A DNA stretch of 64,000 nucleotides, taken from assembly GCF_004843725.1 (NCBI RefSeq), contig NZ_CP039451.1, forward strand, positions 928,501-992,500, given 5' to 3'. This document shows, piece by piece, positions 1 through 64,000 of the stretch. Below the pieces are notes generated by a model, which saw nothing but the letters and a program-made list of their open reading frames with translations, did no database searches and was not told the DNA's origin. The position numbers and the translations under genes are program-made. Origin of the DNA: Psychroserpens sp. NJDZ02 (GTDB lineage Bacteria; Bacteroidota; Bacteroidia; Flavobacteriales; Flavobacteriaceae). Numbering within the stretch: position 1 is the first letter of the stretch; each line of letters starts with the position of its first letter.

Positions 1-104
1 AGATTGTCTTCTCCCACATAGATAAACCATAACACTAATGGAAAAGTAAGTAACCTATAAAAGCTCAAAAAATTCGGAACATTATATATATTTTCTTTTT
101 TCAT
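1..104 (-). CDS. CDP-alcohol phosphatidyltransferase family protein (N-terminal part only)
   Basis: The gene runs off the left edge; only the first 34 codons are visible, reading from an ATG at 104. The visible peptide starts MKKENIYNVPNFLSFYRLL and continues into a hydrophobic stretch. NVPNFLSFYRLL followed by a membrane segment is the usual N-terminus of CDP-alcohol phosphatidyltransferases (PgsA-like: N-I/V-P-N-x-L-T/S-x-x-R). The catalytic DGxxAR...GxxxD motif lies outside the window. The start is 3 nt beyond the stop of the CarS-like gene, so the two are almost certainly co-transcribed. Family members join an alcohol head group to a CDP-activated lipid, which is the step after a CarS-type reaction. 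The head group cannot be told from here. Confidence 0.7.
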   Translation of the reverse strand, partial: MKKENIYNVPNFLSFYRLLTFPLVLWFIYVGEDN

Positions 105-107
105 AAT

Positions 108-623
108 TTAAAAAGATTGTTTTAATTTTAATTTCAATAGTAAAAAACTAGCGGATATATGAGTTAAACTACTAACTAGAAATAGGAGTATCCCATATTT
201 ATAATCTATATATCCAAGTAAAAAATAGAAGAGCGATACTCCAAAAGCAGAATCTGTTTTATCTATCAATGCAAACCACACTTGGTTTTTGCTAGAATGC
301 TGACCAGATTTAATCCCTAACTTTCGTTTCATATAAGAGTTGGGTAATTCAAACAGCATATAAGCGAACCCCAACATAAAACCTAAAACAAAAGCATTTT
401 GTACATTATAACTAGACACGACGTCTAGTATTTGTAATCCTACTGCATTTACTAATGGTACAAACACAAATCCTCGCCATGTCTTATTACTTCCAAATGC
501 GTTATCAAGAATAGGTTGTTTTAACCATTCAAAATACGCTCTTTTTACAACTAACATATGTAATATATTAGACACTATTAAAGGCGCTAAGACAACGGTT
601 ATATGCTCTAAAAAACTACTCAT
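108..623 (-). CDS. CarS-like CDP-archaeol synthase family membrane protein (DUF46 type)
   Basis: The product is 171 residues with about five hydrophobic segments. Motifs resembling the CarS family of CTP:lipid cytidylyltransferases are visible: DNAFGSNKTWRGF near residue 40, ELPNSYMKRKLGIKSGQ near 93, and IDKTDSAFG near 120. Archaeal CarS makes CDP-archaeol from an unsaturated di-ether phosphate and has about the same length. The start codon overlaps the end of the HMG-CoA reductase gene by 8 nt and the stop is 3 nt before a CDP-alcohol phosphatidyltransferase gene, so this is a tight operon. Family assignment rests on motifs read by eye. The true substrate in this bacterium (phosphatidic acid, an ether lipid or a polyprenyl glycerol phosphate) is unknown. 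Confidence 0.65.
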   Translation of the reverse strand: MSSFLEHITVVLAPLIVSNILHMLVVKRAYFEWLKQPILDNAFGSNKTWRGFVFVPLVNAVGLQILDVVSSYNVQNAFVLGFMLGFAYMLFELPNSYMKRKLGIKSGQHSSKNQVWFALIDKTDSAFGVSLFYFLLGYIDYKYGILLFLVSSLTHISASFLLLKLKLKQSF

Positions 624-2925
624 CTTCTGCTAGATAATTTAACATTGCTAATGCTGTATTTAAAACTCTTTTAGAGAAGTCATACGTGACTAATAATCCT
701 GCCACTTCATAAAACGAAAGCCTAGTGATAATATAAACTTTAAGCGAATAGCTATACCCCTTTAACCAGTCCTTCCAAGACTCAGAGCTGTATATATTAT
801 AGTGTGCTTTTAAATAAAAAAAGAACGTTTCTTTTGTAAAATGTAATGGTAAAACAAAACTCAAAAACTCCACTATATCTCGATGTGGAAAATCGACCAT
901 AGCTAATTCCCAATCATAAATAATAGGCAAACCTGCTTTTGTTATTGCTATATTCCGAGGATTAAAATCATTATGAATAACCGTTTGCTTCAATACTATC
1001 GTCTCTGATTCGGTTTGCAAACCTTCTATTTGATGGTATAAATCATTTAGTACAGCTGCATTTTTTTGATCTGTACATTCTCTAATTAAAATAGCCATGA
1101 TTTTTTTATAAAACGGCTTTGATTTCCATGGTTCAAATTGTCTCACATGTTTAAAATCTGAGACCTTTGCTTTTTTATGAAACCTAGATATTGATTTTAT
1201 AACGTTAAGTATATCTTCTTGACTCCATAACTCTGGATTATTTTCAGAATTCATTATCCGCATAGAGTCAGCCTCTAAATACTCTTGAATAATCATATAA
1301 ACTTCTCGCTTAGAGTTGACATACTTCCCATAATAATTAGGGCTATTTTCAAACCCGTTCTGATACAAATAGTCGTATAATTCGATTTCTTTTAAATGGC
1401 ATCTATGATATTCCAAATTAGCTTTTGCTCCATTTAACACATCTGCTAAATTTGGATCAATGGACGCTGCAATGATGTGTAACCCTTTTATAACGTCGTC
1501 ATCTAATGGCTTGGACTTAACAAGTACCTTTTTACTATCTAGAATGTTATTAGCATTGGTATAATTAACTTGAAAAGGTATAAAACCCGTTATCTTTTTA
1601 TTGACTTTAGAAGCGATATTAGTAAGTATCCCATTTTCTAACAACACATCGTTATTAGGTTTGACAGTAACAATTTTCTTGTCTTTAAAATAGTTACTAA
1701 GATTAGATTGAATAAAATCCGGAGTAATCTCTGACTTTAAAAACCATTTGACAGGTTTATTTCGTCCTAGTTTTTCATGAGCTTTAGCAAACTCTCCACT
1801 AACAATCGCTGCATAGGTCGATATTTCTAGGCCTAAAGCAAAACCAGCTATAAGCTTTGCGAAACGATTGACTTTACCGCTACCCTCACACTTCATGATT
1901 TTTAGTGCTTGAGATTGTTTTGGTAAAGCTGTCCCACCCCCTACACTACCTATTACTAAATTTGGTAATGTTAGTCTAATATATAAACTCTCCTTTCTTT
2001 TTTCTAAATGCAAAAAACCGGTACTGGATTCGTGAATAGAAGCTAAATCTTGACCTGTTGCAACAAAAATAGCAGCAATAGCATTAGCTACATTAATATT
2101 ATAACCAACCATCCCATTTTTTAAGGCTTGGGTTTTTGAAGGATTAAAACATTTTAAAAGCTTATCAGTCGTTGTTCTTAAAGTCTCTTTTATGACCTGT
2201 TCAGGAATACTACATTCTGCCACAACATTAATACCTCGACCAGCATCTATATTAGTCTGCGATACTTTTTTATCACTAGCACCATTACCTTCAATAACAA
2301 AATCTACAGGAACAATAGTAGTGGCCTTTTTAAATTGGTCAACAATAAATAACATGGCATGCCAAGTGCAGGTCGTCGTCATATTTTGTCCAGAAGCATC
2401 ACCTGTACGGTATACAAATTTTAAATGCACCACTTCGTCCAGTCTAGTAATACTAATTTCTTCTAGTTTAGCATGATTAGAATAGCACTCTGCGACTTTT
2501 TTTATTTTGTTAAAATTACCCTTAATAAAATGCTCAAAACGTATCGCTTCTGCGTCAATATTAAAAATAAACATCGGAGACCGCGTCATTTTTTGCCATA
2601 GTACTTCGGCAGAAAACCCGCCACTTTTACTAATAACTTTTGCGCCACGATTCATACTTGCTACTAAAGCCCCTTCTAACGTCCCTGCTGCACAATAGGT
2701 TAATTCGTGTTGATCTGAATCATTAAAAAGTAAAGGTCCTACGATGCCCAAAGGGATTTCGGTACTTCCTATATAGGATTCTATATTGTTTTTAATATCG
2801 TCAAGATCTAATCTAGCATCCGCAATTAGGTTGGTAGGAACATTATTAGATTCAAGAAAATCTAAACGCATAGCAGTTGCTGTCCTTGTTACAAGACCTC
2901 TCCCTGGAATAATTGGTGTCTTCAT
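616..2925 (-). CDS. HMG-CoA reductase (class I type) fused to an APH/choline-kinase-like domain
   Basis: The N-terminal half is an HMG-CoA reductase, the NADPH-dependent step to mevalonate. Motifs are in family order: VVAECSIP with the catalytic Glu, SDKKVSQ with the Lys, TGQDLASIHESS with the Asp, and EFAKAHEKLGRNK with the His. The usual NADPH motif DAMGMNM reads DASGQNM. The C-terminal part (about residues 470-769) is a small-molecule kinase fold with VIHNDFNPRN (HxDxxxxN) and IYDWELA. I place the start at the ATG at 2925 (MKTPIIPGRG, 769 aa). An upstream in-frame ATG at 2997 would add 24 poorly conserved-looking residues and would contain a TAnnTTTG -7 element. The stop overlaps the CarS-like start by 8 nt. 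An HMGR-kinase fusion is unusual. The kinase may act on an isoprenoid alcohol or amino-alcohol, but this is inference. Confidence 0.85.
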   Translation of the reverse strand: MKTPIIPGRGLVTRTATAMRLDFLESNNVPTNLIADARLDLDDIKNNIESYIGSTEIPLGIVGPLLFNDSDQHELTYCAAGTLEGALVASMNRGAKVISKSGGFSAEVLWQKMTRSPMFIFNIDAEAIRFEHFIKGNFNKIKKVAECYSNHAKLEEISITRLDEVVHLKFVYRTGDASGQNMTTTCTWHAMLFIVDQFKKATTIVPVDFVIEGNGASDKKVSQTNIDAGRGINVVAECSIPEQVIKETLRTTTDKLLKCFNPSKTQALKNGMVGYNINVANAIAAIFVATGQDLASIHESSTGFLHLEKRKESLYIRLTLPNLVIGSVGGGTALPKQSQALKIMKCEGSGKVNRFAKLIAGFALGLEISTYAAIVSGEFAKAHEKLGRNKPVKWFLKSEITPDFIQSNLSNYFKDKKIVTVKPNNDVLLENGILTNIASKVNKKITGFIPFQVNYTNANNILDSKKVLVKSKPLDDDVIKGLHIIAASIDPNLADVLNGAKANLEYHRCHLKEIELYDYLYQNGFENSPNYYGKYVNSKREVYMIIQEYLEADSMRIMNSENNPELWSQEDILNVIKSISRFHKKAKVSDFKHVRQFEPWKSKPFYKKIMAILIRECTDQKNAAVLNDLYHQIEGLQTESETIVLKQTVIHNDFNPRNIAITKAGLPIIYDWELAMVDFPHRDIVEFLSFVLPLHFTKETFFFYLKAHYNIYSSESWKDWLKGYSYSLKVYIITRLSFYEVAGLLVTYDFSKRVLNTALAMLNYLAEDE

Positions 2926-2948
2926 GACTATTATTTTTAAATTTGATT

Positions 2949-2956
2949 CAAAACTA
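2949..2956 (-). promoter_or_regulatory. Candidate -7 element (TAGTTTTG) of the HMGR/CarS operon
   Basis: On the minus strand TAGTTTTG matches the Bacteroidota -7 consensus TAnnTTTG, 24 nt before the ATG at 2925. A TTG lies about 26 nt further upstream, slightly beyond the usual spacing. Its place inside the longer ORF argues for the start at 2925. Confidence 0.4.
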
Positions 2957-3041
2957 TTGTTATAATCACATTTTAAACATCGCAAATCACATAGCATAAA
3001 ACTATTTTTTGTGTTTATCGCAAATTTTAGTACTTTACAAT

Positions 3042-4010
3042 ATGTTTCAAACTACTTTTTTAGACTATTTAAAAACTGAATTACCCGCCAATACCTCAAC
3101 TATTGAAGCAGTAGCCACCGCTTTAGATATTAGTTATGATGCTGCGCATAGGCGTGTTAGTTTAAAAAGTAAATTATCCTTAGATGAAAGCATTGCGTTG
3201 GCTAAATATTACAATTTGTCTTTAGACCGCTTATTTGAAACAACTTCGACCGAATTTGTGACCATTGAAAAGACAAAACATATTGAAAGTGAAGCCGAAT
3301 TGCAACAGTACTTTGAAGATTCGTACCAGTCACTTTTGCCTTTGTTACAACAAAAGGACAGTACTCTCTTATATTCGGCAAAAGACATCCCCTTATTTTA
3401 CAACTTAAATGGTGATGCTTTAAGTCAGTTTAAATACTATGTTTGGCTAAAATTATTAGACCCACAATTGGCAAATAAAAGTTTTGATAATTTTGCACCT
3501 AGTCCTTCTTTAATTATCGCAGGAAAACAATTAGGGAGTTTGTACAGCAATCTTAACACACAAGAGATTTGGGATATAACAACGGTAAATAGTACGCTAA
3601 AACAAATTCATTTTTATTTTCAGGCTGGCCAAGTAAAATCTAGCACCGCTTTGCAGTTATGTGATTTATTACAACAATTAATCATCTCTATTTTTAATAA
3701 GTTGATGGCAGAAGACCATCCCTTTTTATTATATTATAATGAATTGCATTTAATGAATAATAATGTTTTGGTTAGCACGCCCAATAACCAATTATTGTAT
3801 GTGCCGTTTACTTTGTTGTCCTATTATAAGACAGAAGATAAACATACTTGTAAGGAAGCTGAGCGTTTTTTGACCAAACAGTTACAAAACTCTAAATTAT
3901 TAAATACTGCTGGAGAGAAAGAACGCAATAGATTTTTTAATAAATTACATGCTAAGATTAATGCTTTAAAACAATTAATTGAAGCGACAGAGTTGTTAGA
4001 TTTTGAGTAA
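3042..4010 (+). CDS. Helix-turn-helix transcriptional regulator (BetR-like N-terminus)
   Basis: Length is 322 residues from the ATG at 3042 (MFQTTFLDYL); an ATG at 3009 would put 11 extra residues across the intergenic region. The first 60 residues (TIEAVATALDISYDAAHRRVSLKSKLSLDESIALAKYYNLSLDRLFE) have the spacing of a HTH domain of the kind found at the head of many Bacteroidota regulators. The remaining 260 residues are helical, without a recognised ligand-binding signature. It is divergent from the lipid operon and shares a 117-bp intergenic region with it, so it could regulate that operon; nothing more direct supports this. Confidence 0.7.
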   Translation: MFQTTFLDYLKTELPANTSTIEAVATALDISYDAAHRRVSLKSKLSLDESIALAKYYNLSLDRLFETTSTEFVTIEKTKHIESEAELQQYFEDSYQSLLPLLQQKDSTLLYSAKDIPLFYNLNGDALSQFKYYVWLKLLDPQLANKSFDNFAPSPSLIIAGKQLGSLYSNLNTQEIWDITTVNSTLKQIHFYFQAGQVKSSTALQLCDLLQQLIISIFNKLMAEDHPFLLYYNELHLMNNNVLVSTPNNQLLYVPFTLLSYYKTEDKHTCKEAERFLTKQLQNSKLLNTAGEKERNRFFNKLHAKINALKQLIEATELLDFE

Positions 4011-4055
4011 GATGCAAGCGTAAGTGCGTTAAGGATGGAAATGGCATCTTTTTTT
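4009..4055 (+). terminator. Rho-independent-like terminator after the HTH regulator
   Basis: AAGATGC at the stop codon pairs with GCATCTT at 4044-4050, followed by a run of T. The loop is long (about 28 nt), so it may be weak. Confidence 0.5.
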
Positions 4056-4131
4056 ACTTTAGTTTGAGTATTTTTGTGAAGCATGAGCAAACATATCGCA
4101 AACAAGTAAAAAAGATATAATGGACAGCCTG

Positions 4132-4164
4132 ACGTTTTTAAGCCTTTTTCAGGATTAAAAACGT
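4132..4164. repeat. Perfect 10-bp inverted repeat upstream of rpoD
   Basis: ACGTTTTTAA (4132-4141) and TTAAAAACGT (4155-4164) form a hairpin with a 13-nt loop. There is no clear T run on the plus side. It may be a bidirectional terminator or a leader structure for the sigma-factor gene. Confidence 0.45.
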
Positions 4165-4278
4165 AACGCCAAAATTAATAAATAAAAATAATTACACTTT
4201 TTTGTAACAAAACCTAACTTACTCACGTATAATCATTGATAGCAATTTACACACAAGAAAATAATCACACTTTTTTAG

Positions 4279-5142
4279 ATGAGACAACTTAAAATTACCA
4301 AACAGGTTACTAACCGTGAGACCGCATCCTTAGATAAGTATCTACAGGAGATTGGAAAAGTTGACCTAATTACTGCAGATGAAGAGGTAGAATTAGCACA
4401 ACGCATCAAGGCTGGAGATCAAGTAGCACTTGAAAAACTGACTAAAGCTAACTTACGTTTTGTGGTATCTGTAGCCAAACAATACCAAAATCAAGGATTA
4501 ACACTTCCTGATTTAATTAATGAAGGTAACTTAGGATTAATTAAAGCTGGACAGCGTTTTGATGAAACGCGTGGTTTTAAATTTATATCTTATGCGGTAT
4601 GGTGGATTAGACAGTCTATTTTACAAGCATTAGCGGAGCAATCTAGAATTGTACGTTTACCGTTAAATAAGATTGGATCTATTAATAAAATAAACAAAAC
4701 TTTTGCTTTCTTGGAACAAGCGCATGAGCGTCCACCAAGTCCAGAAGAAATTGCTAAGGAATTAGACATGACTATTAACGATGTTAAAGAGTCAATGAAA
4801 AATTCTGGTCGTCACGTCAGTATGGATGCGCCTTTAGTAGAAGGTGAAGATTCTAACTTATATGATGTCTTAAACTCTGGTGAATCACCAAATCCAGATC
4901 GTGATTTATTACACGAATCTTTACGTACAGAAATTGAGCGTGCCTTAGAAACACTAACGCCACGTGAAGCTGATGTTATCAGATTATACTTTGGTTTAGG
5001 TAATCAACACCCAATGACTTTAGAAGAAATTGGTGAAACATTTGACTTAACTAGAGAGCGTGTTAGACAAATTAAAGAAAAAGCTATTCGTAGATTAAAA
5101 CATACGTCTAGAAGTAAAATATTAAAAACATACTTAGGATAA
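4279..5142 (+). CDS. rpoD: RNA polymerase primary sigma factor RpoD (short Bacteroidota form)
   Basis: Length is 287 residues, the usual size of the Bacteroidota primary sigma factor, which lacks the long region 1.1 of proteobacterial sigma-70. Region 1.2 ([16 protein letters not shown]), region 2 ([36 protein letters not shown]), region 3 ([14 protein letters not shown]) and region 4 ([31 protein letters not shown]) are all intact. It directs core RNA polymerase to housekeeping promoters, which in this phylum carry TAnnTTTG/TTG elements like those marked elsewhere here. It is a monocistronic gene with two hairpins behind it. Confidence 0.97.
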
Positions 5143-5161
5143 AACCTAGGTTACAATAACA

Positions 5162-5189
5162 AACAGTTATTCATAACTGTTCGTTTTTT
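5162..5189 (+). terminator. Terminator of rpoD
   Basis: AACAGTTAT and ATAACTGTT pair around a 2-nt loop and are followed by CGTTTTTTG, a classical stem plus T run 20 nt after the rpoD stop. Confidence 0.75.
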
Positions 5190-5199
5190 GATTGATGAA

Positions 5200-5226
5200 G
5201 AACCCGAAGCTGATTACTTCGGGTTC
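5200..5226. terminator. Second hairpin (GAACCCGAAG / CTTCGGGTTC) after rpoD
   Basis: A perfect 10-bp stem with a 7-nt loop and only a weak T tract follows the first terminator. It may act as backup or on the other strand. Confidence 0.5.
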
Positions 5227-5280
5227 ACTCATTTTAGACATTAAATCTTTATATTATTATTATTTTTCGCATTATTATTT

Positions 5281-5694
5281 ATGGGTATGTTAAAAACAAT
5301 TTGTTATACAAGCGATGCAAATAAAGCATTGCAACTTTTAGAATTTGAAGCTTTATTTAATCAAACACAATTAAAAAACGACAGTCATAATATAACAGGT
5401 TTTTTAGTCAAGAGAGATGATGTGTTTTTTCAGGTATTGGAAGGTAATCCTATTATTATAGATACGGTTTACGAGGATATTAAAAAAGATTATAGACATA
5501 CCAATATTACTGAGTTTTTAAATACCTCTATTCCACGTTTAAGCTTTAAAACATTTGACATCGGCTATTCTGTCATTAAAAATCTTGATACACTTTATAG
5601 TCTACAACAGTTTGTTGCTAATTTAAACCAGCAAAAACATGAAAACAGCCCATTGTTTTTAGAAATAATTGAAGGGCTATTAAGCGACCACTAA
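5281..5694 (+). CDS. BLUF-domain blue-light sensor protein
   Basis: Length is 137 residues, nearly all one BLUF domain, which binds FAD and changes hydrogen bonding on blue light. Visible family features are the N-terminal Tyr in ICYTS, the Asn in LKNDSHNITGFL, the Gln in FFQVLEG and DYRHTN. These give the Tyr-Asn-Gln set needed for the photocycle. The usual Trp/Met pair on beta-5 is replaced (SFKTFDIGY), which occurs in some members and affects signalling rather than flavin binding. There is no fused output domain, so it would act through a partner. It stands 42 nt before rpe, but rpe appears to have its own -7 element. Confidence 0.85.
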   Translation: MGMLKTICYTSDANKALQLLEFEALFNQTQLKNDSHNITGFLVKRDDVFFQVLEGNPIIIDTVYEDIKKDYRHTNITEFLNTSIPRLSFKTFDIGYSVIKNLDTLYSLQQFVANLNQQKHENSPLFLEIIEGLLSDH

Positions 5695-5704
5695 TAAAAA
5701 ACCT

Positions 5705-5712
5705 TAGCTTTG
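5705..5712 (+). promoter_or_regulatory. Candidate -7 element (TAGCTTTG) of rpe
   Basis: It matches TAnnTTTG 24 nt before the rpe ATG. No well-spaced TTG -33 element was found. Confidence 0.45.
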
Positions 5713-5736
5713 TAAAAACAACACAAAACTAAAAAA

Positions 5737-6399
5737 ATGTCTTCAAAATTAATTGCCCCGTCAATGCTTGCTGCCGATTTTGGTAACCTGCAACGCGATA
5801 CAGAAATGGTAAATAACAGTGATGCCGATTGGTTTCATATTGATGTTATGGATGGTCACTTTGTACCAAATATATCTTATGGTATGCCTGTAATTGCTGC
5901 CATAAAAAAACATGCTAAAAAACCTTTAGATGTTCATTTAATGATTGAAAAACCTGAGCGCTATATTGAGGAGTTTGCAAAGGTTGGTGCAGATATAATT
6001 ACTGTACATCATGAGTCTACAGTCCATTTACATCGTACTTTAAGACAAATTAAAGATGCAGGCTGTAAAGCAGGTATTGTGCTAAACTTAACCACGCCCG
6101 TATCTGTTCTGGAAGATATTTTACCAGAATGTTATATGGTATTATTAATGTCTATTAACCCTGGATTTGGTGGACAGAAATTTGAAGAGATTACCTACCA
6201 AAAAGTTCGTAAACTGCGTAAAATGATTGATGATCAAGGTTTAGATACGCTTATAGAGATCGATGGTGGTGTTACTGACAAAAACATAAAAAAACTGGTT
6301 GATGCAGGTGCCAATGTTTTTGTTGCTGGAAGTCACGTTTTTAAAAGTGACAATCAGCCAGAAACAATAAAAAATCTAAAAACATTAGCTAACAGTTAA
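5737..6399 (+). CDS. rpe: Ribulose-phosphate 3-epimerase
   Basis: It interconverts ribulose 5-phosphate and xylulose 5-phosphate in the pentose phosphate pathway. Length is 220 residues, normal for this TIM-barrel enzyme. Metal-binding and catalytic signatures are all present: FHIDVMDGHFVPN, LDVHLMIEKPERYI, ITVHHEST, MSINPGFGGQKF, LIEIDGGVTDKN and FVAGSHVFKS. It is followed at once by a strong terminator, so it is transcribed alone or with the BLUF gene. Confidence 0.97.
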   Translation: MSSKLIAPSMLAADFGNLQRDTEMVNNSDADWFHIDVMDGHFVPNISYGMPVIAAIKKHAKKPLDVHLMIEKPERYIEEFAKVGADIITVHHESTVHLHRTLRQIKDAGCKAGIVLNLTTPVSVLEDILPECYMVLLMSINPGFGGQKFEEITYQKVRKLRKMIDDQGLDTLIEIDGGVTDKNIKKLVDAGANVFVAGSHVFKSDNQPETIKNLKTLANS

Positions 6400-6405
6400 T
6401 ATCTA

Positions 6406-6436
6406 AAAAGGCTCCAAATTATTGGAGCCTTTTTTT
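6406..6436 (+). terminator. Terminator of rpe
   Basis: AAGGCTCCAA and TTGGAGCCTT pair around a short loop and run into seven T. On the other strand it can also serve the CBS gene that converges from the right. Confidence 0.85.
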
Positions 6437-6463
6437 AATTACTTAATTACCATATTATTATCT

Positions 6464-6882
6464 CTAAAACTGTTTGATTAAGTAATTAATTAGATCTGTT
6501 GTAGTAACAATACCAACCAAAACATTATTATCTACAACAGGCAATGCATGAAATTCTTTTTTGGCTAGTAATTCTGCCACTTCTTTTATAGTTGTACTAC
6601 TTGATACACTTATTAGGTTTTTTGCCATGACCTGTTCGATGGTAAACATATTATAGACTACACTTTCTACATCTACAGCATAATCCTCTGCAGCATCTGC
6701 AAAACTGATTCTGAGTAAGTCTGTATAGCTTAACATCCCTATTATCTGATCACCACTAACCACAGGAATATGCCTTATGTTATGTGCTTTAAATAATTTT
6801 TCTGCTTGTTCTAAATCGTCTGTTTTATTTAAAGCAATGACATTTTTGGTCATTATTTCTGATACAGGAGTTCTTTTTTCAT
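6464..6882 (-). CDS. Tandem CBS-domain protein; apparent 1-nt frameshift at its N-terminus
   Basis: From the internal ATG at 6853 the product is 129 residues holding two CBS motifs (HNIRHIPVVSGDQIIGMLSYTDLL and FHALPVVDNNVLVGIVTTTDLI), a pair that usually binds an adenine nucleotide. Translation from 6853 cuts off the first strand of the first CBS unit. Codons just before it read KRTPVSEI, the expected CBS start, but have no in-frame start. An ATG at 6882 lies one base out of frame: adding one A to the A6 run at 6874-6879 would give MKKRTPVSEIMTKNV. A -7 element at 6907-6914 suits a start at 6882. Either this is an assembly error, a real frameshift, or translation starts at 6853. Coordinates include the disrupted start. 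Confidence 0.8.
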
Positions 6883-6906
6883 GATAATAGCTTTTTAATT
6901 ATATCT

Positions 6907-6914
6907 CAAAGTTA
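6907..6914 (-). promoter_or_regulatory. Candidate -7 element (TAACTTTG) of the CBS gene
   Basis: On the minus strand TAACTTTG matches TAnnTTTG, 24 nt before the ATG at 6882. The distance to the alternative ATG at 6853 is 53 nt. Confidence 0.4.
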
Positions 6915-6961
6915 GACGTAATTAGGCTAAATAAACATGATATAAGTCAGTAGAAACAGAT

Positions 6962-7843
6962 TTAATACCCTTTAAAATTAAAGTTAAGCATTTGCTTTAC
7001 TTTATTGTAAATTTCCGGAAATTGGGTTTTAAATTCGCTTGGCGTTTCAATAAAGCTCTCGATAAGTACAGCTACAAATTCAAAATCATTTTCAAAAGCA
7101 TACTCTCTAAAATAATCAGAGTTTCTAATCTTGTTTTTACACACCTCATTGGAATTGATATAATCAACTACGGCTTCTAGCCCACTTAAAAATAAATATG
7201 CAGTGACTTCATTTTTATATTCGGCTTTTAAATAACTTAAATGTAAGGCGTGAATAAACTCATGAATACCTAAATTTAAATTATCATCTTCAATTTTATA
7301 TCCTATTAAAAAATCTTCCCATGAAAATATTACAGCTCTAAAACCTGGATTAAAGTGCCCTTTATGATACGTCTTATCAAGATTAGAATAAAAACTAGCT
7401 GGGTATACTAAGATCTTATCAACTAACCTTATTGCATAATCCCGATAACCAAAGGTTAGCATTATTGCTGTTGCAGCAACCAAAACACGATGTTGATCTG
7501 TTATTATGACACCTTCTTTTCCGACAAATTCTGTGATACTCAAAAATTTGTGAACGCGATGTCTAAAATAGCGTCGCTCCTTAATGCCAAGTGTATTATA
7601 GAATTTAAACTGACTTTCAAGAATTCTTTTTTGATTCGATTTTAAATCTCTAACTCGAAAATAAAAATGACGAAATAAAGGCTTACCACCGATATAATCG
7701 ATATAGATGCTTTCTATTAATTTAAAGCACCAAATCAAGCTTATAATAGTAATAAAAATAGCCAATAAAATAATCCCAATATTAGTAACATACTCAATTA
7801 CCACGGGATTTTCTTCTAATTTAGTCTCAACTTCTAACAGCAT
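6962..7843 (-). CDS. M90/MtfA-family zinc-dependent peptidase
   Basis: The start is set at the ATG at 7843 (MLLEVETKLEEN, 293 aa); a longer frame would begin inside glpD. One transmembrane segment lies near residues 20-40 (IGIILLAIFITIISLIW). The zinc signature HEFIHALHL (HExxH) and the upstream SWEDF...GYKIEDDNLNLGIHEF block match the MtfA/M90 family. E. coli MtfA is a soluble aminopeptidase linked to the glucose PTS regulator Mlc; this membrane-anchored version probably has a different setting. The gene begins 11 nt after the glpD stop, so the two form an operon. Confidence 0.8.
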   Translation of the reverse strand: MLLEVETKLEENPVVIEYVTNIGIILLAIFITIISLIWCFKLIESIYIDYIGGKPLFRHFYFRVRDLKSNQKRILESQFKFYNTLGIKERRYFRHRVHKFLSITEFVGKEGVIITDQHRVLVAATAIMLTFGYRDYAIRLVDKILVYPASFYSNLDKTYHKGHFNPGFRAVIFSWEDFLIGYKIEDDNLNLGIHEFIHALHLSYLKAEYKNEVTAYLFLSGLEAVVDYINSNEVCKNKIRNSDYFREYAFENDFEFVAVLIESFIETPSEFKTQFPEIYNKVKQMLNFNFKGY

Positions 7844-7854
7844 ATAGATCAATT

Positions 7855-9420
7855 TTATTTTAAAACATACTCTTGTGCCATAGTAACAAAGTCTGAGATT
7901 TGCTTCGCTTTCCATTCTGATGTTTGCTGTAATTCTACTCTGATAAGCTCTCCAACCATTGGTGCAATTTCGATTGCCGCTTTAGCATCTAAAAACAAAA
8001 CGCGGACACGTCTTGCCAATACGTCCTCAATAGTTCTTGCCATTTCATTTCTTACAGCCCAAACAACTTCTGCTTTTGTAAATTCTAAACGTGGATGTAA
8101 ACGCACTGACCATTCCGGATGATCTGTAATTAAATCTGCAATATGTTTTTGATCTGTACCATAAATATATAAATGATTGGATCTATCGACTGTCCCATTT
8201 GCGCCATGTATTAGCAAATCTTTTGTTTTACATTTTACTTTTGATAACTTTTTAAGTGCTATTACTTTATTAATAGTATCCTGAGCCATGCGTCTATAAG
8301 TAGTCCATTTTCCACCAGTAATTGTAATTAACCCAGACTTTGCCACAATAATTTTATGGCTTCTTGAAATTTCTTTTGTTTTTGTAGAATTATCCTTTGG
8401 CGCTGCCAGCGGTCTGAGTCCAGCAAAAATACTAAGCACATCTTTTTTGCTTACCTTTTTATTTAAATACTTATTAGCTGTTTGTAGGATAAAATTAATT
8501 TCTTCATCTAAAGCTTGCGGTTCTAAACTATGATTATCAACCAACGTATCGGTTGTACCTACTACTACCCTATCATGCCAGGGTACTAAAAACAAAACAC
8601 GACCATCGTCCGTTTTAGGAATCATAATGGCATCATCACCGGGTAAATACGACTTATCAAAAACCAAATGAACCCCTTGACTAGGCTTTATAGAGGTTCT
8701 AGCACTAACATCGTCCATTTTTAATACCTCATCAGAAAACACGCCTGTTGCATTAATTACAACGGTTGCTTTTAGCTTATAATCTAGTCCCGACTCACCA
8801 TCGCTTGCTACAACTCCATCAACTTTCCCTTTGTTATTTTTAAGCAACGTTTTTACCTTAAAATGGTTTAAAACAGTTGCACCGTTTTCAATACAACTTT
8901 GCGCCATATTAACGGCTAGTCTAGCATCATCAAATTGTCCATCGTAATACACTACACCGCCTTTTAATTTGTCGTTTTTTAAGGTTGCCAACCTAGACAT
9001 TGTGTCCCGTTTATTAATCCTTGTGGATTTACCAAAACTTAATTTACCAGATAAAAAATCATATACTTTTAATCCAATAGTATAAAAAACAGAGTCAAAC
9101 CAATTATAATTAGGTATAATAAAAGATTGTTTACTTACTAAATGAGAAGCATTTTTCATCATCAAGCCTCTTTCATACAAAGCCTCACGCACTAAGTCCA
9201 CATTACCTTGTGCCAAATATCTAACACCACCATGTACTAGCTTTGTACTTCGGCTAGAAGTTCCTTTTGCAAAGTCCACCTGTTCTAACAATAAGGTTTT
9301 ATAACCTCTTGTTGCAGCATCTAATGCAACTCCCAAACCTGTTGCACCACCACCAATTATAATGACGTCCCAATTAAAGTTCGTTTTTATTTGATTTACT
9401 AAAGCTTCTCTATTAAACAT
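7855..9420 (-). CDS. glpD: FAD-dependent glycerol-3-phosphate dehydrogenase
   Basis: It oxidises sn-glycerol 3-phosphate to dihydroxyacetone phosphate and passes electrons to the quinone pool at the inner face of the membrane. Length is 521 residues from the ATG at 9420. The FAD fold WDVIIIGGGATGLGVALDAA, the substrate-loop signature GTSSRSTKLVHGGVRYL, the core NATGVFSDEV and GGKWTTYRRMAQDTI are all present, with the C-terminal DAO_C helical domain. The start at 9450 is rejected because a consensus -7 element occupies 9448-9455. It is followed by the M90 peptidase gene in the same operon. Confidence 0.95.
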   Translation of the reverse strand: MFNREALVNQIKTNFNWDVIIIGGGATGLGVALDAATRGYKTLLLEQVDFAKGTSSRSTKLVHGGVRYLAQGNVDLVREALYERGLMMKNASHLVSKQSFIIPNYNWFDSVFYTIGLKVYDFLSGKLSFGKSTRINKRDTMSRLATLKNDKLKGGVVYYDGQFDDARLAVNMAQSCIENGATVLNHFKVKTLLKNNKGKVDGVVASDGESGLDYKLKATVVINATGVFSDEVLKMDDVSARTSIKPSQGVHLVFDKSYLPGDDAIMIPKTDDGRVLFLVPWHDRVVVGTTDTLVDNHSLEPQALDEEINFILQTANKYLNKKVSKKDVLSIFAGLRPLAAPKDNSTKTKEISRSHKIIVAKSGLITITGGKWTTYRRMAQDTINKVIALKKLSKVKCKTKDLLIHGANGTVDRSNHLYIYGTDQKHIADLITDHPEWSVRLHPRLEFTKAEVVWAVRNEMARTIEDVLARRVRVLFLDAKAAIEIAPMVGELIRVELQQTSEWKAKQISDFVTMAQEYVLK

Positions 9421-9447
9421 CTTGTTCTCAATAATTATGATCTTTAC

Positions 9448-9474
9448 CAAATATATAAAATACCTGCTGTTTAT
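9448..9474 (-). promoter_or_regulatory. glpD promoter: TATATTTG (-7) with upstream TTG (-33)
   Basis: On the minus strand TATATTTG fits TAnnTTTG and a TTG lies 23 nt upstream, within the TTG-N17-23-TAnnTTTG spacing described for Flavobacterium. The -7 box is about 28 nt before the ATG at 9420. Confidence 0.6.
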
Positions 9475-9544
9475 ACGACAAACCTAAAAGAAGCTACACC
9501 TATGTATAAAAACAATTAAAAAACAGAAATTTAGAGACATAAAA

Positions 9545-9592
9545 AAAACCAGAATTAAAATTGAATGTACTCAACTTTAATTCTGGTTTTTT
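9545..9592. terminator. Strong bidirectional terminator hairpin
   Basis: AAACCAGAATTAAA pairs with TTTAATTCTGGTTT around a loop that extends the pairing (TTGA/TCAA), with A8 before and T7 after. It ends minus-strand transcription from tRNA-Arg and the YqeY gene before glpD. Confidence 0.85.
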
Positions 9593-9695
9593 TACTCTAG
9601 CGCCCTTCATTTAGCCCTTTATGCTTTCACCTAGTCGCAATTACTAATCCGATAGCTTATTAAAACTCTGCTTTGATAATAGAAACTATTTAAAC

Positions 9696-9934
9696 ACAAA
9701 TTCAAGCGAGCTTGATTTGACCCTACTTTAGATTACTTCGCTATACTTCGTTATCCTCATAGCTCCGCTTTGAAAATAAAAAAGTTGCACTTACAAATTC
9801 AAGCGAGCTTGATTTGACCTACTTTTAGATTACTTCGCTGCGCTTCGTTATCCTCATAGCTCCGCTTTGAAAATAGAAAAGTTGCAATTACAAATTCAAG
9901 CGAGCTTGATTTGACATGCAACTTTTCTATTTAT
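9696..9934. repeat. 97-bp tandem repeat (about 2.3 units) plus terminal inverted repeat, next to tRNA-Arg
   Basis: The string CAAATTCAAGCGAGCTTGAT begins at about 9697, 9794 and 9891, an exact 97-bp period. The two full units differ at a few bases. Each unit contains the short palindrome CAAGCGAGCTTG. The last unit is flanked by AAATAGAAAAGTTGCA (about 9871-9886) and its inverse TGCAACTTTTCTATTT (about 9917-9932), making a long hairpin that ends 4 nt before the tRNA 3' end. No coding frame is seen in 9451-9937. Confidence 0.75.
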
Positions 9935-9937
9935 TCG

Positions 9938-10011
9938 TGACCTCGAGAGGATTCGAACCTCCAACCCTCAGAGCCGAAATCTGATATTCTATCCAGTTGA
10001 ACTACGAGGCC
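9938..10011 (-). tRNA. tRNA-Arg (anticodon TCG)
   Basis: A 74-nt cloverleaf on the minus strand. Acceptor GGCCTCG (10005-10011) pairs with CGAGGTC, the discriminator base is A, the anticodon loop TTTCGGC between TCAGA and TCTGA gives anticodon TCG, and the T arm is GGAGG-TTCGAAT-CCTCT. CCA is not encoded. It lies 7 nt after the stop of the YqeY gene on the same strand and is probably processed from that transcript. Confidence 0.93.
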
Positions 10012-10018
10012 AAATTAT

Positions 10019-10468
10019 TTATGACAATTTTGCTTTTACAATATTAGATATCGTTTTTCCATCAGCCTTACCTGCTAATTGACCACTAACCATTCCCATA
10101 ACTTTACCCATATCTTTCATACCCGCCGCTCCTGTTTTAGCAATCACTGCCTCAACAACTTTAGTCACGTCTTCCTCGCTCATAGCTTCCGGTAAAAACT
10201 GAGAAATAACTTCTGCTTCTGCCAATTCTGGAGCTGCTAAATCTTCACGATTTTGCTCTAAAAATATTGCTGCACTATCTTTACGTTGCTTAACTTGCTT
10301 TTGAAGTATTTTAAGCTCTTGCTCTTCTGTTAATTCTTGTTTTGCGCCACTTTCTGTCTGCGCTAATAATATTTCCGATTTAACCGCTCTTAAAGCTGTT
10401 AGTGCTACTGTATTTTTACTTTTCATTGCCTCCTTTAAGGCAGTCATTAGGTCTGTAGATAAACTCAT
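10019..10468 (-). CDS. GatB/YqeY domain protein
   Basis: Length is 149 residues, the usual size of the stand-alone YqeY family. N-terminal LSTDLMTALKEAMKSKNTVALTALRAVKSEI and C-terminal GMKDMGKVMGMVSGQLAGKADGKTISNIVKAKL are characteristic. The C-terminal helical domain is shared with GatB of the tRNA-dependent amidotransferase and binds tRNA there. The role of the free protein is unsettled. It sits between ftsZ and tRNA-Arg, an arrangement common in Flavobacteriia. Confidence 0.92.
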   Translation of the reverse strand: MSLSTDLMTALKEAMKSKNTVALTALRAVKSEILLAQTESGAKQELTEEQELKILQKQVKQRKDSAAIFLEQNREDLAAPELAEAEVISQFLPEAMSEEDVTKVVEAVIAKTGAAGMKDMGKVMGMVSGQLAGKADGKTISNIVKAKLS

Positions 10469-10561
10469 GTCTTATATTTTGAGCCACGAAGATAATAAAT
10501 AGTATTTAGTTTTAGGGTGTTTAAAAGGCCTTGTGTTACCTCTTAAAATATCTAAAATAAA

Positions 10562-10592
10562 AACCCGAGAAGCTTGAGGGGCTTTTCGGGTT
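10562..10592. terminator. Hairpin AACCCGA...TCGGGTT downstream of ftsZ
   Basis: AACCCGAgAAGC pairs with GCTTTTCGGGTT in an imperfect stem with A/T-rich flanks. It lies between ftsZ and the YqeY gene on the minus strand and could act on either. Confidence 0.55.
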
Positions 10593-10613
10593 AAAATGGA
10601 TTATCCTTTAAAA

Positions 10614-10641
10614 TAAAACTCCAAACTAATTTGGGGTTTTA
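10614..10641 (-). terminator. Terminator at the end of the mraZ-ftsZ cluster
   Basis: On the minus strand AAAACCCCAAA pairs with TTTGGAGTTTT, followed by ATTTT, about 18 nt after the ftsZ stop. Confidence 0.7.
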
Positions 10642-10658
10642 TTAATTTTAGAGATGTA

Positions 10659-12626
10659 CTAATCTACATTATCATGTAAAAAAGAATTGTTACTTCTTAA
10701 TTGTATATCATCATTGTCATCAACACCTAATGAGGTTCTAGAAATGCTATTGTCTGAAGAATGTTGTCTATCATCCAACTCTAATCCTTGACGCTTATAA
10801 GCAGGAATCTTTTCTATATCTTCAATTTTTGAGCTATTGAATTTATGATTAAAATTCTTCATTTTTTTTCTTCGCTCGTCAGCTCTACTTTTAAGTAATT
10901 CTGAAATAGGTGTATTCATTGGATCCACATCAGCATCGGCATCGGCGTTTACCTCATCATTTTCAACCACTTTTCTTTCAAAAACGACTTCTTTATCAAC
11001 TTTAGGTTCTGCTACTTTATTAATTACCGAATCTACCTCTTCATAATCATCAAGCGCATATCTAACTTCTCCTTTTTCTGTATTTTCTGTTACCGGAACA
11101 ATTTCAACAAAATCATTAACTGTTATATTGTTAACATCATCTGACAGATTCATAACAACAGGACGTTCTTCTATTTCGGCAGTTTCGATTACAGGCTCTG
11201 ATAATGGTAAATCAAAACTTAATGTTATTTGTTGCTTCTTTTCTTCTTCTACTTTAGCAACTTCAATATTATTAACACTGGTATCAGTAATAGTAAACTC
11301 CTCTGTTTCGTCTACAATAACATCCACTTCAGAATAGTTAACATCTATATTTTTGATAAACTCACTAGTCGGAATTAAATCCAAATCTTGATAATTTACA
11401 GTTCTTTGCTTATTGACCTGTGCCATTTCAAAAGCAGACAACTGATCATCGGTATCTTCTTCTAAATCTAAAGTATGAACCACTGCTTTAGGCGCTTCTT
11501 TTTTAACCTCTAGCTCTATCGTTGGTAAAATAACCGCAGGTGTTTCCTCTTTTTCTTTATTTAAATCTTGCTCCACATTATGGTCATCTTCCAAAGCGTG
11601 AATCACTTTTTTTGTTTCGGTATTTGAAATTTCATTTTGTTGCTCGACATCAAAGCCTGTAGCAATAATAGTTACAGAAATTGATTCTTCTAAATTATCA
11701 TCCTCACCAACACCCATAATAATATTCGCACCATGACCAGCTTCATTCTGAATATGATCATTGATTTCTCCTATTTCATCAATAGTAATTTCTTGAGCTC
11801 CAGAAACGATTAGCAACAATACGTTTTTGGCTCCAGTAATTTTATTATCATTTAATAAAGGTGAATCTAATGCTTTAGAAATCGCTTCATGTGCACGGTT
11901 TTGACCAGACGCAGACGCAGATCCCATAATAGCAGTTCCACTATTACTTAGCACTGTTTTAGCATCACGTAAATCAATGTTTTGCGTGTAGTGATGCGTT
12001 ATAACTTCTGCGATACCACGTGCTGCAGTAGATAATACTTCATCCGCTTTAGAGAACCCAGCTTTAAAACCAAGGTTACCATATACTTCACGAAGTTTAT
12101 TGTTATTGATTACAACTAAAGAATCTACTTCTTTACGTAATCTCTCAATCCCTTCCTGAGCTTGTTCGTTACGCATTTTTCCTTCAAACTGAAAAGGCAT
12201 GGTTACAATACCAACGGTTAAAATGTCTAAATCCTTAGCCATTTTAGCAATAATTGGTGCTGCTCCTGTACCTGTTCCTCCACCCATACCTGCGGTGATA
12301 AAAATCATTTTGGTATTGGTGTCTAGCATGCGTTGCAAGTCATCAAAACTCTCCACTGCAGATTGCTCTCCAACATCTGGATTAGCCCCTGCACCAAGTC
12401 CTTCTGTTAAGTTAAGACCTAATTGGATTTTATTTGGCACACCACTATTTTGTAGTGCTTGTGCATCTGTATTACAAATAACAAAATCTACCCCTTTAAT
12501 TCCCTGAAGGAACATGTGGTTGATTGCGTTACTTCCTCCCCCACCGACACCAATGACTTTAATGACATTAGATTGATTTTTAGGAAGATCAAAAGATATA
12601 TTTTCGAATTCGTTGTTGCTGCTCAT
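10659..12626 (-). CDS. ftsZ: Cell division protein FtsZ
   Basis: This is the tubulin-like GTPase that forms the division ring. The GTPase core covers about residues 20-335, with IGVGGGGSNAINHM and the tubulin signature GGGTGTG at 115-121, and NLDF-loop equivalents in the T7 region (NNNKLREVYG...FSKADEV). The remaining 320 residues are an acidic, low-complexity linker followed by a short basic block (SRADERRKKMKNFNHKF) and a C-terminal tail IPAYKRQGLELDD. The 655-residue length is large compared with about 380 in E. coli but usual for Flavobacteriia. It is the last gene of the cluster, 69 nt after ftsA. Confidence 0.98.
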   Translation of the reverse strand: MSSNNEFENISFDLPKNQSNVIKVIGVGGGGSNAINHMFLQGIKGVDFVICNTDAQALQNSGVPNKIQLGLNLTEGLGAGANPDVGEQSAVESFDDLQRMLDTNTKMIFITAGMGGGTGTGAAPIIAKMAKDLDILTVGIVTMPFQFEGKMRNEQAQEGIERLRKEVDSLVVINNNKLREVYGNLGFKAGFSKADEVLSTAARGIAEVITHHYTQNIDLRDAKTVLSNSGTAIMGSASASGQNRAHEAISKALDSPLLNDNKITGAKNVLLLIVSGAQEITIDEIGEINDHIQNEAGHGANIIMGVGEDDNLEESISVTIIATGFDVEQQNEISNTETKKVIHALEDDHNVEQDLNKEKEETPAVILPTIELEVKKEAPKAVVHTLDLEEDTDDQLSAFEMAQVNKQRTVNYQDLDLIPTSEFIKNIDVNYSEVDVIVDETEEFTITDTSVNNIEVAKVEEEKKQQITLSFDLPLSEPVIETAEIEERPVVMNLSDDVNNITVNDFVEIVPVTENTEKGEVRYALDDYEEVDSVINKVAEPKVDKEVVFERKVVENDEVNADADADVDPMNTPISELLKSRADERRKKMKNFNHKFNSSKIEDIEKIPAYKRQGLELDDRQHSSDNSISRTSLGVDDNDDIQLRSNNSFLHDNVD

Positions 12627-12695
12627 AAATTCTATTTTACTGGATCAATTATTAATATTTTACACGATACATACATCGCTTACTTTTTACTTTTA

Positions 12696-14021
12696 TTATT
12701 CTGCGTTATCCAAAAAGTCTTTTACTCTTTCTGTTAACGTATCTAAAAACGACTTACGTTGTTTTTTAGGTGGCTCTATTTGTTCTATTTCTGGAGTTTC
12801 TTCGACTGCTTCTTCAAGTGCCTGAATCTCTTCTTCAATTATAGCTTCCGCTTTTTTACGATCTTGACGTTTTAGACCATCCATCACTAAACCAACTGCT
12901 GTGGCAAATAATGGACTTGTTATAGCGTCGTCACTATCTCCTGCTAAATGCTCGTTTGGATACCCTATTCTAGTATCCATACCCGTAATATACTCTACTA
13001 ATTGCTTAAGGTGTTTTAATTGGCTTCCTCCACCAGTTAAAACAATACCAGCTATTAGTTTCTTTTTTTGTTCTTCATGTCCGTAGTTTTTTATCTCTAC
13101 GTACACTTGCTCAATAATCTCTACAACTCTTGCATGTATTATTTTAGACAAGTTTTTTAAGGTAATCTCCTTTGGGTCACGCCCCCTTAAACCGGGAATA
13201 GACACAATCTCGTTATCTTTATTTTCTCCTGGCCATGCGCTTCCAAACTTAATTTTAAGTAATTCGGCTTGTTTCTCTATTATTGAACACCCTTCTTTAA
13301 TATCTTCCGTTATCACGTTTCCTCCAAAAGGAATGACTGCGGTATGACGGATAATACCATCTCTAAAAATGGCTAAATCCGTTGTTCCTCCTCCTATATC
13401 AATTAACGCTACACCTGCTTCTTTTTCCTCTTGACTTAAAACCGCATTGGCACTCGCTAAAGGTTCTAAAGTAATACCATCTAAACTTAATCCTGCACTT
13501 TGTACACAACGCCCAATGTTTCTAATAGACGATACTTGTCCAACAACGACATGAAAATTAGCTTCCAAACGTCCACCATACATCCCTATTGGTTCTTTTA
13601 TTTCGGCTTGACCGTCAATTTTATATTCTTGAGGCAGCACGTGGATAATCTCTTCTCCAGGCAACATTACCAATTTATGTACTTGATTAATCAAACGATC
13701 TATATCGTCCTCATCAATAACAGTTTCGCTATCAGGTCTAGTGATATAATCACTATGTTGTAAACTTCTAATATGTTGCCCAGCAATACCAACCGTTACA
13801 CCATCAATCTTAAATGATGCTGCAGCTTCTGCTTCTTGAATAGCCAACTGTATAGATTGTATAGTCTGCGTTATATTATTAACAACACCACGATGGATAC
13901 CTAAACTTTTAGACTTACCAATACCTAAAATTTCAACTTTACCATAATCGTTTTTACGACCAATCATAGCCACAATCTTTGTGGTTCCTAAATCTAGTCC
14001 TACTGCAATGTTCTGTTCCAT
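12696..14021 (-). CDS. ftsA: Cell division protein FtsA
   Basis: This actin-like ATPase anchors FtsZ to the membrane and helps recruit the late divisome. Length is 441 residues. ATP-binding motifs of the actin fold are VGLDLGTTKIVAMIG (phosphate 1), VALIDIGGGTTDLAIF (phosphate 2) and IVLTGGGSQLKHL (adenosine). The SHS2/1c region lies between about 85 and 165. The C-terminus carries a basic, amphipathic stretch (PKKQRKSFLDTLTERVKDFL) suited to membrane targeting. It begins 3 nt after the ftsQ stop. Confidence 0.98.
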   Translation of the reverse strand: MEQNIAVGLDLGTTKIVAMIGRKNDYGKVEILGIGKSKSLGIHRGVVNNITQTIQSIQLAIQEAEAAASFKIDGVTVGIAGQHIRSLQHSDYITRPDSETVIDEDDIDRLINQVHKLVMLPGEEIIHVLPQEYKIDGQAEIKEPIGMYGGRLEANFHVVVGQVSSIRNIGRCVQSAGLSLDGITLEPLASANAVLSQEEKEAGVALIDIGGGTTDLAIFRDGIIRHTAVIPFGGNVITEDIKEGCSIIEKQAELLKIKFGSAWPGENKDNEIVSIPGLRGRDPKEITLKNLSKIIHARVVEIIEQVYVEIKNYGHEEQKKKLIAGIVLTGGGSQLKHLKQLVEYITGMDTRIGYPNEHLAGDSDDAITSPLFATAVGLVMDGLKRQDRKKAEAIIEEEIQALEEAVEETPEIEQIEPPKKQRKSFLDTLTERVKDFLDNAE

Positions 14022-14024
14022 AAC

Positions 14025-14744
14025 TTATGCTTTTGTACACACAACTTGACTCCCAAATTGCAAATTTACTGTATTGTAATTATTTAAGGTTTTATCTTTC
14101 GTAGCTTTTAGGTAGAAAGCCTTTAGATTATTGATCTTTTTATCCAATTGTTCTAAATCACCTATTTTGACTACAAAACTACACTGTCTTAACTTAAGAT
14201 CTATAGTATTATTCTTGTTTTGTTGAATTTGTACCACATGTTTTTTCAAAAATTCGTCATTTTGAATTTTTGTTGCTATTTCATGAATCCTAATCAAGTC
14301 CTTTTTATCCACAAAACCGGTCACGATTGGAACACGTTCTGTATAGTTTTTTGACAATGGCATATAACCACCATTACTATCTACATAAAAAGAGGTACTA
14401 GATACGACTCTGGCAATAGGCATTTTTTGTTTTACCTTAGCTATTAAATCTCCAGACACACTAACATAAACATCTGCAAACTCGACAATTGGGTTTTCAT
14501 TTAGAGTCGTTTCCAAAACATTCAAATCTAAAATTTCTTTAGACTCGTTGGTAGCATAATGCTGATTTTGTATTAACAACTTACTAACATCCTCATGCGT
14601 AATAAATAAGTTTTTATTACCTATAAACTCGACATGTGGCTTTGATACGATCCTTTTAGCATTTCTTACTGAAGAAAACGCATACAAAAACACTACTAAA
14701 CCTAGTAGTACTGCCATTTTTATATAGTTCCAATTAATCTTCAT
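14025..14744 (-). CDS. ftsQ: Cell division protein FtsQ
   Basis: A 239-residue bitopic protein with one N-terminal membrane segment (MAVLLGLVVFLYAFSSV, near residues 10-26) and a periplasmic POTRA-like region (VEFIGNKNLFITHEDVSKLL... NPIVEFADVYVSVSGDLIAKVKQKMPIARV). It links early and late divisome proteins. Its start overlaps the murC end by 11 nt. Sequence conservation is low, so the call leans on length, topology and its place between murC and ftsA. No ddl gene is interposed. Confidence 0.92.
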   Translation of the reverse strand: MKINWNYIKMAVLLGLVVFLYAFSSVRNAKRIVSKPHVEFIGNKNLFITHEDVSKLLIQNQHYATNESKEILDLNVLETTLNENPIVEFADVYVSVSGDLIAKVKQKMPIARVVSSTSFYVDSNGGYMPLSKNYTERVPIVTGFVDKKDLIRIHEIATKIQNDEFLKKHVVQIQQNKNNTIDLKLRQCSFVVKIGDLEQLDKKINNLKAFYLKATKDKTLNNYNTVNLQFGSQVVCTKA

Positions 14745-16086
14745 TAAGCAATCCTTTTTTTATTTTTGAAACTTCTGCTCCAATATCACCCGCACCTATT
14801 GTTAAAACAATTTTTGCTTCACTTTGTTTTATAGTATCTACTAGTGCCGCTTTTGATACTAATTTTTTGTTATCATTTTCAATTAAGCTCAATAACCATT
14901 CCGATGTCACTCCTTCTATAGGTAATTCTCTTGCGGGATAGATATCCAATAAGATAACTTCATCAAACTGTGATAAACTTTTTGCAAACTCCTCAGTAAA
15001 ATCCTTTGTTCTAGAAAATAAATGTGGCTGAAAAACAGCAACAACCTTATCATTTGGATACATTTCTCTTACCGCTTGACGCACCGCATTAATCTCCTCA
15101 GGATGATGCGCGTAGTCATCAATAAACACTAACTCATCCGTTTTAATTTGATAAGTAAATCGACGTTTCACGCCTAAATAGGACGTCAATGCTTTTGCTA
15201 ATTTTGAAGCAGAAACACCATACTCTAAAGACATTGCTAAAGCGACTAACGCATTAGATAAATTATGCCGCCCTGGCAGATTAAATCTAAAATCTTTCAA
15301 TACTGTTTCTGGCGTTTTGACATCAAAAACATACACCCCGTTTTCTATTCTTATATTTTGAGCAGAATAATCTGCATCATCTTCTATTCCGTAAGTAATT
15401 CCTTTTAAAGGCAACCCGTTTTTAACGAATAGCTTCCCATTAGGTTTTAATTTTTTAGAAAAATCCGCAAAGGTTTTTATTAATTCTGAAGCATCACCAT
15501 AAATATCTAAATGATCTGCATCCATAGATGTGATACAAGCCATATCGGGACTTAAAGTCAAGAACGAACGATCAAACTCGTCAGCCTCTACCACGCTAAC
15601 CTGATCTCCGTTAAGTATTAAATTAGAATTATAATTCTCGCTAATACCACCTAAAAAAGCAGTTAACTCAATATCACATTCATTTAACAAATGACCCAAA
15701 ATACTGGTCGTCGTTGTTTTACCATGTGTTCCAGCGACTGCTAAACAAAATGTATGCTCTGTTATCAATCCTAAAATCTCAGAACGTTTTAACACTTTAA
15801 AACCGTGATCTTTAAAATAGCGTAGTTCCGAATGACTTTTAGGCACTGCAGGCGTATAAACTACTACTGTACTTTCTGGGTTTAAATATTGATCTTCAAT
15901 GTTAACTATTGCATCCTCAAAATGCACAGCTATACCTAATCCCTCTAAACTAGTAGTAATATCTGTTTGCGTCTTATCATAACCAGACACCTGCTTACCA
16001 CTAGCTTTAAAATAGCGCGCAATAGCAGACATACCGATACCTCCGATGCCAATAAAATAAACGTTATGTATAGTATTTAAATTCAT
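14734..16086 (-). CDS. murC: UDP-N-acetylmuramate--L-alanine ligase
   Basis: It adds the first amino acid, L-Ala, to UDP-MurNAc using ATP, in the cytoplasm. Length is 450 residues. The N-terminal Rossmann motif IGIGGIGMSAIARYF, the ATP loop VAGTHGKTTTTSIL (about 117-130), the Mur ligase central signature EADEFDRSFL and the FIDDYAHHPEEI C-terminal signature are intact. The start shares one base with the murG stop. Confidence 0.97.
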   Translation of the reverse strand: MNLNTIHNVYFIGIGGIGMSAIARYFKASGKQVSGYDKTQTDITTSLEGLGIAVHFEDAIVNIEDQYLNPESTVVVYTPAVPKSHSELRYFKDHGFKVLKRSEILGLITEHTFCLAVAGTHGKTTTTSILGHLLNECDIELTAFLGGISENYNSNLILNGDQVSVVEADEFDRSFLTLSPDMACITSMDADHLDIYGDASELIKTFADFSKKLKPNGKLFVKNGLPLKGITYGIEDDADYSAQNIRIENGVYVFDVKTPETVLKDFRFNLPGRHNLSNALVALAMSLEYGVSASKLAKALTSYLGVKRRFTYQIKTDELVFIDDYAHHPEEINAVRQAVREMYPNDKVVAVFQPHLFSRTKDFTEEFAKSLSQFDEVILLDIYPARELPIEGVTSEWLLSLIENDNKKLVSKAALVDTIKQSEAKIVLTIGAGDIGAEVSKIKKGLLNED

Positions 16087-17192
16087 TATTTTTTTAGCAA
16101 TTTTTCAACCTCGTCCGCAATGTCTTTTGTTGCATTTACCAATGCTAACTTTTTTATATTTTTACTTAATTGTTCTTGTTTTTCTTTTGAAGCTACTAGT
16201 TGTCCAAATTTATTTTTAAAATCTACTTTTAAATCGTCTTGCGCAATTAACAAAGCCGCATTTTCATCCACTATTGCATTTGCGTTTTTTGTTTGATGAT
16301 CTTCTGCCACATACGGAGAAGGCACAAATACGACAGGCTTACCAACAATACACAACTCGCTTACAGAACCTGCTCCAGCACGTGAGATAATAAAATCTGC
16401 GGCTGCATACGCATAATCCATCTTATTTATAAACTCATGGATTTGAACATGCTTAGTATTACCATATAACTTATAGGTCTGATAATATAACTTACCACAT
16501 TGCCAGATTACTTGAACATTTAATGTTTGCAGAAAGTCTAGCTCATCAACCATCAATTCGTTAATTGCTTTAGCCCCTAAACTTCCTCCCAAAACAAGTA
16601 AGGTCTGCTTACCTTCAACCAAACCAAAATGTTTTATTGCCGCGTCTCTTTTAGAAGAAATATCTAATAAATCTTGACGCACAGGATTACCTGTTTTTAT
16701 AATTTTATCTAAAGGAAAAAAGCGCTCTAAACCATCGTAAGCAACACACACTTTTGCCACCCTTTTAGCTAACAACTTATTTGTAATTCCTGGATACGAA
16801 TTCTGTTCTTGTATTATACTTGGCACTCCTTTTAAAGACGCCATTTGCAATAAAGGACCACTTGCAAACCCACCTGTTCCAATAGCAACATCGGGCTTAA
16901 ACTGTTTTATAATTTTTCTAGCATTCCATAAACTACTAATCAATTTAAATGGAAACATCATATTTTTAAGCGTCAACTTACGCTCAATACCGGTAATCCA
17001 TAAGCCTTTTATAGCATAACCAGCTTGAGGCACTTTTTCCATCTCCATTCTATCTTCTGCACCTACAAACAAAAACTCAGCTTCTGGAAAGCGCGACTTT
17101 AACTCGTTAGCAATAGCTATCGCAGGATAGATATGCCCCCCTGTACCACCACCTGATAAAATAATTTTATATGTTTTATTTTTACTATTCAC
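16086..17192 (-). CDS. murG: UDP-GlcNAc:lipid I N-acetylglucosaminyltransferase MurG
   Basis: It converts lipid I to lipid II at the inner face of the membrane. Length is 368 residues with a GT-B fold. The N-terminal [18 protein letters not shown] glycine loop, [11 protein letters not shown], the C-terminal [12 protein letters not shown] loop and [35 protein letters not shown] (UDP-GlcNAc site) are all present. It lies 9 nt after ftsW. Confidence 0.97.
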
Positions 17193-17201
17193 TGTTATAT
17201 T

Positions 17202-18407
17202 TTAATCTTCTAATGCTTCCGACAAAACGTCTAACGAGCTATCCACGTCAGTTGCTTTTTCTTTTTTAATAATTTCTTCTCTTTTTGCACTAACACTTAA
17301 CACTATCCCAATAGCCATACAAGTCATCCAAATACTGGTTCCACCACTACTAATTAAAGGCAACGTCTGCCCCGTAACAGGAAACAGCTCTACCGCCACC
17401 GCCATATTAATCATGGCTTGAAAAATAATAGGCAAACCAACACCTAAGACAAGTAACTTACCAAAAAAGGTGTCTGCTTTTTGAGACACTATTATTATCC
17501 TAAACAACAACCACATGTACAAGATCATTAATGCAAACCCTCCAAACAAACCATATTCTTCTACAATAATTGCATAAATAAAATCTGAAGACGATTGTGG
17601 CAAGAAGTTTTTCTGAACACTTTTTCCAGAGCCCACACCAACAATACCTCCCGAAGCAATTGCTATTTTAGCGCGCTCTATTTGATAATCCTCTTTTGAG
17701 TCCTCTCCATTCAAAAAACTTTCTACCCTGCTTATCCACGTATCGACACGATTTGGCATAGCTTCCGGAAAAGCTTTCGCCACTAAAACAAACATCGTTA
17801 ACCCAAGGAGTCCCGCAAATCCCATTGCTATTAAATATCGTAATGGATAGCCTCCTAAAAACAATAACGCACAAGCCATTACAAAAATGATTGCTGTTGT
17901 TGAAAAATTTGAAGGCAAAATTAATGCTAATATGACAAATACAGGTGTCCAAAGTGGCAATATAGACTCCTTAAACGAAATCGTTTTATCTTTAATCTTA
18001 GACAAATACCGTGCAATATAAACCATCAAAACAACCGCTGCCAACGTCGAGGTCTGAAAGGACATATTAACAAACGGTATACGTATCCAACGACTGGCGT
18101 TAGCCCCACCAATAGTTGTACCCTGTAAGAACGTTAAAATCAATAACATAAACACAACAGGCATCATAACCATGGATAACCCTCTAAAATACCTATATGG
18201 TATTTTATGGACGCCATACATTATAGAAAACCCTAAAAACAAGTGCATAAAGTGTTTCACGAAATATGAAAAAGTACTACCACCACCACTAATATTAACC
18301 AAATTACTAGCAGCACTATATACAGGAAGAAATGAGAAAATAGCTAATAATGCAGCTATTGCCCAAATCAATCGATCTCCTTTTATGTTGTTAAATACTT
18401 GTTGCAC
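17202..18407 (-). CDS. ftsW: Lipid II polymerase FtsW (SEDS family)
   Basis: A polytopic SEDS glycosyltransferase of the divisome, 401 residues with about ten membrane segments. The large periplasmic loop carries the SEDS signature (RVESFLNGEDSKEDYQIERAKIAIASGGIVGVGSGKSVQKNFLPQSSSDFIYAIIVEE), with the catalytic Asp region, and the C-terminal PVTGQTLPLISSGGTS motif. It works with the transpeptidase encoded at 22610-24616. A 120-bp gap without evident signals separates it from murD. Confidence 0.96.
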   Translation of the reverse strand: MQQVFNNIKGDRLIWAIAALLAIFSFLPVYSAASNLVNISGGGSTFSYFVKHFMHLFLGFSIMYGVHKIPYRYFRGLSMVMMPVVFMLLILTFLQGTTIGGANASRWIRIPFVNMSFQTSTLAAVVLMVYIARYLSKIKDKTISFKESILPLWTPVFVILALILPSNFSTTAIIFVMACALLFLGGYPLRYLIAMGFAGLLGLTMFVLVAKAFPEAMPNRVDTWISRVESFLNGEDSKEDYQIERAKIAIASGGIVGVGSGKSVQKNFLPQSSSDFIYAIIVEEYGLFGGFALMILYMWLLFRIIIVSQKADTFFGKLLVLGVGLPIIFQAMINMAVAVELFPVTGQTLPLISSGGTSIWMTCMAIGIVLSVSAKREEIIKKEKATDVDSSLDVLSEALED

Positions 18408-18527
18408 TTCTATTTATAATTATACGTCTGTACGCCCTTTTTAGGCGTCATTATTTATTTATTTTTTACTCTAAATTGCACCACTCTAAAAATCAACCCT
18501 TTACTTGTTTTAAAATGATAGCATCCT

Positions 18528-19859
18528 TTATAAATTTCTTACAGCTTCTTTAAATTGACGCCCTCTATCCTCATAATTTTCAAACAGATCAAAACTAGCA
18601 CAAGCAGGAGACAATAAAACAGTATCACCAGCTTCAGCTAATTTATAGGCTATTTTTACAGCTTCACTCATAAACTGTGTTTCTACAATAACATCAACCA
18701 TTTCTCCAAAGCTTGCCAACAGCTTTTCGTTATCAACACCTAAACAGATAATCGCCTTTACTTTTTCGTTAACAAAAGAATACAATTCATTATAACTATT
18801 CCCTTTATCAACACCTCCAACAATCCAAACTGTTGGTGACGACACGCTATCCAATGCAAAATAAGTTGCATTAACGTTAGTTGCCTTAGAGTCGTTTATA
18901 TACTGTACTTTGTTAATTTTAAGTACGTTTTCTAAACGATGCTCAACACCTTGAAAGTTTTCCAAACTCTCACGGATCGTTTGCTTTCTTATATTTAATA
19001 AATGTGACACTGTCGAAGCAGCCATCGCATTTTTTACATTGTGTTTTCCTTTTAGAGCGATATTTTCTGTTGGCATAATTATCTGATTATTATCAATTGT
19101 TATTATTATATTATCGTTATCCAAATACGCACCATTTTCAATTGTTTTTGTCAATGAAAACGGTACTAATGTAGCTTGAATAGTATTGTTTTTTATGTAT
19201 TCTAAAATCACCTCATCATCTGCATCATAAATCAAATAATCCTCTTTTGTTTGATTTTTTGTAATCCTAAATTTTGAAGCAATGTAATTTTCAAATTTGT
19301 AATCGTAACGATCTAAATGATCTGGTACAATGTTGGTTATTATTGCAATTTTCGGTTTAAAGTTGAAACAACCATCCAACTGAAAACTACTTATCTCTAA
19401 AACATAATTATCAAAATCATGTTCTAAAACCTGCTTTGCAAAGCTATCTCCAATATTACCTGCAAGCCCTACTTCCAATTCCTGCTTTAGCAAATGATGC
19501 GTCAACATTGCAGTTGTTGTTTTACCATTACTTCCCGTAATAGCCACAATAGTCGCCTTAGTAAATTGGCTTGCAAATTCTATTTCAGAAATTACCGATA
19601 CCCCTTTATTTAAAAGCGCTTGTATTATTGCAACTTTATCAGGAATTCCAGGACTTTTCATCACCACATCAGCATTTAAAACTTTAGCCTCTGTATGCTG
19701 CTCTTCCTCCCATTCAATCTCATTATGTATAAGAACCTTTTTGTATTTTTCTTTTATTTTCCCTTTATCCGAAACAAACACCTCATAACCTTTCGCTTTA
19801 CCCAAAAGCGCAGTACCCACACCACTTTCTCCAGCTCCAAGTATTACTAATCGTTTCAT
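18528..19859 (-). CDS. murD: UDP-N-acetylmuramoyl-L-alanine--D-glutamate ligase
   Basis: It adds D-Glu to UDP-MurNAc-L-Ala. Length is 443 residues. Motifs are the N-terminal LGAGESGVGTALLGKAKG, the ATP loop AITGSNGKTTTAMLTHHLL (about 107-125), ISSFQLD, NIVPDHLDRY, INDSKATNVNAT and LLSPACASFDLFENYEDRG. One base separates it from mraY. Confidence 0.97.
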   Translation of the reverse strand: MKRLVILGAGESGVGTALLGKAKGYEVFVSDKGKIKEKYKKVLIHNEIEWEEEQHTEAKVLNADVVMKSPGIPDKVAIIQALLNKGVSVISEIEFASQFTKATIVAITGSNGKTTTAMLTHHLLKQELEVGLAGNIGDSFAKQVLEHDFDNYVLEISSFQLDGCFNFKPKIAIITNIVPDHLDRYDYKFENYIASKFRITKNQTKEDYLIYDADDEVILEYIKNNTIQATLVPFSLTKTIENGAYLDNDNIIITIDNNQIIMPTENIALKGKHNVKNAMAASTVSHLLNIRKQTIRESLENFQGVEHRLENVLKINKVQYINDSKATNVNATYFALDSVSSPTVWIVGGVDKGNSYNELYSFVNEKVKAIICLGVDNEKLLASFGEMVDVIVETQFMSEAVKIAYKLAEAGDTVLLSPACASFDLFENYEDRGRQFKEAVRNL

Positions 19860-19860
19860 T

Positions 19861-21093
19861 TTATCTTAATTTCAGGGTTACTATAGACAGTATTGCTAGA
19901 ATAATCCCTACAATCCAAAATCGAGTGACTATTTTACTTTCGTGATATCCTTTTTTCTGATAATGATGATGTAAAGGCGCCATTAAAAAAATGCGTCGCC
20001 CTTCGCCATATTTCTTTTTTGTAAACTTAAAATAAGCCACTTGCAGTATCACCGATAAGGACTCTGCAAAGAAGATCCCGCACAACAATGGAATCAGCAA
20101 TTCTTTTCTAATTACAATTGCTATAACCGCTATAACACCTCCAATAGTCAAACTACCCGTATCCCCCATAAATACTTGAGCCGGATAAGTATTATACCAT
20201 AAAAAACCAATTAAAGCGCCTACAAAAGCTGCTATAAACACTACGACCTCACCCAAATTAGGAATAAACATAACATTGAGATAATCCGAAAACACTATGT
20301 TACCTGATATAAAAGCAAAGATCGCGAGCACAAATACGATAATTGCAGAACTACCCGCAGCTAACCCATCAATACCATCTGTTAAATTAGCTCCGTTAGA
20401 CACTGCTGTTATTATAAAAATAACAATTGGAATAAACACTAACCAAGCATATTTAGCATAATCATCGCCCATCCACGAGACCAAATTTGTATAATCAAAC
20501 TCATTATCCTTTACAAAAGGGATGGTTGTTTTTAGAGATTTCTCTGGCACATTAAATTCTCCTGCAGAGTTCTGAGTAATCAATTCGGTTTCATAAACAG
20601 GATTTACTTTTTCCGTCTTAATAGTTATCCCTGGATGAAAATACATGACTGCACCTACAAAAACACCAAGTCCGACTTGACCTAAAACTTTAAACTTACC
20701 ACTAAGTCCTGCTTTATCTTTTTTAAATACTTTAATATAATCATCCGTAAAACCAACTGCCCCCATCCAAATCATAGTCACAATTAACATGATCACATAG
20801 ATATTATCCAATTTGGCCAACAGCAATACTGGAATTAAAGTCGCTAAGATTATAATAACACCACCCATTGTAGGCGTCCCTGCTTTCTCTAACTGACCAT
20901 CTAACCCTAAATCCCTAACAGACTCTCCTACTTGCTTTCTTTGTAAAGCCAATATGATACGTTTACCGAAAATTGTAGAAAACAACAATGAGATAATAAT
21001 TGCCAAAGCTGCTCTAAATGTGATAAATTGAAACACACTAGCCCCTGGAAATTGGTAGTTTTTTTCTAAAAATTCGAATAAGTAATATAGCAT
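19861..21093 (-). CDS. mraY: Phospho-MurNAc-pentapeptide transferase MraY
   Basis: It moves phospho-MurNAc-pentapeptide onto undecaprenyl phosphate to give lipid I. Length is 410 residues with about ten membrane helices. Signatures are [58 protein letters not shown] and [13 protein letters not shown]. It is about 50 residues longer than E. coli MraY because of an extra loop around residues 150-205 (periplasmic or interhelical, [10 protein letters not shown]...[12 protein letters not shown]), a trait of the phylum. Confidence 0.97.
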
Positions 21094-21149
21094 TCTTTTA
21101 ATATTTTATTTTTATTGTGACGCTCCGTTTATCTAAGAGGTGACAATAC

Positions 21150-22613
21150 TTATTTCTGTAATTGTTTTAAAAATTCTTTCACTATTTTGAAATCATCAAA
21201 ATCAGATCGCTCCCCTTTCACTTCTTGATAGGTTTCATGCCCTTTCCCTGCTATCAAAATAATATCATTAGGATTTGCTAACTGACAAGCGGTTTTTATA
21301 GCTTGCCTTCTATCCGCAATAGACAACGTCTTTTTGAAATTTTGAGGCTCCACCCCTTTTTCAATATCTTCAATAATGGTTTCCGGAACTTCACTACGCG
21401 GATTATCGCTTGTAAATATGACTTTTGTACTTAAAGCTGACGCAATATGTCCCATTTTCGGTCTTTTAGTTTTATCACGATCTCCTCCACAACCAACTAC
21501 TGTAATAACATCTTCATTTTTAGTTCTGATATCATTAATTGTTTGTAACACATTTTGCAATGCGTCAGGCGTATGTGCATAATCCACAATAGCCGTAATG
21601 TTTGTTTCAGAGATTAAAAACTGAAAACGACCACTCACACTTTCTAACTCACTAATCAATCGTAACGTTTCTTCTTTTTCAAGACCTAACAATTCCGCAG
21701 TAGCGAAAATTGCCAAAATATTATAAGCATTAAATTCTCCAATTAACCGAATCCACACTTCATTATCATTAAGCTTTAACAACAAACCATTAAACTGATT
21801 TTCTAAAATTTGAGCTTTATAATCCGCATACGTTTTTAAAGCATAAGTATATTGTTTTGCTTTGGTATTTTGAAGCATGACACTCCCATTTTTATCGTCA
21901 CCATTTGTTAATGCAAAAGCCGTTTTAGGCAACTCATCAAAAAAACGTTTTTTAACATCTCTATACTCTGCGAACGTGTCATGATAATCTAAATGATCAT
22001 GAGACAGGTTAGTAAAAATCCCGCCTTCAAATTTTAATCCTAAGGTTCTGTTTTGATGAATTCCGTGAGAGCTAACTTCCATGAAGCAAAACTCCACTCC
22101 CTCATCATTCATCTTCTTCAAACACCCATTAATCGTTAGCGAATCTGGCGTCGTATGCGTTGCTGCATGCTCCGTATTATCCACCATTATTTTTACAGTA
22201 GACAACAAGCCTACTTTATACCCGGCTTTTTTAAACAACTGATATAATAACGATGCAATTGTTGTCTTACCGTTTGTACCCGTAACTCCTACTAACTTTA
22301 AGTTTTCCGACGGATTACCATAAAAATTAGCAGCCATAATAGCCAATGCACGACTAGAGTCATCGACTTGAATATAAGTAACATGTTTAGCCATATCACT
22401 TGGAAGCACATGACAAACCACAGCAATAGCCCCTTGTTTTATAGCACTATCTATGTACTGATGCCCATCTGTAATACTACCTTTAATAGCCACAAACACA
22501 TCGCCCACAGCCACATCTTGCGAATTAAAGTGAATATTATGCACCATAATATCAGTACTACCCACTACCGCGTCTAACGTTACCTTATATAATATGTCTT
22601 TTAATAAATTCAC
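21150..22613 (-). CDS. murE: UDP-MurNAc-tripeptide synthetase (meso-diaminopimelate-adding) MurE
   Basis: It adds the third amino acid of the stem peptide. Length is 487 residues. The ATP loop VGVTGTNGKTTIASLLYQLF (about 108-127), HTTPDSL, NLSHDHLDYHDT, VDYAHTPDAL and the specificity motif SDNPRSE are present. DNPR is the form that selects meso-diaminopimelate over L-lysine, so the wall is DAP-type. Its start overlaps the ftsI stop by 4 nt (ATGA). Confidence 0.97.
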   Translation of the reverse strand: MNLLKDILYKVTLDAVVGSTDIMVHNIHFNSQDVAVGDVFVAIKGSITDGHQYIDSAIKQGAIAVVCHVLPSDMAKHVTYIQVDDSSRALAIMAANFYGNPSENLKLVGVTGTNGKTTIASLLYQLFKKAGYKVGLLSTVKIMVDNTEHAATHTTPDSLTINGCLKKMNDEGVEFCFMEVSSHGIHQNRTLGLKFEGGIFTNLSHDHLDYHDTFAEYRDVKKRFFDELPKTAFALTNGDDKNGSVMLQNTKAKQYTYALKTYADYKAQILENQFNGLLLKLNDNEVWIRLIGEFNAYNILAIFATAELLGLEKEETLRLISELESVSGRFQFLISETNITAIVDYAHTPDALQNVLQTINDIRTKNEDVITVVGCGGDRDKTKRPKMGHIASALSTKVIFTSDNPRSEVPETIIEDIEKGVEPQNFKKTLSIADRRQAIKTACQLANPNDIILIAGKGHETYQEVKGERSDFDDFKIVKEFLKQLQK

Positions 22614-24616
22614 GAGGCTTCTAAAACTATAATTTGATTATTCTTTAACTTAGTATTCTTATTTACAGACTGACTTGTAATCGTCCCTATACCTTTACAA
22701 CTAACACTAACCTTAATGTTCATGTTTTCCAATAAAGCCAATGCATCCATAACAGGTAAACCCGTTACGTCAGGCATGATTGTTTTATATTTATTAGCCG
22801 TTTTATAATAGCCTTCATACTCCTTATCCACAGCCTTATCATCAACATTTAAAGACGCGACCTGATCAATTAAAGGCGTATCTGTAAATATTTTTTGTGC
22901 TATTTTTTTAAACACCGGACCAGACACATCCGCACCATAAAATCCTTTTTTAATACTCGGTTTATGTATAATTACGATACAAGAGTATTTAGGCTCATCC
23001 GACGGAAAATAACCAGCAAAAGACGATATATACCTTGGGTTACGCGCCCAGTCGTCCATCCAATACTCTACTCTTGCGGTCCCTGTTTTCCCACTCATTG
23101 AAAAATAATCAGAATACAAAGAACGCCCTGTCCCTCTTATCACCACGTTTTTAAGCATCTCCTTAGCAGCATTTAATGTGGCATCAGAACATATTTTTGG
23201 ATTAATTATTGATTTCTCAAAAGACTCAATCTGCTTATCCAACTCTTTAACCTCTCTTATAAATCGAGGCTTAACCATAACACCATTATTAGCAACTGCA
23301 TTATAAAAGGTAAGCGTCTGCAATGGCGTTAACCTTAAATTATAACCGTAGGCAATAGACGGCAATGCGTTACGACTCCATTTATCATCACCTGGTTTTG
23401 GAATCATCGGCTCTCCTTCTCCTTTTATAGAGATCCCTAATTTTTTATCTAAATTCCAACGACTTAAAATATCTAAGAAGCGCTTTGGATCCTTAGCATA
23501 CGCATTATTTATAATGGTTGCCATCCCAATATTAGAAGACACCTCTAACACCTTAGCAGCAGATATCTTACCATTTCCGTGAGAATCTTTTATTCCCCTA
23601 CCATAAAACACTTTATACCCATTACCTGTATCTATAATATCTGAAGTATCTATTTTCTTATCCTCTAACGCCGCCATTAAGGCCATTAACTTAAAAGTAG
23701 ATCCTGGCTCATGAGACTCATAAACCGCATAATTCCGTTTCTCATAATAGTAACCCGATTTTGTTTTTCCTAAATTAGAAATCGCTTTAACCTCTCCAGT
23801 AGCCACTTCCATAACGACAACTGTTCCATGTTCCGCTTCATACAATTCTAATTGTTCCAACAAAGCATGATGCGCAATATCTTGGATATTTACATCTATA
23901 GTGGTATACACATCAAACCCATCTTTAGGTTCTACTTGATCATAATCAACAATAGGCTTCCATTGCCCTTTTCCTATTTTCTGCTTTAAACGCTGCCCGT
24001 CTTTCCCTCTTAAATAATCAACACCAAAAGCACCATCAATCCCAGCTCTGGTCACATTACCATCATCATCCGTACGCTCATACCCAATAGTACGCTGTGC
24101 AACTTCACCTAAAGGATGCTCTCTTTTTACTTTTTGTTCAACAATCAGCCCACCTTTAAACGCTCCTAATTTCAATAAAGGGAATTCTCTAAATTTCAAA
24201 TAACCTGAATACCCAATATTTCTAGCCAATAAAAAATAACGGTTTTTATTAGCTCTTGCTTTTCCTAATTCTTTTTTATAAAACGTTGTTGGCTTTCCAG
24301 AATATTTAGATAAGGCTTCACTTAAAGGAATTAAATTGGCTTTAAAATTTTTATCCGATGGTGTTACCGCATCAAACAAAATATCATATTTAGGAATTGA
24401 TGTTGCCAACAAGCTACCGTCTGAAGAATACACATTACCGCGATTAGCAGGAATAACAACATTCTTTATAGCACGCTTATCTGCAAGCGCTCTATACTCA
24501 TCCCCCTGAACGATCTGAATGGTTAACAATTTGACAACCACAAGCACCCCAAAGACGAACATACATCCTGCGACAAAATACAATCTGTTTAATATGTTCT
24601 TTTCGTTTACTGCCAC
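22610..24616 (-). CDS. ftsI: Division-specific transpeptidase FtsI (PBP3) with C-terminal PASTA domain
   Basis: A 668-residue class B penicillin-binding protein with an N-terminal membrane anchor (LYFVAGCMFVFGVLVVVKLLTI), a pedestal domain and a transpeptidase domain with PGSTFKLM (SxxK), VSSNIG (SxN) and SMSGKTGTAR (KTG). It ends with one PASTA repeat (IMPDVTGLPVMDALALLENMNIKVSV...), which is usual in Flavobacteriia but absent from E. coli FtsI. It partners FtsW and is 9 nt after the ftsL-like gene. Confidence 0.96.
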   Translation of the reverse strand: MAVNEKNILNRLYFVAGCMFVFGVLVVVKLLTIQIVQGDEYRALADKRAIKNVVIPANRGNVYSSDGSLLATSIPKYDILFDAVTPSDKNFKANLIPLSEALSKYSGKPTTFYKKELGKARANKNRYFLLARNIGYSGYLKFREFPLLKLGAFKGGLIVEQKVKREHPLGEVAQRTIGYERTDDDGNVTRAGIDGAFGVDYLRGKDGQRLKQKIGKGQWKPIVDYDQVEPKDGFDVYTTIDVNIQDIAHHALLEQLELYEAEHGTVVVMEVATGEVKAISNLGKTKSGYYYEKRNYAVYESHEPGSTFKLMALMAALEDKKIDTSDIIDTGNGYKVFYGRGIKDSHGNGKISAAKVLEVSSNIGMATIINNAYAKDPKRFLDILSRWNLDKKLGISIKGEGEPMIPKPGDDKWSRNALPSIAYGYNLRLTPLQTLTFYNAVANNGVMVKPRFIREVKELDKQIESFEKSIINPKICSDATLNAAKEMLKNVVIRGTGRSLYSDYFSMSGKTGTARVEYWMDDWARNPRYISSFAGYFPSDEPKYSCIVIIHKPSIKKGFYGADVSGPVFKKIAQKIFTDTPLIDQVASLNVDDKAVDKEYEGYYKTANKYKTIMPDVTGLPVMDALALLENMNIKVSVSCKGIGTITSQSVNKNTKLKNNQIIVLEAS

Positions 24617-24625
24617 GATGTGAAC

Positions 24626-24943
24626 TTAGGTTTGTGATTTAACAATTATTTTTTTAGGCGGAATTACGGAAGGCGCCAACCCTTTTTCTTTCATTTTTTT
24701 AACAACGGAAGATTCCATTTTCAGTTGCATCAATCTGGTCCTACCATCATACAACTCGGATCGCAATTCTTTAACTTGATTATTAAGCTTTGCTATCTCG
24801 TATACTTTTTTATCCAAACTATGCGAACTCGCAATCATTACTATTGCTAAAGCTGAAATAAAAAGAATCAGTCTCCAATTTTTAAAAGAATCTTCACTAA
24901 CCAGAAAAGTCCCTCTTAATATACTATAGATACTTTTTTTCAT
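24626..24943 (-). CDS. ftsL: FtsL-like divisome protein
   Basis: A 105-residue bitopic protein with a short cytoplasmic start, a membrane segment (LILFISALAIVMIASS, about 26-41) and a heptad-rich helix (YEIAKLNNQVKELRSELYDGRTRLMQLKMESSVVKKMKEKG) for coiled-coil pairing. FtsL proteins have little conserved sequence. The call rests on size, topology and position between rsmH and ftsI. The end GLAPSVIPPKKIIVK is typical of this family in the phylum. Confidence 0.88.
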   Translation of the reverse strand: MKKSIYSILRGTFLVSEDSFKNWRLILFISALAIVMIASSHSLDKKVYEIAKLNNQVKELRSELYDGRTRLMQLKMESSVVKKMKEKGLAPSVIPPKKIIVKSQT

Positions 24944-24946
24944 TTA

Positions 24947-25852
24947 TTACACCTTTTCTGCAATACGCAACTTTGCACTACGTGCTCGATTATTAATTTT
25001 AATTTCTTCTTTAGACGGAATAATTAGTCCTCCCACTTTTTTTAAAGGCACTTCAAAGCGACCAAAAACATCACGCTCCGGCTCGCCTTCAAACAAACCA
25101 TTCCTTATAAAACGCTTAACCAAGCGATCCTCTAAAGAATGATAGGATATCAAACTTAAACGCCCTTCTGGTTTTAAAATCTCTGGCGTTTGCTGCAAAA
25201 ACTCTTTTAAAGCTTCAATTTCTTGATTCACCTCAATACGAATCGCCTGATAGATCTGTGCTAATATTTTATTTTCATGCTTAGGTGACAAAAACTGCTG
25301 CAACACCTTTTTTAGCTGATCACTAGTTTTAATAATTTCAGTCTTACGATGCTCCACAATCAACCTAGCCATAGCAGACGCAGACCTTAACTCGCCATAT
25401 TGCGCCAACACCTGTTTAAGCTGTTCTTCTTCATACTCATTAATAACATGGTATGCCGACAATGTATCATTCTGATTCATACGCATATCCAAAACCGCCT
25501 CAAAACGGGTTGAAAAACCACGTTCTGCTACATCAAACTGATGCGATGACACTCCAAAATCTGCCAAAACACCATCCACAGCTTTCACACCGTGAAAACG
25601 CAAAAAGCGCTTGATATATCTAAAATTTTCATGTATTAATGTAAACCTAGGATCGTCAATTGCATTTTCAAGCGCATCTTTATCTTGATCAAACGCGTAT
25701 AACCTCCCGTTTTCCCCTAAGCGATTTAAAATTTCTCTACTATGTCCACCACCACCAAAAGTGACATCTACATAGACCCCATCTTCTTTGATAGCCAAAC
25801 CATCCACGGTTTCATGTAATAATACTGGATTATGATATGCTGTCATCTTCAT
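24947..25852 (-). CDS. rsmH: 16S rRNA (cytosine-1402-N4)-methyltransferase RsmH (MraW)
   Basis: It methylates N4 of C1402 in the ribosomal P site using S-adenosylmethionine. Length is 301 residues. Motifs are YHNPVLLHETVDGL, the SAM loop VDVTFGGGGHSREIL, LADFGVSSHQFD and the C-terminal SYHSLEDRLVKRF. It overlaps the end of mraZ by 23 nt, a usual coupling in this cluster. Confidence 0.97.
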   Translation of the reverse strand: MKMTAYHNPVLLHETVDGLAIKEDGVYVDVTFGGGGHSREILNRLGENGRLYAFDQDKDALENAIDDPRFTLIHENFRYIKRFLRFHGVKAVDGVLADFGVSSHQFDVAERGFSTRFEAVLDMRMNQNDTLSAYHVINEYEEEQLKQVLAQYGELRSASAMARLIVEHRKTEIIKTSDQLKKVLQQFLSPKHENKILAQIYQAIRIEVNQEIEALKEFLQQTPEILKPEGRLSLISYHSLEDRLVKRFIRNGLFEGEPERDVFGRFEVPLKKVGGLIIPSKEEIKINNRARSAKLRIAEKV

Positions 25853-26300
25853 TGTCTTGACCCATTACTTCTTCAGCTAAATCGGCAAAATCTAATGTTG
25901 CGTCATCAATAGCTTTCTCATACTTCGTTTTATCCCAAATTTCAACAATATTAACAGCCGAAGACATTACAATATCTTTAGCTATTGACGCAAACCCTAC
26001 CAAATCCTTTGGTATTAGCAACCGTCCATTTGTATCCACTTCCACCAATTTTACTCCCGCAGTAAACCTGCGAATAAAATCGTTATTTTTCTTTTTAAAA
26101 CGATTAAGCTTATTTACTTTTAGCATTAATGCGTCCCATTCTTGCATTGGATACAATTCCAAACACTCCTGAAACACTGCTCGTTTTATAACAAATCCAT
26201 TTTGTAACTCGGGAGCCAACTGCTTTTTCAGCGCAGCAGGCAGCATAAGCCGTCCTTTTGCGTCTACTTTACATTCGTATGTCCCTATTAATGAGTTCAC
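25830..26300 (-). CDS. mraZ: Transcriptional regulator MraZ
   Basis: A 156-residue protein with two SpoVT/AbrB-type halves: GTYECKVDAKGRLMLPAALKKQL and LVEVDTNGRLLIPKDLVGFA. MraZ forms ring-shaped oligomers that bind tandem repeats in front of its own gene and repress the division cluster. Such repeats are seen here at 26351-26397. Confidence 0.96.
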   Translation of the reverse strand: MNSLIGTYECKVDAKGRLMLPAALKKQLAPELQNGFVIKRAVFQECLELYPMQEWDALMLKVNKLNRFKKKNNDFIRRFTAGVKLVEVDTNGRLLIPKDLVGFASIAKDIVMSSAVNIVEIWDKTKYEKAIDDATLDFADLAEEVMGQDNEDDSIS

Positions 26301-26332
26301 AACCTTTTTTTAGCGTCTAAATTTGTAAAAAT

Positions 26333-26340
26333 CAAATATA
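26333..26340 (-). promoter_or_regulatory. -7 element (TATATTTG) of the mraZ-ftsZ cluster
   Basis: On the minus strand TATATTTG is a perfect TAnnTTTG match, 32 nt before the mraZ ATG and 10 nt from the first operator repeat. Confidence 0.6.
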
Positions 26341-26350
26341 TTGAAAATTT

Positions 26351-26397
26351 TACCACATCTTACCACATTTTACCACATTGTTAATAAGTATTACCAC
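26351..26397 (-). promoter_or_regulatory. MraZ operator: three tandem 10-bp repeats plus one distal copy
   Basis: On the minus strand ATGTGGTAA recurs three times with an exact 10-bp period (26351-26380) and GTGGTAA recurs once more at 26391-26397. MraZ in E. coli and Mycoplasma binds direct repeats with a GTGG/TGGG core spaced by one helical turn, so this is almost surely its operator. It covers the expected -33 region of the promoter, consistent with autorepression. Confidence 0.75.
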
Positions 26398-26549
26398 TTT
26401 AACAGGTTACCCCCTTTTAAAATCGATTAATAGTCAATAAAATCGGTTAACTAGAAGAGTAATAACTAAGTGGGAGGAAATTTAAATTTTCTTAAAAAAA
26501 AGTCTACTCAACTAAATCATTAAAATGTCGATTTTTTAAATGAAATACT

Positions 26550-26557
26550 TATATTTG
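26550..26557 (+). promoter_or_regulatory. -7 element (TATATTTG) of the alpha/beta hydrolase gene
   Basis: A perfect TAnnTTTG match 26 nt before the ATG at 26584. No clear TTG at the -33 position. Confidence 0.5.
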
Positions 26558-26583
26558 CTTTCGATGTAAACTACTAATCGTTA

Positions 26584-27348
26584 ATGACTAGAATACTTAA
26601 AAAAGAAGGAAAATTCAACTATATTGAAGTTGGAGAAGGACAGCCAATAATTGTACTTCACGGACTTATGGGAGGATTAAGTAATTTTGAAGCAGTAACC
26701 ACTTTTTTTAGCACTAAGGGGTACAAAGTCATTATTCCAGAATTACCTATTTACAGTAAGCCACTACTTAAAACAAATGTTAAATCGTTTGCTAAATATT
26801 TATACGATTTTATTCTTTTTAAAGAACTTGAAAACGTCGTATTATTAGGAAACTCACTAGGTGGACATATTGGTTTATACCATACAAAAATGCACCCTGA
26901 AACAGTTAAAGCTTTAGTTATTACCGGAAGTTCTGGATTATACGAAAGTGCAATGGGTGGCGGTTATACCAAACGTAGCGATTACGAAGTCATTAAGAAA
27001 AAAGCACAAGAAGTTTTTTACGACCCTGCAGTGGCTACTAAAGACATTGTAGACGAAGTTTACGAAACCGTAAACAACCGTAATAAACTAATTAAGACCT
27101 TAGCTATTGCCAAAAGTGCGATTAGACACAATATGGCTAAAGACTTGCCAAAAATGACGACACCGACCTGTATCATTTGGGGTAAAAATGACGGCGTTAC
27201 ACCTCCTGAGGTTGCTGACGAGTTTAATGCGTTGTTACCAGATTCTGATTTATTTTGGATTGATAAATGTGGCCACGCTGCTATGATGGAACATCCTGAT
27301 ACTTTTAATCAAATTTTATTTGATTGGTTTAAAGCACGCAAAATATAG
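26584..27348 (+). CDS. Alpha/beta-fold hydrolase
   Basis: Length is 254 residues. An alpha/beta hydrolase core shows IIVLHGLMGGLSNF (oxyanion loop), the nucleophile elbow LLGNSLGGHIG (Ser in GNSLG), the acid in IIWGKNDGVTPP and the His in DKCGHAAMMEHP, so the Ser-Asp-His triad is complete. The substrate is not predictable. It is divergent from mraZ, a neighbour conserved in many Flavobacteriia, and 144 nt before engB. Confidence 0.88.
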   Translation: MTRILKKEGKFNYIEVGEGQPIIVLHGLMGGLSNFEAVTTFFSTKGYKVIIPELPIYSKPLLKTNVKSFAKYLYDFILFKELENVVLLGNSLGGHIGLYHTKMHPETVKALVITGSSGLYESAMGGGYTKRSDYEVIKKKAQEVFYDPAVATKDIVDEVYETVNNRNKLIKTLAIAKSAIRHNMAKDLPKMTTPTCIIWGKNDGVTPPEVADEFNALLPDSDLFWIDKCGHAAMMEHPDTFNQILFDWFKARKI

Positions 27349-27492
27349 TTTTTAAAGCGTTTTAAAAGCTTAAACTTTTTTGATTACTTTATTGTCCTTA
27401 CTTTTACACCGACTCTAATGGCTAACTATGTATTGGCCTGAGCTTTTTGTTTAATTTAAATACGCTTTTTGCTTTCGCAGAAACACATACCT

Positions 27493-28098
27493 ATGCACAT
27501 TAAATCTGCCGAATTTGTAACCAGTAATTCTGACGCCTCAAAATGCCCCAAAGACCGCTTACCTGAATATGCTTTTATTGGTAGAAGTAATGTTGGAAAA
27601 TCGTCTTTAATAAATATGCTTACAAGCAGAAAAAGCTTAGCTAAAACCTCTGGACGCCCAGGAAAAACACAGCTAATAAACCACTTTACAATTAACAAAG
27701 AATGGTTTTTAGTGGATTTACCTGGCTATGGTTATGCCAAAGTCTCTAAAAGTGCAAAAAAAGTCTTTCAAAAATTTATTACTCAATATTTTGAACAACG
27801 CGAACAATTAGTAACCGCATTTGTATTAGTAGACATTAGACACTTACCCCAACCTATTGATCAAGAATTTATGCAGTATTTAGGAGAAAAAGGTATTCCG
27901 TTTTCTATCATATTTACTAAAGCCGACAAGCTTAAACCAAAAGCTATTGACAACCATGTTGACGCTTACAAAAACATCTTGTTAGAAACTTGGGAAGAGA
28001 TGCCCAATTACTTTGTCACCTCTTCTAGCAAAGACATCGGAAAAGAAGATGTCCTTGGTTATATTGATAGTTTAAATCAAAGTTTTGTAATAGATTAA
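27493..28098 (+). CDS. engB: Ribosome biogenesis GTPase EngB (YihA/YsxC)
   Basis: A TRAFAC GTPase required for assembly of the large ribosomal subunit. The start is set at the ATG at 27493 (MHIKSAEFVTSN, 201 aa); an upstream ATG at 27469 adds eight atypical residues. G1 is GRSNVGKSSLINML, G2 region GRPGKTQLINHF, G3 DLPGYGYAKV, G4 TKADKL and G5 TSSSKDIGKEDV. This is the last ordinary chromosomal gene before the cassette array. Confidence 0.96.
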   Translation: MHIKSAEFVTSNSDASKCPKDRLPEYAFIGRSNVGKSSLINMLTSRKSLAKTSGRPGKTQLINHFTINKEWFLVDLPGYGYAKVSKSAKKVFQKFITQYFEQREQLVTAFVLVDIRHLPQPIDQEFMQYLGEKGIPFSIIFTKADKLKPKAIDNHVDAYKNILLETWEEMPNYFVTSSSKDIGKEDVLGYIDSLNQSFVID

Positions 28099-28188
28099 TA
28101 CTATTATAAAAACCAAAATCAGGAACAAAAGTTCCTCATATCCCGTAATATTTAGGGGATATATGGAACAAAAGTCATCATATAACTA
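28099..28188. other. Left junction of the cassette array; repeats and small hairpins, no integrase or inverse core
   Basis: The 90 bp between the engB stop and the first core contain GGAACAAAAGT twice (about 28122 and 28165), the hairpin AGGAAC-AAAA-GTTCCT and an imperfect inverted repeat ATATCCC...GGGGATAT. There is no attC-like left arm. In a complete integron the first cassette would abut attI next to the integrase gene; here it abuts engB. Whether this segment is an attI-like site or a chromosomal end point is unknown. Confidence 0.5.
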
Positions 28189-28201
28189 GTTGTAAAACAT
28201 T

Positions 28202-28597
28202 ATGAAAAAAATTCTGTACATATTAATAATATTCTGTTTCGGATTTAAATGCGCTGATAAAAATTGCGGTTTGAATAACGGAAAATATAAAGTTATTTAT
28301 GACAAACAGTTTTCTGACTATCCAAAATTTGAGTTTGAAATAGTCGGACAAAACTTAACCGAAATAAACTCTGAATTAAATCGTAGCTATCAGATTGAAA
28401 GTCTTGGAGAGAATTCTTTTAGGTTAAAATCTCTTGAAAAACAAAAAGACTCGTTGACTGAATTTCAAAAAATGTTAACCTCAAATGGAAAACCATATTA
28501 TGAGATTACGAATTGTAAAAATGATACAATTGATTTTACATTGCGAGTGAACTTGCACGTGATTTCACATTCTGGAAAATTTGTACGAATAAAATGA
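28202..28597 (+). CDS. Putative lipoprotein, cassette 1 gene a
   Basis: A 131-residue protein beginning MKKILYILIIFCFGFKCADK, a hydrophobic signal with a possible lipobox ending at Cys-17 (FGFKC). The rest is a small domain of mixed strands without a motif I recognise. It starts 4 nt after the first core repeat and its stop overlaps the next start (ATGA), so the two genes form a bicistronic cassette. Function unknown. Confidence 0.7.
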   Translation: MKKILYILIIFCFGFKCADKNCGLNNGKYKVIYDKQFSDYPKFEFEIVGQNLTEINSELNRSYQIESLGENSFRLKSLEKQKDSLTEFQKMLTSNGKPYYEITNCKNDTIDFTLRVNLHVISHSGKFVRIK

Positions 28598-29103
28598 ACA
28601 AAAATGTTTTGACAATCATATTGACTTTAATTAGTTTTTTGACTTTTGGACAAGAAACCGAACTGAATACGATTGAATTGGATAGTATTTACGTCCGAGC
28701 ATTAAATAACAGATTTGATCTTTTACTTTCAAGCGGTTGGAAATATGTAGAACTGAATGAAAACGGAAAACGAATTTCCAAACTGAATGTATCTGACCGA
28801 TACAAATTCCTGACTAATGGAGAACTAATTGACTTATCAATTAAAGAAAAAAAGACAATTCGAGTTTTGCGTCTGACTCATAAAATAATCGGAATTGACA
28901 CAGTTGACGTGAATTTTGGAATTGTAAATATTACTGGAAAACGGAAAATTCATTTCAATAATGGTCTGAAATTTAAAAAGGCAGATTTTGCATTAGAATG
29001 TGGCGGAACAAATGGCTACGTTCCTGATATGAGATTTATATTTGACCAAAAGAAAAATAATTGGGAATTAACAGATGGAAAATATAAAATTCCGAGTGAA
29101 TAA
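28594..29103 (+). CDS. Secreted protein of unknown function, cassette 1 gene b
   Basis: Length is 169 residues. The first 20 (MNKNVLTIILTLISFLTFGQ) are a typical flavobacterial signal peptide ending in FGQ. No recognised domain. It is coupled to the preceding gene by a 4-nt overlap and ends 5 nt before the inverse core GTTTTACA at 29109. Confidence 0.65.
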   Translation: MNKNVLTIILTLISFLTFGQETELNTIELDSIYVRALNNRFDLLLSSGWKYVELNENGKRISKLNVSDRYKFLTNGELIDLSIKEKKTIRVLRLTHKIIGIDTVDVNFGIVNITGKRKIHFNNGLKFKKADFALECGGTNGYVPDMRFIFDQKKNNWELTDGKYKIPSE

Positions 29104-29116
29104 AAAACGTTTTACA

Positions 29117-30968
29117 ATCGAGTAGACGGCTCCGACTAAAATAGCCGGAGTGCGCCTCTCACACCACCGCACGTACGGGTCTCGTATACGGCGGTTCACC
29201 AAATTGAAGTTTGCGTATTATTAATATAATCTAACAAAGGTTTATACCCTTTTCGTTTAAGCCTAGAAGTTGTGATAGTAGTCTTTAAAATAGGACTTTG
29301 AGCTACTGCCCAACCTCCCATTCTGGTTCTACTCCAAGCATAAGCTTGTCCTGCCTCTACACCTAATTGAATCAAGTTTTTACGCTTGCGTTCTAGTTTC
29401 TTCCAATCATGCCAAATACAATAGCGTAATCGATTTCTTAACCATTCATCTAGCTTTTTACTTTTTGCATAGATGTTTGTTAAGCGATAATTAGTCATCC
29501 AGCCTCGGCAGACTTGGTTAAGCCGTTCAAGACGTTCTAACAACGACATCGGTTTGGTTTTCTTGGTGATACTTTTTAGATTACGTTTAAACTTTGCCCA
29601 ACTGTTCTTAGCTACCACTAATGCATATTGTCCTTTCACTCCCTTTTTATAAACGGGCACAAAACCATGTCCGAGTAACTCAAAATTTACAGGTCTACGC
29701 AGCCCACTTTTGGCTTTATTTATAGGTAATTTAAGTCTGTCTCTTAAAAAGACAAACAGTTTGTTTCCTATTTGTTTCGCCTCGCTTTTACTTTTAGCGT
29801 AAACGCTAAAATCATCAGCATAGCGCACATAACGCAAGCCCATACTTTTCATTTCTTTGTCCAGTACATCTAACATAATATTAGATAATAAAGGACTTAT
29901 TGGACTGCCTTGCGGGATTCCTTTTCTGCGCTTTTTGAGTCTTCCATTTATTAAAATGGGAACTCTTAGCCATTTTCGGATTAACCGTAAGGTGGTTGGA
30001 CATTTTACCTTGTGGTAAATAAGTTGTAGTAAAATACAGTGGTCTACTTGATCAAAGAATCCTTTTAAATCAATATCTACAATATCTTGGTAACCTGAAT
30101 TGATATACGTTTGAGCTTGTAGTACTGCTTTTTGGATGTTCTTTTGTGGGCGGAAGCCGTAACTAACGGGTTCAAAATCATACTCAAAATGAACCATTAA
30201 TTGCTGACTTACCGCCTGTTGTAGCCACCTATCTACTACCGTGGGTATTCCTAAAAGTCTAGTTTTACCTTGTCCTTTTGGAATGCTTACCCCTAATATT
30301 GGTTTTGGAGTATAGCGGTTTTCTCGAATGGTGGATAGCACTATTGAACGGTTTTCTAATATATATTTAGAAAGCTTCGTTGTTTTCATACCATCTACAC
30401 CGCTCGCACCTTTATTGCGCTCCACTTGTCGTGTTGCTTTATAAAGGTTTGTTGCTGCTAATACGTTTTCAATCATAGGGTTAATAATACGTGTACTCCT
30501 GTTGCTCTAAAACTAGGCTAGCTAAGCATCCTAATCGAATGACAACGTAATTTAATGTTCAGTCCTTCCTTACTTGTGAGACCTATGGGGGTTTCCCAAC
30601 TCGTTTCCTGTAAGTACTATGACTTCTGCTGACTTCTCCAAATAGTCAACTCGTAACTTTGGAGACCTCCCCAGGTAATGGCATCTTCTTTCACTCAATC
30701 ACTGCCGTATCTACATAATTACCCTTTTAGCACTATTTGGGCGTTACAATGATGTGCTTGCTTACCCGAATAACTATGCCTCTGTATACGATTTCTGTTC
30801 GTCAGTACCGAGTTTTGTAGTCTCGCTTCCTTCAGATAAAACCTCACGGTTTTCACCCTTGCGACTTACTAATGCTTCAAGACGTTACTCCTGCGCATAA
30901 GGGACTTGCACCCTCTAGATTAATTATCTACCTTTAGGTAAATAAAAAGATGCCCATGCTGGGCACAC
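29117..30968 (-). mobile_element. Group II intron A (group IIC-attC type) with reverse transcriptase, 1852 bp
   Basis: On the minus strand it starts GTGTGCCCAGCATGGGCATC and ends CTACTCGAT. Domain V lies at about 29155-29197 and domain VI at about 29117-29154. The exon junction is TTGTGT|intron|TGTAAAA-like on the bottom strand of an attC-like site, opposite to cassette transcription. This is the known habit of group IIC introns that target integron attC sites. The 5' RNA domains occupy 30477-30968. It holds the only reverse transcriptase of the six copies. Confidence 0.9.
29196..30476 (-). CDS. ltrA: Group II intron reverse transcriptase/maturase
   Basis: A 426-residue intron-encoded protein. 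RT blocks are visible: GASGVDGMKT (RT2 region), RLLGIPTVVDRWLQQAV, FFDQVDH, the catalytic RYADDFSVYAKS and LLGHGFVPV. A maturase (X) region follows. The C-terminus lacks an HNH endonuclease, as usual for group IIC. The stop codon (TGA) overlaps the first bases of domain V. It promotes splicing of its own intron and copies it into new sites. It may also serve the five ORF-less copies in trans (inference). Confidence 0.95.
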   Translation of the reverse strand: MIENVLAATNLYKATRQVERNKGASGVDGMKTTKLSKYILENRSIVLSTIRENRYTPKPILGVSIPKGQGKTRLLGIPTVVDRWLQQAVSQQLMVHFEYDFEPVSYGFRPQKNIQKAVLQAQTYINSGYQDIVDIDLKGFFDQVDHCILLQLIYHKVKCPTTLRLIRKWLRVPILINGRLKKRRKGIPQGSPISPLLSNIMLDVLDKEMKSMGLRYVRYADDFSVYAKSKSEAKQIGNKLFVFLRDRLKLPINKAKSGLRRPVNFELLGHGFVPVYKKGVKGQYALVVAKNSWAKFKRNLKSITKKTKPMSLLERLERLNQVCRGWMTNYRLTNIYAKSKKLDEWLRNRLRYCIWHDWKKLERKRKNLIQLGVEAGQAYAWSRTRMGGWAVAQSPILKTTITTSRLKRKGYKPLLDYINNTQTSIW

Positions 30969-31097
30969 ACACCGTATATAATTTATTGCTGGCTTCTCGC
31001 CTACTTACGAAAGTCCTCGCGGACTTTCTTGGTTGGTAATTATTTACTAAATTAGTTGCTTGAAACACGCAACAAATCATATACAACAACGTTAGCT

Positions 31098-31347
31098 ACT
31101 ATAACTCGGAAAAATTACCAAACGGAATTCCACCAAACTTTACGCTGAAAAAACCACTTAAAATCTGAATTAGATAATGCGGAATCATTTACTCGAATTC
31201 GGAATATACTCTTGCGGAATATAGCCAGTTACGGAATAGTCACTCAAACGGAATTTTAAAAAAACATAATCACTTTGCGGACTTCACTCAGAAATAATCT
31301 TTTTATGCAGAATATATAAAATGTGCTTACTCAAATGTCTCGTAACA
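31098..31347 (+). other. Cassette 2 body: no gene seen, repeated CGGAAT-like motif
   Basis: The 250 bp between core GTTAGCTAC (31091) and its inverse GTAGCTAAC (31348) contain no ORF longer than about 15 codons beginning with ATG. CGGAAT or a close variant recurs about seven times at irregular 12-30 nt spacing. It could be an RNA, a regulatory cassette or a decayed gene. Confidence 0.6.
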
Positions 31348-31484
31348 GTAGCTAACAATGCATAAAAAAAATTGCTATATTTAGAACTAATTTTAAAAGT
31401 CGTTGCACTTTTGCTACTTCTGATTTTCCTACGGAAAATCCTCGCACGCAAAAACGCAACTCTTTTTATACAAGACCGTTACCC
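31348..31484 (+). other. attC-like site 2 (137 bp, uninterrupted)
   Basis: Left inverse core GTAGCTAAC (31348-31356), right core GTTACCC (31478-31484). The arms GCATAAAAAAAATTGC and GCAACTCTTTTTATAC pair; a central stem TTTTCC-tac-GGAAAA follows the pattern of the other short sites. This is one of the two cleanest copies. Confidence 0.85.
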
Positions 31485-31512
31485 AACATTAAAAAACATA
31501 TCGAAATAGAAT

Positions 31513-32034
31513 ATGCTAAAGAAAATTTTTGACGATATTGGTATGACAGAAACTCTTGGTTTTATTGCTATTTGCGTTCTAGGTGTTTTGTATTTCTATT
31601 TTAATCCATCAATTGTAAAAGAATCTGAAATTCAGATTGTGAATATAAAATTGTCTGTAAAACCCGAATTCTCAAAAGCAACTACAGAAATTGCTGCTTA
31701 TCTGAAATTGATTGACAACGATTATGAACAAAATTTTGAATTAAAAGATTGTTCTTTAAGCCTCATAAACAAAAAAGAACTTTTGAACCTTGATGTTGGA
31801 GATAATTTAAGAATTACAGCTAAGGCAAGTGATTTAAATTCAGGAAAAACATATGTGAATAATTATATCTCTGTTTACGGAATCGAGTTACCAAAAGGGA
31901 GAAAAATATTAGACATTAAAGACTATAATTCTTGTAAAAAAAATAGTTGGAAAAAATTCAAAACAATTGGAGTTGTTTTTTTAGTAATTCTAATTATTGG
32001 ATTGATAAAAAAAAGAATAAAAAACGTTGGGTAA
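31513..32034 (+). CDS. Membrane protein of unknown function, cassette 3
   Basis: Length is 173 residues. One membrane segment near residues 14-31 (LGFIAICVLGVLYFYF) and a second near 148-165 (IGVVFLVILIIGLI) bracket a 110-residue extracytoplasmic or cytoplasmic domain without known motif. The start is 29 nt after the core GTTACCCAACATT. The stop TAA lies inside the inverse core GTTGGGTAAC, so the recombination site forms the end of the gene. Confidence 0.7.
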   Translation: MLKKIFDDIGMTETLGFIAICVLGVLYFYFNPSIVKESEIQIVNIKLSVKPEFSKATTEIAAYLKLIDNDYEQNFELKDCSLSLINKKELLNLDVGDNLRITAKASDLNSGKTYVNNYISVYGIELPKGRKILDIKDYNSCKKNSWKKFKTIGVVFLVILIIGLIKKRIKNVG

Positions 32035-32223
32035 CACGGTTTATAAAACATAGCTAATAAGTGCTAAACCGAAAGGTTTGAGTTTTATTTGCTGAGACCG
32101 CCAAATTTTTAATTTGGCTTTAAAACTGAAAAGTTAAATCAAAATATAAAAAATTAGCTCTGTGCTAAATCCAAAATGTAGTATCTTTTTGCACGCTACG
32201 TTTCATACACTGAGCCGTTAGCA
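32026..32223 (+). other. attC-like site 3 (198 bp, long class, uninterrupted)
   Basis: Left inverse core GTTGGGTAAC (32026-32035), right core GTTAGCA (32217-32223). Arms: TTTATAAAACATAGCTAATA inside the left end and CGTTTCATACACTGAGCC before the right core. It includes the inner palindrome CCAAATTTTTAATTTGG shared with sites 7 and 9. Confidence 0.8.
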
Positions 32224-32600
32224 ACAAGTGTGTAAATCAGCAAACTAAGTTTTTAAGCCAAAGTTTATTGTCTATTTAAAAAGGGGAATTCAGGTTGGTA
32301 CGCTCTGAAAAAAATATATTCTTTTACCACATGTTTAATCAAAAAAGACAAACATATTAATTCTGAATTTTGGCTTGCCCGAAGTCGATTTTTGCATCGA
32401 AAATTTTAGCAAAAAGATCGCTTTTAGCTTTTTATAAAATAGCTAAACTCTGAGTTTGATTATAACAGAATCTAATCTTTACGGCTGAATATTATGAAAA
32501 TGGATTTTCCCCGGTTTGTTTTTAAAGACAACAACTTAGAAAACCAAAGGACAAAGCTGAATTTTAAAAAAACAGAAAGCTGAATAACGGAATTAAACCA
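32224..32600 (+). other. Cassette 4 body: no convincing gene
   Basis: About 377 bp between core GTTAGCAAC (32217) and its inverse GTTGCTAAC (32601). The longest plus-strand ATG frame is about 29 codons (about 32494-32583, MKMDFPRFVFKDNNL...). No longer frame is seen on either strand. It may be a small peptide, an RNA or a decayed cassette. Confidence 0.55.
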
Positions 32601-32737
32601 GTTGCTAACACCGCGCATAATTAATATGCTTGGTTTTTATTGTCGTGAAATTCTGCCGAATTTCACTAATGGTTAGTTTTTATTTGCTAAATTAGTGGCT
32701 TAACGTCGCATACTAATCATGCACAAACACGTTGGCT
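32601..32737 (+). other. attC-like site 4 (137 bp, uninterrupted)
   Basis: Left inverse core GTTGCTAAC (32601-32609), right core GTTGGCT (32731-32737). The arms GCGCATAATTAATATGC and GCATACTAATCATGC pair. Confidence 0.85.
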
Positions 32738-32757
32738 ACAATTAAAAAAAATCAAGA

Positions 32758-33708
32758 ATGAAGACAAAATTTAATTTATTAATATTTTTAATACTTATTT
32801 CTCAATCAATCTATTCTCAGAAATCTGAAATGCCAAAAGAGCAAAAAGATTATATTCTTTCAATGAAATTTGAAATGACACAAGATTTATTTAAAAAACC
32901 TAAATATGATTTTAAAAGTCAAAATTTAGACTTTGATAAAAAATTTTTAAAATCAAACAAGACAAAGGAGTCAATTATTTCAAGTATAAAACATCTTGAA
33001 CAAAACTCTAAACTTGAAATAAAAAATGAGCGAACAAAAAGTATAGAATTACGTTCAAGTTTTCCTAAAAATTTTGTTCAAGAAGAATTTCAAGTTATTT
33101 CTATTAAAATAGCAGAAACTAACTTATTTGGTAACAATAATATTCCATTGAAAACAATGAAATCGGAATCAACTTCCTTTAATGGTTTAAATATTATTCA
33201 ATCTAATCAATTAAGTTTTGATTCTGAATTTGATAAAAATTTAACAGGAGAAGTTTCTTATAATGTAAAATTTATTACAAATTATTCCAAAGAAAAAATA
33301 TCAAAAATTGATATCGGAAAAACTATAGAATTAAGTGGAAACGAATATAAAATTATTGACATATACGAAAATAAAATAGTCTTAAAATCTAACTTAGATG
33401 AAAAACTAACGATAGATGATATAAAAGTTAAATGTATTAATCTCAATAAAAATGGGAAAATGGAATTAGTATCTGACACTTTTAATATGTCATCAAGTCT
33501 AATTGACGAAAAAATATATAAACTTTTTAAAGACGATAAAGATTTAAGTCTTGACAATTACAAAAGTAACTTTTCATTTGAAACAGTAATGAACGAAGAA
33601 CTAATAGGAAAATATATTATTATGGAATTACCTGCGCCTATTGAAAATGAAATAATACTTTATGAACCAATTTATGGAGTTAATGAAAAAATAACAGTAA
33701 AACTGTAG
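32758..33708 (+). CDS. Secreted protein of unknown function, cassette 5
   Basis: A 316-residue protein with signal peptide MKTKFNLLIFLILISQSIYS-Q. The mature part is rich in Lys, Asn and Ser with predicted strands and has no motif I recognise. The start is 21 nt after the core GTTGGCTACAATT. The stop (TAG) falls within the inverse core GTAGCCAAC at 33705. Confidence 0.65.
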   Translation: MKTKFNLLIFLILISQSIYSQKSEMPKEQKDYILSMKFEMTQDLFKKPKYDFKSQNLDFDKKFLKSNKTKESIISSIKHLEQNSKLEIKNERTKSIELRSSFPKNFVQEEFQVISIKIAETNLFGNNNIPLKTMKSESTSFNGLNIIQSNQLSFDSEFDKNLTGEVSYNVKFITNYSKEKISKIDIGKTIELSGNEYKIIDIYENKIVLKSNLDEKLTIDDIKVKCINLNKNGKMELVSDTFNMSSSLIDEKIYKLFKDDKDLSLDNYKSNFSFETVMNEELIGKYIIMELPAPIENEIILYEPIYGVNEKITVKL

Positions 33709-33717
33709 CCAACACCG

Positions 33718-35419
33718 GTAACCGTTGCACAACCCCTTAAAAAAGCATAAAAACAGCTTAAAATCTTTGATTTTAAGCTGTTTTTAATTTTAATATGCCA
33801 TACTTTCTCTAAAATGCAAGTGGCTTAAAACATAGTATTCGAAGGCTTATTAGGTGGTTTTTGGTGCTTTTAATAAAAGCAAGTAGTCCTGCTATACTTT
33901 CTGGTAAGTTTTTCATATATTTTAAATACTTTTTAAGATTATAGGCTGTTGCGGATAGATGCATACATTTATTAGCTTGTTTAATCCCAAGGGTATTCAC
34001 TTTTCCCATGCCTAAAAACTGGGTTAATGTACCAAATACAGGCTCTACCGTGCTTTGTCGTTTTCCTTTCATATAGCTTCCTTTTTTACTGTCAACTCGT
34101 GCTATATTCCGTAGGTATTCTGCGCGGTAATACGTTACGGAAAATGACTTTTCTTGTGCCGTTTTGCTTAAACAAGCGCTTCGTATTGGGCAATCTATAC
34201 AAAGTTTTTTTGAACCTCTATAGGCCTTCTTTTTGGTGTTGTTCTTCTTTTCGTAAAACACCTTTTTAAAGGGAATAATTTTCCCTTGAGGGCAGGTGTA
34301 GTGGTCTTCTTTTTCATTATAAATAAATTCATCTGGCCCTCCTTTAAAGGTGCCGTGTGGCGGAATGTAACTGGTAATATCCTGCTTTTCTAAAAAAGCA
34401 TAATTCTCGCCACTACTGTAACCAGTATCCGCGAGACAGGTGTCTATGGTAAGACCAGATTGCCATAAGCGTCGTTTTACACGCAATACAATATCTGGTA
34501 AATGCTGACTGTCTTTGCCATCGGCATGATAGGCCTTGATATCACTTATTACATGATGTGCGGCATCTACCGTGAGTTGACTTGAATAGTTTAGCTTTCT
34601 TGCTTTTCCTGGTTTTACACTTATGCGAGCATCGGGATCGGTTGGACTATAATGCGTTTTATTACTCGTATAACGTGAGCCTTTATTTCCTGCTCCAGGA
34701 CGATGGTTTTGATCTTTTGACCATTTTTTGTTTCGGCTTTTTATCGCTTGTAATTCCTGACGGCTTGCTGATAATTCTTGTTGCAATTTTGGGGCTTTAT
34801 TAACTTTGGCTGATCGAAGTGGCACTGCTTTATCTCTATTGCTTATATGTCGTAAGGCGCGTAAATGAGCCTCTAAATCTTCCTCTGGTACTTTAAGCTC
34901 TAAACTATCCATCGAAGCGTTTGCTTTTACAGGTGCGGCGTCGATAACTTGGGTATGACCACTTACCATATGCATGTCTACGCACATTTTGAAAACATGA
35001 GTAAATAGATTTTCAAAAACTGACTCTGGGTACAGTTGATGTGTTCTACTTAACGTAGAATGCCATGGTAATTCTTCATCGATATCATAGCCAAGAAAAT
35101 ACAGAATATCCAGTCGAAGACTACAATGTAACACCAATTTTCTATCGCTGGTGATATTCTCTAAATAACCAACTAAACAGAATTTGAAAAACACCACGGG
35201 ATCTAAACTTTTTTGTCCACAGTTTCCGTAATAGATTTTTGTTTGATTCCGTAGAAATTCTAAGTCTAAAATTTCTGATAATCGTCTATAAAAATTGTCT
35301 TGGGGAACCCGACGACTCAACTGGAAATTGTTGAATAATTTCTCTTGATATATTTTTGTGCCTTGCATTATTAAATATACGAAATTTCTATATCTTTAAC
35401 AACACGTTGTGCAACAGGC
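33718..35419 (-). mobile_element. IS1182-family insertion sequence, complete copy (1702 bp)
   Basis: The ends carry the inverted string GTTGCACAAC (left GTAACCGTTGCACAACCCC; right, read inward, GCCTGTTGCACAACGTG). ACACCG flanks both sides (33712-33717 and 35420-35425) and looks like a target duplication. It holds one transposase gene on the minus strand. The left-end hairpin AAAAACAGCTTAAAATC...GATTTTAAGCTGTTTTT also occurs in the decayed copies at 51083, 53276, 56389 and 60634. Confidence 0.85.
33809..35368 (-). CDS. IS1182-family DDE transposase
   Basis: Length is 519 residues, normal for the family. Likely catalytic residues are Asp in TQVIDAAPVKANASM, Asp in TCLADTGYSSGENY and Glu in STVEPVFGTLTQFLGM. 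Between them lies the cysteine cluster CPQGK...CIDCPIRSACLSK. The frame is intact, so the element may be active. Confidence 0.93.
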   Translation of the reverse strand: MQGTKIYQEKLFNNFQLSRRVPQDNFYRRLSEILDLEFLRNQTKIYYGNCGQKSLDPVVFFKFCLVGYLENITSDRKLVLHCSLRLDILYFLGYDIDEELPWHSTLSRTHQLYPESVFENLFTHVFKMCVDMHMVSGHTQVIDAAPVKANASMDSLELKVPEEDLEAHLRALRHISNRDKAVPLRSAKVNKAPKLQQELSASRQELQAIKSRNKKWSKDQNHRPGAGNKGSRYTSNKTHYSPTDPDARISVKPGKARKLNYSSQLTVDAAHHVISDIKAYHADGKDSQHLPDIVLRVKRRLWQSGLTIDTCLADTGYSSGENYAFLEKQDITSYIPPHGTFKGGPDEFIYNEKEDHYTCPQGKIIPFKKVFYEKKNNTKKKAYRGSKKLCIDCPIRSACLSKTAQEKSFSVTYYRAEYLRNIARVDSKKGSYMKGKRQSTVEPVFGTLTQFLGMGKVNTLGIKQANKCMHLSATAYNLKKYLKYMKNLPESIAGLLAFIKSTKNHLISLRILCFKPLAF

Positions 35420-35564
35420 ACACCGTGTATAATTAATTGCTTTGTAAGTGCTCATCTGGAATATTCCTTCGGAATATTCTCAGGTTCGTAAAAGTTTACT
35501 AAATTAGTTGCTAAACCACGCAACTAACCATACACATCAACGTTACCTTCCATAACAATACAAA

Positions 35565-36299
35565 ATGAAAATAACTGCTTTAACTTTAGGTTTTCTTTTA
35601 TTAACTAATTTCTCTTTCTCTCAAATTAAGAAAAAGGAATTAAACGGAGTATGGAAAACGGATAAAAGATTGTTTTCTAAAACCGACACTATTAAATTTT
35701 ATTCAAATATAAAAAGTTGTTTTCAAACGGAATGGTCAATTGAAAAGGGAAAAATTAAGACAAACGAATTAAATATTTGTACTGAACCAAATCGAATAAA
35801 GAGAATTGTTGGTGAAGAAAAAATTAAATTTAAAAAAAAAGATTTCGGACAAATAATAGAATATTACCATAATGGAATTTTAACTAACAAATTCCGAATT
35901 ATTGAACTGAATAAAAAAAATGAGTCAGAACTCAAGCTTATGCACTTTGACAAACTGACTGAACAAAAATTATATAAATATGTAGATTCTTTAGTTATAA
36001 AAGTATTGAAATACAATCCAATAGAATATATTAATATTGCGAATCTTTCACCTTCTAGAAGACATTTTCGACTTTGTGGAGACCCCACTCCTCCAGAACC
36101 TTCAATCATTGTCAATGGCTATCTATTAAAAAATAGAGAACCTTTAAAAGAACTATTATTAGCAGAAACTTATGACATTACTTATATGACCAAGGAAAAA
36201 TCAGCAATGATTTATGGAACGAAAGGAGTAAGTGGAGTGATTATATTAAATACATCTGAAAGACGATATAAAAAAGTCAGAAAAAAATACGGCAGGTAA
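35565..36299 (+). CDS. Secreted protein with a TonB-plug-like C-terminus, cassette 6
   Basis: Length is 244 residues. Signal peptide MKITALTLGFLLLTNFSFSQ. Residues 25-110 look like a small lipocalin-like sheet domain (LNGVWKTDKRLFSKTDTIKFYSN...). The C-terminal 70 residues (PSIIVNGYLLKNREPL...DITYMTKEKSAMIYGTKGVSGVIILNT) resemble the plug motif of SusC/TonB-dependent receptors (YGxxGxxGVIxIxT), but there is no barrel. The stop TAA lies in the inverse core GGCAGGTAAC. Function unknown. Confidence 0.7.
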   Translation: MKITALTLGFLLLTNFSFSQIKKKELNGVWKTDKRLFSKTDTIKFYSNIKSCFQTEWSIEKGKIKTNELNICTEPNRIKRIVGEEKIKFKKKDFGQIIEYYHNGILTNKFRIIELNKKNESELKLMHFDKLTEQKLYKYVDSLVIKVLKYNPIEYINIANLSPSRRHFRLCGDPTPPEPSIIVNGYLLKNREPLKELLLAETYDITYMTKEKSAMIYGTKGVSGVIILNTSERRYKKVRKKYGR

Positions 36300-36917
36300 T
36301 CGAGTAGACGGCTCCGACTAAAATAGCCGGAGTGCGCCTCTCACACCACCGTACATACGGGTCTCGTATACGGCGGTTCGTAAATCATCACGCCAAAGCT
36401 CTTTTCACCCTTGACACTATCTTCTAATTTAGGCATAGGCTACCACTAGTGCTCCTATGCGAATTTTGAAGAGAATTACGTTCAGTCCTTCCTTACTTGT
36501 GAGACCTTCTGAGGTATTGCCTCAACTCGTTTCCTGTAAGTACTATGACTTCTGCTGACTTCTCCATATAGTCAACTCGTAACTTTGGAGACCTCCCCAG
36601 GTAATGGCATCCTCTTTCACTGAATCACTGCCGTATCTACATAGTTACCCTTTTGTTACTGTTTGGGCGTTACAATGATGTGCTTGCTTACCCGAATAAT
36701 TATGCCTCTGTATACGATTTCTGTTCGTCAGTACCGAGTTTTGTAGTGGTATTTGCTCATTAATCAATCACAAATAGCCTTCAGATAAAACCTCACGGTT
36801 TTCACCCTTGCGACTTACTAATGCTTCAAGACGTTACTCCTGCGCATAAGGGACTTGCACCCTCTAGATTAATTATTTACCTTTAGGTAAATTAAAAGAT
36901 GCCCATGCTGGGCACAC
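36299..36917 (-). mobile_element. Group II intron B, ORF-less (619 bp)
   Basis: Same ends (GTGTGCCC ... CTCGAT on the minus strand), domains V/VI and 5' domains as intron A. The domain IV region, where A carries the reverse transcriptase, is replaced by about 100 bp (about 36380-36485) shared by copies B-F. It therefore is not a recent deletion of copy A. Confidence 0.88.
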
Positions 36918-37074
36918 ACACCGTATATAATTTATTGCTAGCTTCTCGCCTACTTTCGAAAGTCCTCGCGAACTTTCTTGGTCGGTAATTATTTACTAAA
37001 TTAGTTGCTTGAAACACGCAACAAACCATATACGTATTCCAAGGTCAAAACCTAATTATTTAAAGACCTTTTTA

Positions 37075-38067
37075 CTATGCTGCAAATTTTTGTAATTCGA
37101 CATAAGGTGTTCCTCTTTTTACCACTGCGAAAGCTCTTGACAAAATCTTATTTCTAACATTATTTAAAGCTACCAGTTTTGGTTTACCTTCTGCAACTTT
37201 TTTCTCGTAATACTGTTTTAATTCTTTATCGCACTGTATTGCGCTAACACTGGCAAGTGTTAAGAGTGTTTTCATTTTCCGGTCTCCTATCTTATGAATT
37301 CTGTTTTTCCGGTAAATACTGGTTCCTGAACTGTGCTCAAAAGGAGCTACACCACAATAACTTGAAAACTGACGCCAACTATCAAATCGCTTAAAATTGT
37401 TCGTGTGGTATAACAATTGACATGATAATATTAGACCAACCCCTTTTAAGGTATTTAAAAGTTGATAATTCTTTTCCAATAACTCATCACTTCGTATTAG
37501 TTTTTTAATACTTTGCTCAAGTGTTGTAATTTGTTTTGTTAGATAATGAATCATCTTTTTGACAATTATACAACAATCATCAGTCGATGGACTACTAAGC
37601 AAGGTCTGCATTTCTTTAAGACTACTCATCTTACCTGTACGGTCTCGTACTAACTGTTCTCTAAAGGATAACAAACGTCCTAACTCTTGAATATCTTGCG
37701 CTTTTGGACTACTTAGAGTCAACTCTTCTTTGTAAAGCCATGCATATCTCGCAATCATTGCGGAATCAAGCTGATCTGTTTTTCCTCTAACAATTCCAGA
37801 AGATCGTTTAATGGTCAAAGGACTTTCTTCTACATAATCTATGTTGTTTTCTGATAAATAAACACTAAGATTTGTAGAGTAATGACCTGTATTCTCAAAA
37901 CAGAAAAAACAGAGGTCTTTACCAAGGTGCTTTTCGACCCAAGATAATAGGGCTTTGTAACCTTTTGAAGTATTGGAAAACACACGGTGAACGCCTCTAT
38001 TATAAATATGTGCATCAATTGTTAATTTAGATACATCAATACCGATAACATCTACATATTTTTTCAT
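37075..38067 (-). CDS. IS110-family transposase (DEDD recombinase), copy 1
   Basis: Length is 330 residues. The N-terminal RuvC-like domain has VIGIDVSKLTIDAHI (Asp), FCFENTGHYS (Glu) and GKTDQLDSAMIARY (two Asp). The C-terminal Tnp2 domain has LKGVGLILSCQLL and QFSSYCGVAPFEHSSGTS with the candidate catalytic Ser. It differs from copy 2 at one visible residue (Leu versus Phe in RSDELLEKN). IS110 recombinases use a bridge RNA to recognise their target. Confidence 0.94.
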   Translation of the reverse strand: MKKYVDVIGIDVSKLTIDAHIYNRGVHRVFSNTSKGYKALLSWVEKHLGKDLCFFCFENTGHYSTNLSVYLSENNIDYVEESPLTIKRSSGIVRGKTDQLDSAMIARYAWLYKEELTLSSPKAQDIQELGRLLSFREQLVRDRTGKMSSLKEMQTLLSSPSTDDCCIIVKKMIHYLTKQITTLEQSIKKLIRSDELLEKNYQLLNTLKGVGLILSCQLLYHTNNFKRFDSWRQFSSYCGVAPFEHSSGTSIYRKNRIHKIGDRKMKTLLTLASVSAIQCDKELKQYYEKKVAEGKPKLVALNNVRNKILSRAFAVVKRGTPYVELQKFAA

Positions 38068-38294
38068 ATTTTTAAATATTGTTCCTACTCAAAGAGGAAT
38101 GATTAATAAATGTTGCTATGACTATCACCTTTATTAGGAAGTGATTCCTGGTATTCCAAATGGTCCTAAAGCAACCTAAGAAAGACAAGAGGACTTATAC
38201 GTATAGTGGAACTATTATTCTAAACAACGTTCTAGTTCTCCTCTTGTTTCCTAGTAAAAGTAATAACTACTTTTGTAATGAGTATAAAGTAAAG
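38068..38294 (-). ncRNA. Putative bridge-RNA region of IS110 copy 1
   Basis: This 227-bp non-coding end lies upstream of the transposase, where IS110-group elements encode the bridge RNA that pairs with target and donor. It contains several short inverted repeats. I did not fold it or identify the guide loops. The placement rests on the family rule. Confidence 0.45.
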
Positions 38295-38353
38295 AACAAC
38301 GTTGGCAATAATTTTGACTCGTCCTGAAATAAGGCTACATAATTTTAAACATT

Positions 38354-38725
38354 ATGTATAAAAATGACAAAGTAATTAGACGTTACAGCGAACCTTTTAA
38401 ATTAAAAATATTAACAGAACTTAGTAGTGGCAAGCATACAAAGAGTGAGCTTTGTAAAATCTATTCTATAGCCCCTACTACAGTCAATGTATGGATCAAA
38501 AAATACAATCGTACAGACTTAATGAACACCAGAATAAAAGTGGAAACCAAAGACGAGATATCTAGAATTAAAACGCTTCAAAAAGAAATTGAACAGTTAA
38601 AAAAACTACTATTAAAAAAAGATCTAGATGCTATGGTACAAGACTCTTATCTAGAAGTAGCAGCTGAAGACTTAGGCTACAAATCTGTCAATGAGTTAAA
38701 AAAAAAAATAAGTATAAAGCCTTAA
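38354..38725 (+). CDS. IS3-family transposase OrfA
   Basis: Length is 123 residues. N-terminal HTH (YSEPFKLKILTELSSGKHTKSELCKIYSIAPTTVNVWIKKYN) and a leucine-zipper-like helix (ISRIKTLQKEIEQLKKLLLKKDLD). The frame ends just after a run of 11 A, the likely site of a -1 shift into OrfB. Confidence 0.9.
   Translation: MYKNDKVIRRYSEPFKLKILTELSSGKHTKSELCKIYSIAPTTVNVWIKKYNRTDLMNTRIKVETKDEISRIKTLQKEIEQLKKLLLKKDLDAMVQDSYLEVAAEDLGYKSVNELKKKISIKP
38698..38708 (+). other. Probable -1 programmed frameshift site (A11) of the IS3 element
   Basis: OrfA reads ...GAG TTA AAA AAA AAA ATA AGT and stops at 38725. In the -1 frame the sequence continues NKYKALIIAKEKSKGSASL and runs open to 39576. Runs of A are classical slippery sites in IS3 elements. 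Confidence 0.75.
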
Positions 38726-39576
38726 TCATAGCTAAAGAGAAATCTAAAGGATCTGCTTCTTTAACTACTATCGCTAATTGTTTTCATCTTAAACGTGATG
38801 CGTATTACAAATACAAATCTAGAGCTGATAACCGCTTAAGACGCGAACAACAAATTATAGATATCGTTAGAAAAAGACGCAAGATCCTTCCTAGAGAGGG
38901 CGTGAGAAAACTTGTAAAATCATTAGATGTAGATTTTAATAAAGATAATATTATAGTCGGTAGAGACTCCTTATTTAATGTCCTTAGAAAACACCAAATG
39001 CTAACACTTAGAAAGAAAACTAGTGCCAGAACAACCAATTCTTATCATCGTTTTTATAAGTATAATAACATTATAAAAGACATGGAAGTTACTAGAGCAA
39101 ATCAGGTTTGGGTGAGTGACATAACCTATATTAGAACCGTAAAAGGGTTTTGTTACTTGGCTTTAATAACTGATATGCATTCAAGGAAAATAGTAGGTTA
39201 CGATCTTAGTGATAGCTTAGAATTAAAAGGATGTGTGAGAGCGCTTAATAAGGCCATTTATCAAGCTAAAAACATTAAACAACTTATCCATCATTCGGAT
39301 AGAGGAATACAGTACTGTAGCAATGTATACACACAAATACTCAAAAGAAAAAAGATAGATATTAGTATGACCGAAGAAAATCATTGTTACGAAAATGCAA
39401 TGGCAGAACGTGTAAATGGAATTTTAAAAGATGAATTTTATTTAGACCAAACCTTTGATAACGTTAGTCACGCTAAGAGAGCTGCAAAAAATGCAATTAA
39501 TTTATACAACGAAATAAGATTACATTTATCTTTAGACTATAAAACACCAAATATGGTATATAAATTATCAGCTTAA
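38704..39576 (+). CDS. IS3-family transposase OrfB (expressed by frameshift)
   Basis: It reads in the -1 frame relative to OrfA and lacks a good start of its own near the overlap; an internal ATG exists at 38902. After a HTH_21-type region (LKRDAYYKYKSRADNRLRREQQI) comes the rve integrase core with Asp in QVWVSDITYI, Asp in HHSDRGIQYCS and Glu in HCYENAMAERVNGILKDE (DDE). The end is intact (SLDYKTPNMVYKLSA). Fragments of the same C-terminus recur at 51490 and 53695. Confidence 0.85.
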   Translation, partial: KNKYKALIIAKEKSKGSASLTTIANCFHLKRDAYYKYKSRADNRLRREQQIIDIVRKRRKILPREGVRKLVKSLDVDFNKDNIIVGRDSLFNVLRKHQMLTLRKKTSARTTNSYHRFYKYNNIIKDMEVTRANQVWVSDITYIRTVKGFCYLALITDMHSRKIVGYDLSDSLELKGCVRALNKAIYQAKNIKQLIHHSDRGIQYCSNVYTQILKRKKIDISMTEENHCYENAMAERVNGILKDEFYLDQTFDNVSHAKRAAKNAINLYNEIRLHLSLDYKTPNMVYKLSA

Positions 39577-39729
39577 TTCAATTTTAACCTGTAGCCATAT
39601 TTCAGGACAAGACATTTAACACGCCTACCTCAAAACCTGTTATTCTTAATAAACTTTTGTTAAGAAAAAATAATAAAACCTATTACTGAAAATGGATTAT
39701 TATCATTGTATTTTAAATGCAATATTTTT

Positions 39730-42132
39730 ATGAAAAACTTAATTATTATTTGTTCTATACTTTTTGTAAACTTAATACAATCACAAGAATTAAAAATAGA
39801 AGAACTTCTTCCTCCTGAATCTAAAGAATACACAGATTTAGGATTTCTAAAAAATGAATTACAAGGAAAACAACTTGTGATGCTTGGAGAACAAACTCAT
39901 ATGTATGGAAACATATTTGAGATGAAAGCACGAGTTTTGGAATACCTTCATAAAGAGTTAGGATTTACAACTATTGCAATGGAATCTTCAATGTACGACA
40001 TTTGGAGAATGAACAAAAACGGTTTTAATTCCAAAGATTTTAATAACGCAGTTTGGGGAGTTTGGTCTAATACTTTAGAATTTCAAAGAGTTGTTAAATA
40101 TATAGAAAAAAACAATTTAAAAGTTATTGGTTTCGATTCTCAAGTAAATAATACTTCACAATTTGTAGAAGATTTTTATGATTATTTGGAAAGTCAAAAT
40201 ATTACTTTAAAATTAGACGAAGATGATTTAGGCATTATCATCGAGGGAGTTTTAGAAAATGTAACCATTGAGGAAGATGATATAAAATATAAAGTTTACG
40301 AAAAGGAGGTCAATAGAATCATAAAGCAAATAGAAAAATTAGAAACTAATGAAACTAATTATTATTGGAAACAGTTTACTAAAAGTCTTTTAGCTTGTTC
40401 ACAAGAATCTTATTACAATAAAAAAGAAATTCTCACCACCGATTTTGGCAACAAAAATGACAATATAAGAGATAAACAAATGGCTGATAACTTATTGAGT
40501 TACATCAATAGAAATCCGAATGAAAAAATTATTTGTTGGGCAGATAATGTTCATATTATCAACGATAATTCAAGTATAAAAAAACCAATTGCAAAAGAGT
40601 TTATTTCAATGGGTTCTTATATTCATAAAACATTAAAAGACAAATCATATAGTTTGGCTACAATACACGCAAATGATTCTCTTTTTGACTTAGGTACTAA
40701 AAAATGGCATTCAACATCTATTAAAAAAAGTTCATTTGAATATGAGTTGAGTAATTTAAATAAACCTTACTTGTTTGTAACTTCAAATCAAGAAGAAATG
40801 CAATCAATAAAAGAAACAAGATTATTAAACTTTGTCGATTTTACAAATGCTCGATTAGACCAATTACACGATGGTTATATATTTTTTAAAAATGCGACAT
40901 TACCAAAATTAGAAACCCCAATTGACAGCGTAAATGTTTCTAACAAACAACAAGATTTTGGAGAAAAAATAGAACAAATTGAAATAGGTAAGAATGTCAT
41001 TCTAAAAGGTCAACTTATTGACAAAGAAAGTAAAGAACCTATTCCGTTTGCTACCTTAATACTAAAAAAAGAAGAAATTTACAGAGTAGCAGATGAAAAT
41101 GGTTTTTACGAATTGCCAATAAAAAAAACTATGATAGAAAACGCAAGTGTCGAAATTTCATCAATGGGTTTTGAAACTCGCACTATTAGATTAAAAGAGC
41201 TAAAAGATAAAACCTATTTTAATCAAAAGTTTCAAACGTTAAATGAAGTTGTTATAACTGGCTTTTTATCTCCAAAAACAGTATTAAAGAAAGCAATTTT
41301 AAATAAAAAGATAAATCATCCAACCAAGCCTTTTAATTTTTATAGATATGGCAAAGTTTTGATAAACAAAAATGACACAAACGAATTAGATTTGGAGTTA
41401 ATAACAAAAGACTATGACGATGGTTATTTATCACCTTTCGTTATAACACAAAGAGTCGAACAAATAAAATGGAACAAGAATAATAACCCGAAAAAATATA
41501 AATACTCTTCTGATTTTTTCTCTTATCGTCAGAATGCTATTCGCTACGCAAATATCTTACACAAAAGAAAATATAAAAAATTCAATTTAAAATTTGTAAA
41601 ATCGGACAATCCAATAGATGAAACTACATATATTATTTCATTCCAAACAGAAAGGAATAAATGGAATTACACAAATAAACCTTATCCAACAGAGTATTCT
41701 GGCAGAGTTTATATTGATAAAGAAACATTTGCTATTGTAAAGGTTGTAGAAAATTGGGAAACAACTTTAAAATCTGAAGAAATTGAAAAACACTTTAAAG
41801 AATACGAAAGCTATAAACGCTTTATAAAGGCAAAACAAATTACCATTAAAGAGGAAAATACTTGTACTTATTCTAATATTTTTAATGATGGAAAATATTA
41901 CGCAACAAAATATTTTAATAGATCTTATGAAGAAATACAAAATATAGATGACAAAATAGAGAATAGAGTTTTAGAAATGGATTCCGAGCTTTATGACTTT
42001 GAGCTAAATAATGTTGAAGAAATAGAGTATGAATTTCGCAAAATGGAACAAACAGTATTGAATCGTGTAGAATATGACAAAACCTTTTGGTATTCATTTT
42101 ACAAACGAAAGAAAGGAGAAAAGACTGAATAA
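39730..42132 (+). CDS. Secreted erythromycin-esterase-like protein with carboxypeptidase-regulatory-like domain, cassette 7
   Basis: Length is 800 residues from the ATG at 39730 (MKNLIIICSILFVNLIQSQ, signal peptide); the ATG at 39706 would put eight residues ahead of the signal. Residues 30-380 resemble the EreA/succinoglycan-synthesis esterase family: LGEQTHMYGN (GExxH), IAMESSMYD, RDKQMADNLL and CWADNVHII. Residues 410-505 form a CarboxypepD_reg-like fold (ILKGQLIDKESKEPIPFATL...ISSMGFETRTI), followed by a DUF5686-like beta-rich region. Macrolide hydrolysis cannot be inferred, since most homologues have unknown substrates. The combination points to an outer-membrane-associated hydrolase. 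The end ATTGCCA is the inverse of the cassette start. Confidence 0.75.
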   Translation: MKNLIIICSILFVNLIQSQELKIEELLPPESKEYTDLGFLKNELQGKQLVMLGEQTHMYGNIFEMKARVLEYLHKELGFTTIAMESSMYDIWRMNKNGFNSKDFNNAVWGVWSNTLEFQRVVKYIEKNNLKVIGFDSQVNNTSQFVEDFYDYLESQNITLKLDEDDLGIIIEGVLENVTIEEDDIKYKVYEKEVNRIIKQIEKLETNETNYYWKQFTKSLLACSQESYYNKKEILTTDFGNKNDNIRDKQMADNLLSYINRNPNEKIICWADNVHIINDNSSIKKPIAKEFISMGSYIHKTLKDKSYSLATIHANDSLFDLGTKKWHSTSIKKSSFEYELSNLNKPYLFVTSNQEEMQSIKETRLLNFVDFTNARLDQLHDGYIFFKNATLPKLETPIDSVNVSNKQQDFGEKIEQIEIGKNVILKGQLIDKESKEPIPFATLILKKEEIYRVADENGFYELPIKKTMIENASVEISSMGFETRTIRLKELKDKTYFNQKFQTLNEVVITGFLSPKTVLKKAILNKKINHPTKPFNFYRYGKVLINKNDTNELDLELITKDYDDGYLSPFVITQRVEQIKWNKNNNPKKYKYSSDFFSYRQNAIRYANILHKRKYKKFNLKFVKSDNPIDETTYIISFQTERNKWNYTNKPYPTEYSGRVYIDKETFAIVKVVENWETTLKSEEIEKHFKEYESYKRFIKAKQITIKEENTCTYSNIFNDGKYYATKYFNRSYEEIQNIDDKIENRVLEMDSELYDFELNNVEEIEYEFRKMEQTVLNRVEYDKTFWYSFYKRKKGEKTE

Positions 42133-42145
42133 AAAACTATTGCCA

Positions 42146-42789
42146 ATCGAGTAGACGGCTCCGACTAAAATAGCCGGAGTGCGCCTCTCACACCACCGTA
42201 CATACGGGTCTCGTATACGGCGGTTCGTAAATCATCACACCAAAGCTCTTTTCACCCTTGGCACTATCTTCTAATTTAGGCATAGGCTACCACTAGTGCT
42301 CCTATGCGAATTTTGAAGAGAATCACGTTCAGTCCTTCCTTACTTGTGAGACCTTCTGAGGTATTCCCTCAACTCGTTTCCTGTAAGTACTATGACCTCT
42401 GCTGACTTCTCCAAATAGTCAACTCGTAACTTTGGAGACCTCCCCAGGTAATGGCATCCTCTTTCACTCAATCACTGCCGTATCTACATAATTACCCTTT
42501 TGTTACTGTTTGGGCGTTACAATGATGTGCTTGCTTACCCGAATAATTATGCCTCTGTATACGATTTCTGTTTAGTTTATGCTGAGCGTAGTCGAAGTAT
42601 CAGTACCGAGTTTTGTAGTGGTATTTGCTCATTAATCAATCACAAATAGCCTTCAGATGTAACCTCGCGATTACCACCCTTGCGACTTACTAATGCTTCA
42701 AGACGTTACTCCTGCGCATAAGGGACTTGCACCCTCTAGATTAATTATTTACCTTTCCGTAAATTAAAAGATGCCCATGCTGGGCACAC
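42146..42789 (-). mobile_element. Group II intron C, ORF-less (644 bp)
   Basis: Same ends and domains as copy B. It carries an extra segment (42571-42600, TTTAGTTTATGCTGAGCGTA...) absent from A, B, E and F. It also has the GTAACC...GATTAC stem variant shared with D and E. The bottom-strand junction is CTTGT|TGGC. Confidence 0.88.
42571..42600. repeat. REP-like insert (CTGAGCGTAGTCGAAG) within intron C
   Basis: About 28 extra bases stand where A, B, E and F have CGT. GCTGAGCGTAGTCGAAG resembles a short dispersed repeat common in Flavobacteriia intergenic DNA (from memory, not searched). The same insert lies in intron D (44437-44466). Confidence 0.5.
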
Positions 42790-43003
42790 ACAAGGTATAA
42801 AAAACATAGGGCTTTTGTGTTAACTCCAAAGGTCTGTGTTTATTTACAAAGTCCGCCAAATATAAAATTTGGCATTTTCAATAAAAAAGATAAATACAAA
42901 ATATTATATTTGGCTAAGTGCAAAACCCGAAACGAAGTGCTTTTCAACTGCCCTACGTTTCTTATACTAAACGTTAGCTGTAATTTTAAAAAAAACTCAT
43001 ATA

Positions 43004-43999
43004 ATGAAAAATAACATTTTATTTCTATTTCTATTAATTACGATAATCAGTTGTAAGGAAAAAAACGCAAAATCATCAACTAATGAATCAATTCCTAAAG
43101 AAACAACTAACGAAAAAATTTACAATGGAACAGGAAACGTAACCCAAGGATTAGCGGAAACACAAATTAAAAGTCTTATTTCTTGTAATCAAGGAGGTAG
43201 CAGAATTTCAGGAGTTGGAGAAATAAAAGATGATTTAGGAAATAGTTGGACAGTTCCCGGAATTAATCATTTCAACGAATCGACCAAAGCTTCTGATTTA
43301 TATAATGAATGTAACTCTATAACACCAAATAATCTTTCAGAAATAGATATGAATTCCGTTCCTGTCTTTGAGATAGATTCGGACGGAGAAATCATTACAG
43401 GCTATCTTTTTGCGGATAATTATTTTGAACTTTACATTAACGGAAAATTAATAGCAGTTGACCCAGTACCTTTTACACCATTTAATTCAAACATTGTAAA
43501 ATTCAAAGTAAAAAAACCTTATACAATTGCAGTAAAACTAATAGATTGGGAAGAACATTTAGGTTTAGGTTCAGAAAATAATAGAGGAAAAGATTTTCAT
43601 CCTGGAGATGGAGGTTTTATAGCCAGCTTTAGTGATGGGACTATTACAAATAGCAAATGGAAAGCACAAACTTTTTATACTGCACCTATTAGTGATTTAA
43701 GTTGTTTAAGTGAAATTGGAGAAAAAAGAATCTCTTCAAATTGCAGTACAGATGGAGTTGATAATGGAACAGCATTTTACGGTATTCATTGGAAAATTCC
43801 AGAAAATAGTTTTGACGTTACTTTCAATGACAGCCAATGGCCAAATGCGACCACATATACTGAAGATGAAATAGGAGTAAATAATAAAAAAGCATATATG
43901 AACTTCATAGAAAAATTTAGTGGAAAAGGTGCTGAATTTATTTGGTCTACTAATGTCGTTTTGGATAATGAAGTCATTGTTCGTTACAAAGTGGAATAA
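43004..43999 (+). CDS. Lipoprotein of unknown function, cassette 8
   Basis: Length is 331 residues. Signal MKNNILFLFLLITIISC with lipobox (ISC) gives an outer- or inner-membrane lipoprotein. The mature part holds a sheet-rich domain with YFELYINGKLIAVDPVPFTPFNS and FKVKKPYTIAVKLIDWEEHLGLG, a pattern that suggests a galactose-binding-like or carbohydrate-binding sandwich, and ends AEFIWSTNVVLDNEVIVRYKVE. No enzyme motif. It starts 24 nt after its attC-like site. Cassette core GTTAGCTGTA is matched by TACAGCTA after the gene. Confidence 0.68.
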   Translation: MKNNILFLFLLITIISCKEKNAKSSTNESIPKETTNEKIYNGTGNVTQGLAETQIKSLISCNQGGSRISGVGEIKDDLGNSWTVPGINHFNESTKASDLYNECNSITPNNLSEIDMNSVPVFEIDSDGEIITGYLFADNYFELYINGKLIAVDPVPFTPFNSNIVKFKVKKPYTIAVKLIDWEEHLGLGSENNRGKDFHPGDGGFIASFSDGTITNSKWKAQTFYTAPISDLSCLSEIGEKRISSNCSTDGVDNGTAFYGIHWKIPENSFDVTFNDSQWPNATTYTEDEIGVNNKKAYMNFIEKFSGKGAEFIWSTNVVLDNEVIVRYKVE

Positions 44000-44011
44000 A
44001 AACTACAGCTA

Positions 44012-44655
44012 ATCGAGTAGACGGCTCCGACTAAAACAGCCGGAGTGCGCCTCTCACACCACCGTACGTACGGGTCTCGTATACGGCGGTTCGTAAATCA
44101 TCACGCCAAAGCTCTTTTCACCCTTGACACTATCTCCTAATTTAGGCATAGGCTACCACTAGTGCTCCTATGCGAATTTTGAAGAGAATTACGTTCAGTC
44201 CTTCCTTACTTGTGAGACCTTCTGAGGTATTGCCTCAACTCGTTTCCTGTAAGTACTATGACCTCTGCTGACTTCTCCATATAGTCAACTCGTAACTTTG
44301 GAGACCTCCCCAGGTAATGGCATCCTCTTTCACTCAATCACTGCCGTATCTACATAATTACCCTTTTGTTACTGTTTGGGCGTTACAATGATGTGCTTGC
44401 TTACCCGAATAATTATGCCTCTGTATACGATTTCTGTTTAGTTTATGCTGAGCGTAGTCGAAGTATCAGTACCGAGTTTTGTAGTGGTATTTGCTCATTA
44501 ATCAATCACAAATAGCCTTCAGATGTAACCTCGCGATTACCACCCTTGCGACTTACTAATGCTTCAAGACGTTACTCCTGCGCATAAGGGACTTGCACCC
44601 TCTAGATTAATTATTTACCTTTCCGTAAATTAAAAGATGCCCATGCTGGGCACAC
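44012..44655 (-). mobile_element. Group II intron D, ORF-less (644 bp)
   Basis: Nearly identical to intron C, including the REP-like insert at 44437-44466. It lies in the same position of attC-like site 8. Confidence 0.88.
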
Positions 44656-44812
44656 ACACCGTATATAATTTATTGCTAGCTTCTCGCCTACTTACGAAAG
44701 TCCTCGCGGACTTTCTTGGTCGGTAATTATTTACTAAATTAGTTGCTTAAAACACGCAACAAACCATATACGTATTCCAAGGTCAAAACCTAATTATTTA
44801 AAGACCTTTTTA

Positions 44813-45805
44813 CTATGCTGCAAATTTTTGTAATTCGACATAAGGTGTTCCTCTTTTTACCACAGCAAAAGCTCTTGACAAAATCTTATTTCTAACATTA
44901 TTTAAAGCCACCAATTTTGGTTTACCTTCTGCAACTTTTTTCTCGTAATACTGTTTTAATTCTTTATCGCACTGTATTGCGCTAACACTGGCAAGTGTTA
45001 AGAGTGTTTTCATTTTCCGGTCTCCTATCTTATGAATTCTGTTTTTCCGGTAAATACTGGTTCCTGAACTGTGCTCAAAAGGAGCTACACCACAATAACT
45101 TGAAAACTGACGCCAACTATCAAATCGCTTAAAATTGTTCGTGTGGTATAACAATTGACAAGATAATATTAAACCAACCCCTTTTAAGGTATTTAAAAGC
45201 TGATAATTCTTTTCCAAGAACTCATCACTTCGTATTAGTTTTTTAATACTTTGCTCAAGTGTTGTAATTTGTTTTGTTAGATAATGAATCATCTTTTTGA
45301 CAATTATACAACAATCATCAGTCGATGGACTACTAAGCAAGGTCTGCATTTCTTTAAGACTACTCATCTTACCTGTACGGTCTCGTACTAACTGTTCTCT
45401 AAAGGATAACAAACGTCCTAACTCTTGAATATCTTGCGCTTTTGGACTACTTAGAGTCAACTCTTCTTTGTAAAGCCATGCATATCTCGCAATCATTGCG
45501 GAATCAAGCTGATCTGTTTTTCCTCTAACAATTCCAGAAGATCGTTTAATGGTCAAAGGACTTTCTTCTACATAATCTATGTTGTTTTCTGATAAATAAA
45601 CACTAAGATTTGTAGAGTAATGACCTGTATTCTCAAAACAGAAAAAACAGAGGTCTTTACCAAGATGCTTTTCGACCCAAGATAATAGTGCTTTGTAACC
45701 TTTTGAAGTATTGGAAAACACACGGTGAACGCCTCTATTATAAATATGTGCATCAATTGTTAATTTAGATACATCAATACCGATAACATCTACATATTTT
45801 TTCAT
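44813..45805 (-). CDS. IS110-family transposase (DEDD recombinase), copy 2
   Basis: Length is 330 residues, intact, with the same DEDD and Ser motifs as copy 1; the only visible amino-acid change is Phe in RSDEFLEKN. Two intact copies suggest recent activity or duplication by recombination. Confidence 0.94.
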   Translation of the reverse strand: MKKYVDVIGIDVSKLTIDAHIYNRGVHRVFSNTSKGYKALLSWVEKHLGKDLCFFCFENTGHYSTNLSVYLSENNIDYVEESPLTIKRSSGIVRGKTDQLDSAMIARYAWLYKEELTLSSPKAQDIQELGRLLSFREQLVRDRTGKMSSLKEMQTLLSSPSTDDCCIIVKKMIHYLTKQITTLEQSIKKLIRSDEFLEKNYQLLNTLKGVGLILSCQLLYHTNNFKRFDSWRQFSSYCGVAPFEHSSGTSIYRKNRIHKIGDRKMKTLLTLASVSAIQCDKELKQYYEKKVAEGKPKLVALNNVRNKILSRAFAVVKRGTPYVELQKFAA

Positions 45806-46032
45806 ATTTTTAAATATTGTTCCTACTCAAAGAGGAATGATTAATAAATGCTGCTATGACTATCACCTTTATTAGGAAGTGATTCCTGGTATTCCAAATG
45901 GTCCTAAAGCAACCTAAGAAAGACAAGAGGACTTATACGTATAGTGGAACTATTATTCTAAACAACGTTCTAGTTCTCCTCTTGTTTCCTAGTAAAAGTA
46001 ATAACTACTTTTGTAATGAGTATAAAGTAAAG
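45806..46032 (-). ncRNA. Putative bridge-RNA region of IS110 copy 2
   Basis: Same position and nearly the same sequence as 38068-38294. A base change is seen near 45850 (GCTGC versus GTTGC). Confidence 0.45.
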
Positions 46033-46059
46033 AACAACGTTGGCAGTAATTAAAAAAAA

Positions 46060-46632
46060 ATGAGAAACCTTATAAACCATGGTATTCAATACGGTCTATC
46101 AGAAGATTTAATTCAAGAGATAAATTTGAATGGTAAGCAAATTGAAATCAAAAGAAACGACAATATTCTTAATTTAGGAGAACATAGTAAATATATCTAC
46201 ATAGTAATCAAAGGCGGATTTGTAAGTCAGTATTTTGATGATAATAAATCAAATTTTAGAACAACTGCGTTCCACATTGACAATTATCATCCATTTATGA
46301 CGCAACCAGAAAGTTATTTTTCAAAAGAGCCTTCTGATACGCAAATAAAAGCATTCAAAAACTCTGAAGTAATTGCATTTCATAGAAATACAATAGAAAG
46401 ATTGAGTTCAAAACATAAAGCTTTTGATAAATTTTGCAATACGCATATTATAGAAGCTCTCATTTTTATAAATCAAATAAAGTCCAAACTAATAGGTCTA
46501 CCAAAAGATAAATTATACAGCTACCTTCTAGAAAAACACAATCCAATTACTAAAAATGTTCCATCTAAATATATAGCCGAATTTATGGGAGTTACACCCC
46601 AATGGTTAAGTAAAATAAAACGTACTAGTTGA
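46060..46632 (+). CDS. Crp/Fnr-family transcriptional regulator, cassette 9 gene a
   Basis: Length is 190 residues. A cyclic-nucleotide-binding-like beta roll (KRNDNILNLGEHSKYIYIVIKGGFVSQYF) is followed by a dimer helix and a C-terminal helix-turn-helix (VPSKYIAEFMGVTPQWLSKIKRT), the short Bacteroidota form of the family. The Arg and Glu that bind cAMP are not evident. It starts 9 nt after the core region and directly precedes a CrtC-like gene, which it may control. Confidence 0.85.
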   Translation: MRNLINHGIQYGLSEDLIQEINLNGKQIEIKRNDNILNLGEHSKYIYIVIKGGFVSQYFDDNKSNFRTTAFHIDNYHPFMTQPESYFSKEPSDTQIKAFKNSEVIAFHRNTIERLSSKHKAFDKFCNTHIIEALIFINQIKSKLIGLPKDKLYSYLLEKHNPITKNVPSKYIAEFMGVTPQWLSKIKRTS

Positions 46633-46716
46633 AACATGAAATTAGTTTCATCAAACTCAAATAAATTACATTTATTTTTGTGGTTTACAAAAACTATAGA
46701 TCACAATTTAACTCAA

Positions 46717-47865
46717 ATGAAAAAGAAAATCAGTCTTACATTTATAACACTTCTTTTTTCTACTTTTTTATTCAGTCAGAACTTAGCAAAAATTAGTGAC
46801 GACTATAACAAAAGAAACTTAATAGAAGGTAATATTCCTGAAAAATGGGAAGACGGAATGAGAACATCTGGAGATAAAGGAAGCTACGAATGGTGGTATT
46901 TTGATGCTCATTTACATGATGGAAGTACTGTTGTAATAACGTTTTACACCAAGTTTATGACCGCCATAAAAAAACCTTTTAATCCATACTTGACGGTTAG
47001 TATAGATAAAGCTGATGGCAGCAAAATATCAGAAAAAATTTACTGTGACCCAGAAGATTTTTTTGCTTCAAAAGATTCGTGTAATGTTAAGATGGGTAAT
47101 AATTATGTAGTAGGAAACCTAAAGGAATACAAAATTCACATTGAAAATGAAAATATAAACTTAACAGCCGTAATAAAAAGAACTACGCAAAGCTGGAGAC
47201 CAAAAACAGGATATATGGTGTTTGGTGCTGACGAAAGCAAAGAATTCAATTGGGTAGTACCTGTACCTCAAGGTGAAATGGAAATTGAATATGATTACAA
47301 AGATCTAACAACTAAAACATCTGGTTCTGCCTACCACGACCATAATTGGGGAAATGTCTCTATGATGGAAATTTTTAACCATTGGTATTGGTCAAGAGCT
47401 GAAATTGGTCCTTATAACGTAATTGCTTCAGAAATGATATCTGAAAAAGAATTTAATAATGACAATATAATTACTTTTAATATTTCTAAGGATGGCGAAA
47501 CAGTTGTTGATGATGGTGAATTAGTAACGCTATATAGAACTTATGGTAAGGAGCATCCAACACTAAAAAAAGATGTAAGTGACGATTTAATTTTTGTTTA
47601 TGATGATCCTCAAACTGAATACAGGTATGAATATTCACTTTTTAGAGAAAAAACTATTGTTGAAGTAGATTTAATTGCGGCATCAGTTGGTAATGGACTT
47701 AAATTCAGACTTGCAAAAATGCTTACTAGTATTGATCCTGCATATTTTAGATTTACTGGAAAAGCAGAAATAAGAGTTTACAAATCAGGTAAATTAATAG
47801 AGAAGCATACCAGCAACAAAGCGGTTTGGGAATTAATGTATTTCGGAGATCCTGTAGGTAAATAA
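46717..47865 (+). CDS. Secreted CrtC/AttH-like lipocalin-type protein, cassette 9 gene b
   Basis: Length is 382 residues from the ATG at 46717 (signal MKKKISLTFITLLFSTFLFSQ). The ATG at 46636 would add 27 residues before the signal. SYEWWYFDAHLHDGSTVVITF and AYHDHNWGN...HWYWSRAEIGPYN are hallmarks of the AttH/CrtC fold, two lipocalin-like barrels, whose best-known member is carotenoid 1,2-hydratase. Export suggests a substrate outside the cytoplasm. A paralogue occupies the next cassette. Confidence 0.78.
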   Translation: MKKKISLTFITLLFSTFLFSQNLAKISDDYNKRNLIEGNIPEKWEDGMRTSGDKGSYEWWYFDAHLHDGSTVVITFYTKFMTAIKKPFNPYLTVSIDKADGSKISEKIYCDPEDFFASKDSCNVKMGNNYVVGNLKEYKIHIENENINLTAVIKRTTQSWRPKTGYMVFGADESKEFNWVVPVPQGEMEIEYDYKDLTTKTSGSAYHDHNWGNVSMMEIFNHWYWSRAEIGPYNVIASEMISEKEFNNDNIITFNISKDGETVVDDGELVTLYRTYGKEHPTLKKDVSDDLIFVYDDPQTEYRYEYSLFREKTIVEVDLIAASVGNGLKFRLAKMLTSIDPAYFRFTGKAEIRVYKSGKLIEKHTSNKAVWELMYFGDPVGK

Positions 47866-47867
47866 CA

Positions 47868-48058
47868 TACTGCTAATAACGTATAAAAAACATAGGGCAT
47901 TTGGTGTTAATCCAAATGCCTTTTTCTATGTATGCAACTTCGCTAAATATAAAATTTGACATTTAACCGAAAAGTAAAATGTTTATATTTAGCTAAGTTA
48001 TAAACCGAAACGATAGTGCTTGTCTTCTGCCTTACTTTCTATATACTAAACGTTGTAC
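47868..48058 (+). other. attC-like site 9 (191 bp, long class)
   Basis: Left inverse core TACTGCTAA followed by TAAC (47868-47880), one base or so longer than expected and with a C-to-T change relative to the cassette start GTTGGCAGTA. Right core GTTGTAC at 48052-48058. Outer arms GTATAAAAAACATAGGGC and TTTCTATATACTAAAC. Confidence 0.7.
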
Positions 48059-48098
48059 ACAAGCATAAAAATTATATTCATTAAAAAATAAATTGAAG

Positions 48099-49052
48099 AT
48101 GAAAAATTTTATTAAAGAAGATGCAATGCATATTGCTTTCCCTGTGAAAGATAGAGAAAATGAGTTTGAATGGTGGTACTTCGATGCTGCACTAGATAAT
48201 GGTGATCATCTTGTTGTTATGTATTCTACAAACGATACAAGGCTTAAACCAAGAAGACCATCTGTAAGAACTAATATCTATGAAGCAAACGGGAATGAGA
48301 TATGGGAACTTAAAGAATATAAAGAAACAGAGGTCTCGCTATCCTACGACAAATGTGACACTCATCTTGGTGAAGAATATTGCATCGATAAAGGTGGTTA
48401 CTACGAATTCTATACAAATATTAATGGTAACGGAGCAAAGCTAAAGCTATATCCAGAAAATCCACATTGGTCTCGACCTGCTGGAAAAAATATAATGGGT
48501 TGGACCGTTGCAGTTCCTCAAGGTAGAGTGGAAGGTGTTATCATCAAGAATGGCATAGAAACCAAAGTAAAGGGTACTGGATATCACGACCACAATTGGG
48601 GATTTAAACCTATGGGTAACATTTTTAAAAATTGGTATTGGGGTAAAGTTCATACGGAAGATATCTCAATAGATTATTCTGTAATGGTATTAAAATTTGG
48701 TAAAATACTTCTTGGTACTGCCTTAATTACAGATAAGGATGGTGTAATTTTCGAACCATCAATATTATCTTCACTATTTAAACTTAAATCTAAATTAAAT
48801 AAGATTAGTAAAGATCCAGATATGGGATTTGAGTATGCCAATGAGATTGTGATAAAATTAAAAGATAAAAACTTTAAGATGGACTTAAAGATTGAGGTCG
48901 ATCACATGGTTATGAAAGAAAAAGCTAAATTCACACCCAGTGAATCTGCCTATCGATATATTGGTAAAGAGACAATGACAATCACTAGAGATGGAGTGGA
49001 AAAGACATACAACACCAAATCTTTACACGAAATAGTGTTTTTGGAAAAGTAG
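48099..49052 (+). CDS. CrtC/AttH-like lipocalin-type protein, cassette 10
   Basis: Length is 317 residues from the ATG at 48099; a TTG two codons earlier is less likely. FEWWYFDAALDNGDHLVVMY and GYHDHNWGFKPMGNIFKNWYWGKVH match the family seen in the preceding cassette. There is no signal peptide, unlike the cassette 9 protein, so it is probably cytoplasmic. About 190 bp without a gene follow before the inverse core GTGTACA. Confidence 0.78.
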   Translation: MKNFIKEDAMHIAFPVKDRENEFEWWYFDAALDNGDHLVVMYSTNDTRLKPRRPSVRTNIYEANGNEIWELKEYKETEVSLSYDKCDTHLGEEYCIDKGGYYEFYTNINGNGAKLKLYPENPHWSRPAGKNIMGWTVAVPQGRVEGVIIKNGIETKVKGTGYHDHNWGFKPMGNIFKNWYWGKVHTEDISIDYSVMVLKFGKILLGTALITDKDGVIFEPSILSSLFKLKSKLNKISKDPDMGFEYANEIVIKLKDKNFKMDLKIEVDHMVMKEKAKFTPSESAYRYIGKETMTITRDGVEKTYNTKSLHEIVFLEK

Positions 49053-49238
49053 TGTATTTATTCTGTTTGACTGGTTTAAGTATTGAATGTAATTCAACCA
49101 AGGTTCAAGTTTAGGTTAAAGAGATGTGAGGTTTTTCTCAAGAGATATTCTGTGTCATTTCTAGAATCTCCACATGTCGAGAGTTAAGGAAATTGGATTG
49201 AAGTATGGAACTGAATTTGAATTATAACTAAAAAGCCA

Positions 49239-49992
49239 GTGTACAATCGAGTAGACGGCTCCGACTAAAATAGCCGGAGTGCGCCTCTCACACCACCGTA
49301 CGTACGGGTCTCGTATACGGCGGTTCGTAAATCATCACGCCAAAGCTCTTTTCACCCTTGACACTATCTTCTAATTTAGGCATAGGCTACCACTAGTGCT
49401 CCTATGCGAATTTTGAAGAGAATTACGTTCAGTCCTTCCTTACTTGTGAGACCTTCTGAGGTATTGCCTCAACTCGTTTCCTTTAAGTACTATGACTTCT
49501 GCTGACTTCTCCAAATAGTCAACTCGTAACTTTGGAGACCTCCCCAGGTAATGGCATCTTCTTTCACTCAATCACTGCCGTATCTATATAATTACTCTTT
49601 TGTTACTGTTTGGGCGTTACAATGATGTGCTTGCTTACCCGAATAACTATGCCTCTGTATACGATTTCTGTTCGTCAGTACCGAGTTTTGTAGTGGTATT
49701 TGCTCATTAATCAATCACAAATAGCCTTCAGATGTAACCTCGCGATTACCACCCTTGCGACTTACTAATGCTTCAAGACGTTACTCCTGCGCATAAGGGA
49801 CTTGCACCCTCTAGATTAATTATTTACCTTTCCGTAAATTAAAAGATGCCCATGCTGGGCACACACAACGTGTAAAAATAATTGCTTGGTTCTTGCCTAC
49901 TTGGAAAATCCTAAAGATTCCCCTCTGGTTCGTTCCATATTTAGTAAGTTGATTATTTAATCACGCAACTATCCTTACACAAAACGTTGTAC
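49239..49992 (+). other. attC-like site 10 (about 135 bp without intron E)
   Basis: Left inverse core GTGTACA (49239-49245), then intron E, then ACAACGTGTAAAAATAATTGC (49865) to the right core GTTGTAC (49986-49992). The inner arms GTGTAAAAATAATTGC and GCAACTATCCTTACAC pair. Confidence 0.8.
49246..49864 (-). mobile_element. Group II intron E, ORF-less (619 bp)
   Basis: Same ends and domains as B. It lacks the REP-like insert but carries the GTAACC...GATTAC and CTTTCCGTA variants of C and D. The bottom-strand junction reads GTTGT|TGTAC. Confidence 0.88.
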
Positions 49993-50008
49993 ATAATTAA
50001 AACAAAAA

Positions 50009-51067
50009 ATGCACTTTCTAACATTTGACACTAATATTTATCGGGAACTTGGAGTTGCATTAAATAATAATATCAACTTTGATTATTTAGTAAATTTCTT
50101 GAAAAAAAGTCATTATGAACTAGTTCTTCAAGATGTAGTTTATAAAGAATTAATCGATTATTTTGAAAATGATTATTTAAAAAAATTAATGTATGACCAT
50201 AAAGATGTTTACACTAGATTTAAAACAAATCCATTTATAGATAACATTGAAAATATCGATTCTAAAACTTTAGAAAAAAAAGCACTTAAAAATTTTAAAG
50301 AAAAACTAAAGTCAACTTGTTGGAAGATTCAGACTACAAGTTACTTAAATCCTGAACTGCTCATTGATTTTTCAATTGCTAATAAAAGAGAATCAAAGAA
50401 GGACAACACACGAGATTTTATTATATGGTTTAACTTAATTAATCTCGCATCAGAATACCCTAAAGACAAAGTAATATTAATTAGCAGAGACAAGATTTTT
50501 ACAGAGAATATTTTCTTTAAAAAAATGCTCGAGGACAATGGAATAAAAAATATAATAATAATTGAAAGTATTCCAAAATATCTAAGTGATTATGGTCTTC
50601 AAGTTAAATTTCTTAACAACGAAATTATATTAAACTCAATTGACAAAACAGAAATCAGAAATAGTTTATTGAAAAGTGTTGATGATTTTCCGAGTTACGT
50701 TTCAGATTATTACAATAGACACAAACCACCGAAAAACATTTCATTTGAAATTCTTGATGTAAAAGTTTATGAATACTACACTTATTCAGAAGATAAATCA
50801 GAAGTAACACTTATATCAAGTTTTTTAGTTAGATTAAAAGCTGTTTATGATAAGGAAACACAAGTAGATTTAAATGACTATCCGAATAAATATCCCAAAG
50901 ATTATAACCTTGACGAAATCAAACACAGGATAGATAGTGAAAATAGAGCTATTTATGAAAATAATGTTTTATGTATCTACGAGGGTAAAATTGATTTAGA
51001 ATCTAAAAATATTATTAGCCAAAATTTCGAAGATTTTCTTCCTGATTGGAATGTTGAAAAAAAATAA
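50009..51067 (+). CDS. PIN-domain protein (DUF4935-like), cassette 11
   Basis: Length is 352 residues. The N-terminal 180 residues look like a PIN nuclease: FDTNIYRELG (first Asp), LQDVVYKELIDYF (Glu), KDNTRDFIIWFNLINLA (Asp) and KVILISRDKIF (Asp). The four acidic positions that bind metal are all there. The C-terminal half is of unknown fold. Such nucleases cleave RNA and often act as toxins or defence effectors. No antitoxin-like partner is visible in the cassette. Confidence 0.75.
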   Translation: MHFLTFDTNIYRELGVALNNNINFDYLVNFLKKSHYELVLQDVVYKELIDYFENDYLKKLMYDHKDVYTRFKTNPFIDNIENIDSKTLEKKALKNFKEKLKSTCWKIQTTSYLNPELLIDFSIANKRESKKDNTRDFIIWFNLINLASEYPKDKVILISRDKIFTENIFFKKMLEDNGIKNIIIIESIPKYLSDYGLQVKFLNNEIILNSIDKTEIRNSLLKSVDDFPSYVSDYYNRHKPPKNISFEILDVKVYEYYTYSEDKSEVTLISSFLVRLKAVYDKETQVDLNDYPNKYPKDYNLDEIKHRIDSENRAIYENNVLCIYEGKIDLESKNIISQNFEDFLPDWNVEKK

Positions 51068-51068
51068 C

Positions 51069-51082
51069 TATGTACAACACCG
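51069..51082 (+). other. attC-like site 11, left end only
   Basis: TATGTACAAC, the reverse complement of the cassette start GTTGTACATA, followed by ACCG. The rest of the site is replaced by IS remnants, so cassettes 11 and 12 no longer share a functional site. Confidence 0.65.
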
Positions 51083-51719
51083 GTAACCGTTGCACAACCC
51101 CTTAAAAAAGCATAAAAACAGCTTAAAACATTTGATTTTAAGCTGTTTTTAATTTTAATACGCCATACTTTCTCTAAAATGCAAGTGGCTTAAAACATAG
51201 TATTCTAACGCTTATTAGGTAGTTTTCGGTGCTTTTAATAAAAGCAAGTAGTCCCGCTATACTTTCTGGTAAGTTTTTCATATATTTTAAATACATTTTA
51301 AGATTATAGGCTGTTGCGGATAGATGCATACACTTATTAGCTTGTTTAATCCCAAGGGTATTTACCTTACTCATGCCTAAAAACTGGGTTGGTGTACCAA
51401 AAGAGGGGATATCTACCTTGTCGCTTTCCTTTCAGATAGCTTCCTTTTTTTTTATTATTTCTTCATCGTTCTTTACTGAACAAAACGCTTGTTACGAAAA
51501 AGCAATGGAAGAACGTATAAATGGCATATTAAAAGATGAGTTTTACTTAGATCAAACCTTTGATAGCGCAGCACACGCAAAGAGAACTGGAAAAAATGCA
51601 ATTAATTTATACAACGAAGTTAGATTACATTTATCTTTAGATTATAAAACACCTAATATGGTATATAAATTATCAGCTTAATTCAATTTTAAACTGTAGC
51701 CGTATTTCAGGACAAGACA
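51083..51719. mobile_element. Composite remnant 1: IS1182-family left end joined to IS3-family right end
   Basis: 51083 to about 51455 matches the left end and transposase C-terminus of the element at 33718 (minus frame ...LGIKQANKCMHLSATAYNLKMYLKYMKN...). A short bridge (about 51456-51486, ATTATTTCTTCATCGTTCTTT) follows. About 51487-51719 matches the end of the IS3 OrfB and its right terminus. The chimeric frame at 51373-51681 is an accident of the fusion. Confidence 0.8.
51487..51681 (+). pseudogene. IS3 OrfB C-terminal fragment (copy 1)
   Basis: The frame from ACYEKAMEERINGILKDEF to LSLDYKTPNMVYKLSA corresponds to the last 65 or so residues of OrfB at 39380-39576. The catalytic Asp residues are missing. 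Confidence 0.8.
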
Positions 51720-51733
51720 TTAAAAAAAAACAG

Positions 51734-52285
51734 ATGATTAAAATTATTTATTCTACTATTTTCCTTTTATTATTTAATTCTTGTGCTAGTCAAGAATCAA
51801 AAAAAATGGAATTTATAAATTATGACATACATGAGCCCACACCAAATTATAATTATGTAAGTTTAACTAACAATTTATTAAATACTAATTTAATAGATAG
51901 CCTTAAAGTAATAGGTAGACCACTTACCAAAAAGGCTGTTAAATTTGAAGTTGACACGTTGAGGGTTAATAAACTCAATGTATCACTAACCAAATTAAGT
52001 GATAAGATTAAAAAATATGATTTGAATAAAGATAGATTTGAAGATATGAGTATAGAGAACCAAGATGGGCAAGAAGTACCATTAGGAGCAATACTTACTT
52101 TGACCAGGTTTATAGATTATGACAAACCCAAGATCTTTATACCAGAACCTCGATATTTTCTACATAAAGGTGAGGGTGCTGTAAAATTTGAAATTTTCTA
52201 CAAAAAAAATGTTGAAGTAGAATTGCATAAAATTATAAAAGAATATACATCTAAAGATAGATTAGAAATTGAATTTATAAATTAA
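51734..52285 (+). CDS. Lipoprotein of unknown function, cassette 12
   Basis: Length is 183 residues with lipobox signal MIKIIYSTIFLLLFNSC (Cys-17). The mature part (ASQESKKMEFINYDIHEPTPN...) has no recognised motif. The start is 14 nt beyond the IS3 remnant, so its own cassette core and probably its promoter were deleted. The inverse core survives after the gene (GCCACACAAC). Confidence 0.65.
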   Translation: MIKIIYSTIFLLLFNSCASQESKKMEFINYDIHEPTPNYNYVSLTNNLLNTNLIDSLKVIGRPLTKKAVKFEVDTLRVNKLNVSLTKLSDKIKKYDLNKDRFEDMSIENQDGQEVPLGAILTLTRFIDYDKPKIFIPEPRYFLHKGEGAVKFEIFYKKNVEVELHKIIKEYTSKDRLEIEFIN

Positions 52286-52290
52286 AAAAC

Positions 52291-52426
52291 GCCACACAAC
52301 ACCGTATAAAAATAATTGCGGTTTAGTGTTTAATCAATAGTCGTTGCGTGTTTGTAACGACTGATTTTCCTGCGGAAAATCCTCGCATACAAACACGCAC
52401 CTATTCTTATACGAACAACGTTGGCA
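52291..52426 (+). other. attC-like site 12 (136 bp, uninterrupted)
   Basis: Left GCCACACAAC (52291-52300), right core GTTGGCA (52420-52426). The arms ACCGTATAAAAATAATTGC and GCACCTATTCTTATACG pair closely, with an inner TTTTCC-tgc-GGAAAA stem. Confidence 0.85.
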
Positions 52427-52448
52427 ACAATTTGAAAAAACTCTCATA

Positions 52449-53255
52449 ATGAAATATAAATTATTCTTTTTATTTTTATTTATTCTTCAAATAGTATTTT
52501 CTCAACAATACGATTCTGTTTTAATAGAACAAGATAGCGTTGACTTAAATAATCAAGTTTATAAAATTGGAAATGTTTATGTTTTTGATTACGAAATAAT
52601 TGAAAATAATATTACAAAAAAACTCAAAACAAATTCAGAAGGTGATTTTGAATTAGTTCAGAAAGAGCATGACTCTATAGGCGTGGACAAAATTCATTTG
52701 ATAATAAGACCGACAGATGATGACTCAAGGACTAACGAAAATCAAACCCAAATATCATATTTACAAGGACCTGAATTTAGTTCTTTCTCGTCAACAGGAG
52801 CAGTTGATAATTCAGAAAATGTATGGATTCACCCAATTAGAAGTGGATTTTTTAGTTCCTTAGAGACTTGCCCATTTCCCTATATTAAAAAACCTTTACA
52901 AGTTGGTGCACAATGGAAAGATGCGATGTTAATTGGAGAAGGTTGGGGAAATAAATTATGGGGCAAGTGGATTGGACAATTATTACTTAATTACAGTTAT
53001 AAAATAACTGGTAAAGAAAAACTAAATACTGAATTCGGAGAAGTAGAATGCTTTATCGTTGAAAGCCAAGCTGACTCAGAATTAGGTTCAACTAAACTAA
53101 AAAGCTTTTATTCTGATATTTATGGTTTTATTCGATTGGAATATGTTCTTTTAACTGGTATAGAAGTAAATATGTGGGTTATTGACTTTAAGGAAAATAA
53201 TGAGTTTAACGACACTAGGACATTTTTCATAACAAAGAAATATATTAAACAATAA
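52449..53255 (+). CDS. Secreted protein of unknown function, cassette 13
   Basis: Length is 268 residues with signal peptide MKYKLFFLFLFILQIVFSQ. Trp- and Gly-rich middle (GAQWKDAMLIGEGWGNKLWGKWIGQLLLNYSYKITGKEKLNTEFGEVECFIVESQ) resembles the repeated pattern of periplasmic DUF3108-like or lipid-handling sheets, but I cannot name the family. Cassette start GTTGGCAACAA is matched by CTGTTGTCAAC after the gene with one change. Confidence 0.62.
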   Translation: MKYKLFFLFLFILQIVFSQQYDSVLIEQDSVDLNNQVYKIGNVYVFDYEIIENNITKKLKTNSEGDFELVQKEHDSIGVDKIHLIIRPTDDDSRTNENQTQISYLQGPEFSSFSSTGAVDNSENVWIHPIRSGFFSSLETCPFPYIKKPLQVGAQWKDAMLIGEGWGNKLWGKWIGQLLLNYSYKITGKEKLNTEFGEVECFIVESQADSELGSTKLKSFYSDIYGFIRLEYVLLTGIEVNMWVIDFKENNEFNDTRTFFITKKYIKQ

Positions 53256-53260
53256 AAAAA

Positions 53261-53275
53261 CTGTTGTCAACACCG
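53261..53275 (+). other. attC-like site 13, left end only
   Basis: CTGTTGTCAAC plus ACCG (with ACACCG at 53270-53275) stands where the IS1182-family remnant begins. The right part of the site is lost. Confidence 0.6.
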
Positions 53276-53909
53276 GTAACCGTTGCACAACCCCTTAAAA
53301 AAGCATAAAAAGAGCTTAAAATCTTTGATTTTAAGCTCTTTTTAATTTTAATACGCCATACTTTCTCTAAAATGCAAGTGGCTTAAAACATAGTATTTGA
53401 ACGCTTATTAGGTGGTTTTTGGTGCTTTTAATAAAAGCAAGTAGTCCCGCTATACTTTCAGGCCCATTTTTCATATATTTTAAATACTTTTTAAGATTAT
53501 AGGATGTTGCGGATAGATGCATACACTTATTAACTTATTTAATCCCAAGGGTATTCACTTTGGCCATGCCTAAAAACTGGGTTAGCGTACCAAAAGAGGG
53601 GATATCTACCTTGTCGTTTTCCTTTCATATAGCTTCCTTTTTTATTATTTCTTCATCGTTCTTTACTGAACAAAACGCTTGTTACGAAAAAGTAATGGAA
53701 GAACGTATAAATAGCATATTAAAAGATGAGTTTTACTTAGACCAAACCTTTGATAGCAAAGCACACGCAAAGAGAACTAGAAAAAATGCAATTAATTTAT
53801 ACAACGAAGTTAGATTACATTTATCTTTAGATTATAAAACACCTAATATGGTATATAAATTATCAGCTTAATTCAATTTTAACCGGTAGCCATATTTCAG
53901 GACAAGACA
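53276..53909. mobile_element. Composite remnant 2: IS1182-family left end joined to IS3-family right end
   Basis: The same fusion as at 51083-51719, with the same internal bridge and junctions and about 10 scattered differences (for example an AGAGCTTAAA/TTTAAGCTCT hairpin arm). The chimeric frame at 53560-53871 is not a gene. Confidence 0.8.
53689..53871 (+). pseudogene. IS3 OrfB C-terminal fragment (copy 2)
   Basis: ACYEKVMEERINSILKDEF to LSLDYKTPNMVYKLSA, parallel to the fragment at 51487. Confidence 0.8.
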
Positions 53910-53951
53910 TTAAATAAACCATTTCAAATTCCCAAAAAAAACTTATAAAAA

Positions 53952-54917
53952 ATGAAAAAAATACTATTTATAACAATCTCATTGTTTTTGATAAACAATG
54001 TTCATTCTCAAGACAAAAAAAAGTATAAAGAATATATGCCGTTTAAGCATAATAACCTCTGGGGGATTGTTGATTCTACTCAAAAAACCATAATAGAGCC
54101 TAAATATAATGATATTAGACTTTTAGGCGAATTAGATTATGTTTCTTTTGATGATGAATTAATTTTTGATTTAGAAAAGGGAACTCAACAAAAATCTCCA
54201 GGAACGTTTCAAACTGAAATTTTTGTAAACAAACAACGGTTTTATCTATTTAACAATGGAGATATCTCACTTTTAATAGACCTGAAAAATAATGAAAAAA
54301 TAGCATTATCGCTTAAATACTCCAACTTTGAAAATGTAATACTAACTAATCCTAATTCTGGCATTGAAAATGAATTCATAATTGGCCAATTAGATTACGA
54401 CAGCTATATATTATTAAAAAATAATAAAAAATTACCTTCCGTTATCTCAGGAAAAATTAGTGAACCAGGTTTATTAGTTGATGAATCATCCAATAAAAAC
54501 GTTTATTTCACTGCAATTAAGAACTCAAAAACATATGTATACAACACGAATTTAAAAATAGTAAACACCTTTTTGAACAAAGAAAAACTACAAGAAAATC
54601 TAGGGATTTTAGCAAAAAAAACAAACAGTGATGGATTAAGGCAAGAATGCTTCTCCTGTCACGAAACAATGGGTAATCGCAGTTTTCCCGAAGACCCATT
54701 ACTGCCTGAAATATTTGAAGTTTCATATAAATCAAATCGTCTTAGTGTCGTTTATAAAAACAAAGAAGGTAAAGAAATAGAAGTTAATCCCTATGACACT
54801 TTTGAAAAAGGTTGTGGGTATTTGGATGGTGTAACCTTTGGTAAAAATCTGATTTTTACAGACCTCAACTATGTTAGACCAAAAAAACTAATGTTTCCAA
54901 AAGAATATTTAGATTAA
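53952..54917 (+). CDS. Secreted WG-repeat-like protein with one CxxCH motif, cassette 14
   Basis: Length is 321 residues with signal peptide MKKILFITISLFLINNVHSQ. NNLWGIVDSTQKTIIEPKYNDI is one WG (KWG) beta-hairpin repeat; later repeats are weak. ECFSCHETMG near residue 233 contains CxxCH, which can bind haem c, but only once and without a cytochrome fold, so this may be chance. Its cassette core was removed by composite remnant 2. Confidence 0.62.
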   Translation: MKKILFITISLFLINNVHSQDKKKYKEYMPFKHNNLWGIVDSTQKTIIEPKYNDIRLLGELDYVSFDDELIFDLEKGTQQKSPGTFQTEIFVNKQRFYLFNNGDISLLIDLKNNEKIALSLKYSNFENVILTNPNSGIENEFIIGQLDYDSYILLKNNKKLPSVISGKISEPGLLVDESSNKNVYFTAIKNSKTYVYNTNLKIVNTFLNKEKLQENLGILAKKTNSDGLRQECFSCHETMGNRSFPEDPLLPEIFEVSYKSNRLSVVYKNKEGKEIEVNPYDTFEKGCGYLDGVTFGKNLIFTDLNYVRPKKLMFPKEYLD

Positions 54918-55042
54918 ACTTTTAATTTTTAAACATAAAAAAATAGAGTTGTAATATAAATCACAACGTTTTTACAATACAAAAAACGTTATTTCATAAA
55001 ACAACTATATGAAAAATAAAATTGGCAACAAAACATAAACGG

Positions 55043-55880
55043 CTACAAATCGAGTAGACGGCTCCGACTAAAATAGTCGGAGTGCGCCTCTCACACCACC
55101 GTACGTACATAACTACGTTGGTCCTTTCGTATCTATTGCGACTAGCAATACAACTCAGGAACGTATACGGCGGTTCGTAAATCATCACACCAAAAGGCTT
55201 TTCTCCCTTGGTACTATCTTCTAATTTAGGCATAGGCTACCACTAGTGCTCTTATGCGAATTTTGAAGAGAATTAAGTTCAGTCCTTCCTTACTTGTGAG
55301 ACCGTCGGAGGCATTGCATCTCCTCGTTTCCTTCAAGTACTATGACCTCTGCTGACTGCTCCAAATAGTCAATTGGTAACTTTCGAGACCTCCCCAGGTA
55401 ATAGCATCCTCTTTCACTCAATCACTCCCGTATCTACATAATTACCCTTTTGGTACCGTTTGGGCGTTACAAAGGTGTGCTTCCTTACCCAAACAATTAT
55501 GCCTCTGTATACGATTTCTGTTCGTCAGTACCGAGTTTTGTAGTCTCGCTTCCTTCAGATAAAACCTCACGGTTTTCACCCTTGCGACTTACTAATGCTT
55601 CAAGACGTTACTCCTGCGCATAAGGGACTTGCACCCTCTAGATTAATTATCTACCTTTAGGTAAATAAAAAGATGCCCATGCTGGGCACACACAATGGCT
55701 ATAGTTAATACGGGTTTTAGTTTTAATTCAAAGTTTAGTGTGTTTTTATAAAGTCCGCCAAATCTTTTGATTTGGCTTTAGAACAAAAAAGATAAAACAA
55801 AATAGAAAGTTTTGGCTAAGTGCTTAACTCGAAATTAATCGCTTTTAATTCCCGTACTAACCATAGCCGAGACGTTAGCA
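55043..55880 (+). other. attC-like site 14 (about 195 bp without intron F, long class)
   Basis: Left CTACAA (55043-55048) completed by ACAATGG after the intron (55692); right core GTTAGCA (55874-55880). The paired arms AATGGCTATAGTTAATACGGG and CCCGTACTAACCATAGCCG are near perfect. The left core cannot be checked against its cassette start, which is lost. Confidence 0.75.
55049..55691 (-). mobile_element. Group II intron F, ORF-less, with altered domain V (643 bp)
   Basis: It has the same ends as the other copies. The domain V tip, ACGGGTCTCGTATACGG elsewhere, is interrupted by about 40 extra bases (about 55108-55160, ACATAACTACGTTGGTCC...). There are more scattered changes than in other copies (for example GGTACCGTTTGGG). 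It is probably the oldest copy and may not splice. Confidence 0.85.
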
Positions 55881-55903
55881 AATATTCAAAAAAAACAAAT
55901 ATA

Positions 55904-56359
55904 ATGAACCAAGAATTTAAAATTAAAGAAAATGGATTTTCTGAAATAAGTAAGCCTATAATTCTGAAAATAGCACTAATATTAGCAACTATACTTATTG
56001 TTGTTTTAGGAATAAAATCAAAAGGTTTTACTACAAAAATAGATACACTTATAGTTGTGGCTCCAATAGTAATTGGAATTTTCTCTTTAATTGTTTTTTT
56101 AGCAATGAAAAGAGTTAAAAAACAATTTGAAAGTTTCGTCCTAATAATCAATAAAAACGAAATTAGTAGAGAGCAACTTTATATTAAAAAAACTTCAATA
56201 CCAATAGACAAAATTAAATCTATTTCCATCAATGAGAGAAAAGGGCTGACTATTCAAGGAGAAAGTAGTTTACCACAAGAAATGATTTTAATACCAAAAG
56301 AAATTGAAGATTTCGAAAAAGTAAAAGAATTATTATCAGAAATATACCCTATGAAGTAA
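55904..56359 (+). CDS. Two-TM protein with PH-like C-terminal domain, cassette 15
   Basis: Length is 151 residues from the ATG at 55904 (MNQEFKIKENGFSEIS). An upstream frame from 55820 would lie in the attC-like site. Two membrane segments (ILKIALILATILIVVLG, about 21-37; LIVVAPIVIGIFSLIVFLA, about 49-67) are followed by a small beta domain (FESFVLIINKNEISREQLYIKKTSIPIDKIKSISI) like bacterial PH/YdbT domains. Function unknown. Cassette start GTTAGCAAATATT matches ACATTTGCTAAC after the gene. Confidence 0.68.
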   Translation: MNQEFKIKENGFSEISKPIILKIALILATILIVVLGIKSKGFTTKIDTLIVVAPIVIGIFSLIVFLAMKRVKKQFESFVLIINKNEISREQLYIKKTSIPIDKIKSISINERKGLTIQGESSLPQEMILIPKEIEDFEKVKELLSEIYPMK

Positions 56360-56375
56360 AGATGAAATAAAAACA

Positions 56376-56388
56376 TTTGCTAACAATG
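56376..56388 (+). other. attC-like site 15, left end only
   Basis: TTTGCTAAC plus AATG, the inverse of the cassette 15 start, cut at the same place as sites 11 and 13 by an IS1182-family remnant. Confidence 0.6.
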
Positions 56389-56760
56389 GTAACCGTTGCA
56401 CAACCCCTTAAAAAAACATAAAAACAGCTTAAAATCTTTGATTTTAAGCTGTTTTTAATTTTGACTCTCCGTATTTTCTATAAAATGCAAGTGGCTTAAA
56501 ACTTAGTATTCGAAGGCTTATTAGGTGTTTTTTGGTACTTTTAATAAAAGCAAGTAGTCCCGCTATACTTTCTGGCCCGTTTTTCATATATTTTAAATAC
56601 TTTTTAAGATTATAGGCTGTTGCGGATAGATGCATATACTTATTAACTTATTTAATCCCAAGGGTATTTACCTTACTCATGCCTAAAAACTGGGTTAGCG
56701 TAACAAATACTGGGGCGATCTACTTTGTCGTTTACCTTTCATATAGCTTCCTTTTTTACT
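56389..56760. mobile_element. IS1182-family remnant 3 (left end, about 370 bp)
   Basis: It matches the left 370 bp of the element at 33718, including the GTAACCGTTGCACAACCCC end and the transposase C-terminus (minus strand, frames broken). It runs directly into a truncated coding frame. Confidence 0.8.
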
Positions 56761-56889
56761 ATTTTGCACTCAGAAATTATTTGGTACGGTAGAGCGTATT
56801 CCCTAGCTACTGGTTGGGATTTAGAAAAGGATATTATTACCAAAATAATCGATAGAAAAACGGTATTGAACGACTATAACAAGAAATAA
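56761..56889 (+). pseudogene. C-terminal fragment of an unknown gene, truncated by the IS remnant
   Basis: An open frame without start reads ...LHSEIIWYGRAYSLATGWDL and ...EKDIITKIIDRKTVLNDYNKK, then TAA at 56887-56889. The ankyrin gene starts 3 nt later, so the two were probably one cassette operon. The family is not recognised. Confidence 0.55.
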
Positions 56890-56892
56890 AAA

Positions 56893-59800
56893 ATGCTACA
56901 AAAAAAAATGCTTTTACCTCTTATTACACTTTTGCTATCTTGTAATATAGGTTTTGGTCAAGATAAAATGACCTTAATAGACCTAATTTACAACGATAAA
57001 TATGAAGAAGCTAAAGCTTTAATTAAGGAGAAAAAATATATTAACCAAATAGACGAAGACGGTGGAACTGCATTTATGTGGGCGATCTACAAAAACCAGC
57101 TAGATATTGCCAAACTTCTTAAAATAAACGGAGCCAAAGTCCATAAAAAAGACATTTTATATGACGATAATTGGGATTTAGCTGTTGGAAGCCCATTAAC
57201 TGTTGCTGCTTTAAATGCAGATTTAGACATGATTAAATTTCTTGTATTGGATTGTGGCATCAAAGCAAATGACAGAGAATTAGACTCCAATGGTAACTTA
57301 GCTTGGAACGCCATGTTCTACTTAGCTTACCGAAATGACTTTGAAGAAATTGCTGATTTTTTGATTAAAAAAGGTGCAGATATCAACTTAAAGGATTCAG
57401 ACAAAAAATCGCCTTTATCTTACGCATTTACAAACGAAAACTACAACTACACGAGATACCTTTTAAATAAAAATGCTAAAAGTATTTTTGTGGATGCTCA
57501 AGGTAGAACAGAGGCTACTTTTGCTATTTCGTGCGGAGAAACTGAAACTGCTAAAAAGCTTTTATTGAAGTCTCCTGATTTAATACATAAAAACGAGAAA
57601 TTGTATGCCAACCCTTTGTGTGTTGCAATTATTAATGAGGATGAGAATATGGTAGCATGGCTACTACAAAATGGCGCAAACAAAAAAGTGCCTTTAAATT
57701 TTGTAGCCTCTATTTTTAAAGAAGCAGCATTAAAAGAAAGTTATGGTACTTATTCTCTTTTGAAAAAGTATATTTTAAATAATGATTTAGCAAACCCAAC
57801 TTTAATACCAAGTGATACTTTAAAAAAAATTATACAAACAACATATAACCCTGCTATTTTTAAAATGTTGCTGAACAATAACTTTAAGGTAACCGGAAAT
57901 GGTGAAGATATTTATACTAAAAACAAATACGAAAGCATAAGACAACTAAACAATAAAATACGAATTTTAGAGGAGTATGGTATTCAAATACCAATTATAG
58001 ACTCAATTACTTCTCCTTTCTTCCAAAAAACTCTCAAAAACAAAAAGTTTAATAACTCAATTTTTGAACATGTTTCTAAAACCAAAACACCCGACAGTGA
58101 GTTTTATTATGATGTACTTGCTGCTGCAATCCATAACAACAATATAACTGCTTTTAATTCTGTTTTTGATAAAAAAGTAACATTAGAACCTCAAAAGGTT
58201 TATAAAAACTCCAATTTTCTTTGGATGGCTTTTAAAGACGAGAACTTACTTTTATTTAAAAAACTGTTAGAAAACGGTAGAGATACAGAATTTTTATTTG
58301 AAGAAAACAAAACACTCTTACATAGAATCATAACAAGTGATAGACATCAAGACTGTAGTTATTTGCCATTTATAGAAGTATTATTAGACTATGGTGCTAA
58401 TATAGATGCTATTGATAATGAAGGAAATACAGCCCTACATTTATCTAACAAAGATTGTATTGATAAGTTGTTAATTCGTTATGGTGCAGATGTTAGTGCT
58501 ACAAATAACAAAGAAGATTCCCCTTCTAAAAACACCTATTTATATGCTGGCGACATTCTCGATTTCACCCACACCAAAGAACCTCAAAAATTGGTAGACA
58601 TCTTTAATTTTACCGTAGATAAATATCTTACCCAAAATAGCGTTACCAATTTTACTCCTATTTTAAAAAGTATTTTAAAACGAGGTATTAATCTTAAGGA
58701 TAAAGAGACCATTGCCAAAATTAATCTCAATATTATTTCTTTGGCAAAATCTACCAAACATTTTAATTACTTTAATAAACTACAAAAATTATTAGATACT
58801 CATAGTAAAGGTTACAAAGTCCCTGGTTTAGATCTTATATTGATTAATAAATTGGCGGAAGATTCCAAAATACCAAAATCTATAACCCAAATAATCTTAG
58901 ATGATAATTTACCTCAATTTAAAAGTAAGGTTCAATCGTTAGATTTGTCTGAAGTAGATTATAATGATGATGATGCTATGCGTATATTTTTAGCCTTAGC
59001 TGCACAGGCAAAGTCTAACAAAATTGTTATGCACCTTATAAAAGAAGGCATCAATCCTTTTAACCAAAAAATAATACCTTATAGTTCATACCCAGGTAGT
59101 AAACTAGACATCCTTCAAACTCTTGTAGATAAAAAAAATCTGCAAGCTGTAAAGTACGCTCTAAACACTGAAAACGCTTCGAGTAGTTATGATATAATGA
59201 ACAATTATGTAATTATCTGTGAGTTGGAAAATGAGAAATTTGTAAAAGAGTATTTAGACCATTATTTAAAAAAAGAATCTTATTTAATAAAATCTTTTAA
59301 GACAAATGGAGATTACATTTATAAATTGAATCTTGGTGTTGTTAGAAACAACCTTTGGGGCGTGTTAGAATACCTATCCGAAAAAGGAATTTCAATGGAA
59401 AAAGCCATAGAAACAAGCGTTAATCGTTCTGGATGGACACATAAATTAAATACACTATTAATTTTAGAAGAAAAAATAGACTTTATTAAGTATTACTTAA
59501 ACAAATGTGATAAGAAACAGTATCTATCACTTATAAATCAATACAGTAAGTATATTATAAAAAATAACAGCACTAAAATAATAGACCTGTTTGCTCCTTA
59601 TATAATGAAGAACGAATCAAACTCCAGTAAATTTTACAGCAACGAAGAAATGATTCATGGGTACTATACATATGCGATACTCTATGACAATAAATATGCT
59701 ATGGATGCAATGCTTAAAATACACCCGAAAGAAAAATCTAAAAAACTAATTAGACACCTTAAAGAAGCAATAGATTACTCTAATTATAACTTCATCTCTT

Positions 59801-60564
59801 CTTACTACGACAATGAGTTTGATATGTCTATAAAATTATCTACCAGAGGAAAACATCATGCAGGAACTGGTGATACGGGTATGATTGAATATGCCATTCA
59901 AACGAACAGACCTGATATGATTCCTTTTTTATTAGAGTGCGATGTAACGCTTGACAACCCCGCAAACAACAGTAACAGCCCTGTTAAATATGCTGCAGAA
60001 ACTTACAATACAAAACTTATAGAAACAATACTAAATTTTGATGTAAACCCAAATATAATTGCCACACATTATTTTGAACCGTATATACATTTTTACAACA
60101 AACCATGGTCTCAAATACTTATAGACAGAGGGTTTGAAAAAGGTTTTGAAGCTTTTTGGAAAAAGGGAGTAAATCCAAATATTAATTATCAAAAAAATAA
60201 CCTTTTGCATACTATGGTTAAGAACGATTATGATTTTACAGAGAATGCTCCAGACATTTTAAATAAGATAACAAATATTAATCAGCAAAATAACTACGGA
60301 GAAACAGCTTTATTTTTAGCTTGTAAAACAGGAAATATAAAACTTGTAAAAGCATTATTAGATAAAAATGCAGATACTAATATTGCTAATAATCAACATG
60401 TAACTCCATTAATGATTGCATCATTTTCTAATCACTTAAAAATAACAGAAGTACTTATTAATTCAAAAGCAATAGTAGAAAGCGTTGATAATAAAAATAG
60501 AAATGCGCTAATGTATGCAGAGCTCGGAAATGCAAGAGAGGTGATTAGCTTTCTAAAGAAATAG
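56893..60564 (+). CDS. Large ankyrin-repeat lipoprotein or secreted protein, cassette 16
   Basis: Length is 1223 residues. The N-terminus MLQKKMLLPLITLLLSCNIGFGQ is a signal with either a lipobox (LLSC) or a plain cleavage after FGQ. Ankyrin repeats are clear near the start (GGTAFMWAIYKNQLDIAKLLKINGAKV; KSPLSYAFTNENYNYTRYLL), in the middle (NIDAIDNEGNTALHLSNKDCIDKLLIRYGADV) and at the end (NNYGETALFLACKTGNIKLVKALLDKNAD; HVTPLMIASFSNHLKITEVLIN); the rest is degenerate repeats. It is a protein-binding scaffold with no catalytic motif. At 3.7 kb it is very large for a cassette gene. Confidence 0.8.
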   Translation: MLQKKMLLPLITLLLSCNIGFGQDKMTLIDLIYNDKYEEAKALIKEKKYINQIDEDGGTAFMWAIYKNQLDIAKLLKINGAKVHKKDILYDDNWDLAVGSPLTVAALNADLDMIKFLVLDCGIKANDRELDSNGNLAWNAMFYLAYRNDFEEIADFLIKKGADINLKDSDKKSPLSYAFTNENYNYTRYLLNKNAKSIFVDAQGRTEATFAISCGETETAKKLLLKSPDLIHKNEKLYANPLCVAIINEDENMVAWLLQNGANKKVPLNFVASIFKEAALKESYGTYSLLKKYILNNDLANPTLIPSDTLKKIIQTTYNPAIFKMLLNNNFKVTGNGEDIYTKNKYESIRQLNNKIRILEEYGIQIPIIDSITSPFFQKTLKNKKFNNSIFEHVSKTKTPDSEFYYDVLAAAIHNNNITAFNSVFDKKVTLEPQKVYKNSNFLWMAFKDENLLLFKKLLENGRDTEFLFEENKTLLHRIITSDRHQDCSYLPFIEVLLDYGANIDAIDNEGNTALHLSNKDCIDKLLIRYGADVSATNNKEDSPSKNTYLYAGDILDFTHTKEPQKLVDIFNFTVDKYLTQNSVTNFTPILKSILKRGINLKDKETIAKINLNIISLAKSTKHFNYFNKLQKLLDTHSKGYKVPGLDLILINKLAEDSKIPKSITQIILDDNLPQFKSKVQSLDLSEVDYNDDDAMRIFLALAAQAKSNKIVMHLIKEGINPFNQKIIPYSSYPGSKLDILQTLVDKKNLQAVKYALNTENASSSYDIMNNYVIICELENEKFVKEYLDHYLKKESYLIKSFKTNGDYIYKLNLGVVRNNLWGVLEYLSEKGISMEKAIETSVNRSGWTHKLNTLLILEEKIDFIKYYLNKCDKKQYLSLINQYSKYIIKNNSTKIIDLFAPYIMKNESNSSKFYSNEEMIHGYYTYAILYDNKYAMDAMLKIHPKEKSKKLIRHLKEAIDYSNYNFISSYYDNEFDMSIKLSTRGKHHAGTGDTGMIEYAIQTNRPDMIPFLLECDVTLDNPANNSNSPVKYAAETYNTKLIETILNFDVNPNIIATHYFEPYIHFYNKPWSQILIDRGFEKGFEAFWKKGVNPNINYQKNNLLHTMVKNDYDFTENAPDILNKITNINQQNNYGETALFLACKTGNIKLVKALLDKNADTNIANNQHVTPLMIASFSNHLKITEVLINSKAIVESVDNKNRNALMYAELGNAREVISFLKK

Positions 60565-60620
60565 CGTAACAGCTGAACTATTTTTCATAATAGGTATAAA
60601 CTTCAAAAATCTAACTAACG

Positions 60621-60633
60621 TTTTGTAACATTA
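60621..60633 (+). other. attC-like site 16, left end only (right end of the array)
   Basis: TTTTGTAACATTA before the fourth IS1182-family remnant (GTAAGCGTTGCACAACGCC) occupies the same position as the left ends of sites 11, 13 and 15. The cassette start is unknown, so the core cannot be checked. Confidence 0.45.
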
Positions 60634-60793
60634 GTAAGCGTTGCACAACGCCTTAAAAATCACAAAAACAGCCTAAAATCTTTGATTTTAAGCTGTTTTT
60701 AATTTTCACGGTCCGCATTTTCTCTAAAATGCAAGTAGCTTAAAACATAGCAATCTAATGTTTATTAGCTAGTTTTTCGTGTTTTTAATAAAA
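60634..60793. mobile_element. IS1182-family remnant 4 (about 160 bp, most diverged)
   Basis: GTAAGCGTTGCACAACGCC, the AGCCTAAAATC...GATTTTAAGCTGTT hairpin and ATGCAAGTAGCTTAAAACATAG match the left end of the element at 33718 with many changes. Confidence 0.75.
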
Positions 60794-61074
60794 TATTCCG
60801 AATATAATCTTGGTTAATTATTCTAAAGACACTAGTAATAAAAAGTAAATTGATCACTCAATTTACTTTCTATTATCTATAAACCATTCTATCTACTTGC
60901 AACAATTATAAAAGGGTGTTTATTCTAAATAAAACAATACCACCACCTTGCAATTGTTTTATGAGTAATACAAAAACACAAGTCTAATTATATTATATTT
61001 ATAAAATCTTGTCGTCTATAGCGACAAGCAGTCATTATACTGCAATTATCAACCCTATTAACAAAAGGAATACA
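60794..61074. other. Intergenic region right of the array
   Basis: About 280 bp, no gene. It holds the hairpin AAAGTAAATTGA-TCAC-TCAATTTACTTT (60842-60869), a plausible bidirectional terminator. No attC-like arm is seen here, so the array ends at about 60633. Confidence 0.6.
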
Positions 61075-61845
61075 ATGAAAAGCAATACTAAATTAACTGG
61101 AAAAAACGTTTTAATAACAGCTGGTGCTCAAGGCATTGGCGAGTCCATTACAAAACATTTTATCGATAGCGGCGCAAATGTTGCTATTCACTATTTTTCT
61201 AGCGCTGATACCGCAAACGAATTAACAGCATATGCCACTAGTAAAGGACAAAAAGCAGTTGCTATAAGCGGAGATTTAACTAAAGAAGCCGATGCCAATG
61301 CACTAGTAGACAAAACAGTCAAAGCTCTTGGTGGTTTAGATATATTAATTAATAATGCAGGATCATTGGTTGCTCGCAAATTACTAAGCGAACTGGAAGC
61401 CGAATTCTGGCATAAAGTAATGGATATTAACCTGACATCGATGCTGTATGTAACACGAGCTGCGGCACCTTATTTGGCAAAAAACGAAACTAGTAGTATC
61501 GTTAATTTAGCATCACTTGCTGGTCGTAAAGGTGGTCACCCAGGATCTTTAGCTTATGCGACAAGTAAAGGCGCTATCTTAACTTTAACGCGAGCACTGT
61601 CTACAGAATTAGGACCAAACGGAACAAGAGTTAATGCTGTTGCACCAGGTCTAATCCTTGGTACTTCATTTCATAACACACATACAACAAAGGAATCCGC
61701 AGCAGAAACAACTGCAGGGATACCAATCCAACGCGCAGGTAACGCAGCTGACGTTGCTAGAGCTGTCATTTATTTAGCTTCTGAATATGATGGATTTATT
61801 ACTGGCGCGACACTTGACATTAATGGTGGTGTTTATAATATGTAA
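61075..61845 (+). CDS. SDR-family oxidoreductase (short chain)
   Basis: Length is 256 residues from the ATG at 61075 (MKSNTKLTGKNVLIT); an earlier TTG frame adds 22 unlikely residues. The nucleotide site is VLITAGAQGIGESI (AxGxxxGIG instead of the usual TGxxxGIG), followed by NNAGSL, the active-site SLA and YATSK (Ser/Tyr/Lys) and DINGGVYNM at the end. A classical SDR, substrate unknown. Confidence 0.9.
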   Translation: MKSNTKLTGKNVLITAGAQGIGESITKHFIDSGANVAIHYFSSADTANELTAYATSKGQKAVAISGDLTKEADANALVDKTVKALGGLDILINNAGSLVARKLLSELEAEFWHKVMDINLTSMLYVTRAAAPYLAKNETSSIVNLASLAGRKGGHPGSLAYATSKGAILTLTRALSTELGPNGTRVNAVAPGLILGTSFHNTHTTKESAAETTAGIPIQRAGNAADVARAVIYLASEYDGFITGATLDINGGVYNM

Positions 61846-61858
61846 TTACTGATTAAAT

Positions 61859-61908
61859 TATATATGTTTGAACACAAAAGATTATCTATTAACTGTTTAA
61901 ACATATAT
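61859..61908. terminator. Hairpin after the SDR gene
   Basis: TATATATGTTT pairs with AAACATATATA around a 27-nt loop and is followed by ATTTTTAATT. Confidence 0.5.
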
Positions 61909-61936
61909 AATTTTTAATTAGAATACCTTTACTAAA

Positions 61937-62374
61937 ATGAACAAAACAATGGATTTTACTATTGAAACTTGCGATAAAGAAAACATAAAAACAATCGTTG
62001 ACGGAATTAACGAATACAACCTAAGTCAAGTGCCTGCGCTTTCTGACATTTGGACCCGTTTAGAGTTTGTTGTAAAAGACAAAGATGGTCTAGAAATAGG
62101 AGGTGTTTTAGCAGGAATCGGGTATTGGAATGGACTTGAAATAAAGATTTTGTGGGTAAGAGAAGGGTATAGGAAAAAAGGAATCGGAACTCATATTTTA
62201 CAACATGTTGAAACAGTAGCAAAAGAAAAAGGTGCTACGACAGCTATACTAGACACGTTTGACTTTCAGGCCGAAAAATTTTATCTTAACAATGGATACA
62301 TTGCTATTGGCGAAATGAAAAATTTCCCAAAAGGACACAGACGCATTTACTTCTCAAAAGATTTAACAAAATAG
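61937..62374 (+). CDS. GNAT-family N-acetyltransferase
   Basis: Length is 145 residues (an internal ATG at codon 5 is an equal start). The acetyl-CoA loop is VREGYRKKGIGTHILQHVE (R/QxxGxG/A), preceded by IKILWV and followed by AILDTFDFQAEKFYLNNGYIAIGEMKNF. The acceptor substrate is unknown. Confidence 0.9.
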   Translation: MNKTMDFTIETCDKENIKTIVDGINEYNLSQVPALSDIWTRLEFVVKDKDGLEIGGVLAGIGYWNGLEIKILWVREGYRKKGIGTHILQHVETVAKEKGATTAILDTFDFQAEKFYLNNGYIAIGEMKNFPKGHRRIYFSKDLTK

Positions 62375-62382
62375 TTTTCTAA

Positions 62383-62413
62383 ATTATTATTTCGAGAACA
62401 ACCTTGTTCTTGA
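62383..62413. terminator. Hairpin after the acetyltransferase gene
   Basis: TTATTTCGAGAACAA and TTGTTCTTGAAATAA pair around CC. No T run follows, so termination is uncertain. Confidence 0.45.
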
Positions 62414-62633
62414 AATAACGACCCTACTAGAACGTTTAAAAATTAGACTTAAAACGGTACAATATTTATAAATCTCTCGCATTATAAACTAGGTAATTGC
62501 AATAAAATAAATTTGACTGTATTAACGATATTTTCAATCTAGAAGATTTTTAAATTGAAATTTATTTAGAAATAAAACGAATACCATTCAAACTAACATA
62601 AACAATGGTATATTACAATTATAAAATTATATT

Positions 62634-62858
62634 ATGAAAATAAATTTATTATCCTGTGACGCTCAAAGACCAGATAGGAGAGCTATATCCAAATGCATTG
62701 TTGAGATTTCTTTAAGTGTTAGCGATTCTTTAGCAAACGAACTTACAGATATCTTATTAGAAGGTGACGCAGTAGATATTGAACTAAATGATAAAAATTC
62801 TGGTTCAGCATTAAGAGCTTTACGAAAACTAGATATTGATTACGAAATTATAGACTAA
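62634..62858 (+). CDS. Small protein of unknown function
   Basis: Length is 74 residues, starting MKINLLSCDAQRPDRRAISK. The end EGDAVDIELNDKNSGSALRALRKLDIDYEIID resembles small ferredoxin-like (ACT-type) folds in rhythm, but this is weak. It stands alone between two longer gaps (259 and 185 bp) without evident signals. Confidence 0.55.
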   Translation: MKINLLSCDAQRPDRRAISKCIVEISLSVSDSLANELTDILLEGDAVDIELNDKNSGSALRALRKLDIDYEIID

Positions 62859-63043
62859 ACTAGTTTTACCGATTGTCGGCATACTCCATTTCCAACATAC
62901 CCTAGTGTTATTTCTACGTTAATGAAGTTTCTAATATTGGTCTTTATAGAAAATTCTACTAACTTCGTGTCACATTTAAATGAGACATAACTCAAAACAG
63001 TCTTCTTTAAAAGTTATATCAAAATTATAGATTATAAAAACAT

Positions 63044-63763
63044 ATGGAACACTTAAAAAACAAAAAAGCCATCATTACTGGTGGTGGTAGAGGTTTAGGG
63101 AAAGCAACTGCTATTGCTTTTGCTAAAGAAGGTATTGACGTTGCCATCACAGGTAGAAATGAAGCGGTATTAAAAGCAACGGTTGCAGAATTAAGAGTCT
63201 TTGGTGTTAACGCTATTTACTCCGTCTTTGATGTTAGTAATTACGAAGAAGTAAAACGTAGCATTAAAACAATAGTAGAGACTTTAGGTACAGTTGATAT
63301 TTTAGTAAACAATGCTGGTATTGCAGCTTTCGGAACTTTTAACGAGATGGAAGTTAGCCAATGGTCTCAAATTATCCAAACTAATGTTATGGGTATGTAT
63401 TATGTAACCAAAGAGGTTTTACCACATTTAATTAATAAAAACGAGGGTGATATTATTAACGTATCCTCTACTGCAGGATTATCTGGAAACGCAAGTACTT
63501 CGGCTTATTCAGCTTCAAAATTTGCTGTTATTGGTCTTTCTGAATCTTTAATGAAAGAGGTTAGAAAAAACAACATTAGAGTGTGTACCTTAACACCAAG
63601 TACTATAGCTTCTGATATGTCCATCGATTTAGGTATTGCAGATAAAGATTCTGAAGACAGTGTCTTACAACCTGAAGACTTCGCAGAGTTAGTTGTTGCT
63701 GGTTTAAAACTACCTAGAAGAGCTATGCTTAAAAGCGCAGCGTTGTGGTCTACAAACCCTTAA
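63044..63763 (+). CDS. FabG-like SDR oxidoreductase (3-ketoacyl-ACP reductase type)
   Basis: Length is 239 residues. IITGGGRGLGKATAIAF (nucleotide site), NNAGIAAFG, the Ser in NVSSTAG and YSASK form the classical SDR set. Members of this group reduce 3-oxoacyl or other ketone substrates with NADPH; which one is not decidable. Its last 4 nt overlap the end of the converging permease gene. Confidence 0.9.
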   Translation: MEHLKNKKAIITGGGRGLGKATAIAFAKEGIDVAITGRNEAVLKATVAELRVFGVNAIYSVFDVSNYEEVKRSIKTIVETLGTVDILVNNAGIAAFGTFNEMEVSQWSQIIQTNVMGMYYVTKEVLPHLINKNEGDIINVSSTAGLSGNASTSAYSASKFAVIGLSESLMKEVRKNNIRVCTLTPSTIASDMSIDLGIADKDSEDSVLQPEDFAELVVAGLKLPRRAMLKSAALWSTNP

Positions 63764-64000
63764 TTTTTAACATCTAAAGCGTCGCGTAACGCATTTCCAA
63801 TAAGCATAAAGGCCATTACTAAAAACATAATACATAAGCCTGGTAAAACCGCTAAATAAGGTTTTCCTAGGATTATGTAGTTGTAATGGTCTTTTATCAT
63901 AGCGCCCCAACTAGCCATAGGTGGTTGCGCTCCAATTCCTAAAAAACTAAGTCCAGACTCTATTAATATCGCTGCTGCAAAATTTGCTGCACAAATAACA
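63760..64000 (-). CDS. DppC/OppC-type ABC transporter permease (C-terminal part only)
   Basis: The gene runs off the right edge; the last 80 codons are visible. AANFAAAILIESGLSFLGIG followed by AQPPMASWGAMI is the signature of the inner-membrane permease of peptide/nickel-type ABC importers, and LPGLCIMFLVMAFMLIGNALRDALDVKN is its usual end. The convergent stop overlaps the FabG-like gene by 4 nt. Confidence 0.88.
   Translation of the reverse strand, partial: VICAANFAAAILIESGLSFLGIGAQPPMASWGAMIKDHYNYIILGKPYLAVLPGLCIMFLVMAFMLIGNALRDALDVKN

Follow-up and report, generated by a model that had tools for sequence, protein, structure and literature searches.

How did a flavobacterial chromosome come to carry a long row of integron-like cassettes, and which enzyme would move them? 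The row lies in the window (the whole stretch of 64,000 nucleotides analysed here), where it begins with GTTGTAAAAC at 28189, exactly as first noted, and ends at about 60.6 kb (28189..~60633; Table 1). The original prediction described it as an array without an integrase. We put the probability at about 90% that the row is a single array belonging to an integron-like system of the Bacteroidota, with recombinase, attI and attC families of its own.

The cassette array is real, and its integron-like character is borne out by the paired ends of the cassettes and by a covariance model. The first ten bases of a cassette (GTTRNNNNNN) are complementary to the last nine or ten before its site in 13/13 cassettes with both ends readable (8-10 pairs; 8/9 up to 10/10 positions), and the control pairing across the site to the next cassette (n = 12) gives 3-7 positions only. 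The covariance-model search that had been suggested as a check placed 11 attC sites on a single strand of the window, with a model (R1) trained on other genomes only; it gave no match for the attC of cassette C9. These sites separate the cassettes, and the bottom strand is the better fold. A naive search for stems gave 12 in the array and 4-12 in ten shuffles; it could not tell the two apart and was abandoned as a site finder in favour of the paired ends and the covariance model. The palindromes alone are thus unconvincing, and it is the latter two that carry the case. Long palindromes had been ascribed to all sites, but several of the strongest are IS-element ends (TAAAAACAGCTTAAAATC and similar palindromes at 33748, 51113, 53306 and 56414). 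Two cassettes, C2 and C4, have no ORF of at least 60 aa. To the left of the array, the engB/yihA-type GTPase is matched in 10/10 members of the genus searched.

Table 1. Features of the array and its flanks (window coordinates; bits are scores with model R1; R pair, pairing of the cassette ends)
Feature	Position	Strand	Basis or remark
engB/yihA-type GTPase, conserved left flank	27469..28098	+	Pfam MMR_HSR1
attI-like site, copy without recombinase gene, GTT at its end	28109..28191	+	likeness to attI of recombinase gene
Cassette C1, ORFs 28202-28597, 28594-29103 (no Pfam)	28189..29116	+	R' GTTGTAAAAC / R'' GTTTTACAA, 9/9
Group II intron in R'' arm of C1 site, RT/maturase 29196-30476	29117..30968 (probable ends)	-	Rfam RF02001; RVT_1 + GIIM
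attC of C1, 3' part, R'' arm split off by intron	30966..31094	-	90.8 bits
Cassette C2, no ORF of 60 aa	31091..31356	+	R pair 10/10
attC of C2	31353..31481	-	89.3 bits
Cassette C3, ORF 31513-32034	31478..32035	+	R pair 10/10
attC of C3, long class	32032..32220	-	43.2 bits
Cassette C4, ORF-less	32217..32609	+	second copy at attI C1:29389
attC of C4	32606..32734	-	59.7 bits
Cassette C5, ORF 32758-33708	32731..33713	+	second copy at another attI
Transposase beside R'' arm of C5 site, IS1182-like by our own assignment	33809..35368	-	DDE_Tnp_1_6, DUF772
attC of C5, 3' part	35419..35545	-	72.4 bits
Cassette C6, ORF 35565-36299	35542..36298	+	R pair 8/9, intron cuts arm
Group II intron, ORF-less	36299..36917	-	RF02001
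attC of C6, then IS110-family element	36919..37043	-	69.2 bits
IS110-family TnpA, after C6 attC	37075-38067	-	Transposase_20
Cassette C7, ORF 39706-42132 (Erythro_esteras + CarbopepD_reg)	38301..42145	+	R pair 9/9
IS inside cassette C7	ORFs 38354-38725, 38902-39576		judged by eye
Group II intron, ORF-less	42146..42787	-	RF02001
attC of C7, long class	42787..42976	-	32.1 bits
Cassette C8, ORF 43004-43999	42973..44011	+	near-identical copy in recombinase array
Group II intron, ORF-less	44012..44655	-	RF02001
attC of C8, then second IS110-like copy	44657..44781	-	70.6 bits
Second IS110-like copy, after C8 attC	ORF 44813-45805		likeness to first copy
Cassette C9, ORFs 46060-46632, 46636-47865	46039..47877	+	R pair 8/10
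Cassette C10, ORF 48093-49052	48052..49245	+	R pair 8/9, intron cuts arm
Group II intron, ORF-less	49246..49863	-	RF02001
attC of C10	49862..49989	-	78.2 bits
Cassette C11, ORF 50009-51067 (PIN_12)	49986..51078	+	R pair 10/10
Cassette ORF, cassette start lost to IS remnants ~51090-51720	51734..52285	+	sequence
attC, intact	52297..52423	-	89.9 bits
Cassette C13, ORF 52449-53255	52420..53271	+	R pair 9/10
Cassette ORF, cassette start lost to IS remnants	53952..54917	+	sequence
Group II intron, ORF-less	55049..55690	-	RF02001
attC, long class	55689..55877	-	44.9 bits
Cassette C15, ORF from 55904	55874..56384	+	R pair 10/10
Ankyrin-repeat protein, final ORF of array	56893..60564	+	Ank_2
Right flank, orthology to sister species resumes	60793..64000	.	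90.8% to G005

Each attC forms an imperfect palindrome built of R and L arms (R''-L''-L'-R'), and the site lengths fall in narrow classes. The consensus fold of 38 bottom strands has 20 pairs, 14 of them with compensatory changes, and at this consensus level the stem shows conserved G.T pairs instead of extrahelical bases. The bottom strand is the more stable one in 103/129 attC sites vs. 45/132 cassette interiors (L093 and, in part, L027 are exceptions); an early count of 76/83 came from a filter that favoured this outcome and is superseded. The core is GTTR rather than GTTRRRY, as had been proposed: among 143 chain cassettes, for which GTT[AG] was the selection rule and which may include chance members, R is found 57 times at position 5 and 67 times at position 6. 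The idea of a distinct attC family also held up, with 0/11 matches of the model in genomes with IntI proteins; one of these 11 (L140) has a chain above its shuffles (6.2 vs. 4.0), yet no attC-model match. In comparable arrays of relatives the chains score 15.0 and 16.4 against a top shuffle of 5.4 (14 loci), and 14/14 loci tested, preselected for having chains, score above their own 20 shuffles. A chain reads alike on both strands, so its direction rests on the genes, attI and the covariance model; the cassettes are single-gene units mostly of one direction, 72/76 of those with an ORF at nine loci. A candidate divergent array in genome G243 (L181) was discarded, its chain (2.2) lying within the shuffles (2.4).

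The array is no orphan. An 83-nt attI-like site, in which similarity ends at GTT, precedes the first cassette, and it is a second copy of the attI of a tyrosine recombinase gene (G000:C1:1218796-1218878, overlapping the 3' end of the gene; 89% identity between the two). This gene (C1:1217661-1218842, 393 aa) lies 261 kb from the window array, so that the prediction of an integrase of the system's own elsewhere in the genome was right about a recombinase and wrong about an IntI type. In an alignment of 20 relatives, R231, K256, H320, R323, H346 and Y355 do not vary. The IntI-specific insertion is missing (18 residues vs. 61 in IntI4), the R261-H320 spacing is 59 residues, where 11 IntI-like proteins have 101-117 and one has 82, and the score with the IntI model TIGR02249 is 195.6 bits, below the cut-off of 265. 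The IntI search that had been called for returned nothing above the IntI cut-off in the genome itself or in 60 relatives. With XerA, XerC and XerD the protein shares the catalytic core and its closest PDB sequence neighbours (4a8e, 5hxy); it differs from them in staying below the curated cut-offs (XerA_Arch 203/220, XerC 171/335, XerD 171/330), in its extra N-terminal domain of ~77 residues and in its linkage to attI and cassette arrays. In quick trees with SH-aLRT support only, it falls outside the IntI clade, a placement that fits with or without a cassette-moving ancestor common to the two. In a fold search with the whole protein, the 50 matches listed are tyrosine recombinases or proteins of the same fold. 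With the N-domain alone, SMARCAL1 HARP and XPB appear among many weak matches and CASTOR1 has the top Z, so the likeness to SMARCAL1 HARP/XPB remains a lead only.

In many genera the recombinase gene stands directly at attI and cassette chains, which in relatives comprise 15, 17, 12 and 16 cassettes (longest 17, 16 exact). In congeners and other members of the family the gene is followed by an ATATAA..AGTT-type element and then by the cassettes. A second subgroup has a small palindrome and GTT between gene and cassettes, and its gene is divergent from the array, as is usual for integrons. The 393-aa protein is most likely the enzyme of the system. The genome holds 28 attI copies dispersed over the chromosome, many of them with a conserved stretch upstream; a flavobacterial promoter in this stretch was considered and dropped, the spacing being unlike the consensus.

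Cassettes turn over at these copies. At 8/8 clearly orthologous attI loci the first cassette differs from that of the sister species, with the change beginning at GTT; the comparison at exact GTT boundaries that had been proposed is thus positive, between species. Three further attI pairings in repeat regions also have different first cassettes. The window locus measures 32.6 kb vs. 8.45 kb in the sister species, and no shared cassette was seen between the two. Two cassettes that are attC-flanked in the window are attI-flanked elsewhere in the genome: C4 at attI C1:29389 (99.6% identity, 538 nt) and C5 at another attI (414 nt identical), the identity starting at GTT in both. The array that follows the recombinase holds a copy of C8 (L015:9967-10962; 97.5% over 1242 nt).

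What had seemed a peculiarity of one chromosome is widespread. The attC model has matches in 140/149 Flavobacteriaceae genomes and in 114/247 genomes of the set across the phylum Bacteroidota. With the best 23 and the best 14 candidates scored per genome in these two sets, the R1 site counts per genome are lower bounds, as in all sets above 40 genomes; one set of loci comprises the best 80 of 589. The recombinase co-occurs with attC: all nine Flavobacteriaceae that lack attC belong to the 41 that lack a close recombinase (Fisher P = 4.5 × 10-6), and in the phylum set the two are found together in 67 genomes (P = 1.5 × 10-13).

The docking-site system described here appears, as far as sequence can tell, to be integron-like in its working, with a different type of recombinase in charge. 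We propose TTR...gene...R''-attC...G as the mobile unit. Its excision and insertion at G/TT would take place when a double-stranded attI recombines site-specifically with the bottom strand of an attC in its folded state. The N-domain may read the folded site in place of the IntI insertion, one recombinase gene would serve all attI copies in trans, and the window array would have grown at the copy behind engB.

A classical CALIN, in which ordinary IntI cassettes were acquired horizontally and their integrase was lost, would have cassette ends, GTT boundaries and folded sites of a similar kind, and arrays unlinked to an integrase are described as common in parts of PMC9668308. We consider this origin very unlikely, given the lack of IntI above cut-off in the genome and its 60 relatives, the failure of the attC model in all IntI genomes, including the one with a chain above its shuffles, a core other than GTTRRRY and an attI that belongs to a non-IntI recombinase. 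A further explanation takes the palindromes for terminators or REP-like repeats and ascribes changes of gene order to homologous recombination, IS elements or group II introns. It could draw on the presence, within or next to many sites, of group II elements and of IS110-family and IS1182-like ones. It is hardly credible for an array in which the ends pair within their own cassette (the ground on which terminators were rejected), site lengths keep to narrow classes and cassettes switch at GTT at eight orthologous loci.

It is also conceivable that the linked gene is a bystander and that the cassettes are moved by another recombinase, either the Xer pair of the host or an integrase that is not linked to them. 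Among the 140 attC-bearing Flavobacteriaceae, 32 have no close member of the recombinase family, which leaves room for action in trans or for another enzyme. We give the bystander idea little credence, as the recombinase gene stands directly at attI in many genera and co-occurs with attC, while Xer-level matches are found in attC-less genomes too. Our reading of the locus remains an integron-like system that has a recombinase of its own.

Integrons (IntI/attI/attC, including the archaeal ones) share with this system one-gene and ORF-less cassettes, an attI neighbouring the gene of a tyrosine recombinase, a bottom-strand folding bias of the R''-L''-L'-R' sites, GTT boundaries and the exchange of cassettes between species. 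The present system differs in a recombinase outside the IntI clade that has an extra N-domain and no IntI additional domain, in an attI that overlaps the 3' end of a gene sharing the direction of the cassettes, in a core without RRY, in a consensus stem without a conserved unpaired base and in the 28 attI copies of one genome. The spirochaete integrons whose intI is reversed, as sections of PMC9668308 present them, likewise have an atypical orientation of the integrase gene towards the array; theirs is IntI, and here another recombinase lineage is involved. According to parts of PMC9024848, 93% of complete integrons are in Gammaproteobacteria, with Proteobacteria as the main hosts, and IntegronFinder 2.0 reported one complete Bacteroidetes integron, in Salinibacter. 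Among the matches listed in a search of the open-licence PMC literature, titles and the beginnings of abstracts name no system of the present kind.

We lean towards a wider view, in which this is a second integron lineage, phylum-wide and near-universal in Flavobacteriaceae, whose recombinase, lacking the IntI domain, recombines folded single-stranded attC. For the main form, the sites would be read by an N-domain akin to those with which SMARCAL1 (HARP) and XPB read DNA structure, and in some genomes one recombinase would feed tens of dispersed attI, turning the whole chromosome into a scattered store of cassettes. Such a lineage would plausibly have been overlooked because integrases are recognised by their additional domain, as passages of PMC2426708 and PMC8352920 describe. 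If so, most Flavobacteriaceae examined own a missed cassette system, and its mobile genes (among them restriction-modification, a protein with an esterase domain and many without a Pfam match) form a large pool still to be explored. This bears on whether the IntI additional domain is needed for folded-site recombination, and on the origin of integrons from Xer-like enzymes.

The array has also been colonised by other elements: several IS elements lie in or beside attC sites of the window, and six sites are interrupted within the R'' arm, each by a minus-strand group II intron. The copy at 55049 has lost its R'' partner. The same insertion is described, in parts of PMC7923331, for group IIC-attC introns, with which the window introns share the strand opposite the cassettes and the GT/T of the bottom-strand R''; the window intron protein is recognised by RVT_1 + GIIM, the introns by RF02001. 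The insertion point is the same in 6/6 window copies, and the 5' exon ends in TTGT in three and in GTGT in the other three.

The system in the window functions like an integron, with which it shares its mode of working, but its recombinase lies outside the definition of an integron integrase, and the system does not pass the test by which such integrases are defined. Between the two bordering genes (see the table) we find units, mostly plus-strand genes, that start with GTTR and finish with YAAC. In the 13 units that can be read at both ends, 8 to 10 positions of the ten-base start are complementary to the terminal nine or ten bases, compared with 3-7 positions when the end of a unit is paired with the next unit across the intervening site. 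A circular cassette carrying its own R'' and R' would be expected to leave such a trace. Eleven inter-unit sites fit a covariance model of attC built from other genomes only, and all eleven do so on a single strand.

The attC sites of the window have also received mobile elements. Six group II introns (RF02001), all on the minus strand, each interrupt an R'' arm at GT/T of the bottom strand; one of them has an RT/maturase gene, and the 5' exon, as inferred, reads TTGT at three insertions and GTGT at the other three. Elements of the IS110 family and IS1182-like elements lie inside or adjoin attC sites, and the position of the two IS110-like copies resembles the manner in which IS1111-attC elements insert.

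Borders of the array, insertion elements and recombinase gene (window positions; C1, own chromosome)
Feature	Position	Remark
engB-type GTPase gene	ends 28098	left border of array
IS1182-like element	~33719-35420	adjoins R'' arm; insertion flanked on either side by ACACCG
IS110-like copy	37044-38300	inserted within last part of attC site
IS110-like copy	44782-46038	inserted within last part of attC site
IS1182-like remnants	near 51090, 53270, 56390, 60640	
short-chain-dehydrogenase-like gene	61009	right border of array; named by eye
tyrosine recombinase, 393 aa	C1:1217661-1218842	

The locus and its counterpart in the sister species (G005) are orthologous on the left as far as the GTT (93.5%) and on the right from 60793 onward (90.8%), but the distance between these flanks is 32.6 kb in the window against 8.45 kb in the sister species, with only 11 matching pieces of at least 150 nt between them (153-221 nt, 71-84%), all of site or intron length. 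In the congener G003, engB is followed by about 244 nt and then by the counterpart of the gene at window 61041. For eight attI loci the orthology between the own genome and the sister species is clear (upstream alignment 563-1356 nt, attI similarity 0.81-1.00). At none of the eight do the two share the first cassette, and at two of them a match reappears deeper in, starting at 718 and 945 nt. The first cassette likewise differs in three more pairings in repeat regions, and 7 of the 17 copies in the sister species have no partner attI in the own genome. Two neighboring cassettes, one of 393 nt at window 32217 and a gene cassette at 32731, have copies elsewhere that follow an attI rather than an attC, the identity setting in at the GTT: the former matches at 99.6% over 538 nt, reaching about 20 nt into the next cassette, and the latter over 414 nt without mismatch, followed by an apparent indel. 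One further cassette, with nearly the same starting bases, occurs at the recombinase attI of another congener (G006), at a dispersed attI of the sister species and in the divergent array of G236, whose genome belongs to another class of the same phylum; the last two copies are 73% identical over 464 nt from the GTT.

No IntI scored above the cut-off in the own genome (one contig, 4.32 Mb) or in the 60 relatives searched. The 393-aa recombinase aligns with the IntI profile on either side of the IntI-specific insertion, the insertion itself being absent. Across an alignment of 103 proteins, the segment bearing the insertion measures 101-117 residues in eleven IntI-like proteins and 82 in one; the remaining 91, Xer included, have 57-67. 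Some close relatives of the recombinase are labelled "site-specific tyrosine recombinase/integron integrase" in their sources, the wording of the NCBIfam XerA_Arch description; this name is no evidence of function. IntI-like proteins at three loci (L120, L122, L132) have an N-terminal extension, the whole protein being 465-495 aa long as judged from the open frame. In G120, G144 and G380, several recombinase copies of about 300 aa with near-equal scores are scattered along one chromosome, perhaps as a transposable element related to the recombinase family.

An 83-nt element overlaps the last codons of the recombinase gene, and a copy 89% identical to it directly precedes the window's first cassette, the similarity stopping at the GTT; hence, the window array stands at a recombinase-free copy of attI. 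In congeners and family members, a GTT mostly follows 30-115 nt behind the recombinase gene, and then come cassettes. Directly behind the gene, chains of units with paired 9-nt ends are up to 15 units long in L020 (all exact), 17 in L023 (16 exact), 12 in L027 and 16 in L035. In all 14 loci, which were selected because chains were present, the chain score exceeds that of the locus's own 20 shuffles, with the weakest loci (4.0-5.0) staying below the top shuffle score overall, 5.4. Where several kb of sequence extend beyond the gene (14 recombinase loci), a filtered chain test scored above 5 in 7. Among the best 80 of 589 loci, many of which stop too near the gene for a chain to be judged, downstream chains above 5.4 occur in five: Algibacter onchidii, Flavobacterium enshiense, Seonamhaeicola aphaedonensis, strain S0862 and a Rufibacter, whose chain starts 3.7 kb past the gene. 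Several loci with 10 kb beyond the gene (e.g. L066, L089) have no downstream chain. At two IntI loci, the best chain lies upstream of the gene, as expected of a divergent classical integron (Pseudoalteromonas, 5.0, with 6.2 for its whole locus and shuffles of 
at most 4.0; Calditrichia, 4.2, a score without shuffle control). In L015 (7051-9768), the first cassette at the recombinase attI combines HTH, RE_BanI and C5 methylase genes into a restriction-modification set of BanI type within a single cassette.

A second architecture is found in G010, G236 and G228 (loci L178, L179 and L180), where a recombinase of 272-306 aa, with neither the N-terminal domain (N-domain) nor the IntI insertion, is divergent to its array. 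These arrays start less than 90 nt from the start codon and have 9, 12 and 6 chained cassettes, respectively, with whole-locus scores of 7.8, 11.4 and 6.2 against shuffles of at most 3.6. G243 was rejected as a fourth such array, its chain not going beyond its shuffles.

The length of attC is stepped across the 14 chain loci, with 129 spacers clustering near 118, 152 and 182 nt, plus some strays. The bottom strand gives the better fold in 103 of these 129 sites (94/111 in the clean length classes), compared with 45 of 132 stretches of cassette interior; L093 runs contrary to this bias (3/10 sites). Compensatory changes are seen at 14 of 20 consensus pairs in 38 aligned sites, and G.T pairs at fixed places occur in 37, 37 and 29 of the 38, where the top-strand equivalents would be C.A mismatches.

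The attC model is positive in 140 of 149 Flavobacteriaceae genomes (148 genera) and in 114 of 247 across the phylum, and in none of the 11 genomes searched among 12 with IntI-like proteins (all but that of L129). Of the 149 Flavobacteriaceae genomes, 108 have a member of the recombinase family at E<1e-60, as do 86 of the 247; some matches at this level are without the N-domain. The nine Flavobacteriaceae that lack attC all fall within the 41 genomes without the recombinase at this threshold (p 4.5e-6), and attC and recombinase occur together in 67 genomes of the phylum set (p 1.5e-13), genomes being treated as independent in both cases. G008 and G028 have at least 23 attC sites each and no family recombinase at E<1e-60.

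The attI element recurs in the own genome: 28 copies reach E<=1e-3, those of the window and the recombinase among them, and 27 end in GTT (the exception, at 3540932, has GTA). At 14 of the 28, a script covering a limited stretch per copy identified a first cassette whose ends pair at 9 or 10 of 10 positions, a few perhaps by chance; it missed the window's first cassette because the R'' of that cassette is split by an intron. Within the genus, there are 17 matches in G005, five in G003 (two overlapping) and two short ones each in G006 and G002, and none in five of the ten members searched. In L051 (900-7100; C1:3839900-3846100), attI, cassette(s) and a constant stretch of about 430 nt, starting AACAAAGTACTGTGTTAAAAAC, form tandem modules, about five repeats by eye, which could be a route by which attI copies multiply. 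At many dispersed attI (e.g. L048, L049, L050), a TACGTA-GTTC-TACGTA palindrome and a TTG..TATAAATTG stretch are conserved 5' of the 83-nt element, possibly as a promoter or regulator site; both are absent at the window attI and at the recombinase gene.
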